From the NCBI GenBank assembly GCA_003223135.1, contig QHXX01000019.1, forward strand, positions 1-64,000: 64,000 bases of DNA, given 5' to 3'. Shown piece by piece: positions 1-64,000 of this stretch (the first letter of the stretch is position 1; the number at the start of each line of letters is the position of its first letter). Under the pieces are notes generated by a model that made no database searches, had not been told where the DNA came from, and saw only the letters and a list, made by a program, of their open reading frames with translations. Origin of the DNA: Acidobacteriota bacterium. Lineage in GTDB: Bacteria > Acidobacteriota > Polarisedimenticolia > Gp22-AA2. The position numbers and the translations under genes are program-made.

Positions 1-999
1 CGCGTCGGTCGCCGCACCGCAGACCGCGCCTCCCGCGTTGCCCCGGAGCATGTTGTTGCGATAAGCGTTCTCGGTCCCGGGAGGGCCGAAGGAAATTCCA
101 CAGGCCGCGTTGTCTTTGACCTGGTTGCCCTCGATGAGGTTGCGTGAGCCGGAGACGCCGAGCCCGGCTCCCCCATTGCTCGCCAGCACGTTGTTCGCGA
201 TGCGATTCCCGCTCGATAGGACCGAAAGACCCGTGGAGCCGTTCGCGACGATGACATTGTCGACGATCGCGTTGTCATCGCAGTCAGCACATATGAAAAT
301 CCCCAGCGAGGAGCCGGTGATGACGGTATTGCCCTCGATCAGGTTCGCCCCGTGGGGAGTGTTCGGAGGGCCCGTCAGGATCACGCTGAATGTGTCGGCC
401 ATGGTCACGGAAGAGACCCGGGTCCCTCGGACCTCGCCACCAAGAAGGCCGCTGAGACGCAGGGCCAGGTTCCCCCGCGTTTCGATCGTGTTGTCGACGA
501 TGCGGCCGCCGAACGGCCCCGTCACGCCGAGGATGTCGATGCCGATCGGCTGAGTGGGGCCACCCGTCACGTGACAGGAGCGAACCTCCACGTCTTCGGC
601 CCCGTTGATGAAGATTCCGGTATTGCTCGGATTGTCCACCTGAAGGGCTTCCAGCCGAATCCGCGTGCGCGGCGACCCCGAGCCGTAGAGGACACCGTAG
701 GCGCCGCCCGAGAGCCGCCCGTTGCGAATCGAGACATCGGTCATGCCCGGGTCCACCTGGACGAGCGCTGACCCGGTCGAGGCGCTGGAGATGGTGTGGC
801 CGTTGAAATCCAGGACCACGCCACTTGCGTGCACGGTGATCACGTCTCCGCTGTTCACGGCGATGTCCCGCGTCAGCACGTAGTGGCCGGACCGGGTGAT
901 GATCGTCGGCGCGAAGATCGGGATGCGCCCCTCGTCGGCGACGAGTCTCGTGCTCGCCGCGGCCGCCCCCAGAAGTGCCATTGCGAAGAATTTCCTCAT
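1..999 (-). CDS. Secreted right-handed beta-helix protein (partial, C-terminus off window)
   Basis: This frame stays open from the ATG at 999 to the window edge, 333 codons, and is absent from the ORF track because it has no stop. The ATG follows a GGAGGGG ribosome binding site. The N-terminus MRKFFAMALLGAAAA looks like a signal peptide. From about residue 100 the protein is a ladder of short beta-helix turns, for example NLIEGNTVITGSSLG, NAIVDNVIVANGSTG and NRIANNVLASNGGAG, the pattern of the NosD/pectate-lyase-like 'right-handed parallel beta-helix' family (Beta_helix/NosD Pfam groups). Such proteins are exported and often bind or cleave polysaccharides. No catalytic residues can be assigned, so the substrate is unknown. 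The C-terminus and any anchor lie outside the window. Confidence 0.85.
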   Translation of the reverse strand, partial: MRKFFAMALLGAAAASTRLVADEGRIPIFAPTIITRSGHYVLTRDIAVNSGDVITVHASGVVLDFNGHTISSASTGSALVQVDPGMTDVSIRNGRLSGGAYGVLYGSGSPRTRIRLEALQVDNPSNTGIFINGAEDVEVRSCHVTGGPTQPIGIDILGVTGPFGGRIVDNTIETRGNLALRLSGLLGGEVRGTRVSSVTMADTFSVILTGPPNTPHGANLIEGNTVITGSSLGIFICADCDDNAIVDNVIVANGSTGLSVLSSGNRIANNVLASNGGAGLGVSGSRNLIEGNQVKDNAACGISFGPPGTENAYRNNMLRGNAGGAVCGAATDA

Positions 1000-1170
1000 G
1001 CTCCCCTCCGGTTCCATCCCCGCTTCAGGGGCAGGCCAGTGCGATCTGCTGCGGCAGGCAGGCCGCCGCTCCCGGCGGGCGCTCCGAGCCGTTGCTGGCC
1101 CGCCCGCAGGTTCCTTGATCATCGGTCCGAGTTCTCCCGGTTGAAGTTGCCCTCCCCGCGGCGCTGTCCT

Positions 1171-3460
1171 CTACGGAGGCGTCGGGCAGGGGGACGTGTT
1201 CGCAATCACGGTGCCCGACGAGTCACGGCCGAGCACGCTCTCGCCGCAGGCTCCTTCGCCGTCCACCAGGTAATAGAAGGCCGCGCCGAGAGCCGGCGCC
1301 GCCGGGTCGACGGCGATGGTCGCCCCGTTGCCGCCGCTGTCGGCGCTTTCGAAGCAGATCTGGTCGTAGACGGGACCCGGCGGCCGGCTGCCGAGGAGGC
1401 CGAACGGTATGCTCCCCCGATAGGTGTTCCAATGCGTTGCGTCGGGCGTCGGGGACCACTGGATGGTGGACGCGCTCGCGAACTGGATGGCGCCGACCTC
1501 GCCTGCCGGGACCGGGGCGTTGACGCAGCCGGCGGCGGGATCGCAGGAATCGATCGTGCTCCGCGGCCACCGCCATGTTCCACAGGCTGGCGCTCGAGGT
1601 CAGAACGGTGATCTGAATGTCTGTGACATTGACGTAGGCCCTGCTCGAGACGCACGGATCGGGCGAGGCGATGCCCGGGGCGCCGGTGCAGTTCGGAACC
1701 AGAGTTGCCGGTCCGCCGTTTTCGGTCCTGAAGATCTGAATCGACGCCGGTGTCTGCCCCGACACGATCGATTCATCCAGGGTGAAGACGATCACCAGCG
1801 GATTGGCCGCCGTCGTCGCGGCGTCGGATGTGATCTCCACCTGCTGGCCGAGGAGCTGGAAGCCGGTGGGTGCCGGGACCGTGATGGCCGTCTCGGCGAT
1901 CGTCACGCTTCCACCGCCCGCCGTGGCGGGGACTCCGACGGAGGTCTCGACGGCGTCGGTCGCGGTCGGGCCCGTCCCTCCTGTATCGGTCGTGACCGTG
2001 CCGCCCGCCGAAGACACGGTTGCCGAGGCGGAGTCGGGGGCCGGACTGCCGGCCTTCGGCGTGACGGCGTTGGATGGCAGCGAGGGCGGGCTCGAGCCGT
2101 ACGCCTTCCGGGTGACCACGGTCAGGGTGATCGTCTGGTCGTTGTACAGACCGGTGAGAGCAGCATCGGTCTCGCTCCCCGGCACTTTGAAGATGTACCC
2201 GTCGGGACACTCCGTGACGACGTACTCGAGGACCGGGTCCGCGTCCGCGGGCGGCGGCGTCCAGCTCGCGGCCGCCGTCTCGTCCCCCGCGGCCGCGACC
2301 ACGGCCGTGGGAGGCCGCGGCGGCGCGACGGTCACGTCGTACAGATCGACGGCCGCCGTCATGCCCGACGTGCTCGTGAAGCCGCCCGCGAGCAGCACCT
2401 TGCCGCCGGCCAGGAGGGCCGCCAAGGGGAAGACGCGGTCGACGCCCAGGCTGCCGGTCCAGGACCACGTCGAGCTGGCCGGGTCATAAAGCTCCGAGCT
2501 TGCGACGTAGAAGCAGTCGTTCCCGCCTGCCACGACAACGACCCGCCCGTCCCCCAGGCGGACCGCCGCGTGCGCCGCGCGCGGCGCGTTCATGTCGCCG
2601 GCCGACGACCATGTGTCCGTCGCCGGGTCGTACAGCTCGGTTTCCGCGAGGGGGGTGCCCGCCGCGCTATTTCCTCCCGTGACCAGGACCCGGCCATCGG
2701 CGAGGAGCGTCGCCGTGTGGAGAGACCGGTCCACCGTCATGTCCGCCGCCGCCGACCAGGAATTCGTTCCGGGCTCGTACAGCTCGGCCCCGGTGAGGCC
2801 TGACGCGGAGGCGGTGCTGCCGCCCCCGGTCACCAGCACCCTGCCGTCGGGCAGCAAGGTTGCCCTGTGCCAGTAACGATCGGTCGCCATGACTCCGGCC
2901 GAAGACCAGGCATTCGTCGAGGGATCGTAGATCTCAGCGCTCGCGAGCGATCCCAGGGCCAAGTTGCCCAAGCCTCCGGCGACCAGGACCGTGCCGTTCC
3001 CAAGGAGAGTCGCCGTGTGGTTGAACCGGCCCGTCGCCATGTTTTCGGCGGGGGACCAGACACCCGTGCCGGGGTTGTAAATTTCCGCGCTCTTGAGTCC
3101 CGCCGGGGCAGGAGTGTTGTACCCCCCGGCGACGAGAACCCTGCCGTCCGCGAGTAGAGTCGCCGTGTGGTCGCGGCGGCTCGTGGACATCGGGTTCACA
3201 GGGGACCATGACCCGCTTCCGGGATTGTAGATCTCGGCGCTGGCCATCCAGCCCGCCGATCCCGACCCTCCTGTGACCAGGATCAGGCCGCTGGACAAAG
3301 TCGTCATCGTGTGCCCGTCCCGGTCCGTGGTCATGCTGCTGGCGGGCGTCCAGGTCCCGGTCGTGGCCGCCATGAATCCGGGGCCCGCCGGGATCGACGC
3401 CAGCAGCAGCACGAGCGCTCTGGGGCACGTCACGAAGAGTGTCCTGCCGGGTGATTTCAT
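1171..3460 (-). CDS. Secreted kelch-repeat protein with FN3-like and C-terminal domains (frameshifted near 1560)
   Basis: The ATG at 3460 has a GGAGGGA ribosome binding site and overlaps the TGA of the upstream receiver gene (ATGA). A signal peptide is followed by seven kelch-like blades ending in motifs such as DGRVLVTGG and NGTVLVAGG, so a beta-propeller is expected. An FN3-like segment (PPRPPTAVVAAAGDE) and a beta-rich region follow. The ORF-track frame degenerates into arginine-rich sequence after LWNMAVAAEH. The coherent sequence resumes in another frame (STIDSCDPAAGCVNAPVP, then ATHWNTYRGS) and stops at 1171. The span is 2,290 nt, three times 763 plus one, so a single +1 shift (or 2-nt loss) near 1560 explains it. 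It is either a sequencing error or a recent pseudogene. The role is unknown; exported propellers usually bind ligands. Confidence 0.8.
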
Positions 3461-3873
3461 GGAGTCCCTCCCTCGCTTCCGGGCTTGGCGCGACCCACCG
3501 GGATACCGAAGGCCCGAATATGCGAGACGATTTCCTCGATGGGTGTCGATTTGCTCCAGCAATCCGCCGCGCCGAGGCGCTTCGCGACCTGCTCGATCTC
3601 CGGCGTCCCGAAGGCGGTGAACAGGACGACCCGGGTGTCCGGGAATCTGTCCTTGACCCGCCAGATGACCTCCCATCCTTCGAAGCAGAAGGGCCCGTTC
3701 ATACGCAGGTCGGTCATCACAAGGTCGAAGCGAGTGTCCCGGAGAAACCCCTCCGCCTCCTGCAGGCTCGCGGCGGTTTTCACATCCACCTCCTTCGATT
3801 CCAGGACGGAGGTCAGGCCCGCGCGCACAGCAGCGTCGTCGTCCACGATGAGCACGGACCGCCGGGTCCCCAT
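3457..3873 (-). CDS. Stand-alone response regulator receiver (REC) protein
   Basis: A single REC domain of about 138 residues. It shows the acidic pocket VLIVDDDAAV near residue 10, the phospho-acceptor Asp55 in LVMTDLRMNG, and the conserved Thr in LFTAFG. There is no output domain, as in CheY-type proteins that act by protein contact. Its stop overlaps the start of the kelch gene by ATGA, so the two are probably co-translated. I chose the ATG at 3873 over the TTG at 3891 used by the ORF track; neither has a strong ribosome binding site. No cognate kinase is adjacent, though two kinases lie elsewhere in the window. Confidence 0.8.
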   Translation of the reverse strand: MGTRRSVLIVDDDAAVRAGLTSVLESKEVDVKTAASLQEAEGFLRDTRFDLVMTDLRMNGPFCFEGWEVIWRVKDRFPDTRVVLFTAFGTPEIEQVAKRLGAADCWSKSTPIEEIVSHIRAFGIPVGRAKPGSEGGTP

Positions 3874-4058
3874 GCCCGGAACGGAAGGCAAGATGCGTGC
3901 CTGATTCGAGCCGCCCCGAGGGTCAGGCCGTTAAGCCGAAGTCTTCGCGGGGATTGCGGAGCAGAAGGTGCGGACGGCGGGGTCGCGGACGTGTCCCAGG
4001 ACGGCACACTGCGACTGTTCCGGGCTGGAACATGTCGCAGGGCGTGATGGGGGCGGGT

Positions 4059-6041
4059 TCAGTCGCTCATCAGGAAGATGATTGGCCGGACATCCTCTTC
4101 GGGTGTCCAGCGCCAGTAGCGCAGGAGGATCTTGTAGACCATGAGGCCGACCTCCCCCTCGCCCCACAGGAGGTAGCGCAGCGCCTGCGCCATCTGGTTC
4201 TCGCCCGTCAGGCTGAGGAACAGGCGGATCGGATCGATCAGCTCGCTGATGTAGGCGATGGTGTTGGCCACGGACACCGCGCCGTGCAGGTTGATCACGT
4301 AGTCCACGCCGGTGCGGCGCACCTGCACCCGCAGATCGGCCATGAATTCACTGCGATCGTCGATCAAATGGACGTGCAGGAAGCCGAGCGGGCCGCTGAT
4401 GGCGTAGTGCCGTCGCAGGTCGGCCGCCTTGTGCTCATAGGCCGCCGGCTCGCTCGATCGCAGGGGGACCAGGTTGACCTTCTTGCCGAGGATCGATTTC
4501 CACAGCTCGACCGACTCGTCATCCTCGAACTTGATCTCCGAGGCGCGCAGCTCGGTGGAGCGGATGTACCGGCTGATCGCCCCGAACATCATGATGCCGA
4601 AGATGAACACGCTGGCGATGATGACCCCGTCCGGCCGGGAGATGACGTTGTCCACGAACGTGAAGGTGAAAACACCGGTGACGATCCAGAAGAACAGGCA
4701 GAGCCCGAGCGTCTTGAGCCGCACGGGGACCGGCCCGCCCGCGCGGAACTCCTTCCACAGGGCCAGCGCGACGGCGATGGCGGCCGACAGGATGAGGGCC
4801 AGAACACCGGTGGCGTAGGCGCCGGCCTGCGCCTCGACTTCGGCCCTGAACACCAGGGTGACCACGATGCACACGGCGAGCAGGAGCAGCACCAGCGGCC
4901 GCCGATACTCGGTCCACTGCGGGGCCATGCCGAAGCGCGGCAGGTAGCGCGGGATCAGATTGAGGAGCCCCGCCATCGCCGACGCCCCCGCGAACCAGAG
5001 GATGGCGATGGTCCACAGATCGTAGAGGGTCCCGAAGGCGTTCCCCAGTAGCCCGTGCGCGAGGTAGGCGATGGCGCGGCCGGCCGCCTTGCCGCCGGTG
5101 CCGTACGCCTCGGGCGGGATCAGGAGTGTTGTGACGTAGCTCGACAGGAGGAGCATGAAGCTCATGACCAGTGCCGCCGACAGCAGGAGCTTCCGCGTGG
5201 CGCGGATGCGGCCGATCGGAACCGCCGAGGCCTCGTCCCCGGGCTCTCCCTCGACGAACGGCATGACCGACACCCCGGTCTCGAAGCCGGAGAGGCCCAG
5301 CGCCAGCTTGGGAAAGATGATCGCCGACGCGAGGAGGAGGGCCGTCCAGTCGCCGCGCGCGTGCAGGCCGGCGCGCCAGGTCTGGACGAGATCGGGGTGC
5401 AGGACGATTTCGATCAGACCGCGCACGAGGACGATGAAGTTCAGGGCGATGTACGGGATCGCCACGAGGATCGCGACGCGGATCGCCTCGCGAAACCCCT
5501 TGATGAAGACCAACCCCAGAAGCGCCAGCAGGCCGAGCGTCAGCGCCAGCCGGTGGCTCCCCAGATACGGGTGCAGGATCGGATTCTCGACGGCGTGCTG
5601 CGCCGCATCGGCCGCCGACAGGGTCATGGTGATGACGAAGTCGGTGGCCGCGAACCCCAAGAGGGCCAGGACGAACATCTTCCCCGTCCACTCGGGCAGA
5701 AGCGCCTCGAGCATGGCGATCGAGCCCTGGCCGGCGTACGAGCGGCCGGCCACCTGGGCGTAGACCGGCACAGCACCCAGCAGCGTCACCAGGACCAGGA
5801 TGCCCGTGGCCAGCGGCGAGAGGGCGCCCGCCGCGAGGAGCGAGATTCCCGGCTGATATCCCAGCGTGGAAAAATAGTCGACGCCGGTCAGCCAGAGGAC
5901 CTTGTACCAGGGGTGCGGCCCCTCGCCGGCGCGCTGCGGCTCGGTCAGGCGCTCGCCTGCGGTCAGCCATCGGCCGATCGCCGTTCGCGGCGCCGTTGTC
6001 CGCGGCACAGGGAGATGCGGGATGGTGTAATCGACGGACAT
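4059..6041 (-). CDS. APC-superfamily amino acid/cation permease
   Basis: A 660-residue membrane protein with about twelve hydrophobic helices between residues 50 and 500, followed by a soluble tail of about 150 residues. The start of the membrane domain, [21 protein letters not shown], carries the helix-1 unwound GxG-type region typical of APC permeases. The segment [20 protein letters not shown] matches the conserved helix-6 'GFE' region. The soluble tail ([18 protein letters not shown] onward) is usual for a subgroup annotated as large APC permeases and has no assigned role. Substrate cannot be read from sequence. The gene stands alone on the minus strand, diverging from the DUF4388 gene, and a TAGAAT -10-like box lies at 6085-6090 on its strand. 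The ribosome binding site is poor. Confidence 0.85.
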
Positions 6042-6182
6042 CCTTTTGCCCCGAGCGGGGGAGGCGCCGCCCGCGGGTCGCGAGATTCTACGACGTCCCG
6101 GGGCCGCGCGGGGACGCCTGTGCTAGGATGCCCTGGAAGGCGCGGCCACGCGCGCCGCTCCGTTCACGGCACACCAAAATCC

Positions 6183-7289
6183 ATGGGCGCTCCAGTCCTC
6201 TCGGGTGATCTGCGGGCCATTCCGCTGCCCGACATCCTTCTGCTTCTCAACACGAACAACAAGACCGGCCATCTGCGGTGCCTGGGCGCAGGCGCCACCA
6301 AGACCGTCGAATGGGAGAAGGGGGACATCGTCTTCGCGCGCTCCACCATGCCGGGCGATCGCCTCGGCGCCTTCCTGCTGGCCCAGAAGAAGATCACCGC
6401 GGCGCAATTGCAGGCGGCGTCGCCCCTGGTCAACCGGCAGGATCGCCTCGGCAAGGTGCTGATCAAGATCGGCGCGCTGACGCCGTCGGAGCTCTGGAGC
6501 GCCGTGCGGATACAGGTCACCGAGATCGTCTATTCCCTGTTCCACTGGAAGAATGGGCTGTACGAGTTCCGCGACGGCCCTCCCCCCGGGGAGAAGATCG
6601 TTCTCGACATCAGCCTGATGAACCTGATCATGGAGGGAACAAGGCGTCTGGACGAGTGGTCGCGCGTGAAGGAGAAGATCAAGAACGACCGAGTGGTCCT
6701 CGCGCCGGTCAGGTCGGCCGAGGAGCTGGCGCGCCAGGTCAGCCTCTCGGACTTCGAGAGGGTCGCCCTCGGCCTGGTGGACGGGCGGCGCACGGTGCGC
6801 GAGATCGTCTCCCTCTCCGGCCGCGACGAGTTCGAGACCTGGCACGCGCTGCACGCGCTCCTGTCGGCGAACGTCATCCGCATCCAGCTCCTGGTGCTCG
6901 ACCCGGCCGATGCGGAGGCCGGCGCGCCCGCCGCCGTCGCGACCGAGGACGACGAAGATCTGGAGAGGGCGATCGACCACTACGGCGGCGCGGTGTCGCT
7001 GCTCCTGTCCCGCGCCTCGGCGGCCGGCCCGGGCGAGGCGGCCCGCCTGCGCCGCCGCTTGCGCGACGCGAGGTTCGAGAAGGTCGAGCTTCTCAAGGAA
7101 ATGGCGATCGAGCCGGACGGACGGATCGACCGGCGCGTGCTCATGGCCAACGTCGCCGACTACCCGCCCGGCGAGCGCGCCCTCCTCCTGCAGGGCGCGC
7201 TCGAGCGCCTGCTCCGCCTCCTGATGGACGAGCTGAAAGGAAAGGTCTCGATGGACGGCGTGGCGGCGGCGCTCGAGCCGGAGGTCTAA
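6183..7289 (+). CDS. DUF4388 (PatA N-terminal-like) protein
   Basis: I start it at the ATG at 6183 (368 residues); the ORF-track line running from 5055 only reads backwards through the permease. Residues 1-100 (SGDLRAIPLPDILLLLNTNN, then KTGHLRC and DRLGAFLLAQKKIT) are a clear DUF4388 domain, found at the N-terminus of cyanobacterial PatA and in many delta-proteobacterial and acidobacterial regulators. A second conserved stretch, GLVDGRRTVREIVSLSGRDE (about residues 195-215), is the winged-helix-like segment common in the same proteins. The C-terminal third is helical and Arg/Glu-rich. The family is linked to surface-motility and gliding signalling in other bacteria; here the role is inferred only. 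An extended -10-like TGCTAGGAT lies at 6121-6129, and there is no Shine-Dalgarno. Confidence 0.75.
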   Translation: MGAPVLSGDLRAIPLPDILLLLNTNNKTGHLRCLGAGATKTVEWEKGDIVFARSTMPGDRLGAFLLAQKKITAAQLQAASPLVNRQDRLGKVLIKIGALTPSELWSAVRIQVTEIVYSLFHWKNGLYEFRDGPPPGEKIVLDISLMNLIMEGTRRLDEWSRVKEKIKNDRVVLAPVRSAEELARQVSLSDFERVALGLVDGRRTVREIVSLSGRDEFETWHALHALLSANVIRIQLLVLDPADAEAGAPAAVATEDDEDLERAIDHYGGAVSLLLSRASAAGPGEAARLRRRLRDARFEKVELLKEMAIEPDGRIDRRVLMANVADYPPGERALLLQGALERLLRLLMDELKGKVSMDGVAAALEPEV

Positions 7290-7412
7290 GCCGAGGAGGA
7301 CCACCTGACTCAGGGAGAAGATCCGGGGGCCGGGCGAATCGCGGCAGCACCGCAGTGGCAGTCTGTCCGGGCGGCCCTGCCACTCCTGGTCGCGGGCGCG
7401 GTCCTGGTAGAG

Positions 7413-8702
7413 GTGTTCGTTCTTCACGCCGTCTTCCTCGGACAGCATCGATTTGTCATCAACTATTCGGACGACGAACCCTTGTCCAGGCTGCACCTCT
7501 TCGCCGGGCTCTTCACGTTCGGCCTCGTGCCCCTGTGGCTCGCCGCGAGAGCGGCGGCACGCATCCCCCCGGTGACGTCGCTGTCGATCATCCTGGTCGT
7601 CTTCGGCGCGGTCTCCCTGGCGGCGATCCTCACGAGCCCCACGAGGTCCCAGGACCTGAACCTGAACCTTCTGCTCGCCAAGGGTTTCACCGCGTACGGA
7701 ATGAATCCGTATCAGACCGCTCCGCTCATGCTGCAGAAAGATCCGTGGTCGCCTCCCTCTCTGTCCTGGAGCGGCCAGCCGATGACGCACGGACCGGTCT
7801 GGGTGCTTCTGCTCGCCTCGATCACGGCCTGTACCTACTCTCTCAGGATGGCCTTCGTCCTGGTGAAACTGACGGCGCTCGTCGCCCTGGCTGCCGGGGG
7901 AATTTTTCTCTGGAAGATCATGGCGCTTCAGGGCCGCGCGGTCGGAGACAGAACAGGTGTCCTGGCGATCCTGGCCTGGAACCCGTTCGTGCTGCAGACT
8001 GCGCTGGTCGACGCGCACAACGATGTTCTGATCCTTGTGGCGATTCTCGCGAGCTATCTGTGCTTTCTGACCAGGAGGTATCGCCTGAGCATCATGGCGC
8101 TGATGCTCGGGGGTTTTGTTAAGTTTGCCCTGTGGCCGCTGATGCTCGTGCCCGTGGCCTATCTCGTGAAGGAACGCGGGATGCATCGCGGCGCCGTCTG
8201 CGCGGCCGTTTTGCTCCTTTCGGGCGCGGTGCTCGCGTCGGCCCTGTACGCGCCGTTCGGGCTCTCGGCCAAGAACTTCGCGGGCCTCACCGAAGAGGTT
8301 ATGGAACGGGGCTGGACGTCCTTTTACTGGCCCGGCACGGCTCTTCTTGGCTCACTGCCCTGGATGGGCATCGTCCAGATCCGCGTGGCCGGACTCCTTA
8401 TGGGCCTTCTCGTCCTGGGCATGTGCATCCGGTGGGACCGACCGCTTCTCGGCTACACGTTGCCGTACGCGGTGATGCTCTTCTTCGGTTCCCCCTCCTT
8501 TCATCCATGGTACGGGCTGTGGGTCGCCCCTCTCGCGTCGCTTCTGATCGCCCCCGCCGCGCTGCTGATCCTGAGCGTCCCTTTGATCGTGGACGAGCTC
8601 GCGCCCCGCTGGGCGTTGTGGATCGTAACGTTCGGGTTGCTGGCCATCTTCGGCGTGACTCGCCTGGTTCGATCGCGCCGCCCCGCATCGGCCGGTGGAT
8701 GA
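7413..8702 (+). CDS. GT-C type polyprenyl-phosphate-dependent glycosyltransferase-like membrane protein
   Basis: A polytopic protein with ten or more hydrophobic helices. The lumenal motif WNPFVLQTALVDAHNDVLIL strongly resembles the 'NP..L.E...NAHND' motif of the MptA/MptB and GT87-type mannosyltransferases, which use polyprenyl-phosphate sugars on the outer face of the inner membrane. The start is uncertain. GTG 7413, used here, would cut into the first helix. The same frame is open upstream through ALPLLVAGAVLVEVFV to a CTG at 7305 that sits 5 nt after GAGGAGGA, so the native start may be that CTG. Transfer of a hexose to an envelope glycan is the likely reaction; donor and acceptor are not evident. 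Confidence 0.65.
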   Translation: MFVLHAVFLGQHRFVINYSDDEPLSRLHLFAGLFTFGLVPLWLAARAAARIPPVTSLSIILVVFGAVSLAAILTSPTRSQDLNLNLLLAKGFTAYGMNPYQTAPLMLQKDPWSPPSLSWSGQPMTHGPVWVLLLASITACTYSLRMAFVLVKLTALVALAAGGIFLWKIMALQGRAVGDRTGVLAILAWNPFVLQTALVDAHNDVLILVAILASYLCFLTRRYRLSIMALMLGGFVKFALWPLMLVPVAYLVKERGMHRGAVCAAVLLLSGAVLASALYAPFGLSAKNFAGLTEEVMERGWTSFYWPGTALLGSLPWMGIVQIRVAGLLMGLLVLGMCIRWDRPLLGYTLPYAVMLFFGSPSFHPWYGLWVAPLASLLIAPAALLILSVPLIVDELAPRWALWIVTFGLLAIFGVTRLVRSRRPASAGG

Positions 8703-8784
8703 CGCAGGCGGCACCCCCGCGCCCGGCCACTAGTCGTTCGCGCCGGGGTCGGGTAAGATGCCGATCTTCCTGATGGAGGAAGGG

Positions 8785-11001
8785 ATGCGCCGACATGCGA
8801 TGCTCTCCGCCGTGTTGCCCTGCCTGCTGCTGTGCGCGCTGGTCTCGAGTCCGATAGCCGCCGAGAAGCGGGTCATCACCGAACAGGATCTTTTCCGCTT
8901 CGTGTGGATCGCCGACCCGCAGATCTCGCCCGACGGCTCGCGCGTGGCGTACGTGCGCGTCCACGTCAACGACAAGAAAGAGGGGTACGAGACGGAGATC
9001 TGGATGGTCCCGACGCGGGGCGGTGAGCCGGTTCGATTGACGGGCGGGCCCCGGGACGGCGGCCCGCGCTGGTCCCCGGACGGCAGCAGGCTGGTGTTCA
9101 CGCGCTCGATTGATAAGGACGGCCAGCCGCAGCCGCCTCAGCTCTACGTGCTGCCGATGGGCGGAGGGGAGGCGTGGCCTCTCACCTCGCTGCCCAAGGG
9201 GGCCGGGGCGCCCGCCTGGTCGCCGGACGGCAAGAGCGTCGCCTTCCTCAGCAACACCACCGACGAGGACATCGCCAAGGCGGAGAAGAAGAAGGACGCC
9301 GCCCCGGGCGACTCGGAGCGCGAGAGCGATGTGCGGATCGTCACGCTGGCCATCTACCGCCAGGACAACGAGGGGTACGCCGAGCCCAAACGACACTCGC
9401 ATATCTGGACGGTCGCCGTTCCCGCCAGAAGCGGGGACAAGGTCGTGCCGAAGCCGATCACGTCGGGTCCCTTCGACGAAGGGTCGCCGACGTGGTCTCA
9501 CGATGGAACGCAGATTTGTTTCAACGCGGACCGGAGCCTGGAACCTTACTACGAGCTGCCCACCGTGACGCTCTACGCCGTGCCCGCCTCGGGGGGAGAG
9601 GTCAGGTCCGTCGTGTCCATGGACGGTATTGTGGGACCGTTCCGTTTCGATCCGGGCGGACGGCAGGTGGCCTTCATCGGGGGCGTGACCCGGCCGGCCC
9701 ATTCGTACGATCAGCCTCGGTTGTACGTGTCGGACGCGGCTCCGGGCTCGAGGCCGAAGGTGGTGGCGCCCGACCTCGATCGAGACGTGGGCTCGGACAT
9801 CATCGGTGACCAGCATGCCCCGCGCGGCGGCGGCGATGAGACGCTCGTCTGGACCGCGGACGGACGCTCGGTGGTCGTCGCCGTGTCCGACCACGGCACC
9901 GCGAATCTGCGGCGCTTCGATTTGAAGAGCGGGCGCGCGCAGATGGTCACCACCGGCAACCAGGAAGTCTCGGCGTGGACCGCCACTCCCGACGGGTCGC
10001 GGATCGTGGTCCTGGTCTCGACGCCGACCGACCTCGCCGATCTCTACCTTGTCGGCGGCGACGGAAAACTCACGCGGCTGACCCGCGTCAACCAGGAGCT
10101 GTTCTCCGAGCTCAAGCTCAGCGAACCGGAAGAGGTCGAATACTCGAGCTTCGACGGCAAGAAGATGCAGGCCTGGGTGCAGAAACCGCCGGACTTCGAT
10201 CCCCGCAAGAAATATCCCCTGATCCTCGACATCCACGGCGGGCCGCACGCGGCTTATGGATATAACTTCTTCCACGAGTTCCAGTCGATGGCGGCCCGAG
10301 GCTATGTCGTCCTGTATCCCAACCCCCGGGGCAGCACGACCTACGGGCAGGAGTTCGGCAACATCATCCAGTATCGCTATCCGGGGGATGACGCGAAGGA
10401 CCTGCTGGCGGGCGTGGATGATCTCATCCGGCGCGGTTACGTCGATGAGCACAGGCTCGGCGTCACCGGCGGAAGCGGCGGAGGCATTCTGACCTCCTGG
10501 CTGATCGGACACAGCAACCGGTTCGCCGCGGCCGTCTCGCAGCGCTCCATCTCCGACTGGTCCGCCTGGTGGTACGCCGCCGACTTCACGCTGTTCCAGC
10601 CGACCTGGTTCAAGGGCGCGCCCTGGGAGCAGGCCGACGATTACCGCGCGCGCTCGCCGCTCAGCTACGTCAAGGACATCAAGACGCCGCTCATGCTCAT
10701 CGAAGGGGAGGCCGACTACCGCACGCCGCCGGCCACCGGCGGCGAAGAGATGTTCCGTGCTCTGAAGTACCTGCGGCGCCCCGTTGTCATGGTCCGCTTC
10801 CCCGGCGAGTCGCACGAGCTGTCGCGCTCGGGCGCTCCCTGGCACCGGGTTGAGCGCCTGCAGCACATCATCAACTGGTTCGACATCCACCTGCAGGGCA
10901 AGGAGCTCCACCTCTACGACATCCCCGGGTCGGAGGCGCCGCCGAAGTCGGCGGCAGATCCGGGGAGTCCGGCCGGAGGCGCGAGGAGCAGTCTGGAGTA
11001 G
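8785..11001 (+). CDS. Secreted S9-family prolyl oligopeptidase (acyl-aminoacyl/dipeptidyl peptidase-like)
   Basis: The start ATG 8785 is preceded by GGAGGAAGGG at ideal spacing; the upstream ATG at 8758 lacks one. A signal peptide (MLSAVLPCLLLCALVSSPIAA) is followed by a seven-bladed TolB/WD40-like propeller with repeated 'SPDG' turns (ISPDGSRVAY, WSPDGSRLVF, WSPDGKSVAF). The C-terminal alpha/beta hydrolase starts near residue 470. Its triad is Ser564 in TGGSGGG, Asp644 in EGEADYRTPP and His677 in GESHELSR. The nucleophile elbow has Gly where most relatives have Tyr or His (GGSYGG). The total of 738 residues is typical for S9C enzymes. It probably trims short peptides in the periplasm or outside the cell. 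It stands alone between unrelated genes. Confidence 0.92.
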   Translation: MRRHAMLSAVLPCLLLCALVSSPIAAEKRVITEQDLFRFVWIADPQISPDGSRVAYVRVHVNDKKEGYETEIWMVPTRGGEPVRLTGGPRDGGPRWSPDGSRLVFTRSIDKDGQPQPPQLYVLPMGGGEAWPLTSLPKGAGAPAWSPDGKSVAFLSNTTDEDIAKAEKKKDAAPGDSERESDVRIVTLAIYRQDNEGYAEPKRHSHIWTVAVPARSGDKVVPKPITSGPFDEGSPTWSHDGTQICFNADRSLEPYYELPTVTLYAVPASGGEVRSVVSMDGIVGPFRFDPGGRQVAFIGGVTRPAHSYDQPRLYVSDAAPGSRPKVVAPDLDRDVGSDIIGDQHAPRGGGDETLVWTADGRSVVVAVSDHGTANLRRFDLKSGRAQMVTTGNQEVSAWTATPDGSRIVVLVSTPTDLADLYLVGGDGKLTRLTRVNQELFSELKLSEPEEVEYSSFDGKKMQAWVQKPPDFDPRKKYPLILDIHGGPHAAYGYNFFHEFQSMAARGYVVLYPNPRGSTTYGQEFGNIIQYRYPGDDAKDLLAGVDDLIRRGYVDEHRLGVTGGSGGGILTSWLIGHSNRFAAAVSQRSISDWSAWWYAADFTLFQPTWFKGAPWEQADDYRARSPLSYVKDIKTPLMLIEGEADYRTPPATGGEEMFRALKYLRRPVVMVRFPGESHELSRSGAPWHRVERLQHIINWFDIHLQGKELHLYDIPGSEAPPKSAADPGSPAGGARSSLE

Positions 11002-11165
11002 GCTTCGCCCAAGTCACTCCAGAGAAGGGAGTTAGTCCTGTCCCTGCGGCTCGAACCTGCGTCCATTCAAGGATTATTCAAGCCTGCCGCCGCATTACTC
11101 GGAGCAAATCAAGGCGCGGGGGGATCTACGCAAACTGCTGCGCGCGCCTAAAGCGGAGGTGCTCC

Positions 11166-13376
11166 ATGCCCACGAGGCTCGTTACCGCCTGCTCTGTCTT
11201 TCTGGCGATGCTCCTGGTCGTGTCGTTCTCCTTGCTGCCGGGCGGCGCGGACAACGCTCAGGCCCAGGTCTTTTCTGTCGACGCGGCGTCACCTCTCAAG
11301 AGGCCGGCCGATCTTTTCACGCCCGGCCCGATTCTCTATGCCCGTGCCGAATCGATCGGCCTGCTTGCCGCTGACGACATCGATGCCCTGTCGTTCGGCT
11401 TCGACGACGTGACGTCTCCAGAAATTCGCTTCTCGGTCGGGTACTTCGCGACCGGTGCTATCCTCGGAGGAAACGCGGTCTGCTCCGAGGCCGGCACGTG
11501 CGCGCCAGGCGTCCCCTGTCCGCCGGAGGCCTCGGCCGACATCTTCCGCACCAACGGATTGGGCAGCGCGTCGCTGCTGTTCGATGGCGACGGTCTTCCG
11601 GGATCGGCGCCTCCCCTCGGCCTGAGCGAGTGCCCGGCCGGCGGACCCGGCGTGCAGGACAACGTCGACGCGTTTGATGATCTCGTGCCGCCGCTTCTCG
11701 CCGGCAGACCGGCCTGGCGGGTCTATGTCTCCCTCGCTCCCGGCTCGCCGACGCTGGCGGGCCTCAACCCGAGGCTGCCCGGCGGCGCCGGTCCCGCCGA
11801 CGTTCTGGTCTATGATCCGGGAAACGATTCGCTGTCGGTCTACTTCACCGCCGCTTCTTTGCGCCTCGATCCTGCCGACGACATCGACGGCCTCTCGTTC
11901 AATGTGATCACCGGCGACTTCCTGCTGTCGCTCGCCCCTGGCTCTCCTTCTCTCGCCAACAGGGCGATCTGTCCGTCGGGATGCAGCCCCGGGGACTTCA
12001 TCCGCGCTTCCGGTCCCATCTGCGGCCTGACGCCCTGCCTTCTCGGCGGCCTCGGTTTTGCGTCCGCCGGCATGGCGTCGGCAGACAACGCCGACGCGCT
12101 GGACCAGCCCGGCGGGCCGCCGCCGTACGTTTTCGACGACACCTCTCCCGGCAAGACGTACTCCCTTGACCCGTCCTCGCGCTCGCTGCAGATCATGAGA
12201 ACGCGCGTCCCGGTCCGGCCGGCGTCTCCGGCCGATCTCATCACCCAGGACCCGAAGAATCCCACCGGATCGCCGAGCATCGTCTTCAGGGCCGAGTCCC
12301 TGGGACTCGTGGCGGCGGACGACATCGACGGGCTCTCCTTCGGCCTGGAGCCGGTCTTCGTCTCCGGTCGAAGCTATGCCCTCGAGTTCTCGGTGGACCG
12401 CGCCGCGACCGGCGCCCCCGGCACGGACGTGTTCGCGGAGTCGAGCCACCCCGGCGGCCCCGAGGCGGCCTCCGACGTGTTCGAGAAGTTCGAGCCGGCC
12501 GCGCCCTCACCGCCGCTCGTACCGGCCAATCGCCAGGTCTGGGATGGCAACGGCTCGAGCGCCCCGACGCTGCAGTTGCTCGAGACCTCCCCCGATCATT
12601 CGCTGGGTGACAATCTCGACGCCCTCGAGGGTTCGCCGCGCATCGTCGACCCCAACCAGGACGGCGTGCGGGACCTGCCGATCTATTTCTCTCTGGCCCC
12701 GGGGTCGCCGACGCTGGCCACCATCAGTGCGTCCCCCGCCGATATCCTGGTCTGCGCCGCGCCGACGACCGCGGCCTGCGGCGCGGACGCCGTGCCGACC
12801 GTGTTCATCGCGCACGGCGCTCTCGGACTGGGCCCGGGCGACAATCTCGAGGATTTCAGCCTGGACGCCGCCACGGGAAACGTCGACTTCACCGTCTCAC
12901 CCGGGACTGCCGATCCCGGAGTGATCTTCAAGCGCCCGGGCTTCGACGGCTGCCCGGGCTTTTCGCCCTGCCAGAGATTCTCTCCGGCCGACCTCGGGCT
13001 TCTCGCCGGAGACAACCTGAACGCCCTCGACTCCCTCCAGCCGGTGCAGGTCTGCGTGACCATCACGGCGGGCGCCGATCCGCACATCGACGTCAGCCAC
13101 GGGGTCTGCCCGGCCTGCGCTCTCTGCACACCGCCTCCTCCTTATGACGTGATCGAGGGCGAGCTGGGCGAGCTGTCCGAGAAGCCGAGCGGTGTCGATT
13201 TGAGCCGAGTCTTCTGCCGGGCGGACACCCTGGCCGCCGACAGAATCACTCTCGCGAGCGGCCTGGATCCCTATACGCGCGCGCACTTCATCCTGGTGCG
13301 CAACCACGGAGCGAGCGACTACGGCCTCAGCTCGCGCGGCAACCCGGAGGCCCCCTCGGCCGGGGACTGTCCGTAG
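11166..13376 (+). CDS. Secreted repeat protein of unknown family ('DDIDALSFG' repeats)
   Basis: The ATG has a GGAGG site (GCGGAGGTGCTCC). A signal peptide ends near residue 34 (GGADNAQAQ). I do not recognise the family. The body repeats a unit of roughly 100-180 residues with two hallmarks: a 'GL..(A/G)DDIDALSFG' acidic turn (AESIGLLAADDIDALSFG, AESLGLVAADDIDGLSFG, then GDNLDALE, GDNLEDFSLD, GDNLNALDS) and a 'SLAPGSPTLA' strand (three copies). The Asp/Asn-rich turns look like possible calcium-binding loops, which is inference. Paired cysteines (CSEAGTCAPGVPC, CPACALC) suggest disulfides. There is no membrane anchor. It is flanked upstream by the S9 peptidase and convergent with the receiver/Ycf46-like gene downstream. 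Confidence 0.75.
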   Translation: MPTRLVTACSVFLAMLLVVSFSLLPGGADNAQAQVFSVDAASPLKRPADLFTPGPILYARAESIGLLAADDIDALSFGFDDVTSPEIRFSVGYFATGAILGGNAVCSEAGTCAPGVPCPPEASADIFRTNGLGSASLLFDGDGLPGSAPPLGLSECPAGGPGVQDNVDAFDDLVPPLLAGRPAWRVYVSLAPGSPTLAGLNPRLPGGAGPADVLVYDPGNDSLSVYFTAASLRLDPADDIDGLSFNVITGDFLLSLAPGSPSLANRAICPSGCSPGDFIRASGPICGLTPCLLGGLGFASAGMASADNADALDQPGGPPPYVFDDTSPGKTYSLDPSSRSLQIMRTRVPVRPASPADLITQDPKNPTGSPSIVFRAESLGLVAADDIDGLSFGLEPVFVSGRSYALEFSVDRAATGAPGTDVFAESSHPGGPEAASDVFEKFEPAAPSPPLVPANRQVWDGNGSSAPTLQLLETSPDHSLGDNLDALEGSPRIVDPNQDGVRDLPIYFSLAPGSPTLATISASPADILVCAAPTTAACGADAVPTVFIAHGALGLGPGDNLEDFSLDAATGNVDFTVSPGTADPGVIFKRPGFDGCPGFSPCQRFSPADLGLLAGDNLNALDSLQPVQVCVTITAGADPHIDVSHGVCPACALCTPPPPYDVIEGELGELSEKPSGVDLSRVFCRADTLAADRITLASGLDPYTRAHFILVRNHGASDYGLSSRGNPEAPSAGDCP

Positions 13377-13417
13377 TCCCGCTGCGGCGCGCTGCACGGC
13401 GCCACGATGAACGGGCG

Positions 13418-15025
13418 CTACTTCTGCTGTCTGGCGGTCATCAGGGCGCGGGCGATCTCGAAGCGGGCCCGGCCGGCGGGCATCTCCCGCACGCGCTGGA
13501 GAATGGCGTCGCGTGATTGCGGATCGAGACGGACGATGCGGCCCGTGGAGGCGGCCACCTCCGCGACGACCTCCTGATAGAGAGCATTGAGATCGGTCCC
13601 GCCGCCGGATGGCCAGTCGAAGATGACGCAGGCCTGGGCCAGCTCGGGAGGCGCCGGCAGGCGCGGAGCCGTCAGGACCAGCATCAGGCGGGCGGTCTCC
13701 AGCTCCATCACCATCTCGCGCAGGACGCGGACGACGGTCCTGTCGTCCAGGCTGGGGCGGAAGTCGGCGAGGACATAGAGCCCGTTGTTCTTCTGCCGGC
13801 GGATGAACTCCAGTGCGCGGCCCGCGTCGCGGTACATCTCTCCCATCGCCTGGCCGCCGTCCTTGATCAGTCCGCGGGCCGCCGACCAGACGTAGAACTC
13901 CCGCTGCAGCGTCGCCGCCAGGCGCCGCAGCGCGGCGATCGCCCCCTTCTCCTCCCACGTCTGCAGGCACACGATCGGCACCTGCATGCGCATCTTGCCG
14001 GTGTCGAAGCTGGTGGCCGTGCGGAAAACCGCCTCCATGTCGGCGGGCATCTCCGGGATCTCGATGTCCGGGTCGTCGTGGGCCGGCGCGGGGTGGGCTG
14101 CGTCGGAATGGGCCGCCGTCGGTTGGGCCGCTTCGCCTTGCGCAGGTTCCGACGGAGCCGGTGGCGCATGCTGGACCACCGGGTGCGGCTCGGCGACGGA
14201 TTGAGGCGGCACCGGGCGGGACGGCGCGGGCCGCGGCGGAGCGGGAGCGGTAGGCGCAACGGTCGCGGGCCGGGCGGCCGGTACCGGCGCAGGAACGGCC
14301 GCTCTCGTCGGAGCCGGCGACGCGGCGCGCGCGGCAGCCCTTGCGGGCGCCGCCGGCTGCGGAGGCGCGGGCGGCGTCTCGTTTCCCGTGATCGCTCCGC
14401 GCCAGGCGTCGAAATCAGGGAGGTCCTGCGCATCGGACGAAGCCGTCGCGACGGAACTCCCGTCCGACCTTTCCGGCTCGGGCGGCGCGACCCGGATGGG
14501 CGTCGCGGGCGGAGTGGCCGGCTTCGGCGCCGGCCAGAGCGAGGGCTTCGGCCTGGGCGGGGACGGGGCTTGCGCGCCGGGGCGCGCGGCCGCGGGCGCC
14601 GGGGACGCCCCGTGGCTGTCCCCGTTGCCGCCCCTGCGGGCGCGGGCGGCCCGGGCCGCGGCGAGCGCCTTGTTGATCTCCGCCTCGATCACCTCGAGAT
14701 CGTCGAACGGCTTCAGGATGACGCTGCGAGCACCTATGGTGCGAGCCGTCTCGACGTTCTCGGGCGTGGCGTTGGCCGTCATCACCAGGATTTCCGGCTT
14801 GAAGTTGAGCTTCTGCATGTCGGCCATCAGCTCGAGCCCGGTGAAGCCCGGCATGTGGATGTCGGTCAGGACCATGTCGATGCGGTTTTCGGTGAATTGC
14901 CGGACCGCCTCCTTGCCGTTTCCCGCGATGAGAAGGCGGTATTCGGGACGCGCCGCGAGCAGCTCGTTCAGGAGCTTGCGGATGTTCGGGTCGTCGTCGA
15001 TGATGAGGAGGTTGTAGGTCTCCAT
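13418..15025 (-). CDS. Response regulator: REC - Pro/Ala linker - Ycf46 N-terminal-like domain without AAA+ core
   Basis: Residues 1-125 form a REC domain with acidic pocket LLIIDDDPN, phospho-acceptor Asp55 (MVLTDIHMPG) and Lys in VILKPFDD. A proline/alanine-rich linker of about 200 residues follows. The C-terminal domain, about residues 335-535, contains FYVWSAARGL, ALEFIRRQKNNGLYVLADF, LDDRTVVRVLREM and LMLVLTAPRLPAPPELAQ. These closely follow the order of the region that precedes the ATPase in chloroplast/cyanobacterial Ycf46-type AAA+ proteins (YVLKDFHPYLDDP, LI.SP....PPELE). There is no Walker A or B motif, so this is a detached non-catalytic module. It is last in the giant-protein operon, 7 nt after the kinase gene, and so is the probable output of that kinase. 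The ATG is preceded by GAGAGG. Confidence 0.8.
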   Translation of the reverse strand: METYNLLIIDDDPNIRKLLNELLAARPEYRLLIAGNGKEAVRQFTENRIDMVLTDIHMPGFTGLELMADMQKLNFKPEILVMTANATPENVETARTIGARSVILKPFDDLEVIEAEINKALAAARAARARRGGNGDSHGASPAPAAARPGAQAPSPPRPKPSLWPAPKPATPPATPIRVAPPEPERSDGSSVATASSDAQDLPDFDAWRGAITGNETPPAPPQPAAPARAAARAASPAPTRAAVPAPVPAARPATVAPTAPAPPRPAPSRPVPPQSVAEPHPVVQHAPPAPSEPAQGEAAQPTAAHSDAAHPAPAHDDPDIEIPEMPADMEAVFRTATSFDTGKMRMQVPIVCLQTWEEKGAIAALRRLAATLQREFYVWSAARGLIKDGGQAMGEMYRDAGRALEFIRRQKNNGLYVLADFRPSLDDRTVVRVLREMVMELETARLMLVLTAPRLPAPPELAQACVIFDWPSGGGTDLNALYQEVVAEVAASTGRIVRLDPQSRDAILQRVREMPAGRARFEIARALMTARQQK

Positions 15026-15032
15026 GGACCTC

Positions 15033-16970
15033 TCAGCGCAGGTTGATCACGCGGACGCGCTTCTCCTTGGCGGGCGCCGCGGCGGCGACCCCTTCCGACG
15101 CCTGCCGCGCGATCGGGATCCGGATGATGAACGTCGTTCCCTCTCCGACCTTGCTCTCGACCGCGATCTCTCCCTTGTGCTCCTTGACGATGCCATAGGA
15201 GACGGAGAGGCCGAGCCCCGTCCCTTTGCCGACCGGCTTGGTCGTGAAGAAGGGATCGAAGATCTTCTTCACCACCTCGGACGGAATGCCGCTGCCCGTG
15301 TCGGCCACGCGGATGCGAGCCGTCAGGGCGTCCGGCATGTCGGTCGACGCCGTGATCGTTCCGCCACCCTTCCCCTCCATCGCGTCGCCGGCGTTGATGA
15401 ACAGATTCAGCAGGACCTGCTCGATCTGGTTGGCGTTGCCGCTCACCTGGAGCGACTGCTCGCACAACCGCGCCTCCACGCGGACGTCCTTCATCATGAG
15501 CTGGTGCGAGACGAGCTTCACCGTGTCGGAGACGACCGTGTTGAGATCGATGATCGACATCTCGGCGGTTTCCTGGCGCGCGAACTTGAGAAGGTTCTTC
15601 AGGATCTCCAGGGAGCGATCGGTCTCCCTCACGATCGTCCTGAAATACTCCCCGAGCGGATGGCCGTCGGGAAGCTTGCGCTGGCCCATCTGGGCATAGC
15701 CGCGGATCGACGTCATGGGGTTCTTCACTTCGTGCGCGATCCCGGCGCCGAGCTGTCCCAGGGCGCTCATCTTCTCCGATTCCATGAGCCTCTGATTGGC
15801 GTCCTTCAGCGCCGCCTCGCGGGTCGACAGCTCCTCGGTCATCCTCTTGAACCGGGCGGCGAGCGCCGCGATCTCGCCGCCGCCTTTGACCTCCACCTGC
15901 ACGCCGAACTGCCCCTGCCCGATCTGCTCGGTGGCGCGGGTGAGGGCGATCAGCGATTTGGTCAGCGAGGAGGCGAACAGGAAGACCAGGGCCAGCGCGG
16001 CGACGCAGACGACTCCCGCGATGAGGAGCGAACGCGTGACCAGCTGCCGGGCGGCTTCGAAGGCGCGCGCCTTCGGGATCTGCACGATCGTGAACAAGCC
16101 GAGATCGCCCACCGGCGAATAGGCCGCCAGCATCGGCACGCCCGAGGCCGCGTACTCGCGCGTGCCGGCCGTCTGCGCGCTCTTCGGCAGCAGGTCTGCG
16201 AAGCCGCCAGGTGCCGTGCCTCCGCCCGACACTTCCTTGCCCTCCGTGACGGAGACCAGCGGCCTCCCCGCGCCGTCGGTGACGTAGATCTCGAACAGCT
16301 TCGACTCGCCGCGCGCCGTGTACAGTCGATTGAGGGGGAACTCGGCGATCAGGATCGGGACGTCCCCGGCCGCCGCCGTTGCCTGGCCCGCCGCCGCGCC
16401 CCCCGCGCCTGCGCCCGCGCCCCCGGCCACCGCACCCCGCGCCGGCGGCGCGCCCGTGGCGGGCAGACCGCGCACGGCCAGGGTGAAGGTCGGGAGCTTG
16501 GTGGACAGGTCGAGACGGGCGACGATCGGCCGCTCGGCCGTCAGCCGTTCGAGTGGCAGGCCCGCGGTGCCGTACGCGGCGTGCATCTTCTCGACCGACA
16601 GACCGAGGTCCGACAAGGCGCGCGACAGGAAGACGTTCTTGAGCGAGCCGTCCGGCTCGCGCACGCTGAACAGCAGGAACTCGGGGTACTGGCGCAGCAT
16701 CGCCGACAGCATCTGACGCCTGTCGGTTCCCTCCGCCACCGGCAGCCGGACCGCCTCGGCGAAGATGCGCATCTTCTCCGTCAGGTGGCGCACGTTGGCC
16801 TGCACCTCGTCCGAGATCTTGATGGCGCGCGAGGCGTTCAGATCGAAGATGTAGGACGACTTGTCCTGCTGGAACAGGAGGACGGCCTGGCTCGCCACCA
16901 GCCCGATCGACAGGCTGATGATCAGGAACATCGCGAGGAGGAGCTTCGCCCTCAGGCCGAGCCTCTTCAT
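15033..16970 (-). CDS. Transmembrane sensor histidine kinase (Cache-like/HAMP/HisKA/HATPase)
   Basis: Helix 1 spans about residues 8-30. An extracytoplasmic sensor of about 275 residues (Cache-like layout, with an unusual Gly/Ala-rich insert [17 protein letters not shown]) runs to helix 2 near residues 308-331. A HAMP domain, then HisKA with phospho-accepting His413 in [12 protein letters not shown], and a HATPase with N box (LFINAGDAM), G1 (VADTGSGIP), F (DPFFTTK) and G2 (GKGTGLGLS) complete the protein. It is catalytically intact with no receiver of its own. It lies between the FecR-domain gene (7-nt gap) and the REC/Ycf46-like gene (7-nt gap), so it should phosphorylate that receiver. The periplasmic sensor could read FecR or the giant outer-membrane protein; that is inference from gene order. 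Confidence 0.93.
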
Positions 16971-16977
16971 CGCGGTC

Positions 16978-18303
16978 TCAGTTCCCCGTGACCGAGGCGG
17001 TCGCCCGCTTCGATCCCTTGTAGGTGATGAGGCGCTTGCCGTATTCCGAGTTGCCCGCCGAGTCGATGGCTTCGATGGTGACCAGGTTCACGCCTTCCTT
17101 GAGCGCGAGGGGAAAGCTGAACGAGCCATCGGCGGCGACGGCGGCCTTCTGGCCGTTCACCTTGACCTTTGCGTCCCGCTCCGTCTTCCCCTTGATCTCG
17201 ACGCTGGGCGCGGGGGCCACGAACATCTCGGGCGGTGAGAGGATGGCGAGGACCGGCGGCGTATCGTCGTAGTCGGTGCGGACGGAGCGCACGGAGCTGT
17301 ACGGGCCGGCGAACCCGTCGGCATCCTGCGCCCGCACGCGCCAGTAGTAGGTCCCCGGCTGCTGGATGCGAACCGGCAGCGAGGTGCCGTCCACCTTCTC
17401 GTCGGCGAAGATCCGCTTGAACTGCGAATCGGTCGCCACGATCGCGCGATACGACCGGGCGCGATCGGCCGGGCGCCACTTCAGCTCGACCTTGGGCGCC
17501 TTCCTCTGGAAGCCGTAGGTCGCGCCGTCGTCCGGGAAGACCGGCTCCGGGGTGCCGGGGAGAAGACGGGGCGTCAGGATCCCGGCGTCGGTGAGCTTCA
17601 TGACCATCTTCTCCTTCAGCACTATTTCCCCGCCTTTCGGGTTGGTGATCTTCAGCGACCCGGACAAAGCCGCCACGCTGGTCGATTTGTCCGGCAGCGT
17701 ATGCACCGCCACGCGCGTCTTCTCGCCGGGCCGACGCGTCCCGGGGATCGCCTTGATCGTGACCTGCCGCGACGAGGCGGCCGCCTGGATCGCCCTGGCC
17801 TGCTCGGGGGCCGGCTTCGACGCCAGGCCGTCGAGGAAGTCGGACGACAGGAGCGCCAGGGATATCTCCGACTCGCCGGCGCCTTGCGGACGCGGCTTGA
17901 TGATCACGAGCGCGTTCTGGTCGACGTCCAGAAGTTCGTCCGGGCCGAATGCGATCGTGGCCGACGACTTGTCGAAGGTGCGCACGGCGTCGTTCTCGTA
18001 CAGCGGCATCTGCTGCTTCGCGTCCTCCCACGACAGGTCGGAGGCGCGCTTCGCCTTGACGGTGCGCTCCATGTTGACGAGCTGCGCCATCGCGGCGCCT
18101 CCGCCTTGAGGTGCTTCGGTCTCCCCCGACAGGACCGGGGGCTGGAGATCGACCGGGGCGGGGGTCTCCGCGGGGACGGGCACGGGCGGCTGGGTCGGCG
18201 GCGGGCGGAAACCGGGCAGGCCGTTCTTGAAGACGTAGAAGCCTCCCCCGGCGAGTGCCACCAGGACCAGGAGAACCGCCAGCGCCTTGATCGTCTTCTT
18301 CAT
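16978..18303 (-). CDS. FecR-domain protein, single-pass, with FN3-like and Big-like C-terminal domains
   Basis: Starts MKKTIKALAVLLVLVALAGGG, an uncleaved or signal-anchor helix, after a GGGGGGAGGG site. A proline-rich stalk precedes a FecR-type beta domain around residues 80-190 (LPLYENDAVRT-like 'MPLYENDAVRTFDKSSATI' and 'DVDQNALVII'). Next is an FN3-like segment that reads 'YRAIVATDSQF' and 'GTYYWRVRAQDADGFAGPYS' (about 255-340). The last is a Big/glucodextranase-like domain (KVKVNGQKAAVAADGSFSF, about 350-430). FecR proteins relay outer-membrane state to cytoplasmic sigma factors. No sigma factor is adjacent here, but a histidine kinase is, 7 nt downstream. It is the second gene after the giant, 27 nt away. 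It probably sits in the periplasm, anchored in the inner membrane. Confidence 0.8.
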   Translation of the reverse strand: MKKTIKALAVLLVLVALAGGGFYVFKNGLPGFRPPPTQPPVPVPAETPAPVDLQPPVLSGETEAPQGGGAAMAQLVNMERTVKAKRASDLSWEDAKQQMPLYENDAVRTFDKSSATIAFGPDELLDVDQNALVIIKPRPQGAGESEISLALLSSDFLDGLASKPAPEQARAIQAAASSRQVTIKAIPGTRRPGEKTRVAVHTLPDKSTSVAALSGSLKITNPKGGEIVLKEKMVMKLTDAGILTPRLLPGTPEPVFPDDGATYGFQRKAPKVELKWRPADRARSYRAIVATDSQFKRIFADEKVDGTSLPVRIQQPGTYYWRVRAQDADGFAGPYSSVRSVRTDYDDTPPVLAILSPPEMFVAPAPSVEIKGKTERDAKVKVNGQKAAVAADGSFSFPLALKEGVNLVTIEAIDSAGNSEYGKRLITYKGSKRATASVTGN

Positions 18304-18330
18304 ACCCTCCCCCCGTTCCCGCCCCGGGCT

Positions 18331-21300
18331 TCAGTACTTGCCCTGGATGCGGAAGAAGTAGCCCCTGGCGGAATAGTCGTTCGCGCTGAACTCGTTGTCG
18401 GTGAAGTCGGTGAAGTTGTAGCCGACGCCGACGCGCAGGTGCTTCAGGAACAGCCGGTTGACCTCGAACAGGTAGCCGTTCGACGAGTCGTCGGCCCCCC
18501 TGTCCATCATCAGGGTGCGGTACTCGAGCGCCGCGTCCCAGGTGTCGCTCAGGTGGTAGTTGAAGCGGTTGATCCACAGGCGCAGGCGGCTCTTGAGGTC
18601 GGCCAGCACCGCCTGGTCGATGGCGCGGTCGCGGATCGCGTACTTCTCCGTCAGCGACAGCCGGCGGTGCAGGTCGACGACCGTCTGCAGCGACAACACC
18701 TGGTCGGTCTTCCGATCGCGCACCGCGCTCTGGCTCGCCGGCGGCAGGTTCTCGATCTGCGTGTAGCGCGCCAGGATCTGGATCCAGTCGTAGGCCACGG
18801 GGCGATAGGCGATGCCGTAGCTCTGCTCGCGGAACAGGGTCTCGTCGGCGCCCGTCACGTTGTCGGTGGTGACGCCGTAGTTCAAACGGCCGAGGAACGT
18901 GAAGTCGCGCGACAGCTTCAGCTCGAGCGCGCTGCTGGCGAGCCATTGGTCGCGATCCGTCGGCGGCGCCGGCAGGCCGGGCGACGGGGCCTCGTCGTGC
19001 CGCAGCTCGAACTTGGAGAAGATCTTGAACCAGGTCTGCGCGTACGAGGCGCTCAGAGAGGCGGCCTGGCGGAGGGTGTCGGGATTCGTCCCGGTGCCGT
19101 TGAGGCGCGTGCGCTCGAAGTTGGCGCCGGTGGTCAGGCGGTCGGTCACCTTCGTGTTCAGCCCGACTACGGTGCTGTTGCTGATCTCCTTGTCGCTGGT
19201 CTTGAACTGTTCTTCCGTGTACAGACGCGTCCTATCGCCCAGGGCGGTGGCGGCGCCGGCCGTCAAAACGCCGGTCATCGCCCCGGTGTGATCGGGCGAC
19301 ATGGCGTACGTGCCGTACAGCAGCGTGCGCTCGTCCACCTTGGTCGTCAGACCGACCAGGGCACCGTTGCCCAGCTCGGTGTCGATCAGCTCCGCCTTCG
19401 CCGTCACCTTCGCGCTGACCTGGGCGTCCACTCCCACCGCCGTCTGCCGCCTCGTGCCCGTGGTCGCGCTCGCGCCGCCGACCTGCTGCAGGAAGTCGTC
19501 CTGGTAGCGCGTATAGAAATCGAGCTTCGCGGTCGGGCGGTAGTCGAATCGGATGGCGCCGATTCCCTCGGCGGTGTCGGGCAGCGCCACGTTGTCGGTC
19601 GACCGGTAGCGGACCTCGACGGTCGTCCCGAACTTTCCGAACGTCTTCTGGCCCTGCAGGGTCGAGGTCAGGATGGTGGCGATCCCCTTCACCTCGTTGT
19701 TGTCGACGAGCAGGTTGAGGGTGCCGGTCTTGCCCATTTTGAATCCGAGGGTCACGCCGGCCTGGTCGCTCTCGTTCTGGGCGACGGTGAAGGACGACGA
19801 GAAGCCGGCATCGATGTGGCGCAGGTAGCCGGTCGCCCGGACCGGGCCCTGCCCGGCCGCGTACTCGAAGCGGTAGGCCTGCGCCTTCTGGTTGGAGAAC
19901 GGCACGCTCTTCTGCGAGAAGTTGAGCCCGCCGTCGGTGGAGACGAACTGCGGCAGGGACTCGTTGGCGCTCTGGCTGAACTCGGCCACGACCGAGGACG
20001 AGCTGCCGATGCGCGCCGTCACGTCGCCCCCCGTAAGCTGGTACGTCCCGGTCGGGCGCTCCTCCTGCACGAAGGTGCCGCCCACCATGACGCGTTCACC
20101 GAGAGCCGTCTTCGCCCGCGCGCCGTACGTGTTCACGTCGATCGCCGAGCCCGACAGGTCGGTGAACTCATAGTCGACGACCACGAAGACCGGATTCCCG
20201 TTCAGGATCCCGTCGTTGATGATCGTCGTGGAGTCGGTCACCGACGAGACGGGAGCGCGGAACAGGATCCGGCCTTCCGCGTAGTCAATCTCGTAATCAA
20301 CGTAATTCCTGCGGGTTACGTTCGCAACCGGGATGCCGGTGATCTTGTCCCGAACCTCCAGGCGGACCTTCTCCGAGCCCGGCACGACCCCCTGGCTGCG
20401 CAGGAAGTACAGCGACCCGCCGGTGCCGGCGAACTCGTCGTGCGCCGGGCGCGTCTCCGGCACGGCGCCGAACACCATCACCTGGCCGAGCGGCTGGCCG
20501 TCCTGGCGCCGCGACAGGCTCTTCCAAGTGGCCTTGCCGCCGTACAGCGAGCGATTGAAGGTGGAGAACTCGTTGCCGGTGATTCCGGAATTGTAATTGC
20601 CCCACTGGGCGGTGCCGTAGGGCGCCTCGAAGAGGACATAGAAGCGCCCCTGGCTGTTGGTGTCGGCGTAGGTCCGGCTCGAGTCGCCGTACACGGGATA
20701 GAACGCGTCGGGATCGAGGTTACGGTAGAACGAGCTGTTGTCCCTCTGGCCCAGGCGCGAGCCGGCATCCTTGAGGTTGCCGTCGCCGGTGTCCATGGAG
20801 GCGGTGATCAGGTACTTGCCCTGGATCCGCCCCTTCAGGTAGAAGGCGGCCCGTCCATCCACGAACAGATCATCCTTATATTTGTCGGGCACCGGGCCCT
20901 CGGTCGTGACCTTGTTGATGGTCGCGTCGCCCAGGGCGACCAGGAAGATGTAGTTGCTGCCCACCTGCACCGGCACGCCGACCCGCCCCTCGGTGCTGTT
21001 CGGCATCGACACGACCACGTCGATCACCGACGGACCCTCGGGCAGCCGGATCGTCCCGGAGAAGGTGCCGTTCGGCATCACCGGCATGCGCCACTTGTTG
21101 ATCGTCACCGCAGCCTTCGCCGGGGCGGTGCCGCGCACGAACAGGTTCGGGCTCGACAGGACGGCGCCGCGCGGCGGCAGCTCGATCGAGAACTGCGGCA
21201 CGGGTTTGCGCACTATGATCAGGTCGAGCTTCTTGTCGACGCCGCTCAGGTTCACGGCGAGGTTGACCAGGCTGGTGTTGCCGTTCGGGGCGACCGCGAC

Positions 21301-24300
21301 CACGCCGAAGGTGTTCTCCCCGACCGCCAGGGGCAGCTGGGTGTCGAACCCGCCGGTCGCCTGGACCTCGACCGCCTCGCCGTCGACGAGCACCTGGTTG
21401 CCCGGCTCCGTGCGGCCGCGCACGCGGATCTTGATCGTCGGGTAGCGCGGCCCGTCCTTCGACGGCGTCGGCTGCATCAGCTTGATCACGTCCTCGCGCC
21501 GGCCGATCTCGAGCTTCACGTCCGTGGTCGGCTCGAGGATGGTGATGGTCGGCAGGGTCACGGTGGTCGCGGCCACGCCGCCGTCCTCGGTCTTGATGCC
21601 GACGTACACGCGGCCGTTGTCCTTGATCGGATCGACGACCGTGCGGAACGAGCCGTCGTCGTCCGCCGGGATCGTCTTGCCGTTCACCACGACCTGGCGC
21701 TCGCCGCTAGTCGAGGTCTCGGCGTAGGTCCGGGCGAGCTCGGTGTCCTCGAGGAGTGCCTTGATCTCGACGCGCCGGTTGCGCGCGCGGCCGGCGGAAG
21801 TGGTGTTCGGCTCGATGGGGCTCGCCGAGCCGCGGCCCTCGCTGGTCAGGCGCTCGCCGTCGATGCCGGCGGCCACGAGATAGGCCTTCACCGCGTCGGC
21901 GCGCATCAGCGACAGTCTGCTGTTCCACTCCGCGGCGCCCGTGTTGTCGGTGTGGCCGCGGACGACGACCTTCTCGTCCGGGTACTTCTTCAGCGTGTCG
22001 GCCACCTCCTTCAAGGTGGCCATGGCGCTCTGATTCAGGACGGCGGTATTGGTCTCGAACGAGGCGCCGGTCAGCTCGAACGAGATGGCGTTGGTCCGGT
22101 TCACCCCGAAGATGCGCAGCGGGCTCTTGGAGAGCGATCCGTCCGTGAACTCGATGGTGAGCTGGTACTGGTAGATCGCCCCGCCCTTGACCAGGTTGCC
22201 GGCCGCGTCCTTGCCGTCCCAGACGATCTGGGTCGTCTTCTGGTCGGTGCCGCGGAAGCCGCGGATGCGGCGCATCTGCGCGTCGAAGACCTCGAACACC
22301 CATTCCTTCAAGAAGCGGTCGTGCGGATACGAGACGCGGAAGACCGCGGGCTTGTCGAGACGGCCGTTGACGATCCGGAGATTGCGCTCCAGGCTCATGA
22401 CGTCCATCTTGACGCGCGTCTTCGGCAGGCGAGCCGCAACACCGTTCACCACGGCCGTCATGTCGTCGAGGTTGCCGAGGACCTCGGCCTGGGCCTCGAC
22501 CTTCTCCTCGGTCACGGCGATGCCGTACGTGCCGGGCCGTCCCTGCTTGATCACCAGAGGCGGCTTCAATCGCGCCCCGAAGTTCACCTTGGCCAAAAGG
22601 CCCGGCGTCAGGGTGACCGTCTGGGCTTCCGGAAGGGTCAGGCCGTCGTTCGGCGGCAGGGTGTGGGTGTTGATCTTGACCAGCCGGTTGCCCGGGCGGA
22701 CGGCCGCGATGTGGTACATGCCATTGCCGTCGGTGACGGCGTAGACGCCGTCCTCCATCGCCACCATGACGCCGCCGACGCCGTTCTCGCCCATCCCCTG
22801 CACACCGTTGCCGTCCTTGTCGTCGAACACCTTGCCGACGATCGTGCCGAGGTCGAACTCGGGGTCCTCGAGGAGGGCCACGGTGTTGTCGGCGAGGGCC
22901 GAGAGCGGCTGCGCGACCGCGTCCTGCGCCCGGACCCGGGTGACGAGATCGCCCAGGAGCGCGCCGGTGTTGACCAGAGCGCGGTAGGTCAGCGTGACCG
23001 TCTGGCCCGGGTTGACGGCACCGACCGGGATGAGCCGCGGTATCGCCAGGGCCGGATCCGGCTGGACGGCGCAGGCCGGCGCGCACAGTGACAGTGTGCC
23101 GGAGAGCATCTGCACGCCGACCGGCAGGAGATCGGTCAGGTCGACGTTGGTGACGGCCAGGGCGGTCGGATTGGTGACGGTGATGGTGTACAGGACGAAA
23201 TCGCCGCGCCGCGCCGCCGGTGTGTCCGACGACACCGCGACCCGCAGGACGTCACCCAGGAACACGGGCGCCGTCAGGGTCGGATCGTCGTCGGCCGGGT
23301 CGGCCGGATTGTTCCCGGTCTCGAGGGCGTCGGCGCGGCCGGGGTCGTCGGAAATGGCGCTGAGCGGACCGGCGGCGGTGAGGCTGCCCTGGTTGCTGAT
23401 CACCGTGCCGCCCGGTGTCGTCCCGTCCACGCTGACGTGGTAGATCAGCGTCACGGTGGTCATGGACGGGATGTTGCCGACGTTCCAGACAAGGTTCGGA
23501 GCGCCCGAGTCGTCGGCGCCGGGGCCGGCGATCGACGCGGCCACGTAGGTCGTGCCCGCCGGAACGGGGTCGCTCACCACGACGCCGCTGGCCGCGCCGA
23601 AGCCGCTGTTCGTGATGGTCATGGTGTAGACCAGCGTGTCGCCCGGGTTCAGGCTGCCGCCGCTCAGGTCGGCCACGGTTTCGTGGAACGCGATCACGGG
23701 ACCCGAGGAGGCGACCACCATGTTCGTCGCGTCGTTCGGAGCGGCGGTGCCCGGGTCGTCCGACACGAGGCTGATGCCGCCGTTGGCCGTCACCTGCGCC
23801 TGGTTGCCGATGACCGCGCCGCCGGCGAGCGGCGTATTGAGCAGGACGCGGAAGGTGACGACCACGTCGCTGTCGGCGCCCCCCGCTCCGCTGAGAGTGC
23901 CGATGGTGACCGAGAGCGGATTCCCCTCGACGGTGACGTCCGCCGGATCGTCCGAGCTGAGGCTGCCGGGGACGAGCGTCGTGTTCGCCGGGATCGCGTC
24001 GGTCAGGACGACGCCCGTGGCATCGTCGTTGCCGGAGTTGGTCACGGTGACCGCGTAGGTGACCGTCTCGTTCTCGAACAAGGGCGCGCCGTTGTCGTCC
24101 ACGGCCGTCTTGCTCGCTCTCAGGACCGGCGCGGAGGAGACCGTGCGCGCCGTGGCGTCGTTCGGCGCCGGCGTCGACGGATCGTCCGTGATGATGCCGA
24201 TGCCGCCGTTGGCGGTGATGGTCGCCTGGTTGCCGATGACCGTCCCGTTCGCCAGGGGGTCGGCGACCTGCACGCGGAAAGAGACGACCACGTCGTTGTC

Positions 24301-27300
24301 GGCGCCGCCCGCGCCGTTGAGGTTCCCGATGGCCACGGTCAGGGGGTTCCCCGGCGACAGGACGTCCGAGGGGTCGTCCGAGGTCAGGCTTCCCGGGACC
24401 AGCGTCGTGTTCGCCGGGATGGCGTCCGAGAGCAAAACACCGGAGGCGTCGCCGTTCCCTGAATTCGTGACGGTGATCGTATAGCGGACGACGTCGCCGG
24501 GTTGCAGGGCGCCGCCGTTGAGGTCGGTGAACGTCTTGGTGGCCGACAGGCTGACCGTCGACGTGACCGTGTTGCTCGTGGCCAGACCGGCGATGAGCGG
24601 CGTCTCGTTCGAGTCAATGCTGTAGGTCGTGTTGGTGATCAGGATGCCATTGGGGAGCGGGCTGTTCACCCTCACGACGAGCTGCACCGAGCCGGAGGCG
24701 CTGGCGGCCAGCGCGCCGATGTTCCAGGTCACGACCCCCGCGGCGAGCGTTCCGCCCGCCGTGGCCGAGACGAAAGTGGTGTTCGCCGGCAGCGTGTCCC
24801 TCACGACGACGCCCGTGGCGTCGGCCGTGCCGGTGTTGACGTACGACAGCGTGTAGGTGATGTTCGATCCGGCGTTGACCGGATCGGGCGCGCCGGTCTT
24901 GCTGACGCTGATGACCGGGGACGAGTTCACCGTCGTGGTCACCGCCACCCCGCCGGTCGGCGCCGTCTCGTTCGAGTCGATGGCGTAAGCCCCGTTGGTG
25001 ATCACCGTGCCGTTGGCCAGCGGCGTCACCACCTGCACGACGAGCTGCACGCTCCCCGAGGCGCTGGCCGGCAGGTTGCCGAGGTTCCAGGTCACGATGC
25101 CCGCCGCGAACGAGCCGCCGCCGGTGGCCGAGACGAACGTGGTGTTCGTCGGAACGGTGTCGGTGATCGCAACACCGGTCGCGTCCGCCATGCCGGTGTT
25201 CGAGTAGGAGATCGTGTAGGTGATGGCGCTGCCGGCGTTCACCGGGTCGGGCGCGTCGGTCTTGGAGATGTTCAGCACGGGCGCCGAGCTCACGGTCGTG
25301 GTGACCGCGGCGCCGGCGGTCGGCGCGGTCTCATTCGAGTCGATTTGGTACGAGCCGTTGGTGATGACCGTGCCGTTCGCCAGCGGGCTGTTCACCCTCA
25401 CGACCAGCTGCGCCGTCGAGGAGGCTCCGGTATTGAGCGCCCCGATGTTCCAGGTCACGACACCGCCGGAGAGCGAACCGCCGCCGGTCGCCGACACGAA
25501 CGTGGTGTTCGCGGGGACGGCCTCCGAGACCACGACGCCGGTGGCGTTCTCGTTCCCGGTGTTCGACCACGACAGCGTGTAGGTGATGTTGTTGCCGGCC
25601 GTCACCGGGTCCGGGGCGTCGGTCTTGGAGATGTTCAGCACCGGGCTCGAGGTCACGGTCGTGGTGGCGTCAGGCCCCGTCTGCGGCAGGATCTCGTTGC
25701 TATCGATGGTCCAGCCGGTGTTGGTGATCACCGTGCCGTTGGCCAGCGGACTGTTGACGCGCACGACGAGCTGGACCGATCCCGAGCCGCCGGCGCTCAC
25801 CGCGCCGATGTTCCAGGTCACGACCCCCGCGGCCAGCGTCCCGCCCGCCGTGGCCGAGACGAAAACCGTGTTCGCCGGCAGCGGGTCGCTCAGAACCACT
25901 CCCGTCGCGTTGCTGGTCCCGGTGTTCTGGTACCCCAGCGTGTAGGTGATGTTGCTCCCGGCAGCGACCGGATCCGGCGCGTCCGTCTTGGTCAGGGTGA
26001 ACCGCGTGTTGGACAGCACCGTCGTGGTTGCGGCCGCGCCGCCGACCGGGGCGGTCTCGTTGCAGTCGATGCTGTAGGTGCCGTTGGTGATGACCGAGCC
26101 ATTGGCGACCGGCGTGTTGATCGACACCACCAGCTGGACGGAGCCCGAGGCGCCGGAGGCCACGGTCCCCAGGTTCCAGGTCACCACCCCCGCCGCCAGC
26201 GTCCCGCCGCCCGTGGCGCTGACGAACGTCGTCCCTGCCGGCAGCGCATCGGAAATCACGACCCCCGTGCCGTCGGCGTTGCCGGCGTTGGAGTACGACA
26301 GTGTGTAGGTGATGTTGTCCGTGCCGGCCACCGCCGGGTCGGGCGCGTCGGTCTTGGAAATGTTCAGGATCGGATCCGAGGTGACCGTGGTGGTGATCAC
26401 AGCACCCGCCACCGGTGCCGTCTGGTTGCAGTCGATCGAGTACGACCCGTTGGTGATCAGCGTGCCGTTGGGGAGCGGGCTTTGGACCTGGACGGTCATC
26501 TGCACCGTCCCGGACGCGCCGGCCCCCAGCCCACCAATGTTCCAGGTCACGACACCGGCCGCCAGCGTGCCTCCCGCCGTCGCCGACACGAAGGTCACGT
26601 TGGCCGGCACGGTGTCCGTGATCACGACGCCCGTGGCGTCCTCGTTGCCGCTGTTCGAGTACGACAGGGTGTAGGTGACGTTGTTCCCCGCCGCCACCGG
26701 ATCCGGCGCGTCGGTCTTCGAGAGGCCCAGGTCGGGGGCCGAGGTGACCGTGGTGGTGATCGCCGCCCCGGAGACCGGCGCGGTCTCGTTGCTGTCGATG
26801 GCGTAGGTCGAATTGGTGATCACCGTGCCATTCGCGAGCGGGCTGTCGGCGCGCACGACCAGCTGCACCGAGCCGGCCGATCCGGCGGACACGATGCCGA
26901 GGTTCCAGGTCACGACTCCCGCCGCGAGCGTGCCGCCTGCGGTCGTCGACACGAACGTGGTGTTCGCCGGGATCGTGTCGGTGATCACCACCCCGGTCGC
27001 GTTGGCGTTGCCGGTGTCGGAATAGGAGAGCGTGTAGGTGATGTTGCTCCCGGCGCTCACCGGGTCCGGCGCGTCCCCCTTGGAGATGGCCAGGACGGGG
27101 CTCGATGTCACGGTCGTGGTGATCGCCGCTCCGGCCGTCGGGGCGGTCTCGGTACTGTCGATGCTGTACGTCGGGTTGGTGATGACCGTGCCGTTCGCCA
27201 GGGGGCTGGTCACCTGCACCACAAGCTGGACCGACGAGGACGAACCCGCGTTCAGCGACCCGATGTTCCAGGTGACCACCCCCGCCGCCAGCGTCCCTCC

Positions 27301-30300
27301 GCCTGTTGCCGAGACGAACGTCGTGTTCGCCGGGACGGTGTCGGTGATGACGACGCCGCTGGCGTTGGCGTTGCCGGTGTTCGAGTACGACAGCGTGTAG
27401 GTGATGTCGCTCCCCGCGCTCACCGGATCGGGGGCGTCCGCCTTCGCGATCGCCAGGACCGGCGCCGATGAGACGGTGGTCGGAGCCATTCCTCCCGCCA
27501 CCGGCGCCGTCTCGTTCGAATCGATGCCGTACGTGGCGTTGCTGATGACCGTGCCGTTGGCCAGCGGGCTCGCCACCTGCACCACCAGCTGCACCGACGA
27601 GGATGACCCGGAGTTCAAAGCACCGATGTTCCAGGTGACCACGCCTGCCGCCAGCGTCCCGCCCCCGGTCGCCGACACGAACGTCGTGTTCGCCGGGATC
27701 GTGTCGGTGATCACGATACCGCTGGCGTTGGCGTTGCCGGTGTTCGAGTATGACAGTGTGTAGGTGATGTTGCTTCCGGCGTTCACCGGATCGGGGGCGT
27801 CCGACTTCGAAATCGACAGGACCGGGAGCGTCGACACCGTGGTCGTGATGGCCGCCCCCGCGATCGGCGCCGTCTCACTGCTGTCGATGCCGTAGGTCGA
27901 ATTCGTGATGAGGGTGCCGTTCGCCAGCGGGCTCGTCACCTGCACCACCAGCTGGACCGACGAGGACGACCCGGCGTTGAGCGCCCCGATGTTCCAGGTG
28001 ACCACCCCCGCCGCCAGCGTCCCGCCCCCGGTCGCCGACACGAACGTCGTGTTCGCCGGGATCGTGTCGGTGATCACGACGCCGCTGGCGTTGGCGTTGC
28101 CGGTGTTCGAATACGACAGCGTGTAGGTGATGTTGTTGCCGGCGATGACCGGGTCGGGAGCGTCCGTCTTCACGATCGCCAGGACCGGCGCCGACGACAC
28201 CGTGGTCGTGATGAGAGCACCCGCCGCCGGCGCCGTCTCGTTGCTGTCGATGCCGTAGGTCGCGTTCGTGATGAGCGTGCCGTTCGCCAGCGGGCTCGCC
28301 ACCTGCACCACCAGCTGGACCGACGAGGACGACCCGACGTTCAGCGCGCCGATGTTCCAGGTGACCACGCCCGCGGCCGGCGTCCCGCCCGCCGTCGCCG
28401 ACACGAACGTCGTGTTCGCCGGGATCGTGTCGCTGACGACCACGCCCGAGGCATTGGCCGTGCCGGTGTTCGAGAAAGACAGCGTGTAGGTGATGTTGTT
28501 GCCGGCCACGACCGGATCGGGGGCGTCGGTCTTCGAGATGGTCAGGGTGGGCGTCGCGGACACCGTCGTCGTCACCGCGGCCCCTGACACCGGCGCCGTC
28601 TCGTTGGAAGTGATCTGGTAGGTCGCGTTGGTGATGACCGTGCCGTTCGCCAGCGGGCTCGCCACCTGCACGACGAGCTGTACCGTCCCCGACGATCCGG
28701 CGTTCAGCGCCCCGAGGTTCCAGGTGACCACGCCGGCCGCCAGGGTGCCGCCCCCCGTCGCCGACACGAACGTCGTATTGGCCGGGATCGTGTCGGTGAT
28801 CGCCACGCCCGAGGCGTTCATGTTCCCCGCGTTTCCGTAGGACAGCGTGTAGGTGATGTTCGCGCCCGCAGCGACCGGATCCGGCGCATCGGTCTTCGAC
28901 AGGGTGAGCACGGGGGCGGAGGTGACCGTGGTCGTCGCGTTCGGCCCCGTCTGCGGCAACGACTCGTTGCTGTCGATGGTCCATCCCGTGTTGGTGATCA
29001 CGGTGCCGTTGGCCAGCGGGCTGTTCACCCGCACGACGAGCTGCACGGATCCGGAGGACCCGGCGTTCACGGCGCCGATGTTCCAGGTGACGATCCCGGC
29101 CGCCAGCGTTCCGCCCGCCGTCGCCGAGACGAAGGTGGTGTTGGCCGGCAGGCTGTCGCTGATGACGACGCCCGTGGCGTTGTTGGTCCCGACGTTCTGG
29201 TAGCCGATCGTGTAGGTGATATTGCTTCCCGCCCCCACCGGGTCGGGCGCGTCCACTTTGGTCAGGTTGAAGCGCGGATCCGAGAGGACCGTGGTCGTGA
29301 TGGCGGCGCCGCTCGTGGGCGCGGTCTCGTTGCAGTCGATGGCGTAGGTGGCGTTGGTGATCGTGGTGTCGTTGGCGAGCGGGGTGTTGATCGGCACGAC
29401 GAGCTGCACGGACCCGGAGCCCCCGGCGGCCAGCGCGCCAACGTTCCAGGTGACCACACCGGCCGCCAGGGTGCCGCCGGCCGTCGCCGACACGAAGCTG
29501 GTGTTGGCCGGCACGTTGTCGGTGATCACAACTCCGCTCGCGTTCGCCGTTCCGGTGTTCGAATACGACAGCGTGTAGGTGATGTTGTCGGTCCCCGCCA
29601 CCGCGGGATCCGGAGAGTCGGTCTTGGAGATGTTCAGGATCGGATCCGAGGTCACGGTGGTGGTGATCGAAGCCCCTGCGAGCGGCGCGGTCTCGTTGCT
29701 GTCGATGTTGTACGCGCCGTTCGTGATCAGGGTGCCGTTGGGGAGCGGGCTCCCGACCTGGACCACCAGTTGCACAGACCCCGAGCCCCCGGCGGCCAGC
29801 GCGCCGACGTTCCAGGTGACCACACCGGCGGCCAGCGTCCCCCCACCGGTCGCCGACACGAACGAGGTGTTCCCCGGCACGGTGTCGGTGATCACGACAC
29901 CCGTCGCGTTGGCGTTGCCGGAGTTCGAGAAGGAGATCGTGTAGGTGATGTTGTTCCCCGCCGGAACCGGGTCCGGCGCGTCGGTCTTGGAGATCGCCAG
30001 AACCGGCGACGACGTCACCGTCGTGGTGATCGCCGCCCCCGCCACCGGAGCGGTCTCGTTCGAATCGACGTTGTAGGCCGCGTTGGTGATCACCGTGCCG
30101 TTGGCCAGCGGGCTCGCCACCTGGACCGTCAGCGTTCGCGTCATGGTCGCCCCGGCGGCGAGGATTCCGACGTTCCAGGTCACCACACCGGCCGCGAGGG
30201 TCCCGCCGCCGGACGCCGACACGAAGCCGGTGTTCGCGGGCACCGTGTCGGTGACCACGACGCCGGTCGCGTTGGCGTTGCCGGTGTTGCTGAAGCTCAG

Positions 30301-33300
30301 CGTGTAGGCGATGTTGGCGCCTGCCGCCACGGGATCGGGGGCATCGGTCTTGGCGATGGTCAGGACGGGCGCCGAGGTCACCATCGTGGTGATAGGCAGC
30401 CCGGCCGTGGGGGCCGTCTCGTTGCTGTCGATACCGTACGTCGAATTGGTGATGACCGTGCCGTTCGCCAGCGGGCTGGCCGTCTGCACCACCAGCTGCA
30501 CGCTGCCCGACGTTCCGGCGCTCAGCGCCCCGATATTCCAGGTCACGATACCGGCGGCCAGCGTCCCGCCGCCGGTCGCCGAGACGAACGAGGTGTTCCC
30601 CGGCACGGTGTCGGTGATCACCACGCCCGTGGCGTTGGCGTTGCCGGTGTTCGAGTACGACAGCGTGTAGGTGATGTTGCTTCCCGCGTTGACCGGGTCG
30701 GGCGCGTCGGTCTTCGACAGGGTCAAGACCGGCGACGACGACACCGTCGTGGTGATGGCCGTGCCCGCCACCGGCGCCGTCTCGTTGCTGTCGATGCTGA
30801 ACGTGGCATTGGTGATCACACTGCCGTTCGCCAGGGGCGAGGCGACCTGAACGACCAGCTGCACCGAGCCCGAGCCGCCCGCCGCGAGGGCCCCGATGTT
30901 CCAGGTCACGACACCGGCGGCGAGCGTTCCACCGCCCGTCGCCGACACGAACGAGGTGTTCGCCGGGATGGTATCGGCGATCACGACCCCCGTCGCATTG
31001 GCGTTGCCGGTGTTCGAGTACGACAGCGTGTAGGTGATGTTGCTCCCGGCGTTCACCGGGTCGGGCGCGTCGGTCTTGGAGATCGTCAAGGCCGGGGAGG
31101 ATGAGACCGTCGTGGTGATGGCCGCGCCCGCCGCCGGGGTCGTCTCGTTGGAGTCGATGTTGAACGCGCCGTTGGTGATGACCGTGCCGTTCGCCAGCGG
31201 CGAGGTGACCTGCACGACGAGCTGCACCGAGCCGGACCCGCCGACCGCCAGGGCGCCGATGTTCCAGGTGACCACGCCGGCCGCCAGCGTGCCGCCGCCC
31301 GTCGCCGACACGAACGACGTGTTCGCGGGAATCGTGTCGGTGATGACCACGCCGCTCGCCGCCGCCGTGCCGGTGTTCGAGTAGGACAGCGTGTAGGTGA
31401 TGTTGCTCCCCGCGTTCACCGGATCCGGGGCGTCCGTCTTGGAGATCGTCAGCACCGGCTTCACGACCGTCGTGTTGGCGGTGGAGTTGCCCGGCCCGCC
31501 GAGGTTGTTGCAGGTGTCGCCATACGTCGTGGTCACGACGTCGTCCTTGGCCACGGCCAGGACACCGACGGCCGGATTGGCCACCACGCCTTCGGAGGTG
31601 GCGAGCGCGCCGGAGAAGACGCCGGTGTTCACGCCGGTCTCGGTCAGAGTCACGGTCTCAGTCTCCCCGGTCGCGGGATTGTTCACCGTGACGGTGAACG
31701 TCTGCGCGGTCGCCGGGTTGGTGTTCCGGTCGGCGTCGGTGACGCTGATGGCGATCGCCTGGGTCGGCAGGATCGTCGCGGAGGCGCTGAGTGTGCCGGT
31801 GACGCAGGACGTGGTCACGTTCGTCGTGGCGGTCACGGTCGCGGTACCACCGCCGGCGGTGAAGCCGTCGTTGTAGGTGGTGGTCAGGGTGTCGCCGGCC
31901 TTGACATTGAAGGTGCCGTCGTTGTTCGTGCCGGCCGCGGCCCCGAACACCGTCGCCACCGTGGCGGTGAACACACCCGTGTTCACGCCCGTCTCGGTGT
32001 AGGTGCGCGTCTCGCTCTCCCCCGTGGCCGGGTTCAGCGTGGTCAGGGCCAGCGTCTGCACCGTCGCCGGGTTGGTGTTCAGGTTCCGGTCGGTGAGGGT
32101 CAGGGTGACGCTGTTACCGGGGCTGATGGGCGTCGTCGAAGTCAGCGTGCCCGAGAAGCCGGCCGCCACGGTCGCGTTGGCCGTGTTCGTGTTGACGGCT
32201 GCCGTCTGGGCGCTGGCGATCGAGGCCACGTTCGAGATGACCGTGCCGCCGGCGACCGCGTCGCCGATGGTGGCGTCGAAGGTCAGCGTCGTCGTCGCCC
32301 CGGCGCCGTTCAGGGGCCCGACGTTCCAGACCAGATTCGGATTGCCGGCGGCGTTGGCGCCCGTGCCGGTAATCGAGCCGGCGACGTACGTGCTGTTGGC
32401 CGGCACGGTGTCGTTCACGACGATGCCGGTGGCGTTCATGTTGCCGCTGTTGCGCACGACGATCGTGTAGCGCAGGGTGTCGCCCGTGGTCACGAGCCCG
32501 CCGTTCAGGTCGCTCACCGTCTTGGTCGAGATGGAGAAATTCGGCGACGCCGTGATGTTGGTCGTGGCCGTCGTGGTGTTGACCGCGGCCGTCTGGGTGC
32601 TCGCGATGGACGCCGTGTTGGTGATCGAGGTCGTCCCCGCCGGCACCGGATTGTTGACCAGGACCTGGTAGGTCAGGTTCACCGTCGCCCCGGACGCCAC
32701 GTTGCCGACGTTCCAGACCAGGTTCGGATTGCCGGCGGCGCTGGCGCCCGGGCCGGTGATCGATAAGGCGACGTACGTGGTGTTGGGCGGCACGGTGTCG
32801 TTGACCACGACGCCCGTCGCGCCGCTCGATCCGGTATTGATCACGCTGAGGGTGTAGGTCAGCGTCGAGCCCGGGGTGGCCGCGGCGAAGTTGACCGTCT
32901 TGGTGCTGGTCGCGAAGGAGACCGGCGACTGGACCGTGGTGGTCGTGGTCGCCTGGATCGGCGACCCCAGACCGGTCTCGACGCTCACCCCGGACGCCGT
33001 GTTGATGATGACGGTGCCGTTGATCACGCCGGCGCCGACCTGGACCACGAGGGTCCGGGTGACCGAGGCGCCCGAGGCCATCGCCCCCACGTTCCAGGTG
33101 ACCGTCCCTCCCCCGAGCGTGCCGCCGTTGCTGGCCGAGACGAACGTGGTGTTCCCCGGCACGGCGTCCGTCAGGACGACCCCCGTGAGGCCGACGCTGC
33201 CGTTGTTGGTGATCGTGATCGTGTAGGTGATGTTGGCCCCGGCGGCGACCGGGTCGGGCGCGTCGGTCTTGGTCACGGCCATGTTGGCGGTGTTGCCGAC

Positions 33301-34599
33301 GAGGGTCGTGAAGGTCGCAGTGTCGCTGACCGCTGCGTTGAAGTTCGAGGTGGCCCGGATCTGGAAAGTGTCGGTCTGGTTGTTGCCGCCGCCCTGCGTC
33401 TTGGTGATACGCACCTGGTACGTGACGGTGGCGCCCGCGGCCATGTTCCCGGTGTCGGGCAGCCCGTCGCCGTCCGTGTCCGCCGCCGCCAGGACGGAGT
33501 CCCACGTGCCGTTGGCGTTCGAGTTGTCGGTCGCCAGGACGGTCGCGCCGGCCGCGTCGAGGAGCTCGATCTGCATGTTCCAGGGATTGGCGCCGATGAC
33601 GTCGGTCAGGTCGAAGCGATCGGTCCCGTTCCCGGTGTTGGTCACGGTGAACGTGTAGACGTACAGGGTGCCGTTCGAGGGCCGGATGATTCCCGACTGA
33701 TCCGGATCGACGATGACCGAGGCGACCTGGGTGACGGTCGTCGTGACCGTGTTCGAGGTCTTGGGATCCTGCGTGTTCCCAAGATTGTCCTGGAACGAGA
33801 TCGTGCCGCTGTTGCCGATCACCGTGCCGGCTGTGACGCCGGCGTTGACGGTAACCGTGAACTGCCGCGATCCCGAACCGCCGGCCGCGATCGCCCCGAT
33901 GCTCCAGGTCACCACACCACCGGTCAGGGTGCCTCCCCCCGTCGCGCTCTGGAACGTCGTGTTGGACGGCACGAAATCCGAAAGCGAGACGTTGGTCGCG
34001 CCCACGCTGCCGGCGTTGCTGTACGAGAGCGTGTAGGTGATCGGCTGTCCGGGGCCCGCGGTCGCCACGCTGCGCGTCTTCGTCAGCGTGATGTTCAGGG
34101 GATTCACGACCGTGATGTTCGTCGGATCGTTCGCCGCGCCGGTCGACGGGTCGTCTGAGAGGACGGTGATCGGCCCGGTCGCGGTGATCGTCGCCTGGTT
34201 GCCGATCACCAGGCCATTGGCCGCCCCGGCGCTGATCTGCACGTTGAACGTGACGGTCACGCTGCCGCCGGAAGCCGAAAGAGCACCGGCCTGGACCTGG
34301 AGCGGATTCCCCTCGATGATGATGTCGGTCGGATCGCTACTGGTCAGCGTCCCCGGGAGATAGGTGGTGTTGGCCGGGATCGGATCCGAGATCACGACGT
34401 TGGCCGCCGCCGTGGTGCCGGTGTCGGTGACGATGATGGTGTAGGTGAGCGTCTCGCTGGGACGCGGCGAGCCGCCGTTGTCGTCGGTCGCCGTCTTGGT
34501 GGCGACGAGATTGACGGCGGCGAGGGTCGCCCCCGACAGGGCCGGGCCCACAAGGAGCAGGGCCGCCAGGATCGTCCGCCGCAGGCCGGCCCGGCTCAT
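18331..34599 (-). CDS. Giant 5,422-aa envelope protein: DUF11 repeat array + SdrD_B + OmpA-like + C-terminal beta-barrel
   Basis: One uninterrupted frame of 16.3 kb. The ATG follows GGAGGCGGGCG and overlaps the upstream TGA (ATGA). Signal peptide at residues 1-28. Residues about 30-3900 are about 29 DUF11 ('conserved repeat domain') modules with the signature KTDAPDPV...GSNITYTLSYSNTG; near residues 860-1040 two different 'NTNPATVQT' domains interrupt them. An SdrD_B/CarboxypepD_reg-like domain (VGKVFDDKDGNGVQG) lies near 3916, a FlgD-like Ig segment near 4130, and an OmpA-like peptidoglycan-binding domain at about 4170-4280 with both key residues present (HTDNTGAAEWN and NRRVEI). Big-like domains follow, then from about 4550 long amphipathic beta strands ending in RGYFFRIQGKY, a terminal aromatic typical of outer-membrane barrels. 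It is probably a surface adhesin or stalk anchored by its own barrel. Length and domain order are unusual. Confidence 0.88.
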   Translation of the reverse strand: MSRAGLRRTILAALLLVGPALSGATLAAVNLVATKTATDDNGGSPRPSETLTYTIIVTDTGTTAAANVVISDPIPANTTYLPGTLTSSDPTDIIIEGNPLQVQAGALSASGGSVTVTFNVQISAGAANGLVIGNQATITATGPITVLSDDPSTGAANDPTNITVVNPLNITLTKTRSVATAGPGQPITYTLSYSNAGSVGATNVSLSDFVPSNTTFQSATGGGTLTGGVVTWSIGAIAAGGSGSRQFTVTVNAGVTAGTVIGNSGTISFQDNLGNTQDPKTSNTVTTTVTQVASVIVDPDQSGIIRPSNGTLYVYTFTVTNTGNGTDRFDLTDVIGANPWNMQIELLDAAGATVLATDNSNANGTWDSVLAAADTDGDGLPDTGNMAAGATVTYQVRITKTQGGGNNQTDTFQIRATSNFNAAVSDTATFTTLVGNTANMAVTKTDAPDPVAAGANITYTITITNNGSVGLTGVVLTDAVPGNTTFVSASNGGTLGGGTVTWNVGAMASGASVTRTLVVQVGAGVINGTVIINTASGVSVETGLGSPIQATTTTTVQSPVSFATSTKTVNFAAATPGSTLTYTLSVINTGSSGATGVVVNDTVPPNTTYVALSITGPGASAAGNPNLVWNVGNVASGATVNLTYQVLVNNPVPAGTTSITNTASIASTQTAAVNTTTATTNITASPNFSISTKTVSDLNGGLVTTGDTLRYTIVVRNSGNMNATGIVVNDTVPANSTYVAGSITGTGANAAGNPNLVWNVGPLNGAGATTTLTFDATIGDAVAGGTVISNVASIASAQTAAVNTNTANATVAAGFSGTLTSTTPISPGNSVTLTLTDRNLNTNPATVQTLALTTLNPATGESETRTYTETGVNTGVFTATVATVFGAAAGTNNDGTFNVKAGDTLTTTYNDGFTAGGGTATVTATTNVTTSCVTGTLSASATILPTQAIAISVTDADRNTNPATAQTFTVTVNNPATGETETVTLTETGVNTGVFSGALATSEGVVANPAVGVLAVAKDDVVTTTYGDTCNNLGGPGNSTANTTVVKPVLTISKTDAPDPVNAGSNITYTLSYSNTGTAAASGVVITDTIPANTSFVSATGGGTLAAGVVTWNIGALAVGGSGSVQLVVQVTSPLANGTVITNGAFNIDSNETTPAAGAAITTTVSSSPALTISKTDAPDPVNAGSNITYTLSYSNTGNANATGVVIADTIPANTSFVSATGGGTLAAGVVTWNIGALAAGGSGSVQLVVQVASPLANGSVITNATFSIDSNETAPVAGTAITTTVSSSPVLTLSKTDAPDPVNAGSNITYTLSYSNTGNANATGVVITDTVPGNTSFVSATGGGTLAAGIVTWNIGALSAGTSGSVQLVVQTASPLANGTVITNSTYGIDSNETAPTAGLPITTMVTSAPVLTIAKTDAPDPVAAGANIAYTLSFSNTGNANATGVVVTDTVPANTGFVSASGGGTLAAGVVTWNVGILAAGATMTRTLTVQVASPLANGTVITNAAYNVDSNETAPVAGAAITTTVTSSPVLAISKTDAPDPVPAGNNITYTISFSNSGNANATGVVITDTVPGNTSFVSATGGGTLAAGVVTWNVGALAAGGSGSVQLVVQVGSPLPNGTLITNGAYNIDSNETAPLAGASITTTVTSDPILNISKTDSPDPAVAGTDNITYTLSYSNTGTANASGVVITDNVPANTSFVSATAGGTLAAGVVTWNVGALAAGGSGSVQLVVPINTPLANDTTITNATYAIDCNETAPTSGAAITTTVLSDPRFNLTKVDAPDPVGAGSNITYTIGYQNVGTNNATGVVISDSLPANTTFVSATAGGTLAAGIVTWNIGAVNAGSSGSVQLVVRVNSPLANGTVITNTGWTIDSNESLPQTGPNATTTVTSAPVLTLSKTDAPDPVAAGANITYTLSYGNAGNMNASGVAITDTIPANTTFVSATGGGTLAAGVVTWNLGALNAGSSGTVQLVVQVASPLANGTVITNATYQITSNETAPVSGAAVTTTVSATPTLTISKTDAPDPVVAGNNITYTLSFSNTGTANASGVVVSDTIPANTTFVSATAGGTPAAGVVTWNIGALNVGSSSSVQLVVQVASPLANGTLITNATYGIDSNETAPAAGALITTTVSSAPVLAIVKTDAPDPVIAGNNITYTLSYSNTGNANASGVVITDTIPANTTFVSATGGGTLAAGVVTWNIGALNAGSSSSVQLVVQVTSPLANGTLITNSTYGIDSSETAPIAGAAITTTVSTLPVLSISKSDAPDPVNAGSNITYTLSYSNTGNANASGIVITDTIPANTTFVSATGGGTLAAGVVTWNIGALNSGSSSSVQLVVQVASPLANGTVISNATYGIDSNETAPVAGGMAPTTVSSAPVLAIAKADAPDPVSAGSDITYTLSYSNTGNANASGVVITDTVPANTTFVSATGGGTLAAGVVTWNIGSLNAGSSSSVQLVVQVTSPLANGTVITNPTYSIDSTETAPTAGAAITTTVTSSPVLAISKGDAPDPVSAGSNITYTLSYSDTGNANATGVVITDTIPANTTFVSTTAGGTLAAGVVTWNLGIVSAGSAGSVQLVVRADSPLANGTVITNSTYAIDSNETAPVSGAAITTTVTSAPDLGLSKTDAPDPVAAGNNVTYTLSYSNSGNEDATGVVITDTVPANVTFVSATAGGTLAAGVVTWNIGGLGAGASGTVQMTVQVQSPLPNGTLITNGSYSIDCNQTAPVAGAVITTTVTSDPILNISKTDAPDPAVAGTDNITYTLSYSNAGNADGTGVVISDALPAGTTFVSATGGGTLAAGVVTWNLGTVASGASGSVQLVVSINTPVANGSVITNGTYSIDCNETAPVGGAAATTTVLSNTRFTLTKTDAPDPVAAGSNITYTLGYQNTGTSNATGVVLSDPLPANTVFVSATAGGTLAAGVVTWNIGAVSAGGSGSVQLVVRVNSPLANGTVITNTGWTIDSNEILPQTGPDATTTVTSSPVLNISKTDAPDPVTAGNNITYTLSWSNTGNENATGVVVSEAVPANTTFVSATGGGSLSGGVVTWNIGALNTGASSTAQLVVRVNSPLANGTVITNGSYQIDSNETAPTAGAAVTTTVSSAPVLNISKTDAPDPVNAGSAITYTISYSNTGMADATGVAITDTVPTNTTFVSATGGGSFAAGIVTWNLGNLPASASGSVQLVVQVVTPLANGTVITNGAYAIDSNETAPTGGVAVTTTVNSSPVISVSKTGAPDPVNAGSNITYTLSYVNTGTADATGVVVRDTLPANTTFVSATAGGTLAAGVVTWNIGALAASASGSVQLVVRVNSPLPNGILITNTTYSIDSNETPLIAGLATSNTVTSTVSLSATKTFTDLNGGALQPGDVVRYTITVTNSGNGDASGVLLSDAIPANTTLVPGSLTSDDPSDVLSPGNPLTVAIGNLNGAGGADNDVVVSFRVQVADPLANGTVIGNQATITANGGIGIITDDPSTPAPNDATARTVSSAPVLRASKTAVDDNGAPLFENETVTYAVTVTNSGNDDATGVVLTDAIPANTTLVPGSLSSDDPADVTVEGNPLSVTIGTLSGAGGADSDVVVTFRVLLNTPLAGGAVIGNQAQVTANGGISLVSDDPGTAAPNDATNMVVASSGPVIAFHETVADLSGGSLNPGDTLVYTMTITNSGFGAASGVVVSDPVPAGTTYVAASIAGPGADDSGAPNLVWNVGNIPSMTTVTLIYHVSVDGTTPGGTVISNQGSLTAAGPLSAISDDPGRADALETGNNPADPADDDPTLTAPVFLGDVLRVAVSSDTPAARRGDFVLYTITVTNPTALAVTNVDLTDLLPVGVQMLSGTLSLCAPACAVQPDPALAIPRLIPVGAVNPGQTVTLTYRALVNTGALLGDLVTRVRAQDAVAQPLSALADNTVALLEDPEFDLGTIVGKVFDDKDGNGVQGMGENGVGGVMVAMEDGVYAVTDGNGMYHIAAVRPGNRLVKINTHTLPPNDGLTLPEAQTVTLTPGLLAKVNFGARLKPPLVIKQGRPGTYGIAVTEEKVEAQAEVLGNLDDMTAVVNGVAARLPKTRVKMDVMSLERNLRIVNGRLDKPAVFRVSYPHDRFLKEWVFEVFDAQMRRIRGFRGTDQKTTQIVWDGKDAAGNLVKGGAIYQYQLTIEFTDGSLSKSPLRIFGVNRTNAISFELTGASFETNTAVLNQSAMATLKEVADTLKKYPDEKVVVRGHTDNTGAAEWNSRLSLMRADAVKAYLVAAGIDGERLTSEGRGSASPIEPNTTSAGRARNRRVEIKALLEDTELARTYAETSTSGERQVVVNGKTIPADDDGSFRTVVDPIKDNGRVYVGIKTEDGGVAATTVTLPTITILEPTTDVKLEIGRREDVIKLMQPTPSKDGPRYPTIKIRVRGRTEPGNQVLVDGEAVEVQATGGFDTQLPLAVGENTFGVVAVAPNGNTSLVNLAVNLSGVDKKLDLIIVRKPVPQFSIELPPRGAVLSSPNLFVRGTAPAKAAVTINKWRMPVMPNGTFSGTIRLPEGPSVIDVVVSMPNSTEGRVGVPVQVGSNYIFLVALGDATINKVTTEGPVPDKYKDDLFVDGRAAFYLKGRIQGKYLITASMDTGDGNLKDAGSRLGQRDNSSFYRNLDPDAFYPVYGDSSRTYADTNSQGRFYVLFEAPYGTAQWGNYNSGITGNEFSTFNRSLYGGKATWKSLSRRQDGQPLGQVMVFGAVPETRPAHDEFAGTGGSLYFLRSQGVVPGSEKVRLEVRDKITGIPVANVTRRNYVDYEIDYAEGRILFRAPVSSVTDSTTIINDGILNGNPVFVVVDYEFTDLSGSAIDVNTYGARAKTALGERVMVGGTFVQEERPTGTYQLTGGDVTARIGSSSSVVAEFSQSANESLPQFVSTDGGLNFSQKSVPFSNQKAQAYRFEYAAGQGPVRATGYLRHIDAGFSSSFTVAQNESDQAGVTLGFKMGKTGTLNLLVDNNEVKGIATILTSTLQGQKTFGKFGTTVEVRYRSTDNVALPDTAEGIGAIRFDYRPTAKLDFYTRYQDDFLQQVGGASATTGTRRQTAVGVDAQVSAKVTAKAELIDTELGNGALVGLTTKVDERTLLYGTYAMSPDHTGAMTGVLTAGAATALGDRTRLYTEEQFKTSDKEISNSTVVGLNTKVTDRLTTGANFERTRLNGTGTNPDTLRQAASLSASYAQTWFKIFSKFELRHDEAPSPGLPAPPTDRDQWLASSALELKLSRDFTFLGRLNYGVTTDNVTGADETLFREQSYGIAYRPVAYDWIQILARYTQIENLPPASQSAVRDRKTDQVLSLQTVVDLHRRLSLTEKYAIRDRAIDQAVLADLKSRLRLWINRFNYHLSDTWDAALEYRTLMMDRGADDSSNGYLFEVNRLFLKHLRVGVGYNFTDFTDNEFSANDYSARGYFFRIQGKY
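24560..31460 (-). repeat. 19 tandem 363/366-nt in-frame repeats inside the giant gene
   Basis: Nineteen consecutive modules of 121-122 codons each (about 6.9 kb) share K(T/S/G/A)DAPDPV at the start and NGT(V/L)ITN...IDSNETAP near the end, within residues about 1047-3347. Two modules carry one extra codon (PAVAGTDN). The GC-rich opposite strand gives the regular 120-residue shadow ORFs in the track. A higher-order unit is visible: the segment cggatccgag recurs at 26371 and 29641, exactly 3,270 nt apart (eight modules of 363 plus one of 366). Confidence 0.92.
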
Positions 34600-36464
34600 C
34601 GCCCGCCTCCGCGCACCACTCGCACCAGCGAGGCGACCACGTCAGGATCGTGCTTGCGGCCGCGTCTTTTCTGGATCGCCTCGAGAGCCTGCGTGAGGGC
34701 GCGCGCGTCCTGCGCGTTCGGGCACCGGGCGACGAACTCCTCGGCGGCGGCCAGTATGCGCGACTCGACGGGCACGCCGCCGGCCCCGAGCGGCGCGGGA
34801 GAGGCGTCGAACCAGTCGGCGGAACGCAGGATGATCTCGCGCACGGCGCGCAGCGAGGCGATCGGCGCCAGAAGGCGCTCGGTGGCCATGACCGCGACGG
34901 GGAACCACTCGGCCGCGGGGCGCAGGCGCCCGCCGGCGCGCTCCTGCTCCTCGGGACGCGCCGTGAGGCGTCCCAGCTCATGCAGGGCCGCGGCGCGAAC
35001 GGCCAGCTCGACGCGCTCCTCCGGCAGGCCCAGGTCCCGGGCGATCTCACCGGCCAGTTCCGCCATCCGCCTCGAATGGCCTTGCGTTTCGGGGCGCAGC
35101 TCCTCCATCGCCCGGATCGCGGCGACGAGCGCCGCGAGGTAGCCGCCCTCCATCTCCTTCACCAGGCGGGCGTTTTCGATGGCGACCGCCATCTGCGACG
35201 CGAGGGTGGAGAGAAATTCGAGGTCCTGCTCCGTGAACGGCTCGCCGGAGTGCTTGTCGCTGACATTGATGACGCCGACCCGGCGGCGCTGGTAACGGAT
35301 CGGATAGGAGACCGTGAGGGGCGTGACCATGAAGGAGGCGGTCGAGTACTTGCCGCCCGTGCGCAGCGTCTTCAGTTCCGTCTTCTCGATATCCTGCACG
35401 AGGAGAGGCGACTGCGTGGCGGCGACGCGCCCCGCGATGCCCTCCCCCACGCGAACGGTGCGCCGGAGCCCGTCCTCATCCGGGATGCCGACCGAGGCGA
35501 CGAGCGTCATCGTGTCGTGGTCGGCCTCCGACACCAGCACCGAGACGCGGCGCGCCTTGAGGTGCTGGGCCACCAGGCGCACGAGCGAGTCGTACAGATC
35601 GACCGTGTCCAGGACGCCGGTGGTTGCCTTGCCGATCTCGTTGACGGCCGCCAGGCGGGCCACCGTTTCGGTCAGCTCCACGTTGCGCGACTGGAGGCTT
35701 GTGACCAGCATGCGGTTTTCTTCGGCCAGGCGGCGCTTCTCCAGGGCGCGGTCGACCACGCGATGGAGCGCGTCCAGCTCGGGAAGGGGCTTGGTGATGA
35801 GGTCGTAGGCGCCGTCGCGCAGCGCCTCGATCGCCGTGTCCAGGCTGGCGTGCGCGGTGATGACGATGACCTCGGCGCCGGGGCTCAGCTGCTTGACCGT
35901 CTTGAGGACTTCGAGACCCGATACCCCGGGCATGCGGACGTCGGTGAGGACGATGTCGCACGGGTGCGCCCGGAAGATCTCGATGCCGCGCGCGCCGTCC
36001 TCGGCCGCCGCGACGCTGTGTCCGGCCTCGGTCAGGGCGGCCACCAGGAACTTGCGGACCGAGGCGTCGTCATCGATCACCAGGAGGCGGCCGGGGGCCT
36101 CGGACGCACCCGCCGTGGAAGGCCACGCCTCGCCGGCGGAGGAGGAGTCGGCGGGGGCGGCCTCAGTGAGCCTTGTCTTCCCGGCCGCCTCAAGGCGCGG
36201 ACCCGATGCGTCCCTATGGAGCGAGTAGAAGGCGGTGCCGCCGATGAGGCGCCTGTCGAGAAGCCCCTGCGCGTGCAGCTCGGCGACGGAGCGCTCGACG
36301 AGGCTCTTGTCTCCGCGCACCCAGAAGCGGGCGATCCCTTCCACCGAATCCATCGCTTCGGAGTTGCGGCGAAAATAGCCCAGCACCCGCTCGGTGATCT
36401 CGGGACGCGCCGCGTCGGCGGGCTTTCCCGCCGGCTGCGGCTGCGCTCCCTTGACGGACCCCAT
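34596..36464 (-). CDS. Regulator: winged-helix-like N-terminus, REC, GAF and degenerate HD-GYP-like domain
   Basis: First gene of the giant-protein block, ATG after CCGGAGGTCCGTCCG. Residues 25-80 (ITERVLGYFRRNSEAMDS, then GLLDRRLIGG) look like a small winged helix. The REC domain at about 125-240 has pocket VIDDDAS and Asp175 (IVLTDVRMPG). A GAF domain covers about 265-430 (VRVGEGIAGRVAATQ, GVINVSD). A helical HD-like domain starts near 440: HSRRMAELAGEIARDLGLPE followed by HELGRL where active enzymes have HDIGK, and no GYP loop. Cyclic-di-GMP hydrolysis is therefore unlikely, and the domain may bind ligand or partner instead. Its TGA overlaps the giant's ATG, so the two are translationally coupled. 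It probably controls production of the giant. Confidence 0.8.
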   Translation of the reverse strand: MGSVKGAQPQPAGKPADAARPEITERVLGYFRRNSEAMDSVEGIARFWVRGDKSLVERSVAELHAQGLLDRRLIGGTAFYSLHRDASGPRLEAAGKTRLTEAAPADSSSAGEAWPSTAGASEAPGRLLVIDDDASVRKFLVAALTEAGHSVAAAEDGARGIEIFRAHPCDIVLTDVRMPGVSGLEVLKTVKQLSPGAEVIVITAHASLDTAIEALRDGAYDLITKPLPELDALHRVVDRALEKRRLAEENRMLVTSLQSRNVELTETVARLAAVNEIGKATTGVLDTVDLYDSLVRLVAQHLKARRVSVLVSEADHDTMTLVASVGIPDEDGLRRTVRVGEGIAGRVAATQSPLLVQDIEKTELKTLRTGGKYSTASFMVTPLTVSYPIRYQRRRVGVINVSDKHSGEPFTEQDLEFLSTLASQMAVAIENARLVKEMEGGYLAALVAAIRAMEELRPETQGHSRRMAELAGEIARDLGLPEERVELAVRAAALHELGRLTARPEEQERAGGRLRPAAEWFPVAVMATERLLAPIASLRAVREIILRSADWFDASPAPLGAGGVPVESRILAAAEEFVARCPNAQDARALTQALEAIQKRRGRKHDPDVVASLVRVVRGGGR

Positions 36465-36557
36465 CGGACGGACCTCCGGGGTCCTGTATTGCGAAGGACG
36501 TGCCCTCCGAGCGCATTCCCCGACGGCCGCCGCGGCTGCGTGTTTTCAAGAGGTTAT

Positions 36558-36575
36558 CGAATCCCGCCGGATTCG
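36558..36575. promoter_or_regulatory. Perfect inverted repeat CGAATCC-CGCC-GGATTCG
   Basis: Seven-base arms with a four-base centre, located 94 bp upstream of the minus-strand regulator start and about 200 bp before the plus-strand promoter. The lack of a T-run and the divergent position favour an operator over a terminator. The binding protein is unknown. Confidence 0.4.
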
Positions 36576-36778
36576 CGCAGGGGGGTCATGACAGTTTGCG
36601 GCATCGATCCCGTGTGGTTTTCCCCACGGCAGGTCCGTCATCACGATCTTGCATGGGGGGATTTTGGTCCGCATGAGGGGGAACCCACCCGGCCCCGAAC
36701 GGTCCAGGAAATCCTGGCGCGGGGGTTTGTGCGACGGGTGGATGGTCTGTCTCGAGCTCCAACCAGGAATTCACCTCA

Positions 36779-36807
36779 TTGATGTTCGCCCGCCCGGAAT
36801 CTATCCT
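36779..36807 (+). promoter_or_regulatory. Putative sigma-70 promoter of the GGDEF-EAL gene
   Basis: TTGATG, 17-nt spacer, TATCCT. The predicted start is near 36814, giving a leader of about 36 nt that contains the GAGGAG ribosome binding site at 36838. Confidence 0.4.
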
Positions 36808-36849
36808 TATGTAGGGAAGATGGACGATAAAGGCTTCGAGGAGCGAAAG

Positions 36850-39114
36850 ATGCCTGGACGAAGCCGGGTCACGAGCGGTTCCCCGAATCATCAGCCGGTC
36901 GACATCCTCCTGGTGGAGGACAACGCGGCCGATGCCCGCCTGGCCGCCGAGGCGCTCAAGGAGAGCGGCTTCAGCAACCGCCTGCACTGGGTCGCCGACG
37001 GGGTCCAGGCCATGGAATTCCTGCGCCGCGAGGGGCGGTGGTCGGACGTGACCCGGCCGGGTCTGATCCTGCTCGACCTCAACCTGCCGAAGAAGGACGG
37101 CCGGGAAGTTCTGGCGGAACTGAAGCGGGATCCCTCCCTGAAGCGCATCCCGGTCGTGGTCCTGACGACCTCGCGCGCCCGGGAGGACCGGGACCGCAGC
37201 TACGATCTGAACGCCAACTGCTTCATCACCAAACCCGGGGAGTGGAACGAGTACGTCAACGTCGTTCGATCGATCAAGGACTTCTGGTTCGGACCCGTCA
37301 CCCTCCCGGTCGCCGGGGCCGCCGGGACGGAGCCGGCCATCTTTCCGCACTCGCCGCCGGTCCCAGCCTTCCCCGCGGCAGCCGAAGGCCGGACGCCGCT
37401 CAGGATCCTCCTCGTCGACGACAGCGCGGGAGACGTCCGCATGGTGCGCGAGCTACTGGCGGAGGCCGGTCAGAGCCACATCGATCTCAGGACCGCCGGA
37501 TCTGTCCGCCAGGCCCTCGATCTCGTCGGCGAAGAGATGTTCGACGCCGTCTTGCTCGACCTTTCGCTGCCGGACAGCCAGGATCTGGAGGGGCTCGCCG
37601 CGCTGCACGGCCGGGTGACGGGCGTCCCGATCGTGGTCCTGACGGGCCTCAAGGACGAGGCCACGGCGGCCCGGGCCCTGCGTCAGGGCGCCCAGGACTA
37701 CCTGGTCAAGGGACGGTTCGACGGAGATTTCCTGGCGCGGGCCGTCGGGCACGCCATCGAGCGGACCCGTTCGGGAAGAATTCTCGAATACCTGGCCCAC
37801 CACGACGTTCTCACCGAGCTGCCGAACCGAACCCTGTTGGAGGACCGATTGTCCCGCGCGCTGGAGCATGCCCGTCGCAACCGCCAGGGTCTGGCCGTCC
37901 TGTTCCTCGATCTCGATCACTTCAAGACGATCAACGACACTTCGGGGCACGCGGTCGGCGACCAGCTCCTGCAGGCCGTGGCGGCGCGCCTGTGCGGCTG
38001 CGTGCGCGCCAGCGACACGGTGGCGCGCGTCGGCGGCGACGAGTTCACGATCGTCCTGGCCGAGATCGCCCGCCTCGAGGACATCACGACGGTGGCCGGC
38101 AAGATCGTGGAGAGTTTCCGATCGCCGTTTCCGGTCGACGGACGCGAGCTCACCGTCACCGCCAGCATCGGCGCCTGCCTGTACCCGAGCGACGGCGAGG
38201 ACGCGGATACCCTGCTGAAGAACGCCGACACGGCGATGTACCGGGCCAAGGAGCATGGGCGCAACAACCTCCAGCTGTATGCGCCGATTTCGACCACGCC
38301 GGTGAGCGAGCGCGAGTCGCTGGTGGCGGCCCTGCGGCTGGCCCTGGAGCGCCACGAGTTCGTCCTGCACTATCAGCCGACCGTCGACGCCCTCAGCGGC
38401 TCGATCGTCGGCCTCGAGGCGCTCGTCCGCTGGCAGCATCCGATGGCAGGGCTGCTTCTCCCGCAACGCTTCCTGCCGATCGCGGAGGAGACCGGGCTGA
38501 TCGTCGACATCGGCGAGTGGGTGCTGCGGCGCGCCTGCGAGCAGGGGTGCGCCTGGCAGCAGGCCGGTCTGCAGCCGCTGCGGGTCGCCGTCAACGCCTC
38601 GTACCGGCAGCTGAACCTGTACCGGACCTGGATCGAGACCGTGGCCCGGGTGCTGCGCGAGACCGGCCTCGACCCTTCGCGTCTGGAGCTCGAGGTGACC
38701 GAGGAATCGATCATGAAAGCCGAATCGACGGCCGTGAAGACCCTGCGCGCGCTGCACGAGATGGGGATTCGGATCAGCGTCGACGATTTCGGGACGGGTT
38801 ACGCGTCCCTGAGTCGCCTCAGGTGCTTCCCCTTCGCCAGCGTCAAGATCGACCAGACGTTCATCCACGACGTGACCATCAACCCCGACGATGCCGCGAT
38901 CGTGGCTGCCATCACCGCCATGGGGCACACCCTGCGGATGAGCGTTCTCGCGGAAGGGGTTTCGACCGCCGAGCAGGTGTCCTTCCTGCTGCGCCACCAG
39001 ATTGACCTCATGCAGGGACCCTACTTCTCGCGACCGCTTCCGGAGGACGCGACCGCGCGTCTGATCCGGGGGCGCAGGCTGCCACCGGTGCGGCGCCGGG
39101 GCTCGAGGGCCTGA
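36850..39114 (+). CDS. REC-REC-GGDEF-EAL bifunctional c-di-GMP enzyme
   Basis: The ATG at 36850 has GAGGAG 7 nt upstream (754 residues). REC1 (about 17-145) is of the Rcp1 type with Asp76 in LILLDLNLPKKDG. REC2 (about 180-300) has RILLVDDSAGD and DAVLLDLSLP. The GGDEF motif is intact at residues 395-399, with an inhibitory RxxD site (RASD) five residues before it. The EAL domain has E523-A-L, NAS, EVTEES, DDFGTGYASL, KIDQTFI, AEGV and QGPYFSRP, a full catalytic set. Both synthesis and breakdown of c-di-GMP look possible, controlled by the two receivers. It diverges from the giant-envelope-protein operon and faces the sigma-54 activator gene, so biofilm or surface switching is a reasonable inference. 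Confidence 0.93.
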   Translation: MPGRSRVTSGSPNHQPVDILLVEDNAADARLAAEALKESGFSNRLHWVADGVQAMEFLRREGRWSDVTRPGLILLDLNLPKKDGREVLAELKRDPSLKRIPVVVLTTSRAREDRDRSYDLNANCFITKPGEWNEYVNVVRSIKDFWFGPVTLPVAGAAGTEPAIFPHSPPVPAFPAAAEGRTPLRILLVDDSAGDVRMVRELLAEAGQSHIDLRTAGSVRQALDLVGEEMFDAVLLDLSLPDSQDLEGLAALHGRVTGVPIVVLTGLKDEATAARALRQGAQDYLVKGRFDGDFLARAVGHAIERTRSGRILEYLAHHDVLTELPNRTLLEDRLSRALEHARRNRQGLAVLFLDLDHFKTINDTSGHAVGDQLLQAVAARLCGCVRASDTVARVGGDEFTIVLAEIARLEDITTVAGKIVESFRSPFPVDGRELTVTASIGACLYPSDGEDADTLLKNADTAMYRAKEHGRNNLQLYAPISTTPVSERESLVAALRLALERHEFVLHYQPTVDALSGSIVGLEALVRWQHPMAGLLLPQRFLPIAEETGLIVDIGEWVLRRACEQGCAWQQAGLQPLRVAVNASYRQLNLYRTWIETVARVLRETGLDPSRLELEVTEESIMKAESTAVKTLRALHEMGIRISVDDFGTGYASLSRLRCFPFASVKIDQTFIHDVTINPDDAAIVAAITAMGHTLRMSVLAEGVSTAEQVSFLLRHQIDLMQGPYFSRPLPEDATARLIRGRRLPPVRRRGSRA

Positions 39115-39127
39115 GGGGTGGAGTTCG

Positions 39128-40147
<1,020 letters not shown>

Positions 40148-40205
40148 GCCCACCTCCCCGCAAGACATTCGATGCGGTGAGGGGAATATAGGGACGGGGG
40201 ACGGT

Positions 40206-40745
40206 CTATTCCAGCCCCGGCGCGGGCTTTTTCCCACCCCCTGCAGCCAGCGCCCGCCGCGTACCGAGGACCGCCAGGGCCAGGAGGAGACGCAGTCCCG
40301 CCAGGAGGAGCATCCGCAACGCAACCTCCCCGGGGCCCCGCGCCCCGACCAGGGCGAACAGGAAGGTGTCCTCGATGATGGCGTGGCAGGTGCAGAGGAA
40401 CAGGCCGAGGCTGTGCAGCTCCTCCGGGCCGATTTTCTTTTCCTCGGCGATCGGGATGATGACGCCGGCCCCGTAGGCGATGCCGAGGAAGAATCCGGCC
40501 GCCAGAGGTACGACGCAGGGCGGCGACATGCCGAAGCGGGAGAGCCAGGGCCCGATCATCCGGCCGGAGCGCGCGAATACCGGCAGGGGCGCGAGCAGGT
40601 CATAGAGAACCAGGGCGGGGACGAGGAAGGCGGCGATCTTGAGCGAGAAGAGCGCACCGGACAGCGCCGCGCCGAGGACGGCGCCGGCGATCGACCCCGG
40701 AACCGGGAGAGTCGTCCCGATCCACTCCGTCCCCCCGGCCGTCAC
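40206..40745 (-). CDS. Nucleoside-recognition (Gate) domain membrane protein, B half
   Basis: A 179-residue protein with four or five hydrophobic helices. GALFSLKIAAFLVPALVLYDLL and FFLGIAYGAGVIIPIAEE, with CTCHAIIEDTFLF, match the Gate/nucleoside-recognition family (Pfam Gate; SpmB and YjiG are examples). The GTG start overlaps the upstream TGA (GTGA). It is paired with the preceding Gate gene, the usual two-gene arrangement in which the halves form one membrane complex. The substrate is unknown; the family name is historical, and SpmA/B act in spore-core dehydration in Firmicutes. Confidence 0.75.
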   Translation of the reverse strand: MTAGGTEWIGTTLPVPGSIAGAVLGAALSGALFSLKIAAFLVPALVLYDLLAPLPVFARSGRMIGPWLSRFGMSPPCVVPLAAGFFLGIAYGAGVIIPIAEEKKIGPEELHSLGLFLCTCHAIIEDTFLFALVGARGPGEVALRMLLLAGLRLLLALAVLGTRRALAAGGGKKPAPGLE

Positions 40746-41200
40746 GGGCGCGGCCCGATGAACAGTCGCGACGCGGCCCAGCCGACCAGAAGCGACATCA
40801 CCAGACGGTAGATCAGAAGCCGGAAGGCGCGCGCCCCGGCCGTTTTCAGGATCGTCGTCTCGACGACAAGCTGGTGCGCCAGGCCGATCATCAGCCCGAG
40901 CGTCGTCACCTGGCCGCGCGAGAGCCCGAGGCTGCCGAGCGCGGCGGTGGCGGTGTAAACGTTGACCAGGTAGCCGAGCAGGACCGGAATCGCGGCCTCT
41001 CCGGGAAGCCGGAAGAGCGACATGAGCGGGGCACAGGCCGTCCCGATCGCCTCGATGACGCCGAGTCTGCGGAGCAGATCCATGACGATGAAGGTCGGCA
41101 CCGTCACGCGAAGCATGACCCAGCAGGTACGTCCGCCGCGACGCAGGCCGCGACGCAGGCGATCAGGAAGGGAGGGAAGGTCGGTGGGGCGCGTCATCAT
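40742..41200 (-). CDS. Nucleoside-recognition (Gate) domain membrane protein, A half
   Basis: 152 residues from the ATG at 41200 (ATGATG, GAGG upstream); the 459-residue ORF-track frame reads out of frame through the neighbouring lipoprotein gene. Helices VTVPTFIVMDLLRRLG and IPVLLGYLVNVYTATAALGSL, with GLMIGLAHQLVVETTILKTAG, match the partner half of the SpmA/YjiH-like Gate family. It is coupled by a 4-nt overlap to the B half and lies 44 nt after the cohesin-like protein, so it probably shares a transcript with the subtilase cluster. The transported or sensed ligand is unknown. Confidence 0.75.
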   Translation of the reverse strand: MMTRPTDLPSLPDRLRRGLRRGGRTCWVMLRVTVPTFIVMDLLRRLGVIEAIGTACAPLMSLFRLPGEAAIPVLLGYLVNVYTATAALGSLGLSRGQVTTLGLMIGLAHQLVVETTILKTAGARAFRLLIYRLVMSLLVGWAASRLFIGPRP

Positions 41201-41244
41201 TCCTGCCTCGAAGAGGCGGAACGTAGTCGAGCCGGGCCGGGGTG

Positions 41245-42177
41245 TCAACTGGCATCGCGCACCTGGATCTCTGCGGCGTTCGTCGTGACCGGGAGGAGAG
41301 AGCCATCGATGGTCCAGGCCATCGCCGGGCCGATCGCGAGCCGTGCCGTTCCCGGGGCGAGCACCTCGAAGCGGACGCGGCACAGGGTGCCGCTCCCGAC
41401 CACGCCCCGGGAGCGGTCTTTTCGCCCGATGCCGATCGCCACGTCCCCGGGCCGCGATCGCCCGTTCACCATGAACACGGTTCCGCCGCCATCTTTCTTC
41501 ATGTAGTCCCCTTCCGTGGCCTCGAGAAAACGAAGCCGCCCCGGGTCGTACCCGAGATGCAAAGGCGCGTCCACGACCCCGGCCGACGACGCGGCCACGA
41601 TCTCGACGGTCACGCTGTCTCCGACGCTTACAATTTCCGGCCCGACCGCGACCGAAAGCGTCAATCCGGCCGGGAAGGTCCCGCCGGGCGGCGACGGCGC
41701 AGGCAGCGCCGTGGCCGAGCCGACGGACCCCGCCGGCGGCCGGCTCTCCTCCGGTCTGGGCGGGGTGATGTCGTCGGGTGTCGTGCCGGAGGGGACGAAG
41801 ATCGCGGTGGCACCCGGGGCGGGCCCCCCGGAGGGAGCGGTCGCCTGGCTCGACGATTCGCCGGGCGACGGCGTTTCCGGGGACGCCCCGGGACCGGCGC
41901 TCTGTCCTTTCCCGGCGGGAGTCGATTGCGCCGGCCGGGAATCCGGTCTGGTCTGGCCCGGGGCCGGTGTCGCCGCCGGGAGCGGCACGGCCTCGGGCGC
42001 GGGCGGCGAGGGCGAAGACGCCGGCGCCGGCGGGATCGAGACGCAAGCGGCGCAGGTGCCCAGGATCCACAGCATGACAGGGAGCGCTCGGAAGGCGGCG
42101 GACCGGCTGCGGCCGGGGCACCCGGGCTGCGCGCGGCGCGGATCGGGCCTATTGATTCGACAGCAGGATCTGGTCAC
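41245..42177 (-). CDS. Lipoprotein-like protein with C-terminal cohesin-like domain
   Basis: The GTG at 42177 overlaps the preceding gene by 29 nt. An internal ATG at 42075 is the alternative start. A hydrophobic segment ends in a lipobox-like CAAC (LWILGTCAACVSIPP). About 110 residues of Pro/Ser/Thr-rich stalk follow. The C-terminal 140 residues (LTLSVAVGPEIVSVGDSVTV, APLHLGYDPGRLRFLEATEG, GSGTLCRVRFEVLAPGTARL) have the strand order of the cohesin fold as found in cellulosomal scaffoldins and in secretin-associated proteins. It sits directly after a second cohesin-like gene and the dockerin-ending subtilase. It is likely anchored in an outer or inner membrane leaflet, displaying the cohesin-like head. 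The N-terminus is uncertain. Confidence 0.7.
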   Translation of the reverse strand: MTRSCCRINRPDPRRAQPGCPGRSRSAAFRALPVMLWILGTCAACVSIPPAPASSPSPPAPEAVPLPAATPAPGQTRPDSRPAQSTPAGKGQSAGPGASPETPSPGESSSQATAPSGGPAPGATAIFVPSGTTPDDITPPRPEESRPPAGSVGSATALPAPSPPGGTFPAGLTLSVAVGPEIVSVGDSVTVEIVAASSAGVVDAPLHLGYDPGRLRFLEATEGDYMKKDGGGTVFMVNGRSRPGDVAIGIGRKDRSRGVVGSGTLCRVRFEVLAPGTARLAIGPAMAWTIDGSLLPVTTNAAEIQVRDAS

Positions 42178-42763
42178 TGAAGGTGATCGAGGGAATGGGT
42201 TGGTGCTGAATGGACGAGTCGAGGGCCTCGGATCTTGTCTTGTCGAATCGGAGATGACTGGGATCGGGGTCGAACTGCGCCCCGGGAAGGGCCTGCACGT
42301 CGAAGACCATGATCCGATCGAACGTCCCGGGCACCACAGCGATCCCCGGGGCTCCGCCGGTGCGGTAAATGCCGACGACCAGTCGGCCCGGGTCGCCCGG
42401 TGCGGTGTCCACGCTGAGGAGCGGTACCTCGCCGTCCTGGAAGAGCATGCTCCCCGACACGGCGCTCCCCGGGACGTACTTCAGGACCATCGGGTCGATC
42501 AACACATCGAAGGCGAACCCGCCGATGTCGCTCGTGGGGTGAGCGCCGATCATGACGTCGATCTGCCAGACGTCCTCCGTGAGTCTGACGCCGCACCGCA
42601 GGACGACCTGGTCCGGCTGCTGCGGCGAGTCGCTGCACTTGAAGGTCAACGTGGGGGGCGGCGGGGGCACCACCGGGCCGCCGCCACCGTCGCCGCCCTT
42701 GCCTCCACAGCCGATGAGGGCCGCGCACATGAGAACCGCCGGCCCGCGTGAAACCCGCCGCAT
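42149..42763 (-). CDS. Small lipoprotein with cohesin-like domain
   Basis: The ATG at 42763 follows GGAGGGATCTGAGC, and the start lies 2 nt past the subtilase stop. Signal RRVSRGPAVLMCAALIGC ends in a lipobox (LIGC), then a Gly-rich linker and PPPPP. Residues 40-204 read as one cohesin-like beta sandwich: WQIDVMIGAHPTSDIGGFAF, DVLIDPMVLKYVPGSAVSGS, and RIMVFDVQALPGAQF. The 'GGFAFDVLIDPMVLKYV' strand pair is close to the core of type-I-like cohesins. The protein is 204 residues. Tight linkage to the dockerin-ending subtilase upstream suggests it is its docking partner, an inference. Confidence 0.75.
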   Translation of the reverse strand: MRRVSRGPAVLMCAALIGCGGKGGDGGGGPVVPPPPPTLTFKCSDSPQQPDQVVLRCGVRLTEDVWQIDVMIGAHPTSDIGGFAFDVLIDPMVLKYVPGSAVSGSMLFQDGEVPLLSVDTAPGDPGRLVVGIYRTGGAPGIAVVPGTFDRIMVFDVQALPGAQFDPDPSHLRFDKTRSEALDSSIQHQPIPSITFSDQILLSNQ

Positions 42764-42765
42764 GC

Positions 42766-45700
42766 TCAGATCCCTCCGCACGTGAGCGGATACACGCTCA
42801 TGAACAGGTGGAAGTCGGTCAGATCGACGCAGGCTTCGGGTCCCACGATCGCCAGGTCGAGGTTCGCGGCGCTGCCGGCGGAGGCGGCATCCGGGCAGGT
42901 CCCGAAGGCCTGCGCGAAGCTCGCCAGGTCGCGGCCGTCGATTCGATCCTTGGAAAAACCCTGCGTGTCCAGGTTGGCCCTCAGACAGATCGCCTCCAGC
43001 TCGCAGACGTCGCCGATACCGTCCCCATCGGCGTCTTCCTGGCTCTGATTCCAGACCACGGGACAGTTGTCGCAGACGTCGCCGATCAGATCGCCGTCGG
43101 CGTCCAGGCTCGCGATGCTCTCGTCGATAAGCCCGTTGCAATTGTCATCGAGTCCGTTGCAGGTCTCGGCCACGAACGGGCGCACGGTGGGATCGGCGTC
43201 ATTGCAGTCCCCGCAGCGGTTGTTGCCGGCGAGCGCGCAGATGGCGGTGCAGACGGCGAATCCATCCCGGTCCACGTCGGGACAGATCGGGTTCACCGTC
43301 AGGGACGCCGGCACCCTCAGGATCGGTGTGAACGGATCGTTGTTTGCAATCTCGATGTCGGTCTGGTAGACCCCGCCGAACAGGTCGCTGCTGTCGAACA
43401 GAACGGCGAGATCGAGCGAGCTTCCCGGCAGGATCCTCCCGGCCACCGGGTCCACGGTCAGAAAGTCTGACCGGCAATTGCCCGGCGTCACGACCGCCAC
43501 GCCCGCGGGCCCGGACAGCCCGAAGCCGATGTGGCTCACCGCCCCGGTCGCCAGATCGACCACGGTCAGGCGGGTCTTGCGGAACTCGGAAATGTAGGCG
43601 CGCGTGGCGTCGGCGCTGAGCGCCAGACCCTGAGGATCTTCCAGGCCGGCGGCAACGATGAGCGCTGTCCCCGTCGCGAGATCGATCGACAGGAGACGCC
43701 CGCCGCCGGTCTCGGTGATGTACGCAACCGACTCGTCGCGGCTGAGGATGACGCTGTTCGGACCGCTGAGCCCGGACAGAATCGTCGTGACGTTTCCGCT
43801 GTCCAGATCCACCGCCGAGAATTTTCCGGCCGAGCGCTCGTTGAAGTACAGAACGGTCTGGGCGTTGTTCAGCGCCAGGCCGTTCGGCGCCCCCAGACCG
43901 GAGGCCACGGGCGTCGTCTGGCCCGTCGACAGATTCAGGGCCGTGATCCGCCCGCTGCGCGCCTCGCTCATATAAGCGGTCTCCCCCGTGGGCGTGATCG
44001 CGACGCCGACCGGAAAATCGAAGCCGGAGGCCACGCGTGTGACCAGGCCGGTGGCGAGATCGATGGCCGCCAGCGTCCCGGGATCCGATTCGGCAACGTA
44101 GCCGATCGTTCCTCCGGGGTCGAGCAGAAGGTTCTCCTGCGGGGTGCGCAGGCCGAAGGAGATGCGGGACATCTCACCGGTCATCAGATTGATGGCCGAC
44201 AGCCGCCCGGCGCTCCACTCGGAAACATACGCCGTCGGCGCGCAGGCCGCCGGGTCCGGGGGTGGTGTCCTCAGCTTCAAACTCAGAGAAAAATCGAGGG
44301 CATTGCCGCCCGTGTTCGACAGGGTGAGCGTGTGCGGCTCGCGGGTCTTCTTGAAGATCGTCGTCGACAGCTGCGGGGGATTGGCCCCGATCGCCGGCGG
44401 CAGGAGACCCGAGCCGCGCAGAGCCATCGAGAGCACCGGCGTGTCGGGATCATTGCTGACGACGAGCAGCGTCCCGGTGAGGGAGATCGCGTCTGCCGGC
44501 GTGAAGGTCACGGTGAGGGCGGCCGTGGTCTGCGCCGGGATGTTGAGGGCCGCGACCGAGGGGACGAACTCGCTCCGGTCGCTCGTGATCGACTGGATCT
44601 TCAGCGTCTCGCTGCCGCGATTGTGGAGGGCGACGGTCAGCGACCGATGCACCCCGATGAAGTGCGGCCCGAAGTCGAGGAGATCCCTGGCGCCCATGTA
44701 GGTCAGGCGCACCGTGTGCTGGTTCGTCGTGCAATACGGGTACACATACGGACTGTTCTGGAGCGTGACCTCGAGGACGCCGTCCGACGTCATCGACGCC
44801 ATCTGTCCCGCGTCCAGGGGGAACGACTTCGCCAGAAGGCCGCAGTCGCTGCCGCTGCTGCCGAGACTCCCCAGCAGGAACCCTTCCGCCGTGACCTGGG
44901 TGGTCTTGTAGGTGTCGCTGTAGTTCCCATTCACCTCGACCTCCACCGTGGCCGCGCCCGCCGGAGCGTAGGTGGTCGGCAGCCGGTGCGTCGTGCTCGC
45001 GCCGTAGACGTTGTAGGTCTGCCGCGATTCGACCACGACCGGCTCGTCCGAGACGGCGATGTTCGGCGCGCCGACGACCGAAAGGATGACGGGAACCCGC
45101 ACGGCGGGCGCGCCCGGGATGTTCGATTGCAGCACGACGATGTTGCCGTTCAGTGTCGTCGTGCCGAAGTCGCCGGCGTCGATGGTGACGTTGAAATCGC
45201 GGAAGTTGTCGGGCGCGGGCGGGTGCGGGATCGTGGCCTGAGCCGGCGACACACGCAGCCAAGGGGTCAGACCCGCGAATTCCGCGCCGACTGTCGCGAC
45301 CAGGTCGCTGCCGCCCCTGTTCTCGATGCGCAGGCTTCGGGTCGCCGTCGCACCGGTGAGGAGGGTTTCATTGAATGAGAGCGGCGTGACGACCATTTCT
45401 GGCGGAGGGGTGGAGGTCCCGAGGACCCTGACCTGAAGCGAAGGGGCGTTCGACGCGTCGCTGGTGATGGTCAGGGTCGAATCGAGGCTGCCGGGGACCG
45501 CCGGGTGATACGTCACTGCCACGTCTTGCGTGCCGCGCACCGGGAGGCTGAAGACGGCCGGGGAGAAGCTCACCGCGGGGTCGTTCGAGGAGATGCCGGC
45601 GACGTTCAGGACGTCGGTGCCGGAGTTGCGCACCCTCAGCGTGAGGGTGCGGGAAAAGGTGGCGAAAACGTTGCCGAAGTCGAGGACGCCGCCGCCCGTG

Positions 45701-48408
45701 TCGATCATCGGCACCGGAGTCACGACGAGTGTCGCCGCATGCGGTACTAACGACTGCAGCGGGTCGTTGGTCTGCACGAACAGCGTGCCGGTGTAGGTGC
45801 CTCCATCCAGCCCCGTCGCGTCGAAGACGAGAGCGACGTCCCGCCCCTCTCCGGCGGTCAGCCTGCCGGAGGTCGGCGAAGCGCGCAGCCACTGCGGGAT
45901 TTTGAAGATCCTGATCGCCATCCGGTCGTGCAGATACTGGGAATTGAACGCAACCTGGAGCCCGACCGACTTCGTGCCGTCCTGGATGCCGATGGTGGCG
46001 CTCCCGGTGTTGCCGGTCAAAGACAGATAGCGGTAGACGATCTCTCCTGTGCGGTACAGGGTCGCCTGGAAGGTGTAGTCGCCCTGGCCTGTGTAAGGCA
46101 GCGCGCGGGTGTACTGAACGGTGAAGCTGTCCGGATCTCTATCTCTCGCGAACGTGGCGCGGTTGGTGGACATGAACTTCAGGTCATCCCAGAACGGCGC
46201 GACCAGGGTGGGCGGCGCCTCCGTGCCCGGGAGCGGCTTGTTCTCGTAGGGGGCCGTGTAGCCTGTGAAGGTGAGGAAGCCGTTGGTGCTGACCTGCACC
46301 GCATCGAACGTCTGGCCATAGAACGGGAACGGGAAGCCGAGGGTGATCGCATCGGAGATCTGGTCGTCGGCGTTGAGCGCGCCGATCGGCACGCCGCGTC
46401 CCGACAGGGTCAGGTCGTCCCACACGAACTCGGGGCCGCCGGGCTGGTCGCTGTCGATGTAGCGGTAGCCGAAGGCGTCCGGCCCTCCCGTGCCCCCCAA
46501 CAGGGGCGACACGCTCTGCGATGCGAGGCCTTGCCCGACCACGGCCCCCTTCACGGTCACGTTCTGGGCGACACCGCCAGGCCCGCTGATGGCCGGAAGA
46601 GGGATCTCCCAGTCGAGTGTGCCCTGGCCGGCGTTCTGAATTTGAAGCGTCCGCGTCGTCGATTCCCCCGTGCGCAGCGCCACCGAAAACGAGGTCGGCG
46701 AGGACGCGAAGACCGGAGGCGGCAGCGTCGTCCCGGAAGCGGTGCCGCCGAATGGCCCGGGGCTGCCCCACTCGTCCCGCGCCTTCACGGAGAAGTAGTA
46801 GGTGGTGTCGGGCGCCAGGCCACCAACCTCCATGATCTCGCTCGTCCCCGGGAGACGGGGCGCGGGAGCCCCCGCCGCGCGGGTCGCCTGGTCGAAGCTC
46901 AGATCGATGATCGGCGCAGTCGAGTAGCGCACGTCGTAGGTCAGGGCGCGACCGATAACACCATCGTCACCGGTGGCCGTCCAGCGCAGAACGATCGTGT
47001 TGCTGGTCGCGAGGCCGGCCGCCAGGTCCACGATCGGTCCGGGCGGAATGTCGTCGCGCGTGGCGATCGGGCGGAAGGCGTTCAGCCTCCCGCCCGACGC
47101 GACGAGAGTCGTGAGGCTGAACAGCTGCGAGACACCTTCCAGGATCTTCTGCTTCACCTCGAGAGCCGGCATGCCGGGCGCCACCGCGCGGATGAGAGCG
47201 GCCGCCCCGCTGACGTGCGGCGCCGCCATCGATGTCCCGCTCAAGGCACCGTACTGGCCTCCCGGGATCGTGCTGTAGATGTCGACACCCGGCGCCGCCA
47301 GGTCGACCGAACCCAGTCCGTAGTTGGAGAAGACCGCCTTGTTGTCGGTGTGGTCGCTCGCCGCCACGGAAATCACGTTGGAGACGTCGTAGCTCGCCGG
47401 GAAAAAGGGGACCACGTCATTGCTGCTGCCGTTGTTGCCGGCCGCGCAGACAAACACGACATCCGCGGCCTCGGCGGACCGGATCGCGTCGATGAGAGTC
47501 TGCGAGAAGTCGTAGCCCCCCCACGAATTGTTCAGGATGTCCACGCCGAGGTCGGTCGCGTAGTTGATGGCGGCGACCGCCGCCGACGTCGGGCCGCTCC
47601 CCGTGGAGTTCAGGAACTTGAGCGGCAGCAGCGACACCTTCCAGGCGACTCCGGTAATCCCCCGATCGTTGTCCCCGACGGCGCCGATCGTCCCGGCCAC
47701 GTGCGTGCCGTGCCCGAAGTCGTCCCGGGGGTCGTTGTCGTTGTTCAGGAAGTCCCAGCCGTGCACGTCGTCCACGTAGCCGTTCCCGTCGTCGTCCACC
47801 CCGTTCCCGGGAATCTCGCCGGGGTTGGTCCAGATGTTGTCCGCCAGGTCGGGGTGCGTGTAGTCGACGCCGCTGTCGAGAACGCCCACCAGGACGGACC
47901 GGTCCCCGATGCTGACGCTCCAGGCGGCCTCGGCGGCGATGTCGGCGCCGGGGACCCCGCTCGTCTGCCCCGTGTTATTGAGCCCCCAGAGGAGCGGGTA
48001 GGAGGGATCGTGAGGGGCCAGGGCGGCCTGGAGGATGTAATCGGGCTCGGCGTACTCGACGTCCGGGTCGCGGCGCAGGCGCTCGATCGCACGCTCCGTG
48101 GTCTGGCCCGGCCCCAGGCGCCAGTGCTCCGCGTGTCCCTTGAACTCGTGCAGCCGCCGGGCACCGAAATCAGCCTGCGTCCGGCTCCGCTTGCTCTTGG
48201 GTGTGCTGGGCTTGAATTTGACGAGAACGTCGCCCTCGACGTACCGCAACTGCTGCTTCGCCGGCTCCGACCCGGAGGCCTTTGCATGTGTCTGCGGGGT
48301 GCCGCCTCCGGCCGGGAGGACCGACAAGGCGACGGTCGCGAACAGCACCACGATGGGAGCGCGCAGACGTCGGGGAAGCGCATCGGCCTGGCACGAGCGT
48401 GGCTTCAT
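42766..48408 (-). CDS. Very large secreted subtilase (S8) with propeller, MopE/TSP3 and dockerin-like C-terminus
   Basis: The ATG at 48408 follows GCCGGAGGCGGC (1,880 residues). A signal peptide, an I9-type propeptide (RYVEGDVLVKFKPSTPKSKR) and an intact triad are visible: Asp178 (VLDSGVDYTHPD), His233 (FGHGTHVAGT) and Ser393 (LSGTSMAAPHVSG). FN3 and 'choice-of-anchor'/ASH-like beta domains follow (LDFGNVFATFSRTLTLRV). A six-bladed SMP-30/NHL-like propeller covers about 1390-1650, with YVSEWSAGRLSAINL-type blades. MopE/thrombospondin-3 calcium repeats come next (CGDCNDADPTVRPF, CNGLDDNCNGLIDE, DADGDGIGDVC). The final 75 residues hold two dockerin-like loops (KDRIDGRDLASFAQAFG and CVDLTDFHLFMSVY). 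It is exported, calcium-stabilised and probably surface-held through its C-terminus. The next two genes encode cohesin-like lipoproteins. Confidence 0.9.
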   Translation of the reverse strand: MKPRSCQADALPRRLRAPIVVLFATVALSVLPAGGGTPQTHAKASGSEPAKQQLRYVEGDVLVKFKPSTPKSKRSRTQADFGARRLHEFKGHAEHWRLGPGQTTERAIERLRRDPDVEYAEPDYILQAALAPHDPSYPLLWGLNNTGQTSGVPGADIAAEAAWSVSIGDRSVLVGVLDSGVDYTHPDLADNIWTNPGEIPGNGVDDDGNGYVDDVHGWDFLNNDNDPRDDFGHGTHVAGTIGAVGDNDRGITGVAWKVSLLPLKFLNSTGSGPTSAAVAAINYATDLGVDILNNSWGGYDFSQTLIDAIRSAEAADVVFVCAAGNNGSSNDVVPFFPASYDVSNVISVAASDHTDNKAVFSNYGLGSVDLAAPGVDIYSTIPGGQYGALSGTSMAAPHVSGAAALIRAVAPGMPALEVKQKILEGVSQLFSLTTLVASGGRLNAFRPIATRDDIPPGPIVDLAAGLATSNTIVLRWTATGDDGVIGRALTYDVRYSTAPIIDLSFDQATRAAGAPAPRLPGTSEIMEVGGLAPDTTYYFSVKARDEWGSPGPFGGTASGTTLPPPVFASSPTSFSVALRTGESTTRTLQIQNAGQGTLDWEIPLPAISGPGGVAQNVTVKGAVVGQGLASQSVSPLLGGTGGPDAFGYRYIDSDQPGGPEFVWDDLTLSGRGVPIGALNADDQISDAITLGFPFPFYGQTFDAVQVSTNGFLTFTGYTAPYENKPLPGTEAPPTLVAPFWDDLKFMSTNRATFARDRDPDSFTVQYTRALPYTGQGDYTFQATLYRTGEIVYRYLSLTGNTGSATIGIQDGTKSVGLQVAFNSQYLHDRMAIRIFKIPQWLRASPTSGRLTAGEGRDVALVFDATGLDGGTYTGTLFVQTNDPLQSLVPHAATLVVTPVPMIDTGGGVLDFGNVFATFSRTLTLRVRNSGTDVLNVAGISSNDPAVSFSPAVFSLPVRGTQDVAVTYHPAVPGSLDSTLTITSDASNAPSLQVRVLGTSTPPPEMVVTPLSFNETLLTGATATRSLRIENRGGSDLVATVGAEFAGLTPWLRVSPAQATIPHPPAPDNFRDFNVTIDAGDFGTTTLNGNIVVLQSNIPGAPAVRVPVILSVVGAPNIAVSDEPVVVESRQTYNVYGASTTHRLPTTYAPAGAATVEVEVNGNYSDTYKTTQVTAEGFLLGSLGSSGSDCGLLAKSFPLDAGQMASMTSDGVLEVTLQNSPYVYPYCTTNQHTVRLTYMGARDLLDFGPHFIGVHRSLTVALHNRGSETLKIQSITSDRSEFVPSVAALNIPAQTTAALTVTFTPADAISLTGTLLVVSNDPDTPVLSMALRGSGLLPPAIGANPPQLSTTIFKKTREPHTLTLSNTGGNALDFSLSLKLRTPPPDPAACAPTAYVSEWSAGRLSAINLMTGEMSRISFGLRTPQENLLLDPGGTIGYVAESDPGTLAAIDLATGLVTRVASGFDFPVGVAITPTGETAYMSEARSGRITALNLSTGQTTPVASGLGAPNGLALNNAQTVLYFNERSAGKFSAVDLDSGNVTTILSGLSGPNSVILSRDESVAYITETGGGRLLSIDLATGTALIVAAGLEDPQGLALSADATRAYISEFRKTRLTVVDLATGAVSHIGFGLSGPAGVAVVTPGNCRSDFLTVDPVAGRILPGSSLDLAVLFDSSDLFGGVYQTDIEIANNDPFTPILRVPASLTVNPICPDVDRDGFAVCTAICALAGNNRCGDCNDADPTVRPFVAETCNGLDDNCNGLIDESIASLDADGDLIGDVCDNCPVVWNQSQEDADGDGIGDVCELEAICLRANLDTQGFSKDRIDGRDLASFAQAFGTCPDAASAGSAANLDLAIVGPEACVDLTDFHLFMSVYPLTCGGI

Positions 48409-48585
48409 GCCGCCTCCGGCTGACTCGACCCCCAGTTCAGGGCGGAGCCCTAGACGGGCTGGGTGGCCGTCTCTCCCGACGGCTGTCGTAGCGCGAATAT
48501 ACCCCACCGGCGCCGGGGCGGACAAAGCGTCGCGGCGAAGGCCCCGGTTGGTGCGGCGCGCATACAGCAAGGGGCGGGGACCGGC

Positions 48586-49500
48586 TCAGGTTCGGGTGCG
48601 GATCCGGGCGGCGTTCACCACCGCCACGCCGCCGAGGATGACGCCGGTGCCCAGGGCCATCCTCCAGTCGAGCGCTTCGTCGAGCACGAGCCAGCCCAGG
48701 AACACGGCGATGATCGGATTGACGTAGGCGTAGGTCGAGACCTTGGCCGCCGGCACGTGGTGCAGGAGCCAGATGTACGAGGAGTAACCGCACAGGGAGC
48801 CGGCGACGATCAGCCAGCCCACCGCCAGCGCGGCGCGGGATGTCAGGTGATAACGGGGCGCCTCGCCCAGGAGGAAGCCGGCGGCCGTGAGGGCGACGCC
48901 CGCGATCAGCATCTCGAACGCCACGCCCATCAACGGCGCGATCCCGCGGATGCGACGCCGGGCGTAGATCGACCCGGATGCCCAGCACAGGTTGGCCGCC
49001 AAAAGGGCGATCTCGCCGCGAAAGCCGCCTGGGCCCCTGGTCTCGATCGCGGCGAGCTTCGGCCACATGAGGATCAGCATCCCGGCGAATCCGATCACGA
49101 GTCCCAGGACACCCGCGCCGGACAGAGGCTCGCCGTCCCCGCGCGCCGCCTCGATCGCCGCCACGAAGAAAGGCAGGTTTGCCACGATCACCGCCGCCAT
49201 GCCGGACGGCACCGTCAGCTCGGCCCACGTCACGAGCCAGTTTCCTCCGAACAGCAGCAGGAGGCCGGTGACCGCGAGCGGCCCGAAAAGCGACCGCGGT
49301 GGCAGCGGCACCCGCCTCCACAGGAGCCACGCCAGGAGGATCGCCCCGGCGACCAGGAACCGGGTGCCGGCCAGGAGCGCCGGCGGCAGGTCGGCCACGC
49401 CGAACCTGATGGCAAGGTAGGTCGATCCCCAGAGTGTGTAGACGGAGGTGAAGTTCAGCGCGACCATCAGCTTGTGGCGGGATTCGGCGGACGTCCGCAT
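48586..49500 (-). CDS. EamA/DMT-family inner-membrane exporter
   Basis: 304 residues from the ATG at 49500, with ten hydrophobic helices in two EamA repeats. The first repeat opens VYTLWGSTYLAIRFGV and the second LLAANLCWASGSIYARR. These are RhaT/YedA-like drug/metabolite transporter hallmarks. Late-helix motifs STYAYVNPIIAVFLGWLVLDE match the conserved EamA 'NP..A...G...L.E' signature. The substrate cannot be read. The start has no ribosome binding site but lies 11 nt from a strong TGCTAGAAT extended -10, so a leaderless or near-leaderless message is likely. It diverges from the histidine-phosphatase gene. Confidence 0.88.
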   Translation of the reverse strand: MRTSAESRHKLMVALNFTSVYTLWGSTYLAIRFGVADLPPALLAGTRFLVAGAILLAWLLWRRVPLPPRSLFGPLAVTGLLLLFGGNWLVTWAELTVPSGMAAVIVANLPFFVAAIEAARGDGEPLSGAGVLGLVIGFAGMLILMWPKLAAIETRGPGGFRGEIALLAANLCWASGSIYARRRIRGIAPLMGVAFEMLIAGVALTAAGFLLGEAPRYHLTSRAALAVGWLIVAGSLCGYSSYIWLLHHVPAAKVSTYAYVNPIIAVFLGWLVLDEALDWRMALGTGVILGGVAVVNAARIRTRT

Positions 49501-49511
49501 CGAGGGGCCGG

Positions 49512-49520
49512 ATTCTAGCA
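49512..49520 (-). promoter_or_regulatory. Extended -10 promoter element of the EamA gene
   Basis: TGC-TAGAAT on the minus strand, 11 nt before the ATG at 49500. No -35 is evident, as expected for extended -10 promoters. Confidence 0.4.
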
Positions 49521-49621
49521 GGGCCGCCGCGTCACCGGAGGCGGAGAGTCGTGTAGAATCCGCCTGTTCCGGCCTCATTCCCGCGCCTGCATCGACCGTG
49601 GCCGGCGGAGGAATCGCCTTC

Positions 49622-50365
49622 ATGGCCGAGCCTTCAGTCTCCAAGTGGCCTTCCCTCCTGGCGGTCATGCGGCACGCCGAGAGCCTCGCGACGGAGAGAC
49701 GCAAGCATCTCGAGGAGAGCCGGTCGCAGGAGATCCACCTCGGACTGCCCATGCGCGACGTGGACGTCCCCCTCACGCCCGAGGGGCGCGAGCACGCACG
49801 CTTGACCGGGCGGCGCCTCGGCGAGTTCGGGCCGTTCGACGTCCTGTACGCCTCTCCCTACCGGCGGACCGTCGAGACCGCCGAGCAGGTCCTGGGCGAG
49901 CTGCATCACCGGCCGCTCCTGGTGAAAGAGGAGCGCCTGCGCGAGAAGGAGTGGGGCGTTCTCGAGGGGCTCACCAAGCAGGGCATCCGTGCCCGGTATC
50001 CCGACGAGGAGGCCCGCCGCCGCCACGTCGGCAAGTACTATTACCGGCCACCCGGCGGCGAGTCGTACGCCGACGTCAACCTGCGCGTCCACTCCTTCAT
50101 CGGCACTCTGGTGCGCGAGCACCCGGGACAGCGCGTCCTGCTGATCACCCACCAGGTCGTGGTTCTCGCCTTCCGCAAGCTGCTCGAGCGGATGGAGGAA
50201 GACACCGTCCTGGCGCTCGACCGGCAGGACGAGGCGCGCCCCGCGTCGCTCCTGATTTACGAGCTCGGGCGCCGGGATGGGCGGAACGAATCTCTGGTGC
50301 CCACGCACTGGAATCTCATTCTGTACGATCGGGAACCCTCTGCCTCGGAATCGAAGACGCATTAG
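49622..50365 (+). CDS. Histidine phosphatase superfamily (phosphoglycerate mutase-like) protein
   Basis: 247 residues from the ATG at 49622, with GGAGGAATCG upstream. The catalytic His sits in VMRHAES (RHA in place of the commoner RHG). The supporting motifs are SPYRRTVETAEQ (second Arg), the acidic LREKEWGVLEGL segment (proton donor region) and LLITHQVVVLAF with the second catalytic His. A longer insert between the RHA and the 'LTPEGREHARLTGRRLGE' helix contains EEIHLGLP-like sequence, as in a subgroup with Tyr-rich YYYRPPGGESYADV. It is probably a phosphatase, substrate unknown. It is followed 8 nt downstream by a GST gene. Confidence 0.88.
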   Translation: MAEPSVSKWPSLLAVMRHAESLATERRKHLEESRSQEIHLGLPMRDVDVPLTPEGREHARLTGRRLGEFGPFDVLYASPYRRTVETAEQVLGELHHRPLLVKEERLREKEWGVLEGLTKQGIRARYPDEEARRRHVGKYYYRPPGGESYADVNLRVHSFIGTLVREHPGQRVLLITHQVVVLAFRKLLERMEEDTVLALDRQDEARPASLLIYELGRRDGRNESLVPTHWNLILYDREPSASESKTH

Positions 50366-50373
50366 AGGAATCC

Positions 50374-51036
50374 ATGGGCGACAACCTCGTGCTCTACGTC
50401 GGCGAAAAGAACATCTCCTCATGGTCGATGCGCGGCTGGCTGGCGCTCCAGCACAAAGGCCCCCCGTTCGAGGAGCGCACGATCGAGCTGCGCCGGGACA
50501 AGGACCGCGCGCGGAGACGGCGCGTCTCCCCCACGGGCCGCGTGCCGGTCTTGCATCACGGAGAGCGCGTGATTCCCGACTCGCTCGCCATCATCGAGTA
50601 TCTGGAGGAGACCTTCCCGCCCCCGGGGCACCCGGCGCTCTGGCCCCGTGATCCCGATGCGCGCGCCCGCTCGCGCTGGCTCGCCGCCACGATGCACTCC
50701 GGCTTCTCGAAGCTGCGCGAGTCGATGTCGTTCAACCTGTGCTTCCTGTCGAAGCCGCCCGCTCCTTCCGCCGAGGCGCTCCAGGAGGCGGACGACCTGC
50801 TGCGGCTGCTTCAAGAGGCTCTCGAGGCGCCGAGAGACGCCGGGCCGTTCCTGTTCGGGGCATTTGGCGCCGCCGACATCATGTACGCGCCGGCGGTCGT
50901 GAGACTCACGTCCTTCCGAGTCCCGACGGCGCACGCCCCGATCACGCCGGCCTACCTGGAGGCGGTCCTGTCGCACCCGCCGGTGAAGCGCTGGATGGAC
51001 GCCGCCCGCGCCCTGCCACCGCGCGAGACGTACTAG
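50374..51036 (+). CDS. Glutathione S-transferase family protein
   Basis: 220 residues from the ATG at 50374 with AGAGGAATCC upstream, 8 nt past the phosphatase stop. The N-terminal thioredoxin-like half has LYVGEKNISSWSMRGWLAL, where the SSWS serine is the expected thiol-activating residue of Ser-type GSTs. It continues with the cis-Pro GRVPVLHHGE and the gamma-glutamyl contact DSLAIIEYLEE. The C-terminal half is helical (AADIMYAPAVVRL). It is a cytoplasmic detoxification or isomerase-type enzyme with unknown substrate. It is 4 nt from the next gene, so these three form a plus-strand operon. Confidence 0.9.
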   Translation: MGDNLVLYVGEKNISSWSMRGWLALQHKGPPFEERTIELRRDKDRARRRRVSPTGRVPVLHHGERVIPDSLAIIEYLEETFPPPGHPALWPRDPDARARSRWLAATMHSGFSKLRESMSFNLCFLSKPPAPSAEALQEADDLLRLLQEALEAPRDAGPFLFGAFGAADIMYAPAVVRLTSFRVPTAHAPITPAYLEAVLSHPPVKRWMDAARALPPRETY

Positions 51037-51040
51037 GCCC

Positions 51041-51448
51041 ATGTCCGGGAAGGACGCGACCGTGGCTTCCGAACGAGCCATCCGGATCGAGGCGGACGGA
51101 ACGCGCGTCTACGCCATCCTCGCCGCGACGTCGACCGCCGACGCCGTCTGGGACGCCCTGCCTCTCCATGGCGCGGCGCAGCGCTGGGGCGAGGAGGTCT
51201 ATTTCGAAGTGGCCCTGAAGCTGCCTCTCGAGCCGGAGGCCCGCGCCGAGGTTGCCGTCGGCGACCTCGGCTACTGGCCGCAGGGTCCCGCCATCGCCCT
51301 CTTCTTCGGACCGACCCCCGCGAGCCCGGGCACGACACCCGTCGCCGCCTCGCCGGTCAATGTCTTCGGCCGCATCACCGGCGACGCGACGCGCCTCGCC
51401 CGCGTGCGCGCCGGCGGCAAGGTCCGCCTCACGCGTCTCGAGGGGTAG
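51041..51448 (+). CDS. Cyclophilin-like fold protein (TM1367-type)
   Basis: 135 residues. IRIEADGTRVYAIL, then TADAVWDALPLHGAAQRWGEEVYF and VAVGDLGYWPQGPAIALFFG, are the hallmarks of the small Cyclophil_like family (TM1367-type). The fold resembles cyclophilin but the isomerase residues are absent. The C-terminus (SPVNVFGRITGDATRL) is the usual final strand pair. No activity is known for the family. It is cytoplasmic, translated 4 nt after the GST gene and last in this operon. Confidence 0.85.
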   Translation: MSGKDATVASERAIRIEADGTRVYAILAATSTADAVWDALPLHGAAQRWGEEVYFEVALKLPLEPEARAEVAVGDLGYWPQGPAIALFFGPTPASPGTTPVAASPVNVFGRITGDATRLARVRAGGKVRLTRLEG

Positions 51449-51475
51449 CCCTCGTCCCCCGTCGGAATCGCCGAC

Positions 51476-51934
51476 TCATCGAGGATCGCTCCGCCGCATG
51501 AGGAGGAGACCGCCGACGTCCGCGGAAAACCCGAGGCGACCGTAGTACGTCGTCAGGTCGGGCAGGCAGGCCAGCTCGATATGCCTCACGGTCTGCAGAT
51601 CCGGATGCTCGACGATGCGCCGCATCAGGTGCGATCCGAGCCCCTTCGCGCGATGCTCCGGCGCCACGATCAGGTCGAAGATGAACGCCTTGAAGGCGCG
51701 GTCGGTGAGGACGCGCGCGAACGCGACGAGACGCCCGGAGCTCCTCTCGCAGATCCCGAACAGGTGGTCGGTGTGAAGCAGCATCGTGCGCGTGGCCTCT
51801 AGCGTCCGGCCGCGCGTCCACCACTCGTTCCGGTACAGGGCGTGCAGATCGCGCGCCTGCCCGTCGGTGAGGCGATCGACGTCCACGAAGGGCGCGTCAC
51901 TCATGCCATTCTTCCACAGCACCGGGCGGTTCAT
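51476..51934 (-). CDS. GNAT-family N-acetyltransferase
   Basis: Motif A of the GNAT fold is present: IFDLIVAPEHRAKGLGSHLM with the acetyl-CoA-binding Q/RxxGxG/A-type loop HRAKGLG. Motif B follows (LACLPDLTTYYGRLGFS). The start is uncertain. The ATG at 51934 overlaps the upstream TGA (ATGA) and is used here, whereas the ATG at 51904 (MSDAPFVDVD) has a GGAAG ribosome binding site. It is co-transcribed with the cupin-like gene under a divergent MocR regulator, so the pair may process an amine or aminated metabolite. That is inference. Confidence 0.85.
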   Translation of the reverse strand: MNRPVLWKNGMSDAPFVDVDRLTDGQARDLHALYRNEWWTRGRTLEATRTMLLHTDHLFGICERSSGRLVAFARVLTDRAFKAFIFDLIVAPEHRAKGLGSHLMRRIVEHPDLQTVRHIELACLPDLTTYYGRLGFSADVGGLLLMRRSDPR

Positions 51935-52476
51935 CGCGCCGATTCGCCGACGTAGAGCCGGCGCACGCTCGCCCGCGGATCGTCGGGCCCGGGGCGCTCC
52001 TCGATGAGCTGATCCGCCGGCGCCGTGTGGAAGGAGACCACGACCCAGTGGGCGTCGCGCACGACCACCTGGTGCCAGATGTTCGCCCTTATGGAGACCC
52101 ATCTCGTTTCGAGCGGGGCGCCGGGATCGCTCACCAGCGCATGGTTGCGCCAGCGGCCCCGCTCCATGGTCATCAGATCACCTGCGCCGCGGTAGGACAG
52201 CGTGCGCTGATGGCTGTTCGGGTGCCGCTCGGCCCCGGTCACGGCACCACTGCGCAGGATGAAGATCCAACTCGAGCGGATCGTCCCGGGTAGACCGGGA
52301 TCGTAGAGGGACAGAGGCACCGTTTCCCAGGCCATCTGGGCGCCGGTGTCGGCGAGAAGCCGGCGCTCCAGCGGGCCGATGGCCGCGTCGATCGACGCCC
52401 GGACGGCCGCGCGCCGCAGCAGCCGGTCGAGCGCCGTCAGGGTCCGCTTCTCGGGGGGACTCAGGGTATGACTCAT
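51931..52476 (-). CDS. Small cupin-like protein
   Basis: 181 residues from the ATG at 52476. The N-terminal helix region is followed by a beta-rich half: SSWIFILRSGAVTGAERHPN, then HQRTLSYRGAGDL, HALVSDPGAP, WVSIRANIWHQVVV and WVVVSFHTAPAD. Histidine spacing (ERHPNSHQ, NIWHQ) and strand order look like a single cupin barrel that could hold a metal. I cannot name a specific family. It is divergent from the MocR-type regulator across a 117-bp AT-rich spacer and coupled to the GNAT gene. Confidence 0.6.
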   Translation of the reverse strand: MSHTLSPPEKRTLTALDRLLRRAAVRASIDAAIGPLERRLLADTGAQMAWETVPLSLYDPGLPGTIRSSWIFILRSGAVTGAERHPNSHQRTLSYRGAGDLMTMERGRWRNHALVSDPGAPLETRWVSIRANIWHQVVVRDAHWVVVSFHTAPADQLIEERPGPDDPRASVRRLYVGESAR

Positions 52477-52507
52477 CTTCGCCACCGCGTCACCTCGTCC
52501 GATTGGA

Positions 52508-52570
52508 TCGATACAATTCTCACAAACGAGTTCATTGATATCGCTACATAAAGTACTTGACTCGATACAA
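52508..52570. promoter_or_regulatory. Direct repeats TCGATACAA x2 (putative MocR operator)
   Basis: Identical 9-mers at 52508-52516 and 52562-52570, 54 nt apart, in the otherwise AT-rich spacer between the divergent cupin-like and MocR genes. The second overlaps the -35/spacer of the MocR promoter. MocR/PdxR-type regulators commonly bind direct repeats in such divergent regions. Confidence 0.45.
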
Positions 52571-52585
52571 AAGTCAACGTAAATA
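52557..52585 (+). promoter_or_regulatory. Sigma-70 promoter of the MocR gene, giving a near-leaderless mRNA
   Basis: TTGACT, 17-nt spacer, TAAATA. The -10 ends only 8 nt before the ATG at 52594, and no ribosome binding site is present. Confidence 0.5.
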
Positions 52586-52593
52586 TTGTCACC

Positions 52594-53985
52594 ATGACAC
52601 TCTGGACGCCCAATCTGACGGGGCGCTCGGGTCCCCGTTACCGCGCGATCGCCGACGCATTGACCGACGACGTCCGCGCCGGGCGTCTGAGGGAAGGAAC
52701 GCGTCTGCCGACGCACCGCGATCTGGCGGACGCCCTGCGGGTCACCGTCGGAACAGTCAGTCGCGCCTACTCGGAGGCCGGGAGGCGCGGTCTCATCAAG
52801 GGAGAAGTGGGGCGGGGGACGTTCGTGAGGCGGGAACAGCCGGAGCCGTTCGACTTCGGGATGCCGGCGCGCGAGGAGCCGTCCCTCATCGATCTCAGCC
52901 TGAACTTCCCCGTGAGCGAGGCCGAGGACAGGCCGCTCCGGAGGGGCCTCGAGGCCCTCTCGAAGGACCCGCGTCTCGGCCGGCTCCTCGAGTATCTGCC
53001 CCATGCCGGCCGGCCCCGCCACCGCGAGGCCGGGGCCGCCTGGGCGGCGCGCGCCGGCCTCGAGGCGCGCGCGGAGCAGATCATCGTCTGCAACGGCGCT
53101 CAGCACGGTATGGCCATCGCCCTCGCCGCCCTGGCATCGCCCGGCGACGTCGTGCTGGCCGAGGCGCTGACCTATCCGGTGTTCAAGACGCTTGCCGCGC
53201 TTCTGCACCTCAAGGTCGTGGGGCTGCCGATGGACGACGACGGGCTCCAACCCGACGCCTTGGAGGCGGCCTGCAAGGGCGGCGCGGCGAAGATCCTGTA
53301 CTGCATCCCGACCATCCAGAACCCGACAGCGACGGTCATGCCCGAGGAGCGCCGGCGGAGGATCGCCGCCATCGCGCAGGCCCACGACGTCACGATCCTG
53401 GAGGACGACATCTACGGGCTGCTGCCAAAGGCACGACCCCGGCCGCTCGCCCGGTACGCCCCGGACCATACCGTCTACGTGACGAGCCTGTCGAAGATCC
53501 TGGCGCCCGGACTGCGCATCGGCTTCCTGGCGGCGCCTCGCAGGTTCATCGACCGGATGATCCCGGCCCTGGCCGCGACCACGTGGATGGCCTCGCCGCT
53601 CATGGCGGAGCTGGCGGCGAGGCTGATCGAGGACGGCACGGCCGACGCGCTCGTCGAGCGCAAACGCAAAGAGGCGGCGGCCCGCCAGGCTCTCGCCGCG
53701 AAGATCCTCGGACCGCCGCCGGGTGCTCTTGCGCACCCGAACAGCTATCACCTGTGGCTGCCCCTTCCGGAGCCCTGGCGCGGCGAAGACTTCGCGTCGC
53801 GCGCGCGGCAGCGCGGAGTGGCGGTGAACCCCGGCGAAGTCTTCGCGGCCGGGGGCGTGAAGGCGCCCTCCGCCGTGCGCGTCTGTCTGGGGGCCGCGCG
53901 CTCCCGCGCTCAGCTCGAGAAGGGCCTCCTCATCCTGAGGGACACGCTCGAGGGATCGCAGCACGGAGCGCTGGCCATCGTCTGA
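52594..53985 (+). CDS. MocR-type regulator (GntR helix-turn-helix fused to fold-type I aminotransferase)
   Basis: 463 residues. The N-terminal wHTH of the GntR type (YRAIADALTDDVRAGRLREG, LADALRVTVGTVSRAY, GRGTFV) spans about 15-80. The remainder is an aspartate-aminotransferase-like domain with PLP-binding Lys301 in TSLSKILAPGLRIGF, Asp in ILEDDIYG and IPTIQNPTATVMP. Such proteins use PLP as co-effector and control vitamin B6, GABA or amine genes. The divergent cupin-like/GNAT pair is the probable target, with autoregulation via the TCGATACAA repeats. The promoter is good but there is no ribosome binding site, so a leaderless transcript is likely. Confidence 0.92.
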   Translation: MTLWTPNLTGRSGPRYRAIADALTDDVRAGRLREGTRLPTHRDLADALRVTVGTVSRAYSEAGRRGLIKGEVGRGTFVRREQPEPFDFGMPAREEPSLIDLSLNFPVSEAEDRPLRRGLEALSKDPRLGRLLEYLPHAGRPRHREAGAAWAARAGLEARAEQIIVCNGAQHGMAIALAALASPGDVVLAEALTYPVFKTLAALLHLKVVGLPMDDDGLQPDALEAACKGGAAKILYCIPTIQNPTATVMPEERRRRIAAIAQAHDVTILEDDIYGLLPKARPRPLARYAPDHTVYVTSLSKILAPGLRIGFLAAPRRFIDRMIPALAATTWMASPLMAELAARLIEDGTADALVERKRKEAAARQALAAKILGPPPGALAHPNSYHLWLPLPEPWRGEDFASRARQRGVAVNPGEVFAAGGVKAPSAVRVCLGAARSRAQLEKGLLILRDTLEGSQHGALAIV

Positions 53986-54012
53986 GTCGGGTCGCGCGGG
54001 CCGCGGGCCGCA

Positions 54013-55497
54013 TCACCACGAGTACCGCGCCTGGTACGTCAGGATCTTCTCCCCTTCCGGCGGCACCTTGACGCGGAACTCGATCGTCCGCGAGTCGGTC
54101 TTTTCGTACGGATCGGAGGAGGTCACGATCTTCCAGGTGGCCCAGCGGACCAGGTGCTCGACGACGCGGATCTCGACCGGGCCCTTCTTATGGTTGCGCA
54201 CCTTGATCTCGAACGACTCGTCGGCGTTCTCCTTGCCGGCGTCGACGCGGTAATTCGTCTGGCGCCGCTCGCCGACCAGGTCGAAGGCGTTGCCGAGATA
54301 GAGGCGCACCTTCTCGCCCGCGGGGGTGTGGTCGACGACATTTTCGCCCACGAACTGGCGGGCGCCGTCGGTGTCGACCCGGTAGATCTTCATCGTGCCC
54401 CGCGGCAGCGGGATCCCGAGACCCGACGCCTTGTTGTTGATGAATTCCAGCATCGTGAAGACCTTGGTGTTGCTCTCTGTGCCGTAGTCGGGGCGTGATC
54501 GGGCCATTTCCACATCCCAGCCACCGTAGGTCCCCATCTGGGCGCCGTCATAGACGTACAGACGCTCGGCCGGGACGTCGGTACCGCGGCAGAACTCGAC
54601 CTGCTTCACCTCGCGGTCGCGCAGCGTGGTCGGGCGTGGCAGCGTATAAAGATGATACTCGTCGAAGGCCTTCTCGGTGACCTGGGGCGGCGGCGCGGAC
54701 GGAGCCTTCATGGCCGCCTCCCCGAGCATGACCAAGGCGCGCCGCGGCTGGATCTTGCTCACCTCGCCGGCCATCAGGTTCAGGTCCGCGTCCTTGAACT
54801 CCGTGCCGCTCTGGTTGGTCAGGGTGATCCAGCCGACCAGGTCGAAGCGGTCGCCCTTCTCCGGCGCGACGGCGTTGTAGGTCGCCTGCCAGCCGATCCC
54901 GGAGGTCAGGTAGGAGATCTCGACGTCGCGCTCGCCCGCCCTGTCGCTCCACAGGCGCCACAAAAGCGTCGGCTCGAGGATGGCGTCGGCCCCGAGGGCT
55001 TCGAACAGAGGCTCGCCCGGGAGCGAGAACTGGATCTTCCCATCCACCTCCACGATCGGCGTCAGCCCGCCGGCCGGCATCTCCGCCTGCTGCGGCGCGT
55101 AACCGCTGCGGATGACGCGCCCGCTGACGATCTCCTTTTTGCCCGTGGCCGGGTTGATCGACTGGAACGCAACCACCTTTCCTTCGTTCCGGCGCAGCAT
55201 GAATCCGGGGCTGAGCGGGTCCCCCTCGTAGTTCTGCTCCAGGATCCGAATCCCTTTCGGGTCCTTCCGGTCACGCAGCACGACCGAATCGGGCTCCAGC
55301 GTGGCGGTCACCCCGCCGACGCGTACCTCGCTTTCCCCTACCTTGAGGCGCAGGGAGCGCACCATGCGGACCAGCGCAAAGTCCTGGTTGTAGATCGTGA
55401 TCTGGGGTCCTTCTCCGTCGGCGCGCGCGGCGCCCGGAAGGATCACGAGGGTCAGCGCGGCCGACGCGGCGGCCACGACGGATCGACACGGCGTCAT
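54013..55497 (-). CDS. Secreted DUF4139-domain protein
   Basis: 494 residues from the ATG at 55497 after GAAGAGGAGAACAC. Signal peptide with likely cleavage after PGAARA. The N-terminal part reads TIYNQDFALVRMVRSLRLKV, and the C-terminal DUF4139 domain reads VEISYLTSGIGWQATYNAV, ITLTNQSGTEFKDADLNLMAG and GTMKIYRVDTDGARQFVGEN, a widely conserved exported mucoidy-inhibitor-A-like fold. Beta-sandwich extracellular proteins of unknown role make up this family. It is convergent with MocR and divergent from the small secreted protein. Confidence 0.85.
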   Translation of the reverse strand: MTPCRSVVAAASAALTLVILPGAARADGEGPQITIYNQDFALVRMVRSLRLKVGESEVRVGGVTATLEPDSVVLRDRKDPKGIRILEQNYEGDPLSPGFMLRRNEGKVVAFQSINPATGKKEIVSGRVIRSGYAPQQAEMPAGGLTPIVEVDGKIQFSLPGEPLFEALGADAILEPTLLWRLWSDRAGERDVEISYLTSGIGWQATYNAVAPEKGDRFDLVGWITLTNQSGTEFKDADLNLMAGEVSKIQPRRALVMLGEAAMKAPSAPPPQVTEKAFDEYHLYTLPRPTTLRDREVKQVEFCRGTDVPAERLYVYDGAQMGTYGGWDVEMARSRPDYGTESNTKVFTMLEFINNKASGLGIPLPRGTMKIYRVDTDGARQFVGENVVDHTPAGEKVRLYLGNAFDLVGERRQTNYRVDAGKENADESFEIKVRNHKKGPVEIRVVEHLVRWATWKIVTSSDPYEKTDSRTIEFRVKVPPEGEKILTYQARYSW

Positions 55498-55584
55498 GTG
55501 TTCTCCTCTTCTCCGCGCACCCTATCACCGGGGCCGCCCGGCGACAACGCCACCTCGGCCCCCTGAAACCCTGCCGGTGGCGGC

Positions 55585-55613
55585 TTGACCTGCGCTCTCC
55601 TCCCCTCTACGAT
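55585..55613 (+). promoter_or_regulatory. Sigma-70-like promoter of the small secreted protein gene
   Basis: TTGACC, 17-nt spacer, TACGAT. The predicted leader is about 33 nt and carries the AGGAGG-like ribosome binding site before ATG 55653. Confidence 0.5.
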
Positions 55614-55622
55614 GCGCGGCAT

Positions 55623-58600
55623 TCAGAAGCCCGTCCGCAGGAGGATCACACCATGAGACAGGCGGCGATCGTGTTCGTCTCGCTGGTTCTGCTGTCCGCG
55701 GCGGGGGCGGCCTCCCGGGGCCCCGGCGAGCCGCCTTACGGCGGCGCCCCGCCCGGCGCGGGACGCATCTACCACGTCGAGTACCTGCGGGCCTTCCCGG
55801 GGAAGTCCGACGACTACGACCGGTTCGTGAAGACCGTCTTCCGGCCGATGCTCGACGCGATGGTGGCGCGGGGCATCTGGACCAGGTACGGCTTCCTGAC
55901 CGTCCCCTACCATGGCGCCTCGCCCTGCGCCGACTACACCCACATCTTCGTGGCGCAGCTTCAGGGCTTCGCGGCCCTCGACCGCGAGCAGAAGGCCTGG
56001 AGCGAGGTGCAGAAGAAGTTCCATCCCGACGAGGCGGAGCGCCGTCGTCTCTTCGAGGAGGACCTGCCGGCCATCCGCGACATGGTACGCGAGGAGTTCC
56101 TCCAGGACTTCGACTGGAAGTAAGGCGGCGGCCTGATGACCCTTCCGGCCGGGAACGGGTTCTAGGATTTCGCAAGCTCGAGCAGGGCCTTCTCGTCGAA
56201 TCCGAGCACCGTCACGCGGCCGCGCGCCACGATCGGCCGCCTGATCAGGTTCGGGTTCTTCGCCATCAGGCGGATCGTCTCGCCCGGGGACGGCGGGTTC
56301 TCGGCCATTTTCATCTCGCGGTACAGATCGTTGCGGGGATTGAGGAACTCGCGCGGGTCGCGCCCCCCGAACAGGTCCTTCAGCTCGGCCTCGGAAAGCG
56401 GCTGTTTGCCGAGATCGCGCTCGACGAGCATCGCACCCTTCTTCAGCAAAAGACCTTTTCTTGCCGAGGATCTCGGTCATGGTGAACGGCTTCTGCAGAA
56501 GCCCGACGGCCCCTTCCTTCAGGGCCTTCTGGGTCTTTTCGTGGTCGGCGAAACCGGTGCAGAGGAGGACGCGCACGGTACGGTCCATGCCGAGCAGGCG
56601 CCTGTAGGTCTCGAGGCCTCCCATGCGCGGCATTACCATGTCGAGCAGCACGAGATCGATGCGACCCCATTCCTCGCGGTACACCTCGAGCGCATCGACG
56701 CCGTCCACCGCGGTCACCACCTCGTAGCCGCCGCTCTCCAGGATGTCGCGCGCCATCTCGCGTATCGCCCCCTCGTCGTCGATCACCAGGATGCGCCCCT
56801 TCGCGGGGGCTCCGGCGACCGCCGGCGCGGGGGGGCCGATTGCCCCGTCCGGCACGGCGGAGGACGGAGCAGCCGCAGGCGGGACTGTCCGTTCTGCCGG
56901 CGGCGAGGGAGAGGCCGTAACCGGCGCGCGTGTCACGGCGGGTGACGGAGCTTCCGGCGGCCCGGGGGTGGTCTCCGGGGAGGCCACCCTGGGGCGGCGG
57001 CGCTCGACGTCCTGGACCGTGACGCGCTCGAAGGGGGGCGGCAGCGCCGCACCGCGCTCGACGCGTGATGCCGGAACGCGCGGGTCGGGCGGCGGCTCCT
57101 GCCGCTCGGCGCGGCTGATGCGGCTGAGCACCGGCAGGTAGAGACGCACCGTCGTGCCCAGGCCCGGGGTGCTGCCGAGGGTCACGTGCCCCTTGTGGTT
57201 CCGGACGATGCCGTAGACGACCGACAGCCCGAGGCCGGTCCCCTTCCCTTCCGATTTGGTGGTGAAGAACGGCTCGAAGACGCGGTCCGCCACCTCGGGC
57301 GGGATTCCCACGCCGGTGTCGCCGATCACGACTTCGACGTAGTCGCCCGTCTCGAGGTCGGGGCGCGCGGGCGCGTGTCCCTGGTCGAGGTGGGCGACGC
57401 GTGTCTCGAAGGTGATCCGGCCGCCCTCCGGCATCGCCTCGGCGGCGTTGACCGCCACATTGACCAGGACCTGCTGCATCTGGCCGGCGTCGGCCTCGAC
57501 CAGCGGCAGGTCCGGGTCGGGGCGAGTCTCCATCACGATTCGGGGGTCGATGCTCTTGGACAAGAACGACACCGTGTCGGCGATGACCTGGTTCATGTCC
57601 ACTGGCTCGAGCGTGTACTGGCCGCCGCGCGCGAAGGCCAGAAGCTGCTGGGTCAGCTCGGCCGCGCGTCGCGACTGCTGCTCGATGGTGACCGCCTGGC
57701 GATGGATCGGGTTGTCGGTGGTCGTCAGGCTGCGGATGTGACTGGCGTAGCCGAGGATGGCGCCGAGGATATTGTTGAACTCGTGCGCGATGCCGCCGGC
57801 CAGGGTCCCGATCGACTCCATCTTCTGCACCTGCACAAGCTGGGCCGGCAGGTCCTGCTTCGGCCGACCGGCCGGCCCGGCCTGCTGGAAGGCGCGTGCG
57901 TTCTCGACCAGAAGGCCGAGCAACTCACCCAGGACCGTGAGCGATCGCGCCTCGGGCCCTTGCAGGACCCTGTCGTCGCGCCCCGCGACCGCCAGGACCC
58001 CGTGCACCCCGCTCATGGCCCGCAGGGGGACCGCGGCCCGGAACCGCAGCCCGTCGGCATCGAGCAGGTCGATGCCGTCCTCCGAATGGAACCTCGGCTC
58101 GCCGGATTCGAGGGTCTTGCCGATGATCGTCCGGGACACGCGCGAGCCCAGGTCGTCGATCGCATCCTGCGTCAGGCCGCGCTGCGCCTTCAGTTGGAGG
58201 GCGCGCGTGCCGGGATCGACGAGGTGGACCGTGCCCGCCGGCAGGTTCAGAAGATCGAGCGCGCGGCCGAGGGCGCCTTCCACCGTCTCCCGCAGCTCGT
58301 TCGAGCTGCCGGCCGTCTCGAGCGCTCCCTGCAGGCACTCCATAAACCGCTCGCGCCGCCCCAGTTCGTGTGTTTTCGCCTCGAGCTCGGCCTCGAGCTG
58401 CAGGCTGTGACGCATGACGTCCGACAACAGCCGGCCGTTCTGGATGACGATGGCGATCTGGTCGGCAATCGCCTGAGCCAGGCTCGGACGGCTCTCCAGC
58501 TCCGGGCGCGCGTCGCTCGACAGAAGCTCCATCGTGCCGAGGACACGACCGCGCGCCCGCAGCGGCACGCAAACCAGGGCGCGATAGCCGGCCCGGCGGA

Positions 58601-59657
58601 GCGCCACCAGCTCGTCCGCACGTCCCTGCGGGGACGCGGCGGCCGAGAGGTCCGCGAAGGCCATCGGCTCGCCACTCTCCCAGACCCGGCCCGCCACTCC
58701 CTCGCCTCTCCCGTGCGCGCGCGCCGGCGCCAGGTCGAGGTACGCCGGGTCGCCCACGCCGCGCGCGAAGCGCAGCAGCGGGGCGCCGTCGCCCTCCTCG
58801 ACCAGGAAGATCGCCCCGACCTTGAAGCGGGTCACCTCGAGCGTCTTGCGCAGCGAGATCTCGATCTGCCGATCCAGATCGAGCGACGGCGTGGCCGCGG
58901 CGGCGACGGCGTTGATCGCCTGGAGCTCGAGCGTGGTTTCGTTCAGGTGCCGCGTGGCCGTGTCGCACTCTTCCTGGATGCGCTCGCTGGCGCGGCGGGC
59001 GTCGCTCGCTCGCAAGGCCCGCTCGATCTGGATCGCCATGAGCGTGGCCAGGATGTCCGCCAGGAGAATCTGCTCGCGGTTGAACGGCACCGGGTCGTGC
59101 CGCAGGATGACCAGGGCACCCCGCGAGCCCATGGCGGCATCGACCCCGAGCACGAGGGTCGCGCCGAACTGCGGCGCGCGATTCGTCTCCACCTGTGACC
59201 CGCGTGCGCCCGGGTCGCCGTTCGGCGGCTCCGCCTCGGGACCGCCGCCCTGGACGATGCGCGACACCTGGCCCGAGCGGACCTTCTGGATCGGCTCGTC
59301 GAGCCGCCGCAGGACCATGCCGACCTCGTGCGGGGCCATGTGCCGCCCCTCGATCCAGCCGAAGCGCAACGGCGGCAGGCCGTTCGACGGCTCCACCACG
59401 GCGACGGCGCAGTCCGCCCCGACGATCTCCACCGTGCCGGTCGTCCCATCGCTGAGGATCGCCTCGGCGCGGCCCTCCTGGGACAGGGTGATCTGGAGCT
59501 CACGCAGCGACTGAAGATGCGCCAGGAAGGGATTGGCGGCCTCACGGCCGACCGCGGCGGCGGGAACAGGGGCCGCCGGCGACCGCGCGGGCGTCGAATT
59601 GTCGCCGCGGTTGTCCTTGGCGGGCCCGGGTGCGCTTTTGGAGTCGGTCTCGTTCAT
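55623..59657 (-). CDS. Hybrid histidine kinase, GAF-GAF-HisKA-HATPase-REC, with abnormal C-terminal read-through
   Basis: Start ATG 59657; the ribosome binding site is poor. There are no membrane helices. Two GAF domains cover about 240-400 and 410-580 (GEGVAGRVWESGEPM; DGLRFRAAVPLRAMSGVHGV). HisKA carries His625 in GGIAHEFNNILGAILGYA, and the HATPase is complete ([40 protein letters not shown]). A Pro-rich linker leads to a REC domain with Asp1006 (LVLLDMVMPRMGG), ending near residue 1068 (FTMTEILGK). After this point the frame runs out of register through an ArsC-like gene and then antisense to the small secreted protein, giving an Arg-rich tail of about 275 residues that is not believable as native. 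Natural homology ends near 56455. It is a cytoplasmic sensor. Confidence 0.8.
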   Translation of the reverse strand: MNETDSKSAPGPAKDNRGDNSTPARSPAAPVPAAAVGREAANPFLAHLQSLRELQITLSQEGRAEAILSDGTTGTVEIVGADCAVAVVEPSNGLPPLRFGWIEGRHMAPHEVGMVLRRLDEPIQKVRSGQVSRIVQGGGPEAEPPNGDPGARGSQVETNRAPQFGATLVLGVDAAMGSRGALVILRHDPVPFNREQILLADILATLMAIQIERALRASDARRASERIQEECDTATRHLNETTLELQAINAVAAAATPSLDLDRQIEISLRKTLEVTRFKVGAIFLVEEGDGAPLLRFARGVGDPAYLDLAPARAHGRGEGVAGRVWESGEPMAFADLSAAASPQGRADELVALRRAGYRALVCVPLRARGRVLGTMELLSSDARPELESRPSLAQAIADQIAIVIQNGRLLSDVMRHSLQLEAELEAKTHELGRRERFMECLQGALETAGSSNELRETVEGALGRALDLLNLPAGTVHLVDPGTRALQLKAQRGLTQDAIDDLGSRVSRTIIGKTLESGEPRFHSEDGIDLLDADGLRFRAAVPLRAMSGVHGVLAVAGRDDRVLQGPEARSLTVLGELLGLLVENARAFQQAGPAGRPKQDLPAQLVQVQKMESIGTLAGGIAHEFNNILGAILGYASHIRSLTTTDNPIHRQAVTIEQQSRRAAELTQQLLAFARGGQYTLEPVDMNQVIADTVSFLSKSIDPRIVMETRPDPDLPLVEADAGQMQQVLVNVAVNAAEAMPEGGRITFETRVAHLDQGHAPARPDLETGDYVEVVIGDTGVGIPPEVADRVFEPFFTTKSEGKGTGLGLSVVYGIVRNHKGHVTLGSTPGLGTTVRLYLPVLSRISRAERQEPPPDPRVPASRVERGAALPPPFERVTVQDVERRRPRVASPETTPGPPEAPSPAVTRAPVTASPSPPAERTVPPAAAPSSAVPDGAIGPPAPAVAGAPAKGRILVIDDEGAIREMARDILESGGYEVVTAVDGVDALEVYREEWGRIDLVLLDMVMPRMGGLETYRRLLGMDRTVRVLLCTGFADHEKTQKALKEGAVGLLQKPFTMTEILGKKRSFAEEGCDARRARSRQTAAFRGRAEGPVRGARPARVPQSPQRSVPRDENGREPAVPGRDDPPDGEEPEPDQAADRGARPRDGARIRREGPARACEILEPVPGRKGHQAAALLPVEVLEELLAYHVADGRQVLLEETTALRLVGMELLLHLAPGLLLAVEGREALKLRHEDVGVVGAGRGAMVGDGQEAVPGPDAPRHHRVEHRPEDGLHEPVVVVGLPREGPQVLDVVDASRAGRGAAVRRLAGAPGGRPRRGQQNQRDEHDRRLSHGVILLRTGF
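55653..56123 (+). CDS. Small secreted protein, dimeric alpha/beta-barrel-like
   Basis: 156 residues from the ATG with GGAGGATCACACC upstream and its own promoter at 55585. A signal peptide (AAIVFVSLVLLSAAGAAS) is followed by a segment with the feel of ferredoxin-like (EthD/ABM) monomers: IYHVEYLRAFPGKSDDYDRF and YGFLTVPYHGASPCADYTHIF. I do not recognise a specific family and assign no reaction. It overlaps the out-of-register tail of the hybrid kinase ORF on the opposite strand, which argues that the tail, not this gene, is spurious. Confidence 0.7.
   Translation: MRQAAIVFVSLVLLSAAGAASRGPGEPPYGGAPPGAGRIYHVEYLRAFPGKSDDYDRFVKTVFRPMLDAMVARGIWTRYGFLTVPYHGASPCADYTHIFVAQLQGFAALDREQKAWSEVQKKFHPDEAERRRLFEEDLPAIRDMVREEFLQDFDWK
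56162..56449 (-). pseudogene. ArsC/Spx-family protein missing its N-terminal cysteine motif
   Basis: The frame gives KKGAMLVERDLGKQPLSEAE then LKDLFGGRDPREFLNPRNDL and NPNLIRRPIVARGRVTVLGF, a typical ArsC/YffB/Spx-like C-terminal two-thirds (RRP-type active-site arginine region). The N-terminal strand with the redox Cys is missing. Reading upstream the frame is only SSARKGLLL before an in-frame TGA at 56477. Upstream DNA codes the end of the hybrid kinase REC domain instead. The gene has therefore lost its start and active-site Cys by joining to the kinase's 3' end, or the assembly is wrong here. Thiol reductase function is not expected for the product as read. Confidence 0.6.
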
Positions 59658-59659
59658 GA

Positions 59660-59668
59660 TGCTAGAAT
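59660..59668 (+). promoter_or_regulatory. Extended -10 promoter element of thiE
   Basis: TGC-TAGAAT on the plus strand, 20 nt before ATG 59689, followed by the CGGGAGG ribosome binding site. It lies in the 31-bp gap to the divergent hybrid kinase. Confidence 0.4.
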
Positions 59669-59688
59669 CGGTCCCCTCGGGAGGTCTC

Positions 59689-60357
59689 ATGATCGACGGG
59701 TGGCCTCGTTTCGACCTCTACGTCATCACGGACCCGGCCCTCTCCCGCGGGCGATCTCACATGGAGATGGCCCGCGCGGCCCTGGACGGCGGCGCCGATG
59801 CCATCCAGATCAGGGACAAGTCCTCCACGGCCTACAACTTAAGTCGCGTCACGGCCGAAATCCAGCCGCTCGCCCGGAAATTCGGCGCCGCCCTTCTGGT
59901 CAACGACCGGGTGGATGTGGCCCTGGTCGCCGGGGCCGACGGTGCCCATCTCGGCCAAATCGACCTGCCGGCCAGGGAGGCGAGACATCTTTTGCCCAAG
60001 CCCCGCCTGATTGGCGTCTCCGCCGGCACGAAGGATGAGGCGAAGCGCGCGCAGAAGGAGGGCGCCGACTACGTGGGCGTCGGTCCGGTGTTCAGGACCG
60101 CGACCAAGCCGGGCGCGGGCGATCCCCTGGGACTGGAGGTCCTTGCGGAGATCGCCGCGGCGGTCTCCATCCCGGTCGTCGCCATCGGCGGGATCAACAT
60201 TGAAAACGTCGCCCGGGTCTTCGAGGCCGGGGCGTCGGGTGCGGCGGTCATTTCGGCCGTCGTCTCGGCCGAGGACATCACCGCGGCCGCGCGCGCCCTG
60301 AAGCGCGTGATCTCGCAGGCGCGCAGGGCGCCCAGACCCGCCGGGCCGTCTCCGTGA
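59689..60357 (+). CDS. thiE: Thiamine-phosphate synthase
   Basis: 222 residues from ATG 59689 after CGGGAGGTCTC. TIM-barrel hallmarks are all present: LYVITDPAL, AIQIRDKSS, LLVNDRVDVAL, GAHLGQIDLP, GVSAGTKDEAKRA, ADYVGVGPVFRTATK and the phosphate loop VAIGGINIENV. It condenses HMP-PP and the thiazole phosphate to thiamine phosphate in the cytoplasm. It diverges from the hybrid kinase and is followed by thiD in the same direction, 82 nt away. Confidence 0.95.
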   Translation: MIDGWPRFDLYVITDPALSRGRSHMEMARAALDGGADAIQIRDKSSTAYNLSRVTAEIQPLARKFGAALLVNDRVDVALVAGADGAHLGQIDLPAREARHLLPKPRLIGVSAGTKDEAKRAQKEGADYVGVGPVFRTATKPGAGDPLGLEVLAEIAAAVSIPVVAIGGINIENVARVFEAGASGAAVISAVVSAEDITAAARALKRVISQARRAPRPAGPSP

Positions 60358-60402
60358 AATCGTCTCCGGGGCGGATGGCGCCGCGGCGGGCGACCCTCGG
60401 GG

Positions 60403-60431
60403 TTGCTCCCCGGGCGCCCGTTCGATATAGT
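60403..60431 (+). promoter_or_regulatory. Sigma-70 promoter of thiD, near-leaderless
   Basis: TTGCTC, 17-nt spacer, TATAGT. The -10 ends 8 nt before ATG 60440, the same spacing as the MocR gene, and no ribosome binding site is visible. Confidence 0.45.
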
Positions 60432-60439
60432 CAGCCTCG

Positions 60440-61231
60440 ATGAAACGCGCCCTCACCATCGCAGGGTCCGACTCCGGGGGCGGCGCCGGCATCCAGGCCG
60501 ACCTCAAGACGTTCGGCGCGCTCGGCGTGTTCGGCACCTCGGCGATCACCGCCATCACGGCGCAGAACACCCTCGCCGTCACCCGCATCCAGGAGATCGA
60601 CGCCGACGTCGTCGCGGCGCAGATCGACGCGGTGGTGGACGACATCGGCATCGACGCCGCCAAGACCGGCATGCTGTCGAGCACGAGGATCCTCGAGGCG
60701 GTTGCGGCGGCGCTCAAGCGCCACCGCGTACCGAACCTGGTCGTCGACCCGGTGATGGTCGCCAAGAGCGGCGCGCGCCTTCTGAAGGAGGAGGCAATCG
60801 GGGCGCTGAAGACGAGACTTCTGCCGCTCGCCGAGGTCGTCACACCCAACATCCCCGAGGCCGAGGTCCTGTCCGGGCACAAGATCTCCGACGTCGAGGC
60901 GATGCGCGACGCCGCGAAGCGCATCTTCGATCTCGGCCCAAAGCGCGTCGTCATCAAGGGCGGACACGCCGAGGGGCCGAACGTCGTGGACCTGTACTAC
61001 GACGGGGAGAGGTTCGAGGAGTTCAAGGCGGAGCGCGTGCAGACCCACAATACCCACGGCACCGGCTGCACCTACTCGGCCGCCATCGCCGCCTATCTGG
61101 CGCATGGTCTGCCGCCCCTCGACGCCGTCGCCCGCGCCAAGGAGTTTCTGATCGCCGCTCTTAAGACCGCCCCGCCGATCGGCAAGGGGATCGGCCCGGT
61201 CAACCACTTCCACGCCTTCCACAAGACCTGA
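60440..61231 (+). CDS. thiD: Hydroxymethylpyrimidine (phosphate) kinase
   Basis: 263 residues, ribokinase-like. It shows IAGSDSGGGAGIQADLKTFG, AITAQNTLAV, KTGMLSS, VVDPVMVAKSGARLL, TPNIPEAE and the anion-hole/catalytic base GTGCTYSAAIAAY. It phosphorylates HMP and HMP-P, giving the substrate of the adjacent ThiE. A good promoter lies directly upstream and the start is probably leaderless. The product is of usual family length and intact. Confidence 0.96.
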   Translation: MKRALTIAGSDSGGGAGIQADLKTFGALGVFGTSAITAITAQNTLAVTRIQEIDADVVAAQIDAVVDDIGIDAAKTGMLSSTRILEAVAAALKRHRVPNLVVDPVMVAKSGARLLKEEAIGALKTRLLPLAEVVTPNIPEAEVLSGHKISDVEAMRDAAKRIFDLGPKRVVIKGGHAEGPNVVDLYYDGERFEEFKAERVQTHNTHGTGCTYSAAIAAYLAHGLPPLDAVARAKEFLIAALKTAPPIGKGIGPVNHFHAFHKT

Positions 61232-61250
61232 ACCGTTTCCGGCCCGATCG

Positions 61251-63134
61251 ATGCCCGCGCGGCCGCGCATCATCCTGCATGTCGACATGGACGCGTTCTA
61301 CGCCGCCGTCGAGGTGCGCGAAAATCCTCTGCTTTCGGGGAAACCTTTGATCATCGGGCACAAGGGGCCGCGCGGCGTGGTGTCGACCTGCTCGTACGAG
61401 GCGAGGCCCTACGGCGTGCGCTCGGCGATGCCGTCGGTCGTCGCCATGCGGCTCTGCCCGCAGGCGACCTGGCTGCCCGGGCGGATGGGGCTCTACATCG
61501 AGGTGTCGCGGCAGATCCGGAGAGTCCTCGAGGATTTCACTCCCCTGGTCGAGCCGCTGTCGATCGACGAGGCGTTTTTGGACCTGACGGGCGTGGTGGC
61601 CGATCTGCGCGGCGGCGCCGAGGCGGCGCGGCGCCTGAAGAACAGGATCCGGGCGGACCAGGGGCTCACGGCCTCGGTCGGCGTGGCCCCGACCAAGTTT
61701 CTGGCGAAAGTCGCTTCGGACCTCGAGAAGCCGGATGGTCTGGTCGTCTTCCCGCTCGAAGACATCCCGAAGCGCCTGTGGCCGCTGCCGGTCGAGAGGC
61801 TCTGGGGCGTCGGGCCGAAATCGGCGGCGCGGCTGCACGGCCTCGGGCTGCGCACCATCAGGGATCTCGTCGAAGCCGGCGAAGACCGGCTGATGGAGAC
61901 ATTGGGCGAGGGATCCACGCGACACCTCGTGTCTCTGGCCCGGGGCGAGGATCCGCGCGCCGTTCTCCCCGACCGCGAGTCGAAATCCATCTCGGAAGAG
62001 CGCACCTTCGCCGTCGATCTGCGCGACGGGGACCGCATCGAAGCCGAGCTTCTGGAGCGGTCGGAGGGAGTGGCGCGCGAGCTGCGGCGCGAAGGACTGA
62101 CGGGTCGCACGGTGCGCCTCAAGGTCCGCACCGGCGATTTCGTGACCTGGACGCGGGCGCTGACCCTGGCCGCACCGACCTGTCTGACGGAAGAGATTTA
62201 CGCCGCGGCGTGCGACCTGTTCCGGTCGCGCATCCGCCTGGGCGGCCGGGGGGTGCGTCTTCTGGGCGTCGGCGTCACGAGCCTCCTGCCGCCCGGCGCG
62301 GGCCAGCTCGATCTCTTCGCCGACGAGACCCGGGCGCACCGTGAGCCGGCGCCGGAGATCCGTCTATTCGCTGGGGAGGCCCGGCTCCGGACCGGCGTCC
62401 GGCACCGCGCCCAGTCCCGCCGAGAGGCAATTGAGGAAGGCGCTCAGGGCCGTGACCTGCACGGCTTCCAGGATCTGCTGATCGCTGAAGCCGTGGCGGC
62501 GCAGCGCCTCGATGTCGTCCCGCGAGATCCTGTCGGGCCGGCGCGTCAGCGTCTCCGCGAAGTCGAGAAGCGCCTTGTCGGTCTCGGGGACATTCGCCGA
62601 GCGGTGATCGGCGGCCAGCTCGTCCGGATCGATGTCGGTGAAGCCGAGATGCCGCAGCATCTCGCTGTGGGCGCTCACGCAATAGGAGTTGAGGTTGGCC
62701 GCCGACACCACGAGCATGATGCATTCCTTCTGGCGCCGCGACAGGGCCCCCTCGCGGTTCAGGATGGAGCCGACCAGGACGGTCTCCGTCTCGACGACGT
62801 CCGGCCGCAGCGTCTGGGCGCGGAACAGGTTCGGAACGTACCCGAACGCCTGACGGAAGGCGACGAACGGGGCGAACACGTTCTCATCCAGGGGCACCTC
62901 GCGCAGGAAGCTCATGACTCCTCCTCGCCCGAACCCGCGCGGCCGGGGCCCGCGGCGCGGATCTTTGCCATGATCTTGGCGGAGAACTTCGAAGGCAGCT
63001 CGAACGACCGACACCCCGTGACGATCTTCACGGTCTGCCTGGCGGAGTCGGCCACGACCTTGCACGGGCGGCATTCGGCAAGGTGCTCCTCCAGCTCGCG
63101 ACGCAGGTCGACGCTCACCTCGTCGTCCAGGTAA
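61251..63134 (+). CDS. dinB: Y-family DNA polymerase IV with abnormal 3' read-through
   Basis: The frame opens 19 nt after thiD. Residues 1-370 are a full DinB core: HVDMDAFYAAVEVRENP (first metal Asp), VSTCSYEARPYGVRSAM, SIDEAFLDLTGV (second acidic pair), ASVGVAPTKFLAKVASD, LWGVGPKSAARL and LGVGVTSLLPPGAGQLDLFA. The usual ending of about 25-30 residues (a RIRDRFG-like helix) is missing. After QLDLFADETRAH the ORF has no stop and continues antisense through two convergent genes, giving about 255 meaningless residues. The DinB homology therefore ends near 62360 and the polymerase lacks its C-terminal tail. Translesion activity could persist if the core folds. The start has only weak ribosome binding sequence. 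Confidence 0.85.
   Translation: MPARPRIILHVDMDAFYAAVEVRENPLLSGKPLIIGHKGPRGVVSTCSYEARPYGVRSAMPSVVAMRLCPQATWLPGRMGLYIEVSRQIRRVLEDFTPLVEPLSIDEAFLDLTGVVADLRGGAEAARRLKNRIRADQGLTASVGVAPTKFLAKVASDLEKPDGLVVFPLEDIPKRLWPLPVERLWGVGPKSAARLHGLGLRTIRDLVEAGEDRLMETLGEGSTRHLVSLARGEDPRAVLPDRESKSISEERTFAVDLRDGDRIEAELLERSEGVARELRREGLTGRTVRLKVRTGDFVTWTRALTLAAPTCLTEEIYAAACDLFRSRIRLGGRGVRLLGVGVTSLLPPGAGQLDLFADETRAHREPAPEIRLFAGEARLRTGVRHRAQSRREAIEEGAQGRDLHGFQDLLIAEAVAAQRLDVVPRDPVGPARQRLREVEKRLVGLGDIRRAVIGGQLVRIDVGEAEMPQHLAVGAHAIGVEVGRRHHEHDAFLLAPRQGPLAVQDGADQDGLRLDDVRPQRLGAEQVRNVPERLTEGDERGEHVLIQGHLAQEAHDSSSPEPARPGPAARIFAMILAENFEGSSNDRHPVTIFTVCLAESATTLHGRHSARCSSSSRRRSTLTSSSR
62364..62915 (-). CDS. AhpD-like peroxidase-related protein (carboxymuconolactone decarboxylase superfamily)
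   Basis: 183 residues from ATG 62915 after GAGGAGGAGTC, overlapping the anti-sigma TGA (ATGA). VAFRQAFGYVPNLFRAQ and LSRRQKECIMLVVSAAN lead to LNSYCVSAHSEML, the active-site region of peroxidase-related CMD proteins. Typical members have CxxCxxxAH; here the first Cys is missing and only one Cys with the His (YCVSAH) remains. DIEALRRHGFSDQQILEAVQ is the usual follow-on helix. It is coupled to the ECF sigma factor and zinc anti-sigma factor, so it is probably a member of their regulon (oxidative stress). It overlaps the read-through tail of dinB on the other strand. Confidence 0.88.
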   Translation of the reverse strand: MSFLREVPLDENVFAPFVAFRQAFGYVPNLFRAQTLRPDVVETETVLVGSILNREGALSRRQKECIMLVVSAANLNSYCVSAHSEMLRHLGFTDIDPDELAADHRSANVPETDKALLDFAETLTRRPDRISRDDIEALRRHGFSDQQILEAVQVTALSAFLNCLSAGLGAVPDAGPEPGLPSE

Positions 63135-63172
63135 TTGCCCAGCTCCTCGAGCAGGTCCTTGCAGCTAAGCAT
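62912..63172 (-). CDS. Zinc-type anti-sigma factor (zf-HC2/ZAS)
   Basis: 86 residues. CKDLLEELGNYLDDEVSVDL precedes LEEHLAECRPC, an HxxxCxxC zinc-binding ZAS motif that in RsrA-type factors senses thiol oxidation. There is no membrane helix, so it is cytoplasmic. It overlaps the sigma factor stop by 8 nt and the AhpD-like start by 4 nt, so the three genes are translationally coupled. It should hold the adjacent sigma factor in check. Confidence 0.9.
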   Translation of the reverse strand: MLSCKDLLEELGNYLDDEVSVDLRRELEEHLAECRPCKVVADSARQTVKIVTGCRSFELPSKFSAKIMAKIRAAGPGRAGSGEEES

Positions 63173-63854
63173 GGCCGGCCTCTCCGTCGGGCCGCGACTT
63201 CTGCCGGAAGTACGGCGCCAGCGCCTCGCGCAGCATCAGGCGGCCCCGCAGGAGACGTGTCTTCAAGGTCGCCACGTTCAGCCCGAGCGCCGCGGCCGCC
63301 TCCTGGGTGTCGAGCTGCTCCAGGTCGCGCAGCATCACCACGACCCTGTACTTCGCGGGCAGCTTCATGATCTCCTTCTCCACGATCTCGCGCATCTCGG
63401 CCCGCGAGTACAGCCGCTCCGGGTCTTCCTCCCACGGCCGGATGCTGCGCGGACGGAACCTCTCCTCATCCTCGGCGTCCCACTCGACCAGACTCTTTTG
63501 GACCTTGCTCCTGCGGCGGCGCAGGATCTCCAGCCCCTCGTTCATGGCGATGCGCGTCAGCCAGGACGAGAACTTCGAATCGCCATGGAACTCGCCGATG
63601 TGCTGGTAGGCCTTCACAAACGTGTTCTGCATCCCATCCTCGGCGTCCGCCTCGTTCCCGGTCATCCCGAGGAGAACCCGGTACACCCGCCGCCCGTGGC
63701 GCTTGACCAGCGCCTCGAAGGCCTCCAGGTCCCCCGTTTGCGCCCGCGCCACGTCCGGCGCGTCCGGGTCCTTACGGAGGACCGCCTCCACGGGAACCGG
63801 GGCGGCATCGAGAGATGGTGAATCCATGGGCGGGGTCCCTTTGGGGGGCTCCAT
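63165..63854 (-). CDS. ECF sigma factor (RpoE-like)
   Basis: 229 residues from ATG 63854 (AAAGGG upstream); ATG 63827 (MDSPSLDAAP) is an alternative. Region 2 is FEALVKRHGRRVYRVLLGM, DAEDGMQNTFVKAYQHIGEF and SSWLTRIAMNEGLEILRRRR. Region 4 is LPAKYRVVVMLRDLEQLDTQ and AAAALGLNVATLKTRLLRGR. It is followed by the zinc anti-sigma factor and the AhpD-like peroxidase, the usual layout of a redox-responsive SigR/RpoE-type unit. A TTGCTC-N16-TACACT promoter lies upstream. Confidence 0.95.
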   Translation of the reverse strand: MEPPKGTPPMDSPSLDAAPVPVEAVLRKDPDAPDVARAQTGDLEAFEALVKRHGRRVYRVLLGMTGNEADAEDGMQNTFVKAYQHIGEFHGDSKFSSWLTRIAMNEGLEILRRRRSKVQKSLVEWDAEDEERFRPRSIRPWEEDPERLYSRAEMREIVEKEIMKLPAKYRVVVMLRDLEQLDTQEAAAALGLNVATLKTRLLRGRLMLREALAPYFRQKSRPDGEAGHA

Positions 63855-63933
63855 TTCGTTTGTGCCCTTTCTGACGGTCGCGGCCGCCCGAAGGTTTCGC
63901 GCCGAGAGAGTTCTTTTCCGTGGGTGCGCTGCC

Positions 63934-63961
63934 AGTGTAACCTCAAGTCGCCCCGGAGCAA
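63934..63961 (-). promoter_or_regulatory. Possible promoter of the ECF sigma operon
   Basis: On the minus strand, TTGCTC (63961-63956), 16-nt spacer, TACACT (63939-63934), with a leader of about 70 nt to the ATG at 63854. The -35 is identical to that of thiD, so it looks housekeeping rather than ECF-type. Confidence 0.35.
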
Positions 63962-64000
63962 CAGGGGGAGTCCTCAACTCGAAATCCCCCTTCGCCTTCG

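Follow-up and report, generated by a model that had tools for sequence, protein, structure and literature searches.

The sequence studied here is a 64,000-nt window of contig QHXX01000019.1 from an Acidobacteriota bacterium of the class Polarisedimenticolia (assembly GCA_003223135.1). Relatives were surveyed across 41 genomes of this one class of uncultured Acidobacteriota, with the window's genome designated G000. Between positions 13418 and 36464, five minus-strand ORFs encode, in transcription order, a predicted winged helix-REC-GAF-HD regulator, a giant protein, a FecR-like protein, a histidine kinase, and a REC-Ycf46N protein, with the same genes, positions, and order as in the original prediction.

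34596 to 36464, minus strand: head regulator, 622 aa; predicted winged helix (residues 22–82), REC (128–234), GAF, and an HD-GYP-derived domain
18331 to 34599, minus strand: giant, 5,422 aa, 547 kDa, pI 4.4
18334 to 20982, minus strand: C-terminal 883 aa of the giant, predicted outer-membrane β-barrel region (AF2 model, Foldseek)
16978 to 18303, minus strand: FecR-like protein, 441 aa; FecR-like β domain, FN3-like and Glucodextran_B/Ig domains
15033 to 16970, minus strand: sensor histidine kinase, 645 aa; HAMP, HisKA (H413), and HATPase
13418 to 15025, minus strand: REC-Ycf46N protein, 535 aa; REC, Pro/Ala linker, and Ycf46 N-terminal domain

The genes are joined by a 4-nt overlap and then by gaps of 27, 7, and 7 nt, which agrees with the predicted spacing (4-nt overlaps, gaps of 7–27 nt). 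All five ORFs look like coding sequence, since their GC3 is 0.88–0.94 throughout. The long antisense ORFs opposite them were rejected as GC artefacts. The operon is an exact directon, the flanking genes on both sides lying on the plus strand.

The giant, previously announced as "5.4-kDa-residue," a slip for its length in residues, starts with a signal-like N-terminus. This is followed by 31 Ig-like repeats, an SdrD_B-like domain, an OmpA-like domain, two Glucodextran_B-like Ig domains, and a predicted C-terminal β-barrel. The Pfam matches are to DUF11 repeats, SdrD_B, OmpA (E 3e-22), and Glucodextran_B; 29 of the 31 repeats are confident DUF11, and 19 recur at an exact 121-aa period. The barrel region found no match in a PDB sequence search, nor in a Pfam scan, including to TonB-dependent receptors. 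Its AF2 model, which is of moderate confidence (mean pLDDT 68), shows long strands, about 33 of them between residues 265 and 883 of the 883-aa region. When this model was searched with Foldseek, the best matches were nearly all outer-membrane barrels (BtuB, Cir, LptD, MtrB, SlpA, and FimD), with TM-scores of at most 0.36.

As for the head regulator, Pfam recognizes REC (with phospho-acceptor D175), GAF, and HD, and the nearest NCBIfam entry is a REC-HD-GYP family, scoring under its cut-off. The winged helix is a prediction because the MarR_2 match is weak (E 0.008). The HD domain carries HELG in place of HDIGK and has neither HHE nor GYP. The same loss is seen in all homologues that could be read that far, with HE[LAV]G for HDIGK: the regulators of the window, G001, G002, G005, G006, and G014 are without HHE or GYP, and the G003 fragment also reads HELG. 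Judged from these residues, the HD-GYP domain is one that has lost its catalytic motifs, and we rejected an active c-di-GMP phosphodiesterase on the missing HD, HHE, and GYP residues.

The FecR-like protein has an uncleaved N-terminal transmembrane helix (residues 2–26) and a flexible linker (27–113). That it carries a FecR domain, as first proposed, finds no direct backing in a Pfam scan of the window protein (PF04773) and holds only by way of its homologues. PF04773 matches weakly in three of eight orthologues (best E 5e-4), and profile-profile comparison with paralogues from the class gives E 2e-36 over 336 columns. All four of these paralogues match FecR, L089 scoring 25.3 bits against a cut-off of 24. 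We accept the assignment since these homologues match PF04773. A Foldseek search with the protein's model returned mainly Ig/FN3 tandems, which is no test of FecR. The class paralogues adjoin mreB and have no giant partner. In the kinase, transmembrane helices at 8–26 and 315–333 enclose a periplasmic sensor (about 27–314) with no Pfam match.

In the REC-Ycf46N protein, REC is followed by a linker that is 51% Pro plus Ala, and the C-terminal 220 residues align with the Ycf46 N-terminal domain. The label of Ycf46N-like given to this gene from the outset is borne out, a single-sequence search within its own genome giving E 1.8e-6 and profiles reaching 7e-20 against proteins of about 500 aa that read through into an AAA+ Walker A. 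The N-domain is like that of Ycf46-type AAA+ proteins, while here it is fused behind REC and a Pro/Ala linker and the AAA+ part is missing: Pfam finds no AAA+ ATPase domain, and the protein stops after the N-domain.

The unit had originally been bounded at position 36464, which leaves out a putative promoter and an activator that belong to it. Upstream of the regulator we find the following features.

36490 to 36505, minus strand: GGGCACGTCCTTCGCA, a −24/−12 promoter-like site of sigma-54 type, 41 nt ahead of the regulator start
36612 to 36627, minus strand: palindrome GTGGGGAAAACCACAC, a candidate enhancer (UAS; consensus GTGGGGAATTCCCCAC) with its start about 162–163 nt before that of the regulator
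36675 to 36690, minus strand: second, weak UAS-like copy some 63 nt upstream of the first (10/16 in the window)
36649 to 39114, plus strand: divergent REC-REC-GGDEF-EAL gene lying between the activator and the operon, with a probable start near 36820
39128 to 40147, minus strand: REC-less sigma-54 enhancer-binding protein, start placed at Met60 of ORF 39128–40324

The activator has a Walker A motif (GESGTGKE), a GAYTGA loop, a C-terminal Fis-like HTH, and a Pfam Sigma54_activat match (E 1e-65). Orthologues occur in seven genomes (G000–G006), and in G001 and G003–G006 the activator gene adjoins the regulator on its upstream side. In the window a plus-strand gene stands between activator and operon; this REC-REC-GGDEF-EAL gene is not core, since it is present in G000 and G002 only. 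In eight of eight genomes from two families, a −24/−12-like site, with GG and GC ten bases apart, precedes the regulator start by 41±2 nt; scores of this level occur 208 times in the 1.1 million positions of the background. The window's genome also contains rpoN. In G001–G004 the palindrome at the regulator promoter is the sole genomic match at two mismatches or fewer; the window's own palindrome is among the weaker copies (13/16). At the offset of the second copy, G001, G002, and G004 match 12–13/16. The off-promoter matches of the pattern, G000:C36, inside a 683-aa gene, and G006:C59, within the activator gene region, do not point to a wider regulon, and a reversed control pattern likewise yields 0–1 sites per genome. 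This conservation suggests that the operon sits behind a sigma-54-type switch. The earlier picture of a device ending in a non-DNA-binding output needs correction, the regulator having a predicted winged helix and the unit including a sigma-54 activator with promoter-like and enhancer-like sites.

The gene order recurs with near-contiguity in at least five genera, which belong to two families, and is kept at 20–40% protein identity between the families. It is complete in G001 and G002, runs across contig ends in G003 and G005, and is partial in G006. This removes the main risk to the original prediction, which was that relatives would not share the order. In the co-occurrence search it had proposed, run over the 41 genomes, nine genomes have both the kinase sensor and the operon-type FecR-like protein, and the others have neither. 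In all nine, the pair adjoins the giant's barrel end or is split from it by contig ends; most relatives are many-contig assemblies broken within the repeats. G034 and G036 keep the giant (truncated at contig ends), the FecR-like protein, and the kinase, and a search of these two genomes for regulator and activator orthologues found none. REC-Ycf46N is limited to the window's lineage and one further genome and does not follow the kinase in G006 or G034; it is, by this distribution, a lineage-specific addition. Of the two receivers, the head regulator's REC is retained more widely. The arrangement of giant and signalling genes is real and conserved, which suggests that the cell makes this envelope structure as a single regulated unit.

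Regulation by a REC-less activator of the NtrC family is of the PspF-like type. The locus shares with it an AAA+ activator without a receiver, a −24/−12-like site, and palindromes roughly 115–185 nt upstream of that site, and differs in that the linked kinase has receivers on other proteins. The FecIRA system (FecA barrel, FecR, sigma factor FecI) likewise combines an outer-membrane barrel (here a predicted one), an inner-membrane-anchored FecR-domain protein, and a cytoplasmic regulator in one locus. Here, however, the transmembrane helix of the FecR-like protein starts at residue 2, leaving no cytoplasmic anti-sigma part at the N-terminus, the barrel has no Pfam TonB-dependent receptor match, and the cytoplasmic role falls to a histidine kinase. 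We found no sigma factor among the five operon genes, the divergent gene, and the activator, and rejected an ECF sigma system on this ground. To our knowledge, Deinococcus SlpA has neither an Ig array nor linked signalling genes. It resembles the giant, as predicted, in its C-terminal outer-membrane barrel and wall-binding module and is among the Foldseek matches (PDB 8ae1, 7zgx), yet no sequence relation was detected, and the likeness is one of fold class only because barrel TM-scores are 0.25–0.29.

The closest precedent is the Burkholderia BiofilmReg operon, which consists of a response regulator, a LysM/FecR protein, a CHASE2 histidine kinase, and a DUF4136 protein, with a two-gene FecR-kinase form in Pseudomonas aeruginosa (PMC5192318). 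As here, a response regulator comes first and a periplasmic FecR-domain protein just before the later kinase, with a short gap; envelope sensing was proposed, and the operon is linked to biofilm formation, which its disruption abolished. It has no giant outer-membrane protein, and the available text describes no sigma-54 activator or REC-Ycf46N; its FecR protein carries LysM where ours carries FN3 and Ig, its kinase is of CHASE2 type, and its regulator has a trans_reg_C effector. Neither LysM on the FecR-like protein nor CHASE2 on the kinase has a Pfam match in the window or its homologues. The idea that a histidine kinase here replaces the sigma factor therefore stands as regards gene content, a kinase and no sigma factor lying beside the FecR-like gene, but not as a novelty, given BiofilmReg (PMC5192318). 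Literature searches on giant DUF11/OmpA proteins in Acidobacteria and on FecR domain, DUF11, and histidine kinase returned no description of the gene set (many DUF11 matches being to DUF1127). The novelty lies in the giant, in the wiring through sigma-54, and in the use of Ycf46N as a proposed output domain; the arrangement of response regulator, FecR, and kinase was already known.

On balance, we think it probable that the operon serves envelope signalling and that a sigma-54 switch of its own governs the making of a giant Ig-repeat protein anchored to both the outer membrane and peptidoglycan. The REC-less activator would bind the conserved palindromes and drive RNA polymerase-sigma54 at the −24/−12 site, and the transcript, going by the conserved sequence, would run from the regulator through the giant and the FecR-like protein to the kinase, and in one lineage on to REC-Ycf46N. 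Once exported, the giant would insert its C-terminal barrel in the outer membrane and grip peptidoglycan through its OmpA-like domain. Held in the inner membrane by a single helix, the FecR-like protein would span the periplasm and, with the kinase's periplasmic sensor, report envelope state, possibly the giant's assembly or loading. The kinase would then phosphorylate REC of the head regulator, and of REC-Ycf46N where present. Instead of hydrolysing c-di-GMP, the head regulator may work as a switch whose binding, be it to DNA or otherwise, depends on phosphorylation, and it may feed back on the activator or promoter.

It is quite possible, if short of probable, that the giant is output only (e.g., an adhesin, matrix fibre, or outer-membrane tether), while the FecR-like protein and kinase sense peptidoglycan, solute, or surface contact. 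The genes would then be grouped for an on-demand product, with no information passing from giant to kinase. The kinase does own a periplasmic sensor of about 290 residues between two transmembrane helices, the Burkholderia FecR-kinase pair works without a giant, and the FecR-like class paralogues beside mreB have none either. Against this, nine of nine operon-type pairs adjoin the giant's barrel gene or end in contig breaks consistent with that, and no such pair occurs without a giant in the class, a tighter linkage than a general sensor needs.

Where the repeats lie is a separate matter. They may be periplasmic because the OmpA-like domain sits between them and the barrel, and this domain order makes their surface exposure doubtful. 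More tentatively, then, the whole array could be periplasmic and the giant a wall-to-outer-membrane scaffold, with the operon watching envelope architecture. The order of repeats, OmpA-like peptidoglycan-binding domain, Ig, and barrel favours this: if the OmpA-like domain is periplasmic, all parts N-terminal to it would most simply stay there as well. Linkage of the FecR-like paralogue with the mre cell-shape cluster also fits. However, 31 extended Ig domains would measure on the order of 100 nm and be difficult to fit into the periplasm unless they lay along the surface, and giant Ig proteins of a similar kind act as adhesins on the cell surface. Finally, chance co-direction or hitch-hiking of the five genes, without a functional unit, could draw on the variable content (in G006 and G034 no REC-Ycf46N follows the kinase) and on the plus-strand gene that parts the window's activator from its operon, but is highly improbable and was rejected, given an order kept at 20–40% identity and a promoter-like site kept in eight genomes.

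Within the favoured reading, an envelope-signalling operon under its own sigma-54 switch, the cell may also monitor the giant envelope structure. The giant and the FecR-like protein possibly make contact, as proposed from two grounds, operon membership and shared Ig-type domains. A bolder version, which we regard as speculative and rather unlikely, is a self-reporting giant whose periplasmic part is the ligand of the FecR-like/kinase pair. Cells would thereby gauge fibre assembly or mechanical load and tune sigma-54-driven synthesis, with REC-Ycf46N providing an undescribed phosphorylation-controlled output domain.

Many uncultured bacteria encode giant Ig-repeat proteins. Here, the control of such a protein's production is directly testable because the kinase, FecR-like link, receivers, REC-less activator, and conserved promoter-like sites come with the giant. 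The operon also brings an outer-membrane partner to the little-studied FecR-kinase operon type, and REC-Ycf46N is a new domain combination that may help explain the role of the Ycf46 N-domain.

The original prediction of five genes, with their order and tight spacing, is borne out. Five minus-strand ORFs lie at the predicted positions and encode, in order, a head regulator, a giant protein, a FecR-like protein, a histidine kinase and a REC-Ycf46N protein (a REC domain joined to the N-terminal domain of Ycf46). The regulator and giant genes overlap by 4 nt, and the later gaps are 27, 7 and 7 nt. The GC3 of the five ORFs (0.88-0.94) argues that all are coding. In this 3.7-Mb draft genome (G000), the operon forms a complete directon, the flanking genes on either side being on the plus strand. 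Its closest named relatives are metagenome assemblies of Acidobacteriota, one of which bears the label gp22.

Features of the window in and around the operon
11166-13376 (+): exported-looking protein of 736 aa that has internal repeats, matches no Pfam family and is encoded convergently to the end of the operon
13418-36464 (-): five-gene operon
16978-18303 (-): FecR-like protein of the operon
36649-39114 (+): REC-REC-GGDEF-EAL gene, separating activator and operon in G000 and G002, absent from this place in G001 and G003-G006
39128-40147 (-): sigma-54 activator
42766-48570 (-): subtilase of 1,934 aa with HYDIN/ASH-type Ig domains, a MopE-like metal-binding motif and further repeats; G001 and G002 have counterparts on the same side of the operon

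The operon is a real, conserved system. The order of the giant's barrel end, FecR-like gene and kinase recurs in five relatives (G001, G002, G005, G006 and G034), while in three others (G003, G004 and G036) contig ends interrupt the set, leaving fragments compatible with the same order. The kinase sensor domain is found in 9 of the 41 genomes searched for the class (E 2e-69 or better), with weak part-matches elsewhere, and the search of 396 genomes of the phylum gave no additional strong match. The operon-type FecR-like protein occupies the same nine genomes (E 1e-81 or better; next matches 4e-49). The head regulator immediately precedes the start of a giant, with the 4-nt overlap, in G000, G001, G005 and G006; in G006 and G004, regulator and barrel are on separate contigs, so in these two the giant cannot be shown to be one gene. 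REC-Ycf46N is limited to G000, G001, G002, G003 and G005, plus one fragment in G017.

By an iterated repeat model, the giant (5,422 residues, 547 kDa, pI 4.4) contains 31 Ig-like units; 29 are confident, and 19 follow one another at a 121-residue period. These are followed by SdrD_B-like, OmpA-like and two Glucodextran_B-like domains, and then by 883 residues predicted to form a many-stranded β-barrel; residues 265-883 of this model (mean pLDDT 68, pTM 0.58) hold ~33 strands. The best Foldseek matches of this end are almost all outer-membrane barrels, with low TM-scores that support only the class of fold. Because the repeats precede the OmpA-like domain and the barrel, a periplasmic location has to be weighed seriously against surface display. 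G000 also encodes a second protein whose barrel start is related (L099:3-3629, G000:C115); the contig end truncates it, and upstream, in the same orientation, lies a distinct gene for a receiver domain. A barrel sharing 30% identity with the C-terminus of the giant occurs on a contig labelled Candidatus Omnitrophota (L036, WJKZ01000193.1); either the family extends past Acidobacteriota or this contig is mis-binned.

As for the signalling proteins, hydropathy places a periplasmic sensor of the kinase between two TM helices, ahead of HAMP, HisKA and HATPase domains. The FecR-like protein opens with a TM helix, behind which come a disordered linker and β domains. This protein has no Pfam FecR score itself; its profile matches class-wide paralogues (E 2e-36) that do match FecR, the paralogue displayed scoring above the curated cut-off. 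The head regulator retains its REC phospho-acceptor, and its HD-GYP catalytic motifs are lost, as in every homologue whose available sequence was read to that region. The fifth protein ends in a stretch of 220 residues that aligns with the N-domain found in Ycf46-type AAA+ proteins and stops ahead of the ATPase.

Such FecR-like paralogues (~480-580 aa; N-terminal TM, FecR, FN3-like and Ig domains) have matches in nearly all genomes of the class; the loci include:
L089:7620-9068 (G000:C57)
L090, L091, L092, L093, L094, L095, L098 and L100
The paralogue adjoins mreB, with mreC and PBP2 also there in eight of the nine loci inspected, the ninth stopping at a contig edge; a GAF-GGDEF gene lies between paralogue and mreB in G000 and G001. 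We found no description of such an association of a FecR-type protein with the cell-elongation cluster.

Overlooked in the original prediction, a sigma-54 activator without a receiver domain (Pfam E 1e-65) is encoded near the operon. In G001 and G003-G006 its gene adjoins the regulator gene on the upstream side; in G000 and G002 one gene lies between the two. The activator's C-terminus has orthologues in G001-G006 (69-81% identity), and rpoN is present in G000. In all eight genomes compared, a -24/-12-type element (GGCAYG-N4-YYGCA or close) lies 41 nt (±2) ahead of the regulator start in otherwise diverged sequence; 208 of 1.1 million background positions score as high. A palindrome close to GTGGGGAATTCCCCAC, agreeing with it at 12-15 of 16 positions, lies ~162 nt ahead of the same start (8/8 genomes); several genomes have another, weaker copy a further 62-63 nt upstream. 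Allowing up to two mismatches, this locus is the sole match in G001-G004; the window's own copy has three. Since this arrangement follows the known sigma-54 pattern, the two sites probably act as promoter and enhancer. They lie upstream of the probable start of the REC-REC-GGDEF-EAL gene, so the region may be a divergent promoter shared with the operon.

Coupling of FecR to a kinase in place of a sigma factor, as noted in the original prediction, has a precedent. The BiofilmReg operon of Burkholderia contaminans encodes, in this order, a response regulator, a LysM/FecR protein, a kinase and a DUF4136 protein. Biofilm formation was abolished when the operon was disrupted, and a FecR-HK pair is kept in P. 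aeruginosa (PMC5192318). Our operon differs from the one described there by its giant barrel protein, by a sigma-54 activator and the associated sites, by a head regulator of the receiver-GAF-dead-HD type and by REC-Ycf46N as an output. The literature searched, limited in extent, held no description of this gene set, in line with the original prediction.

We infer that the FecR-like protein, together with the kinase, would sense the envelope, with the giant as a possible input. The kinase would pass phosphate to the head regulator, and the neighbouring activator would control the operon through sigma-54. In G014, from a different family, the head regulator precedes another exported protein (L134, G014:C162), which carries Vgb_lyase-like repeats, not DUF11; the adjacent activator looks broken (39-aa frame). 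This locus suggests that the control module is able to drive other envelope proteins.
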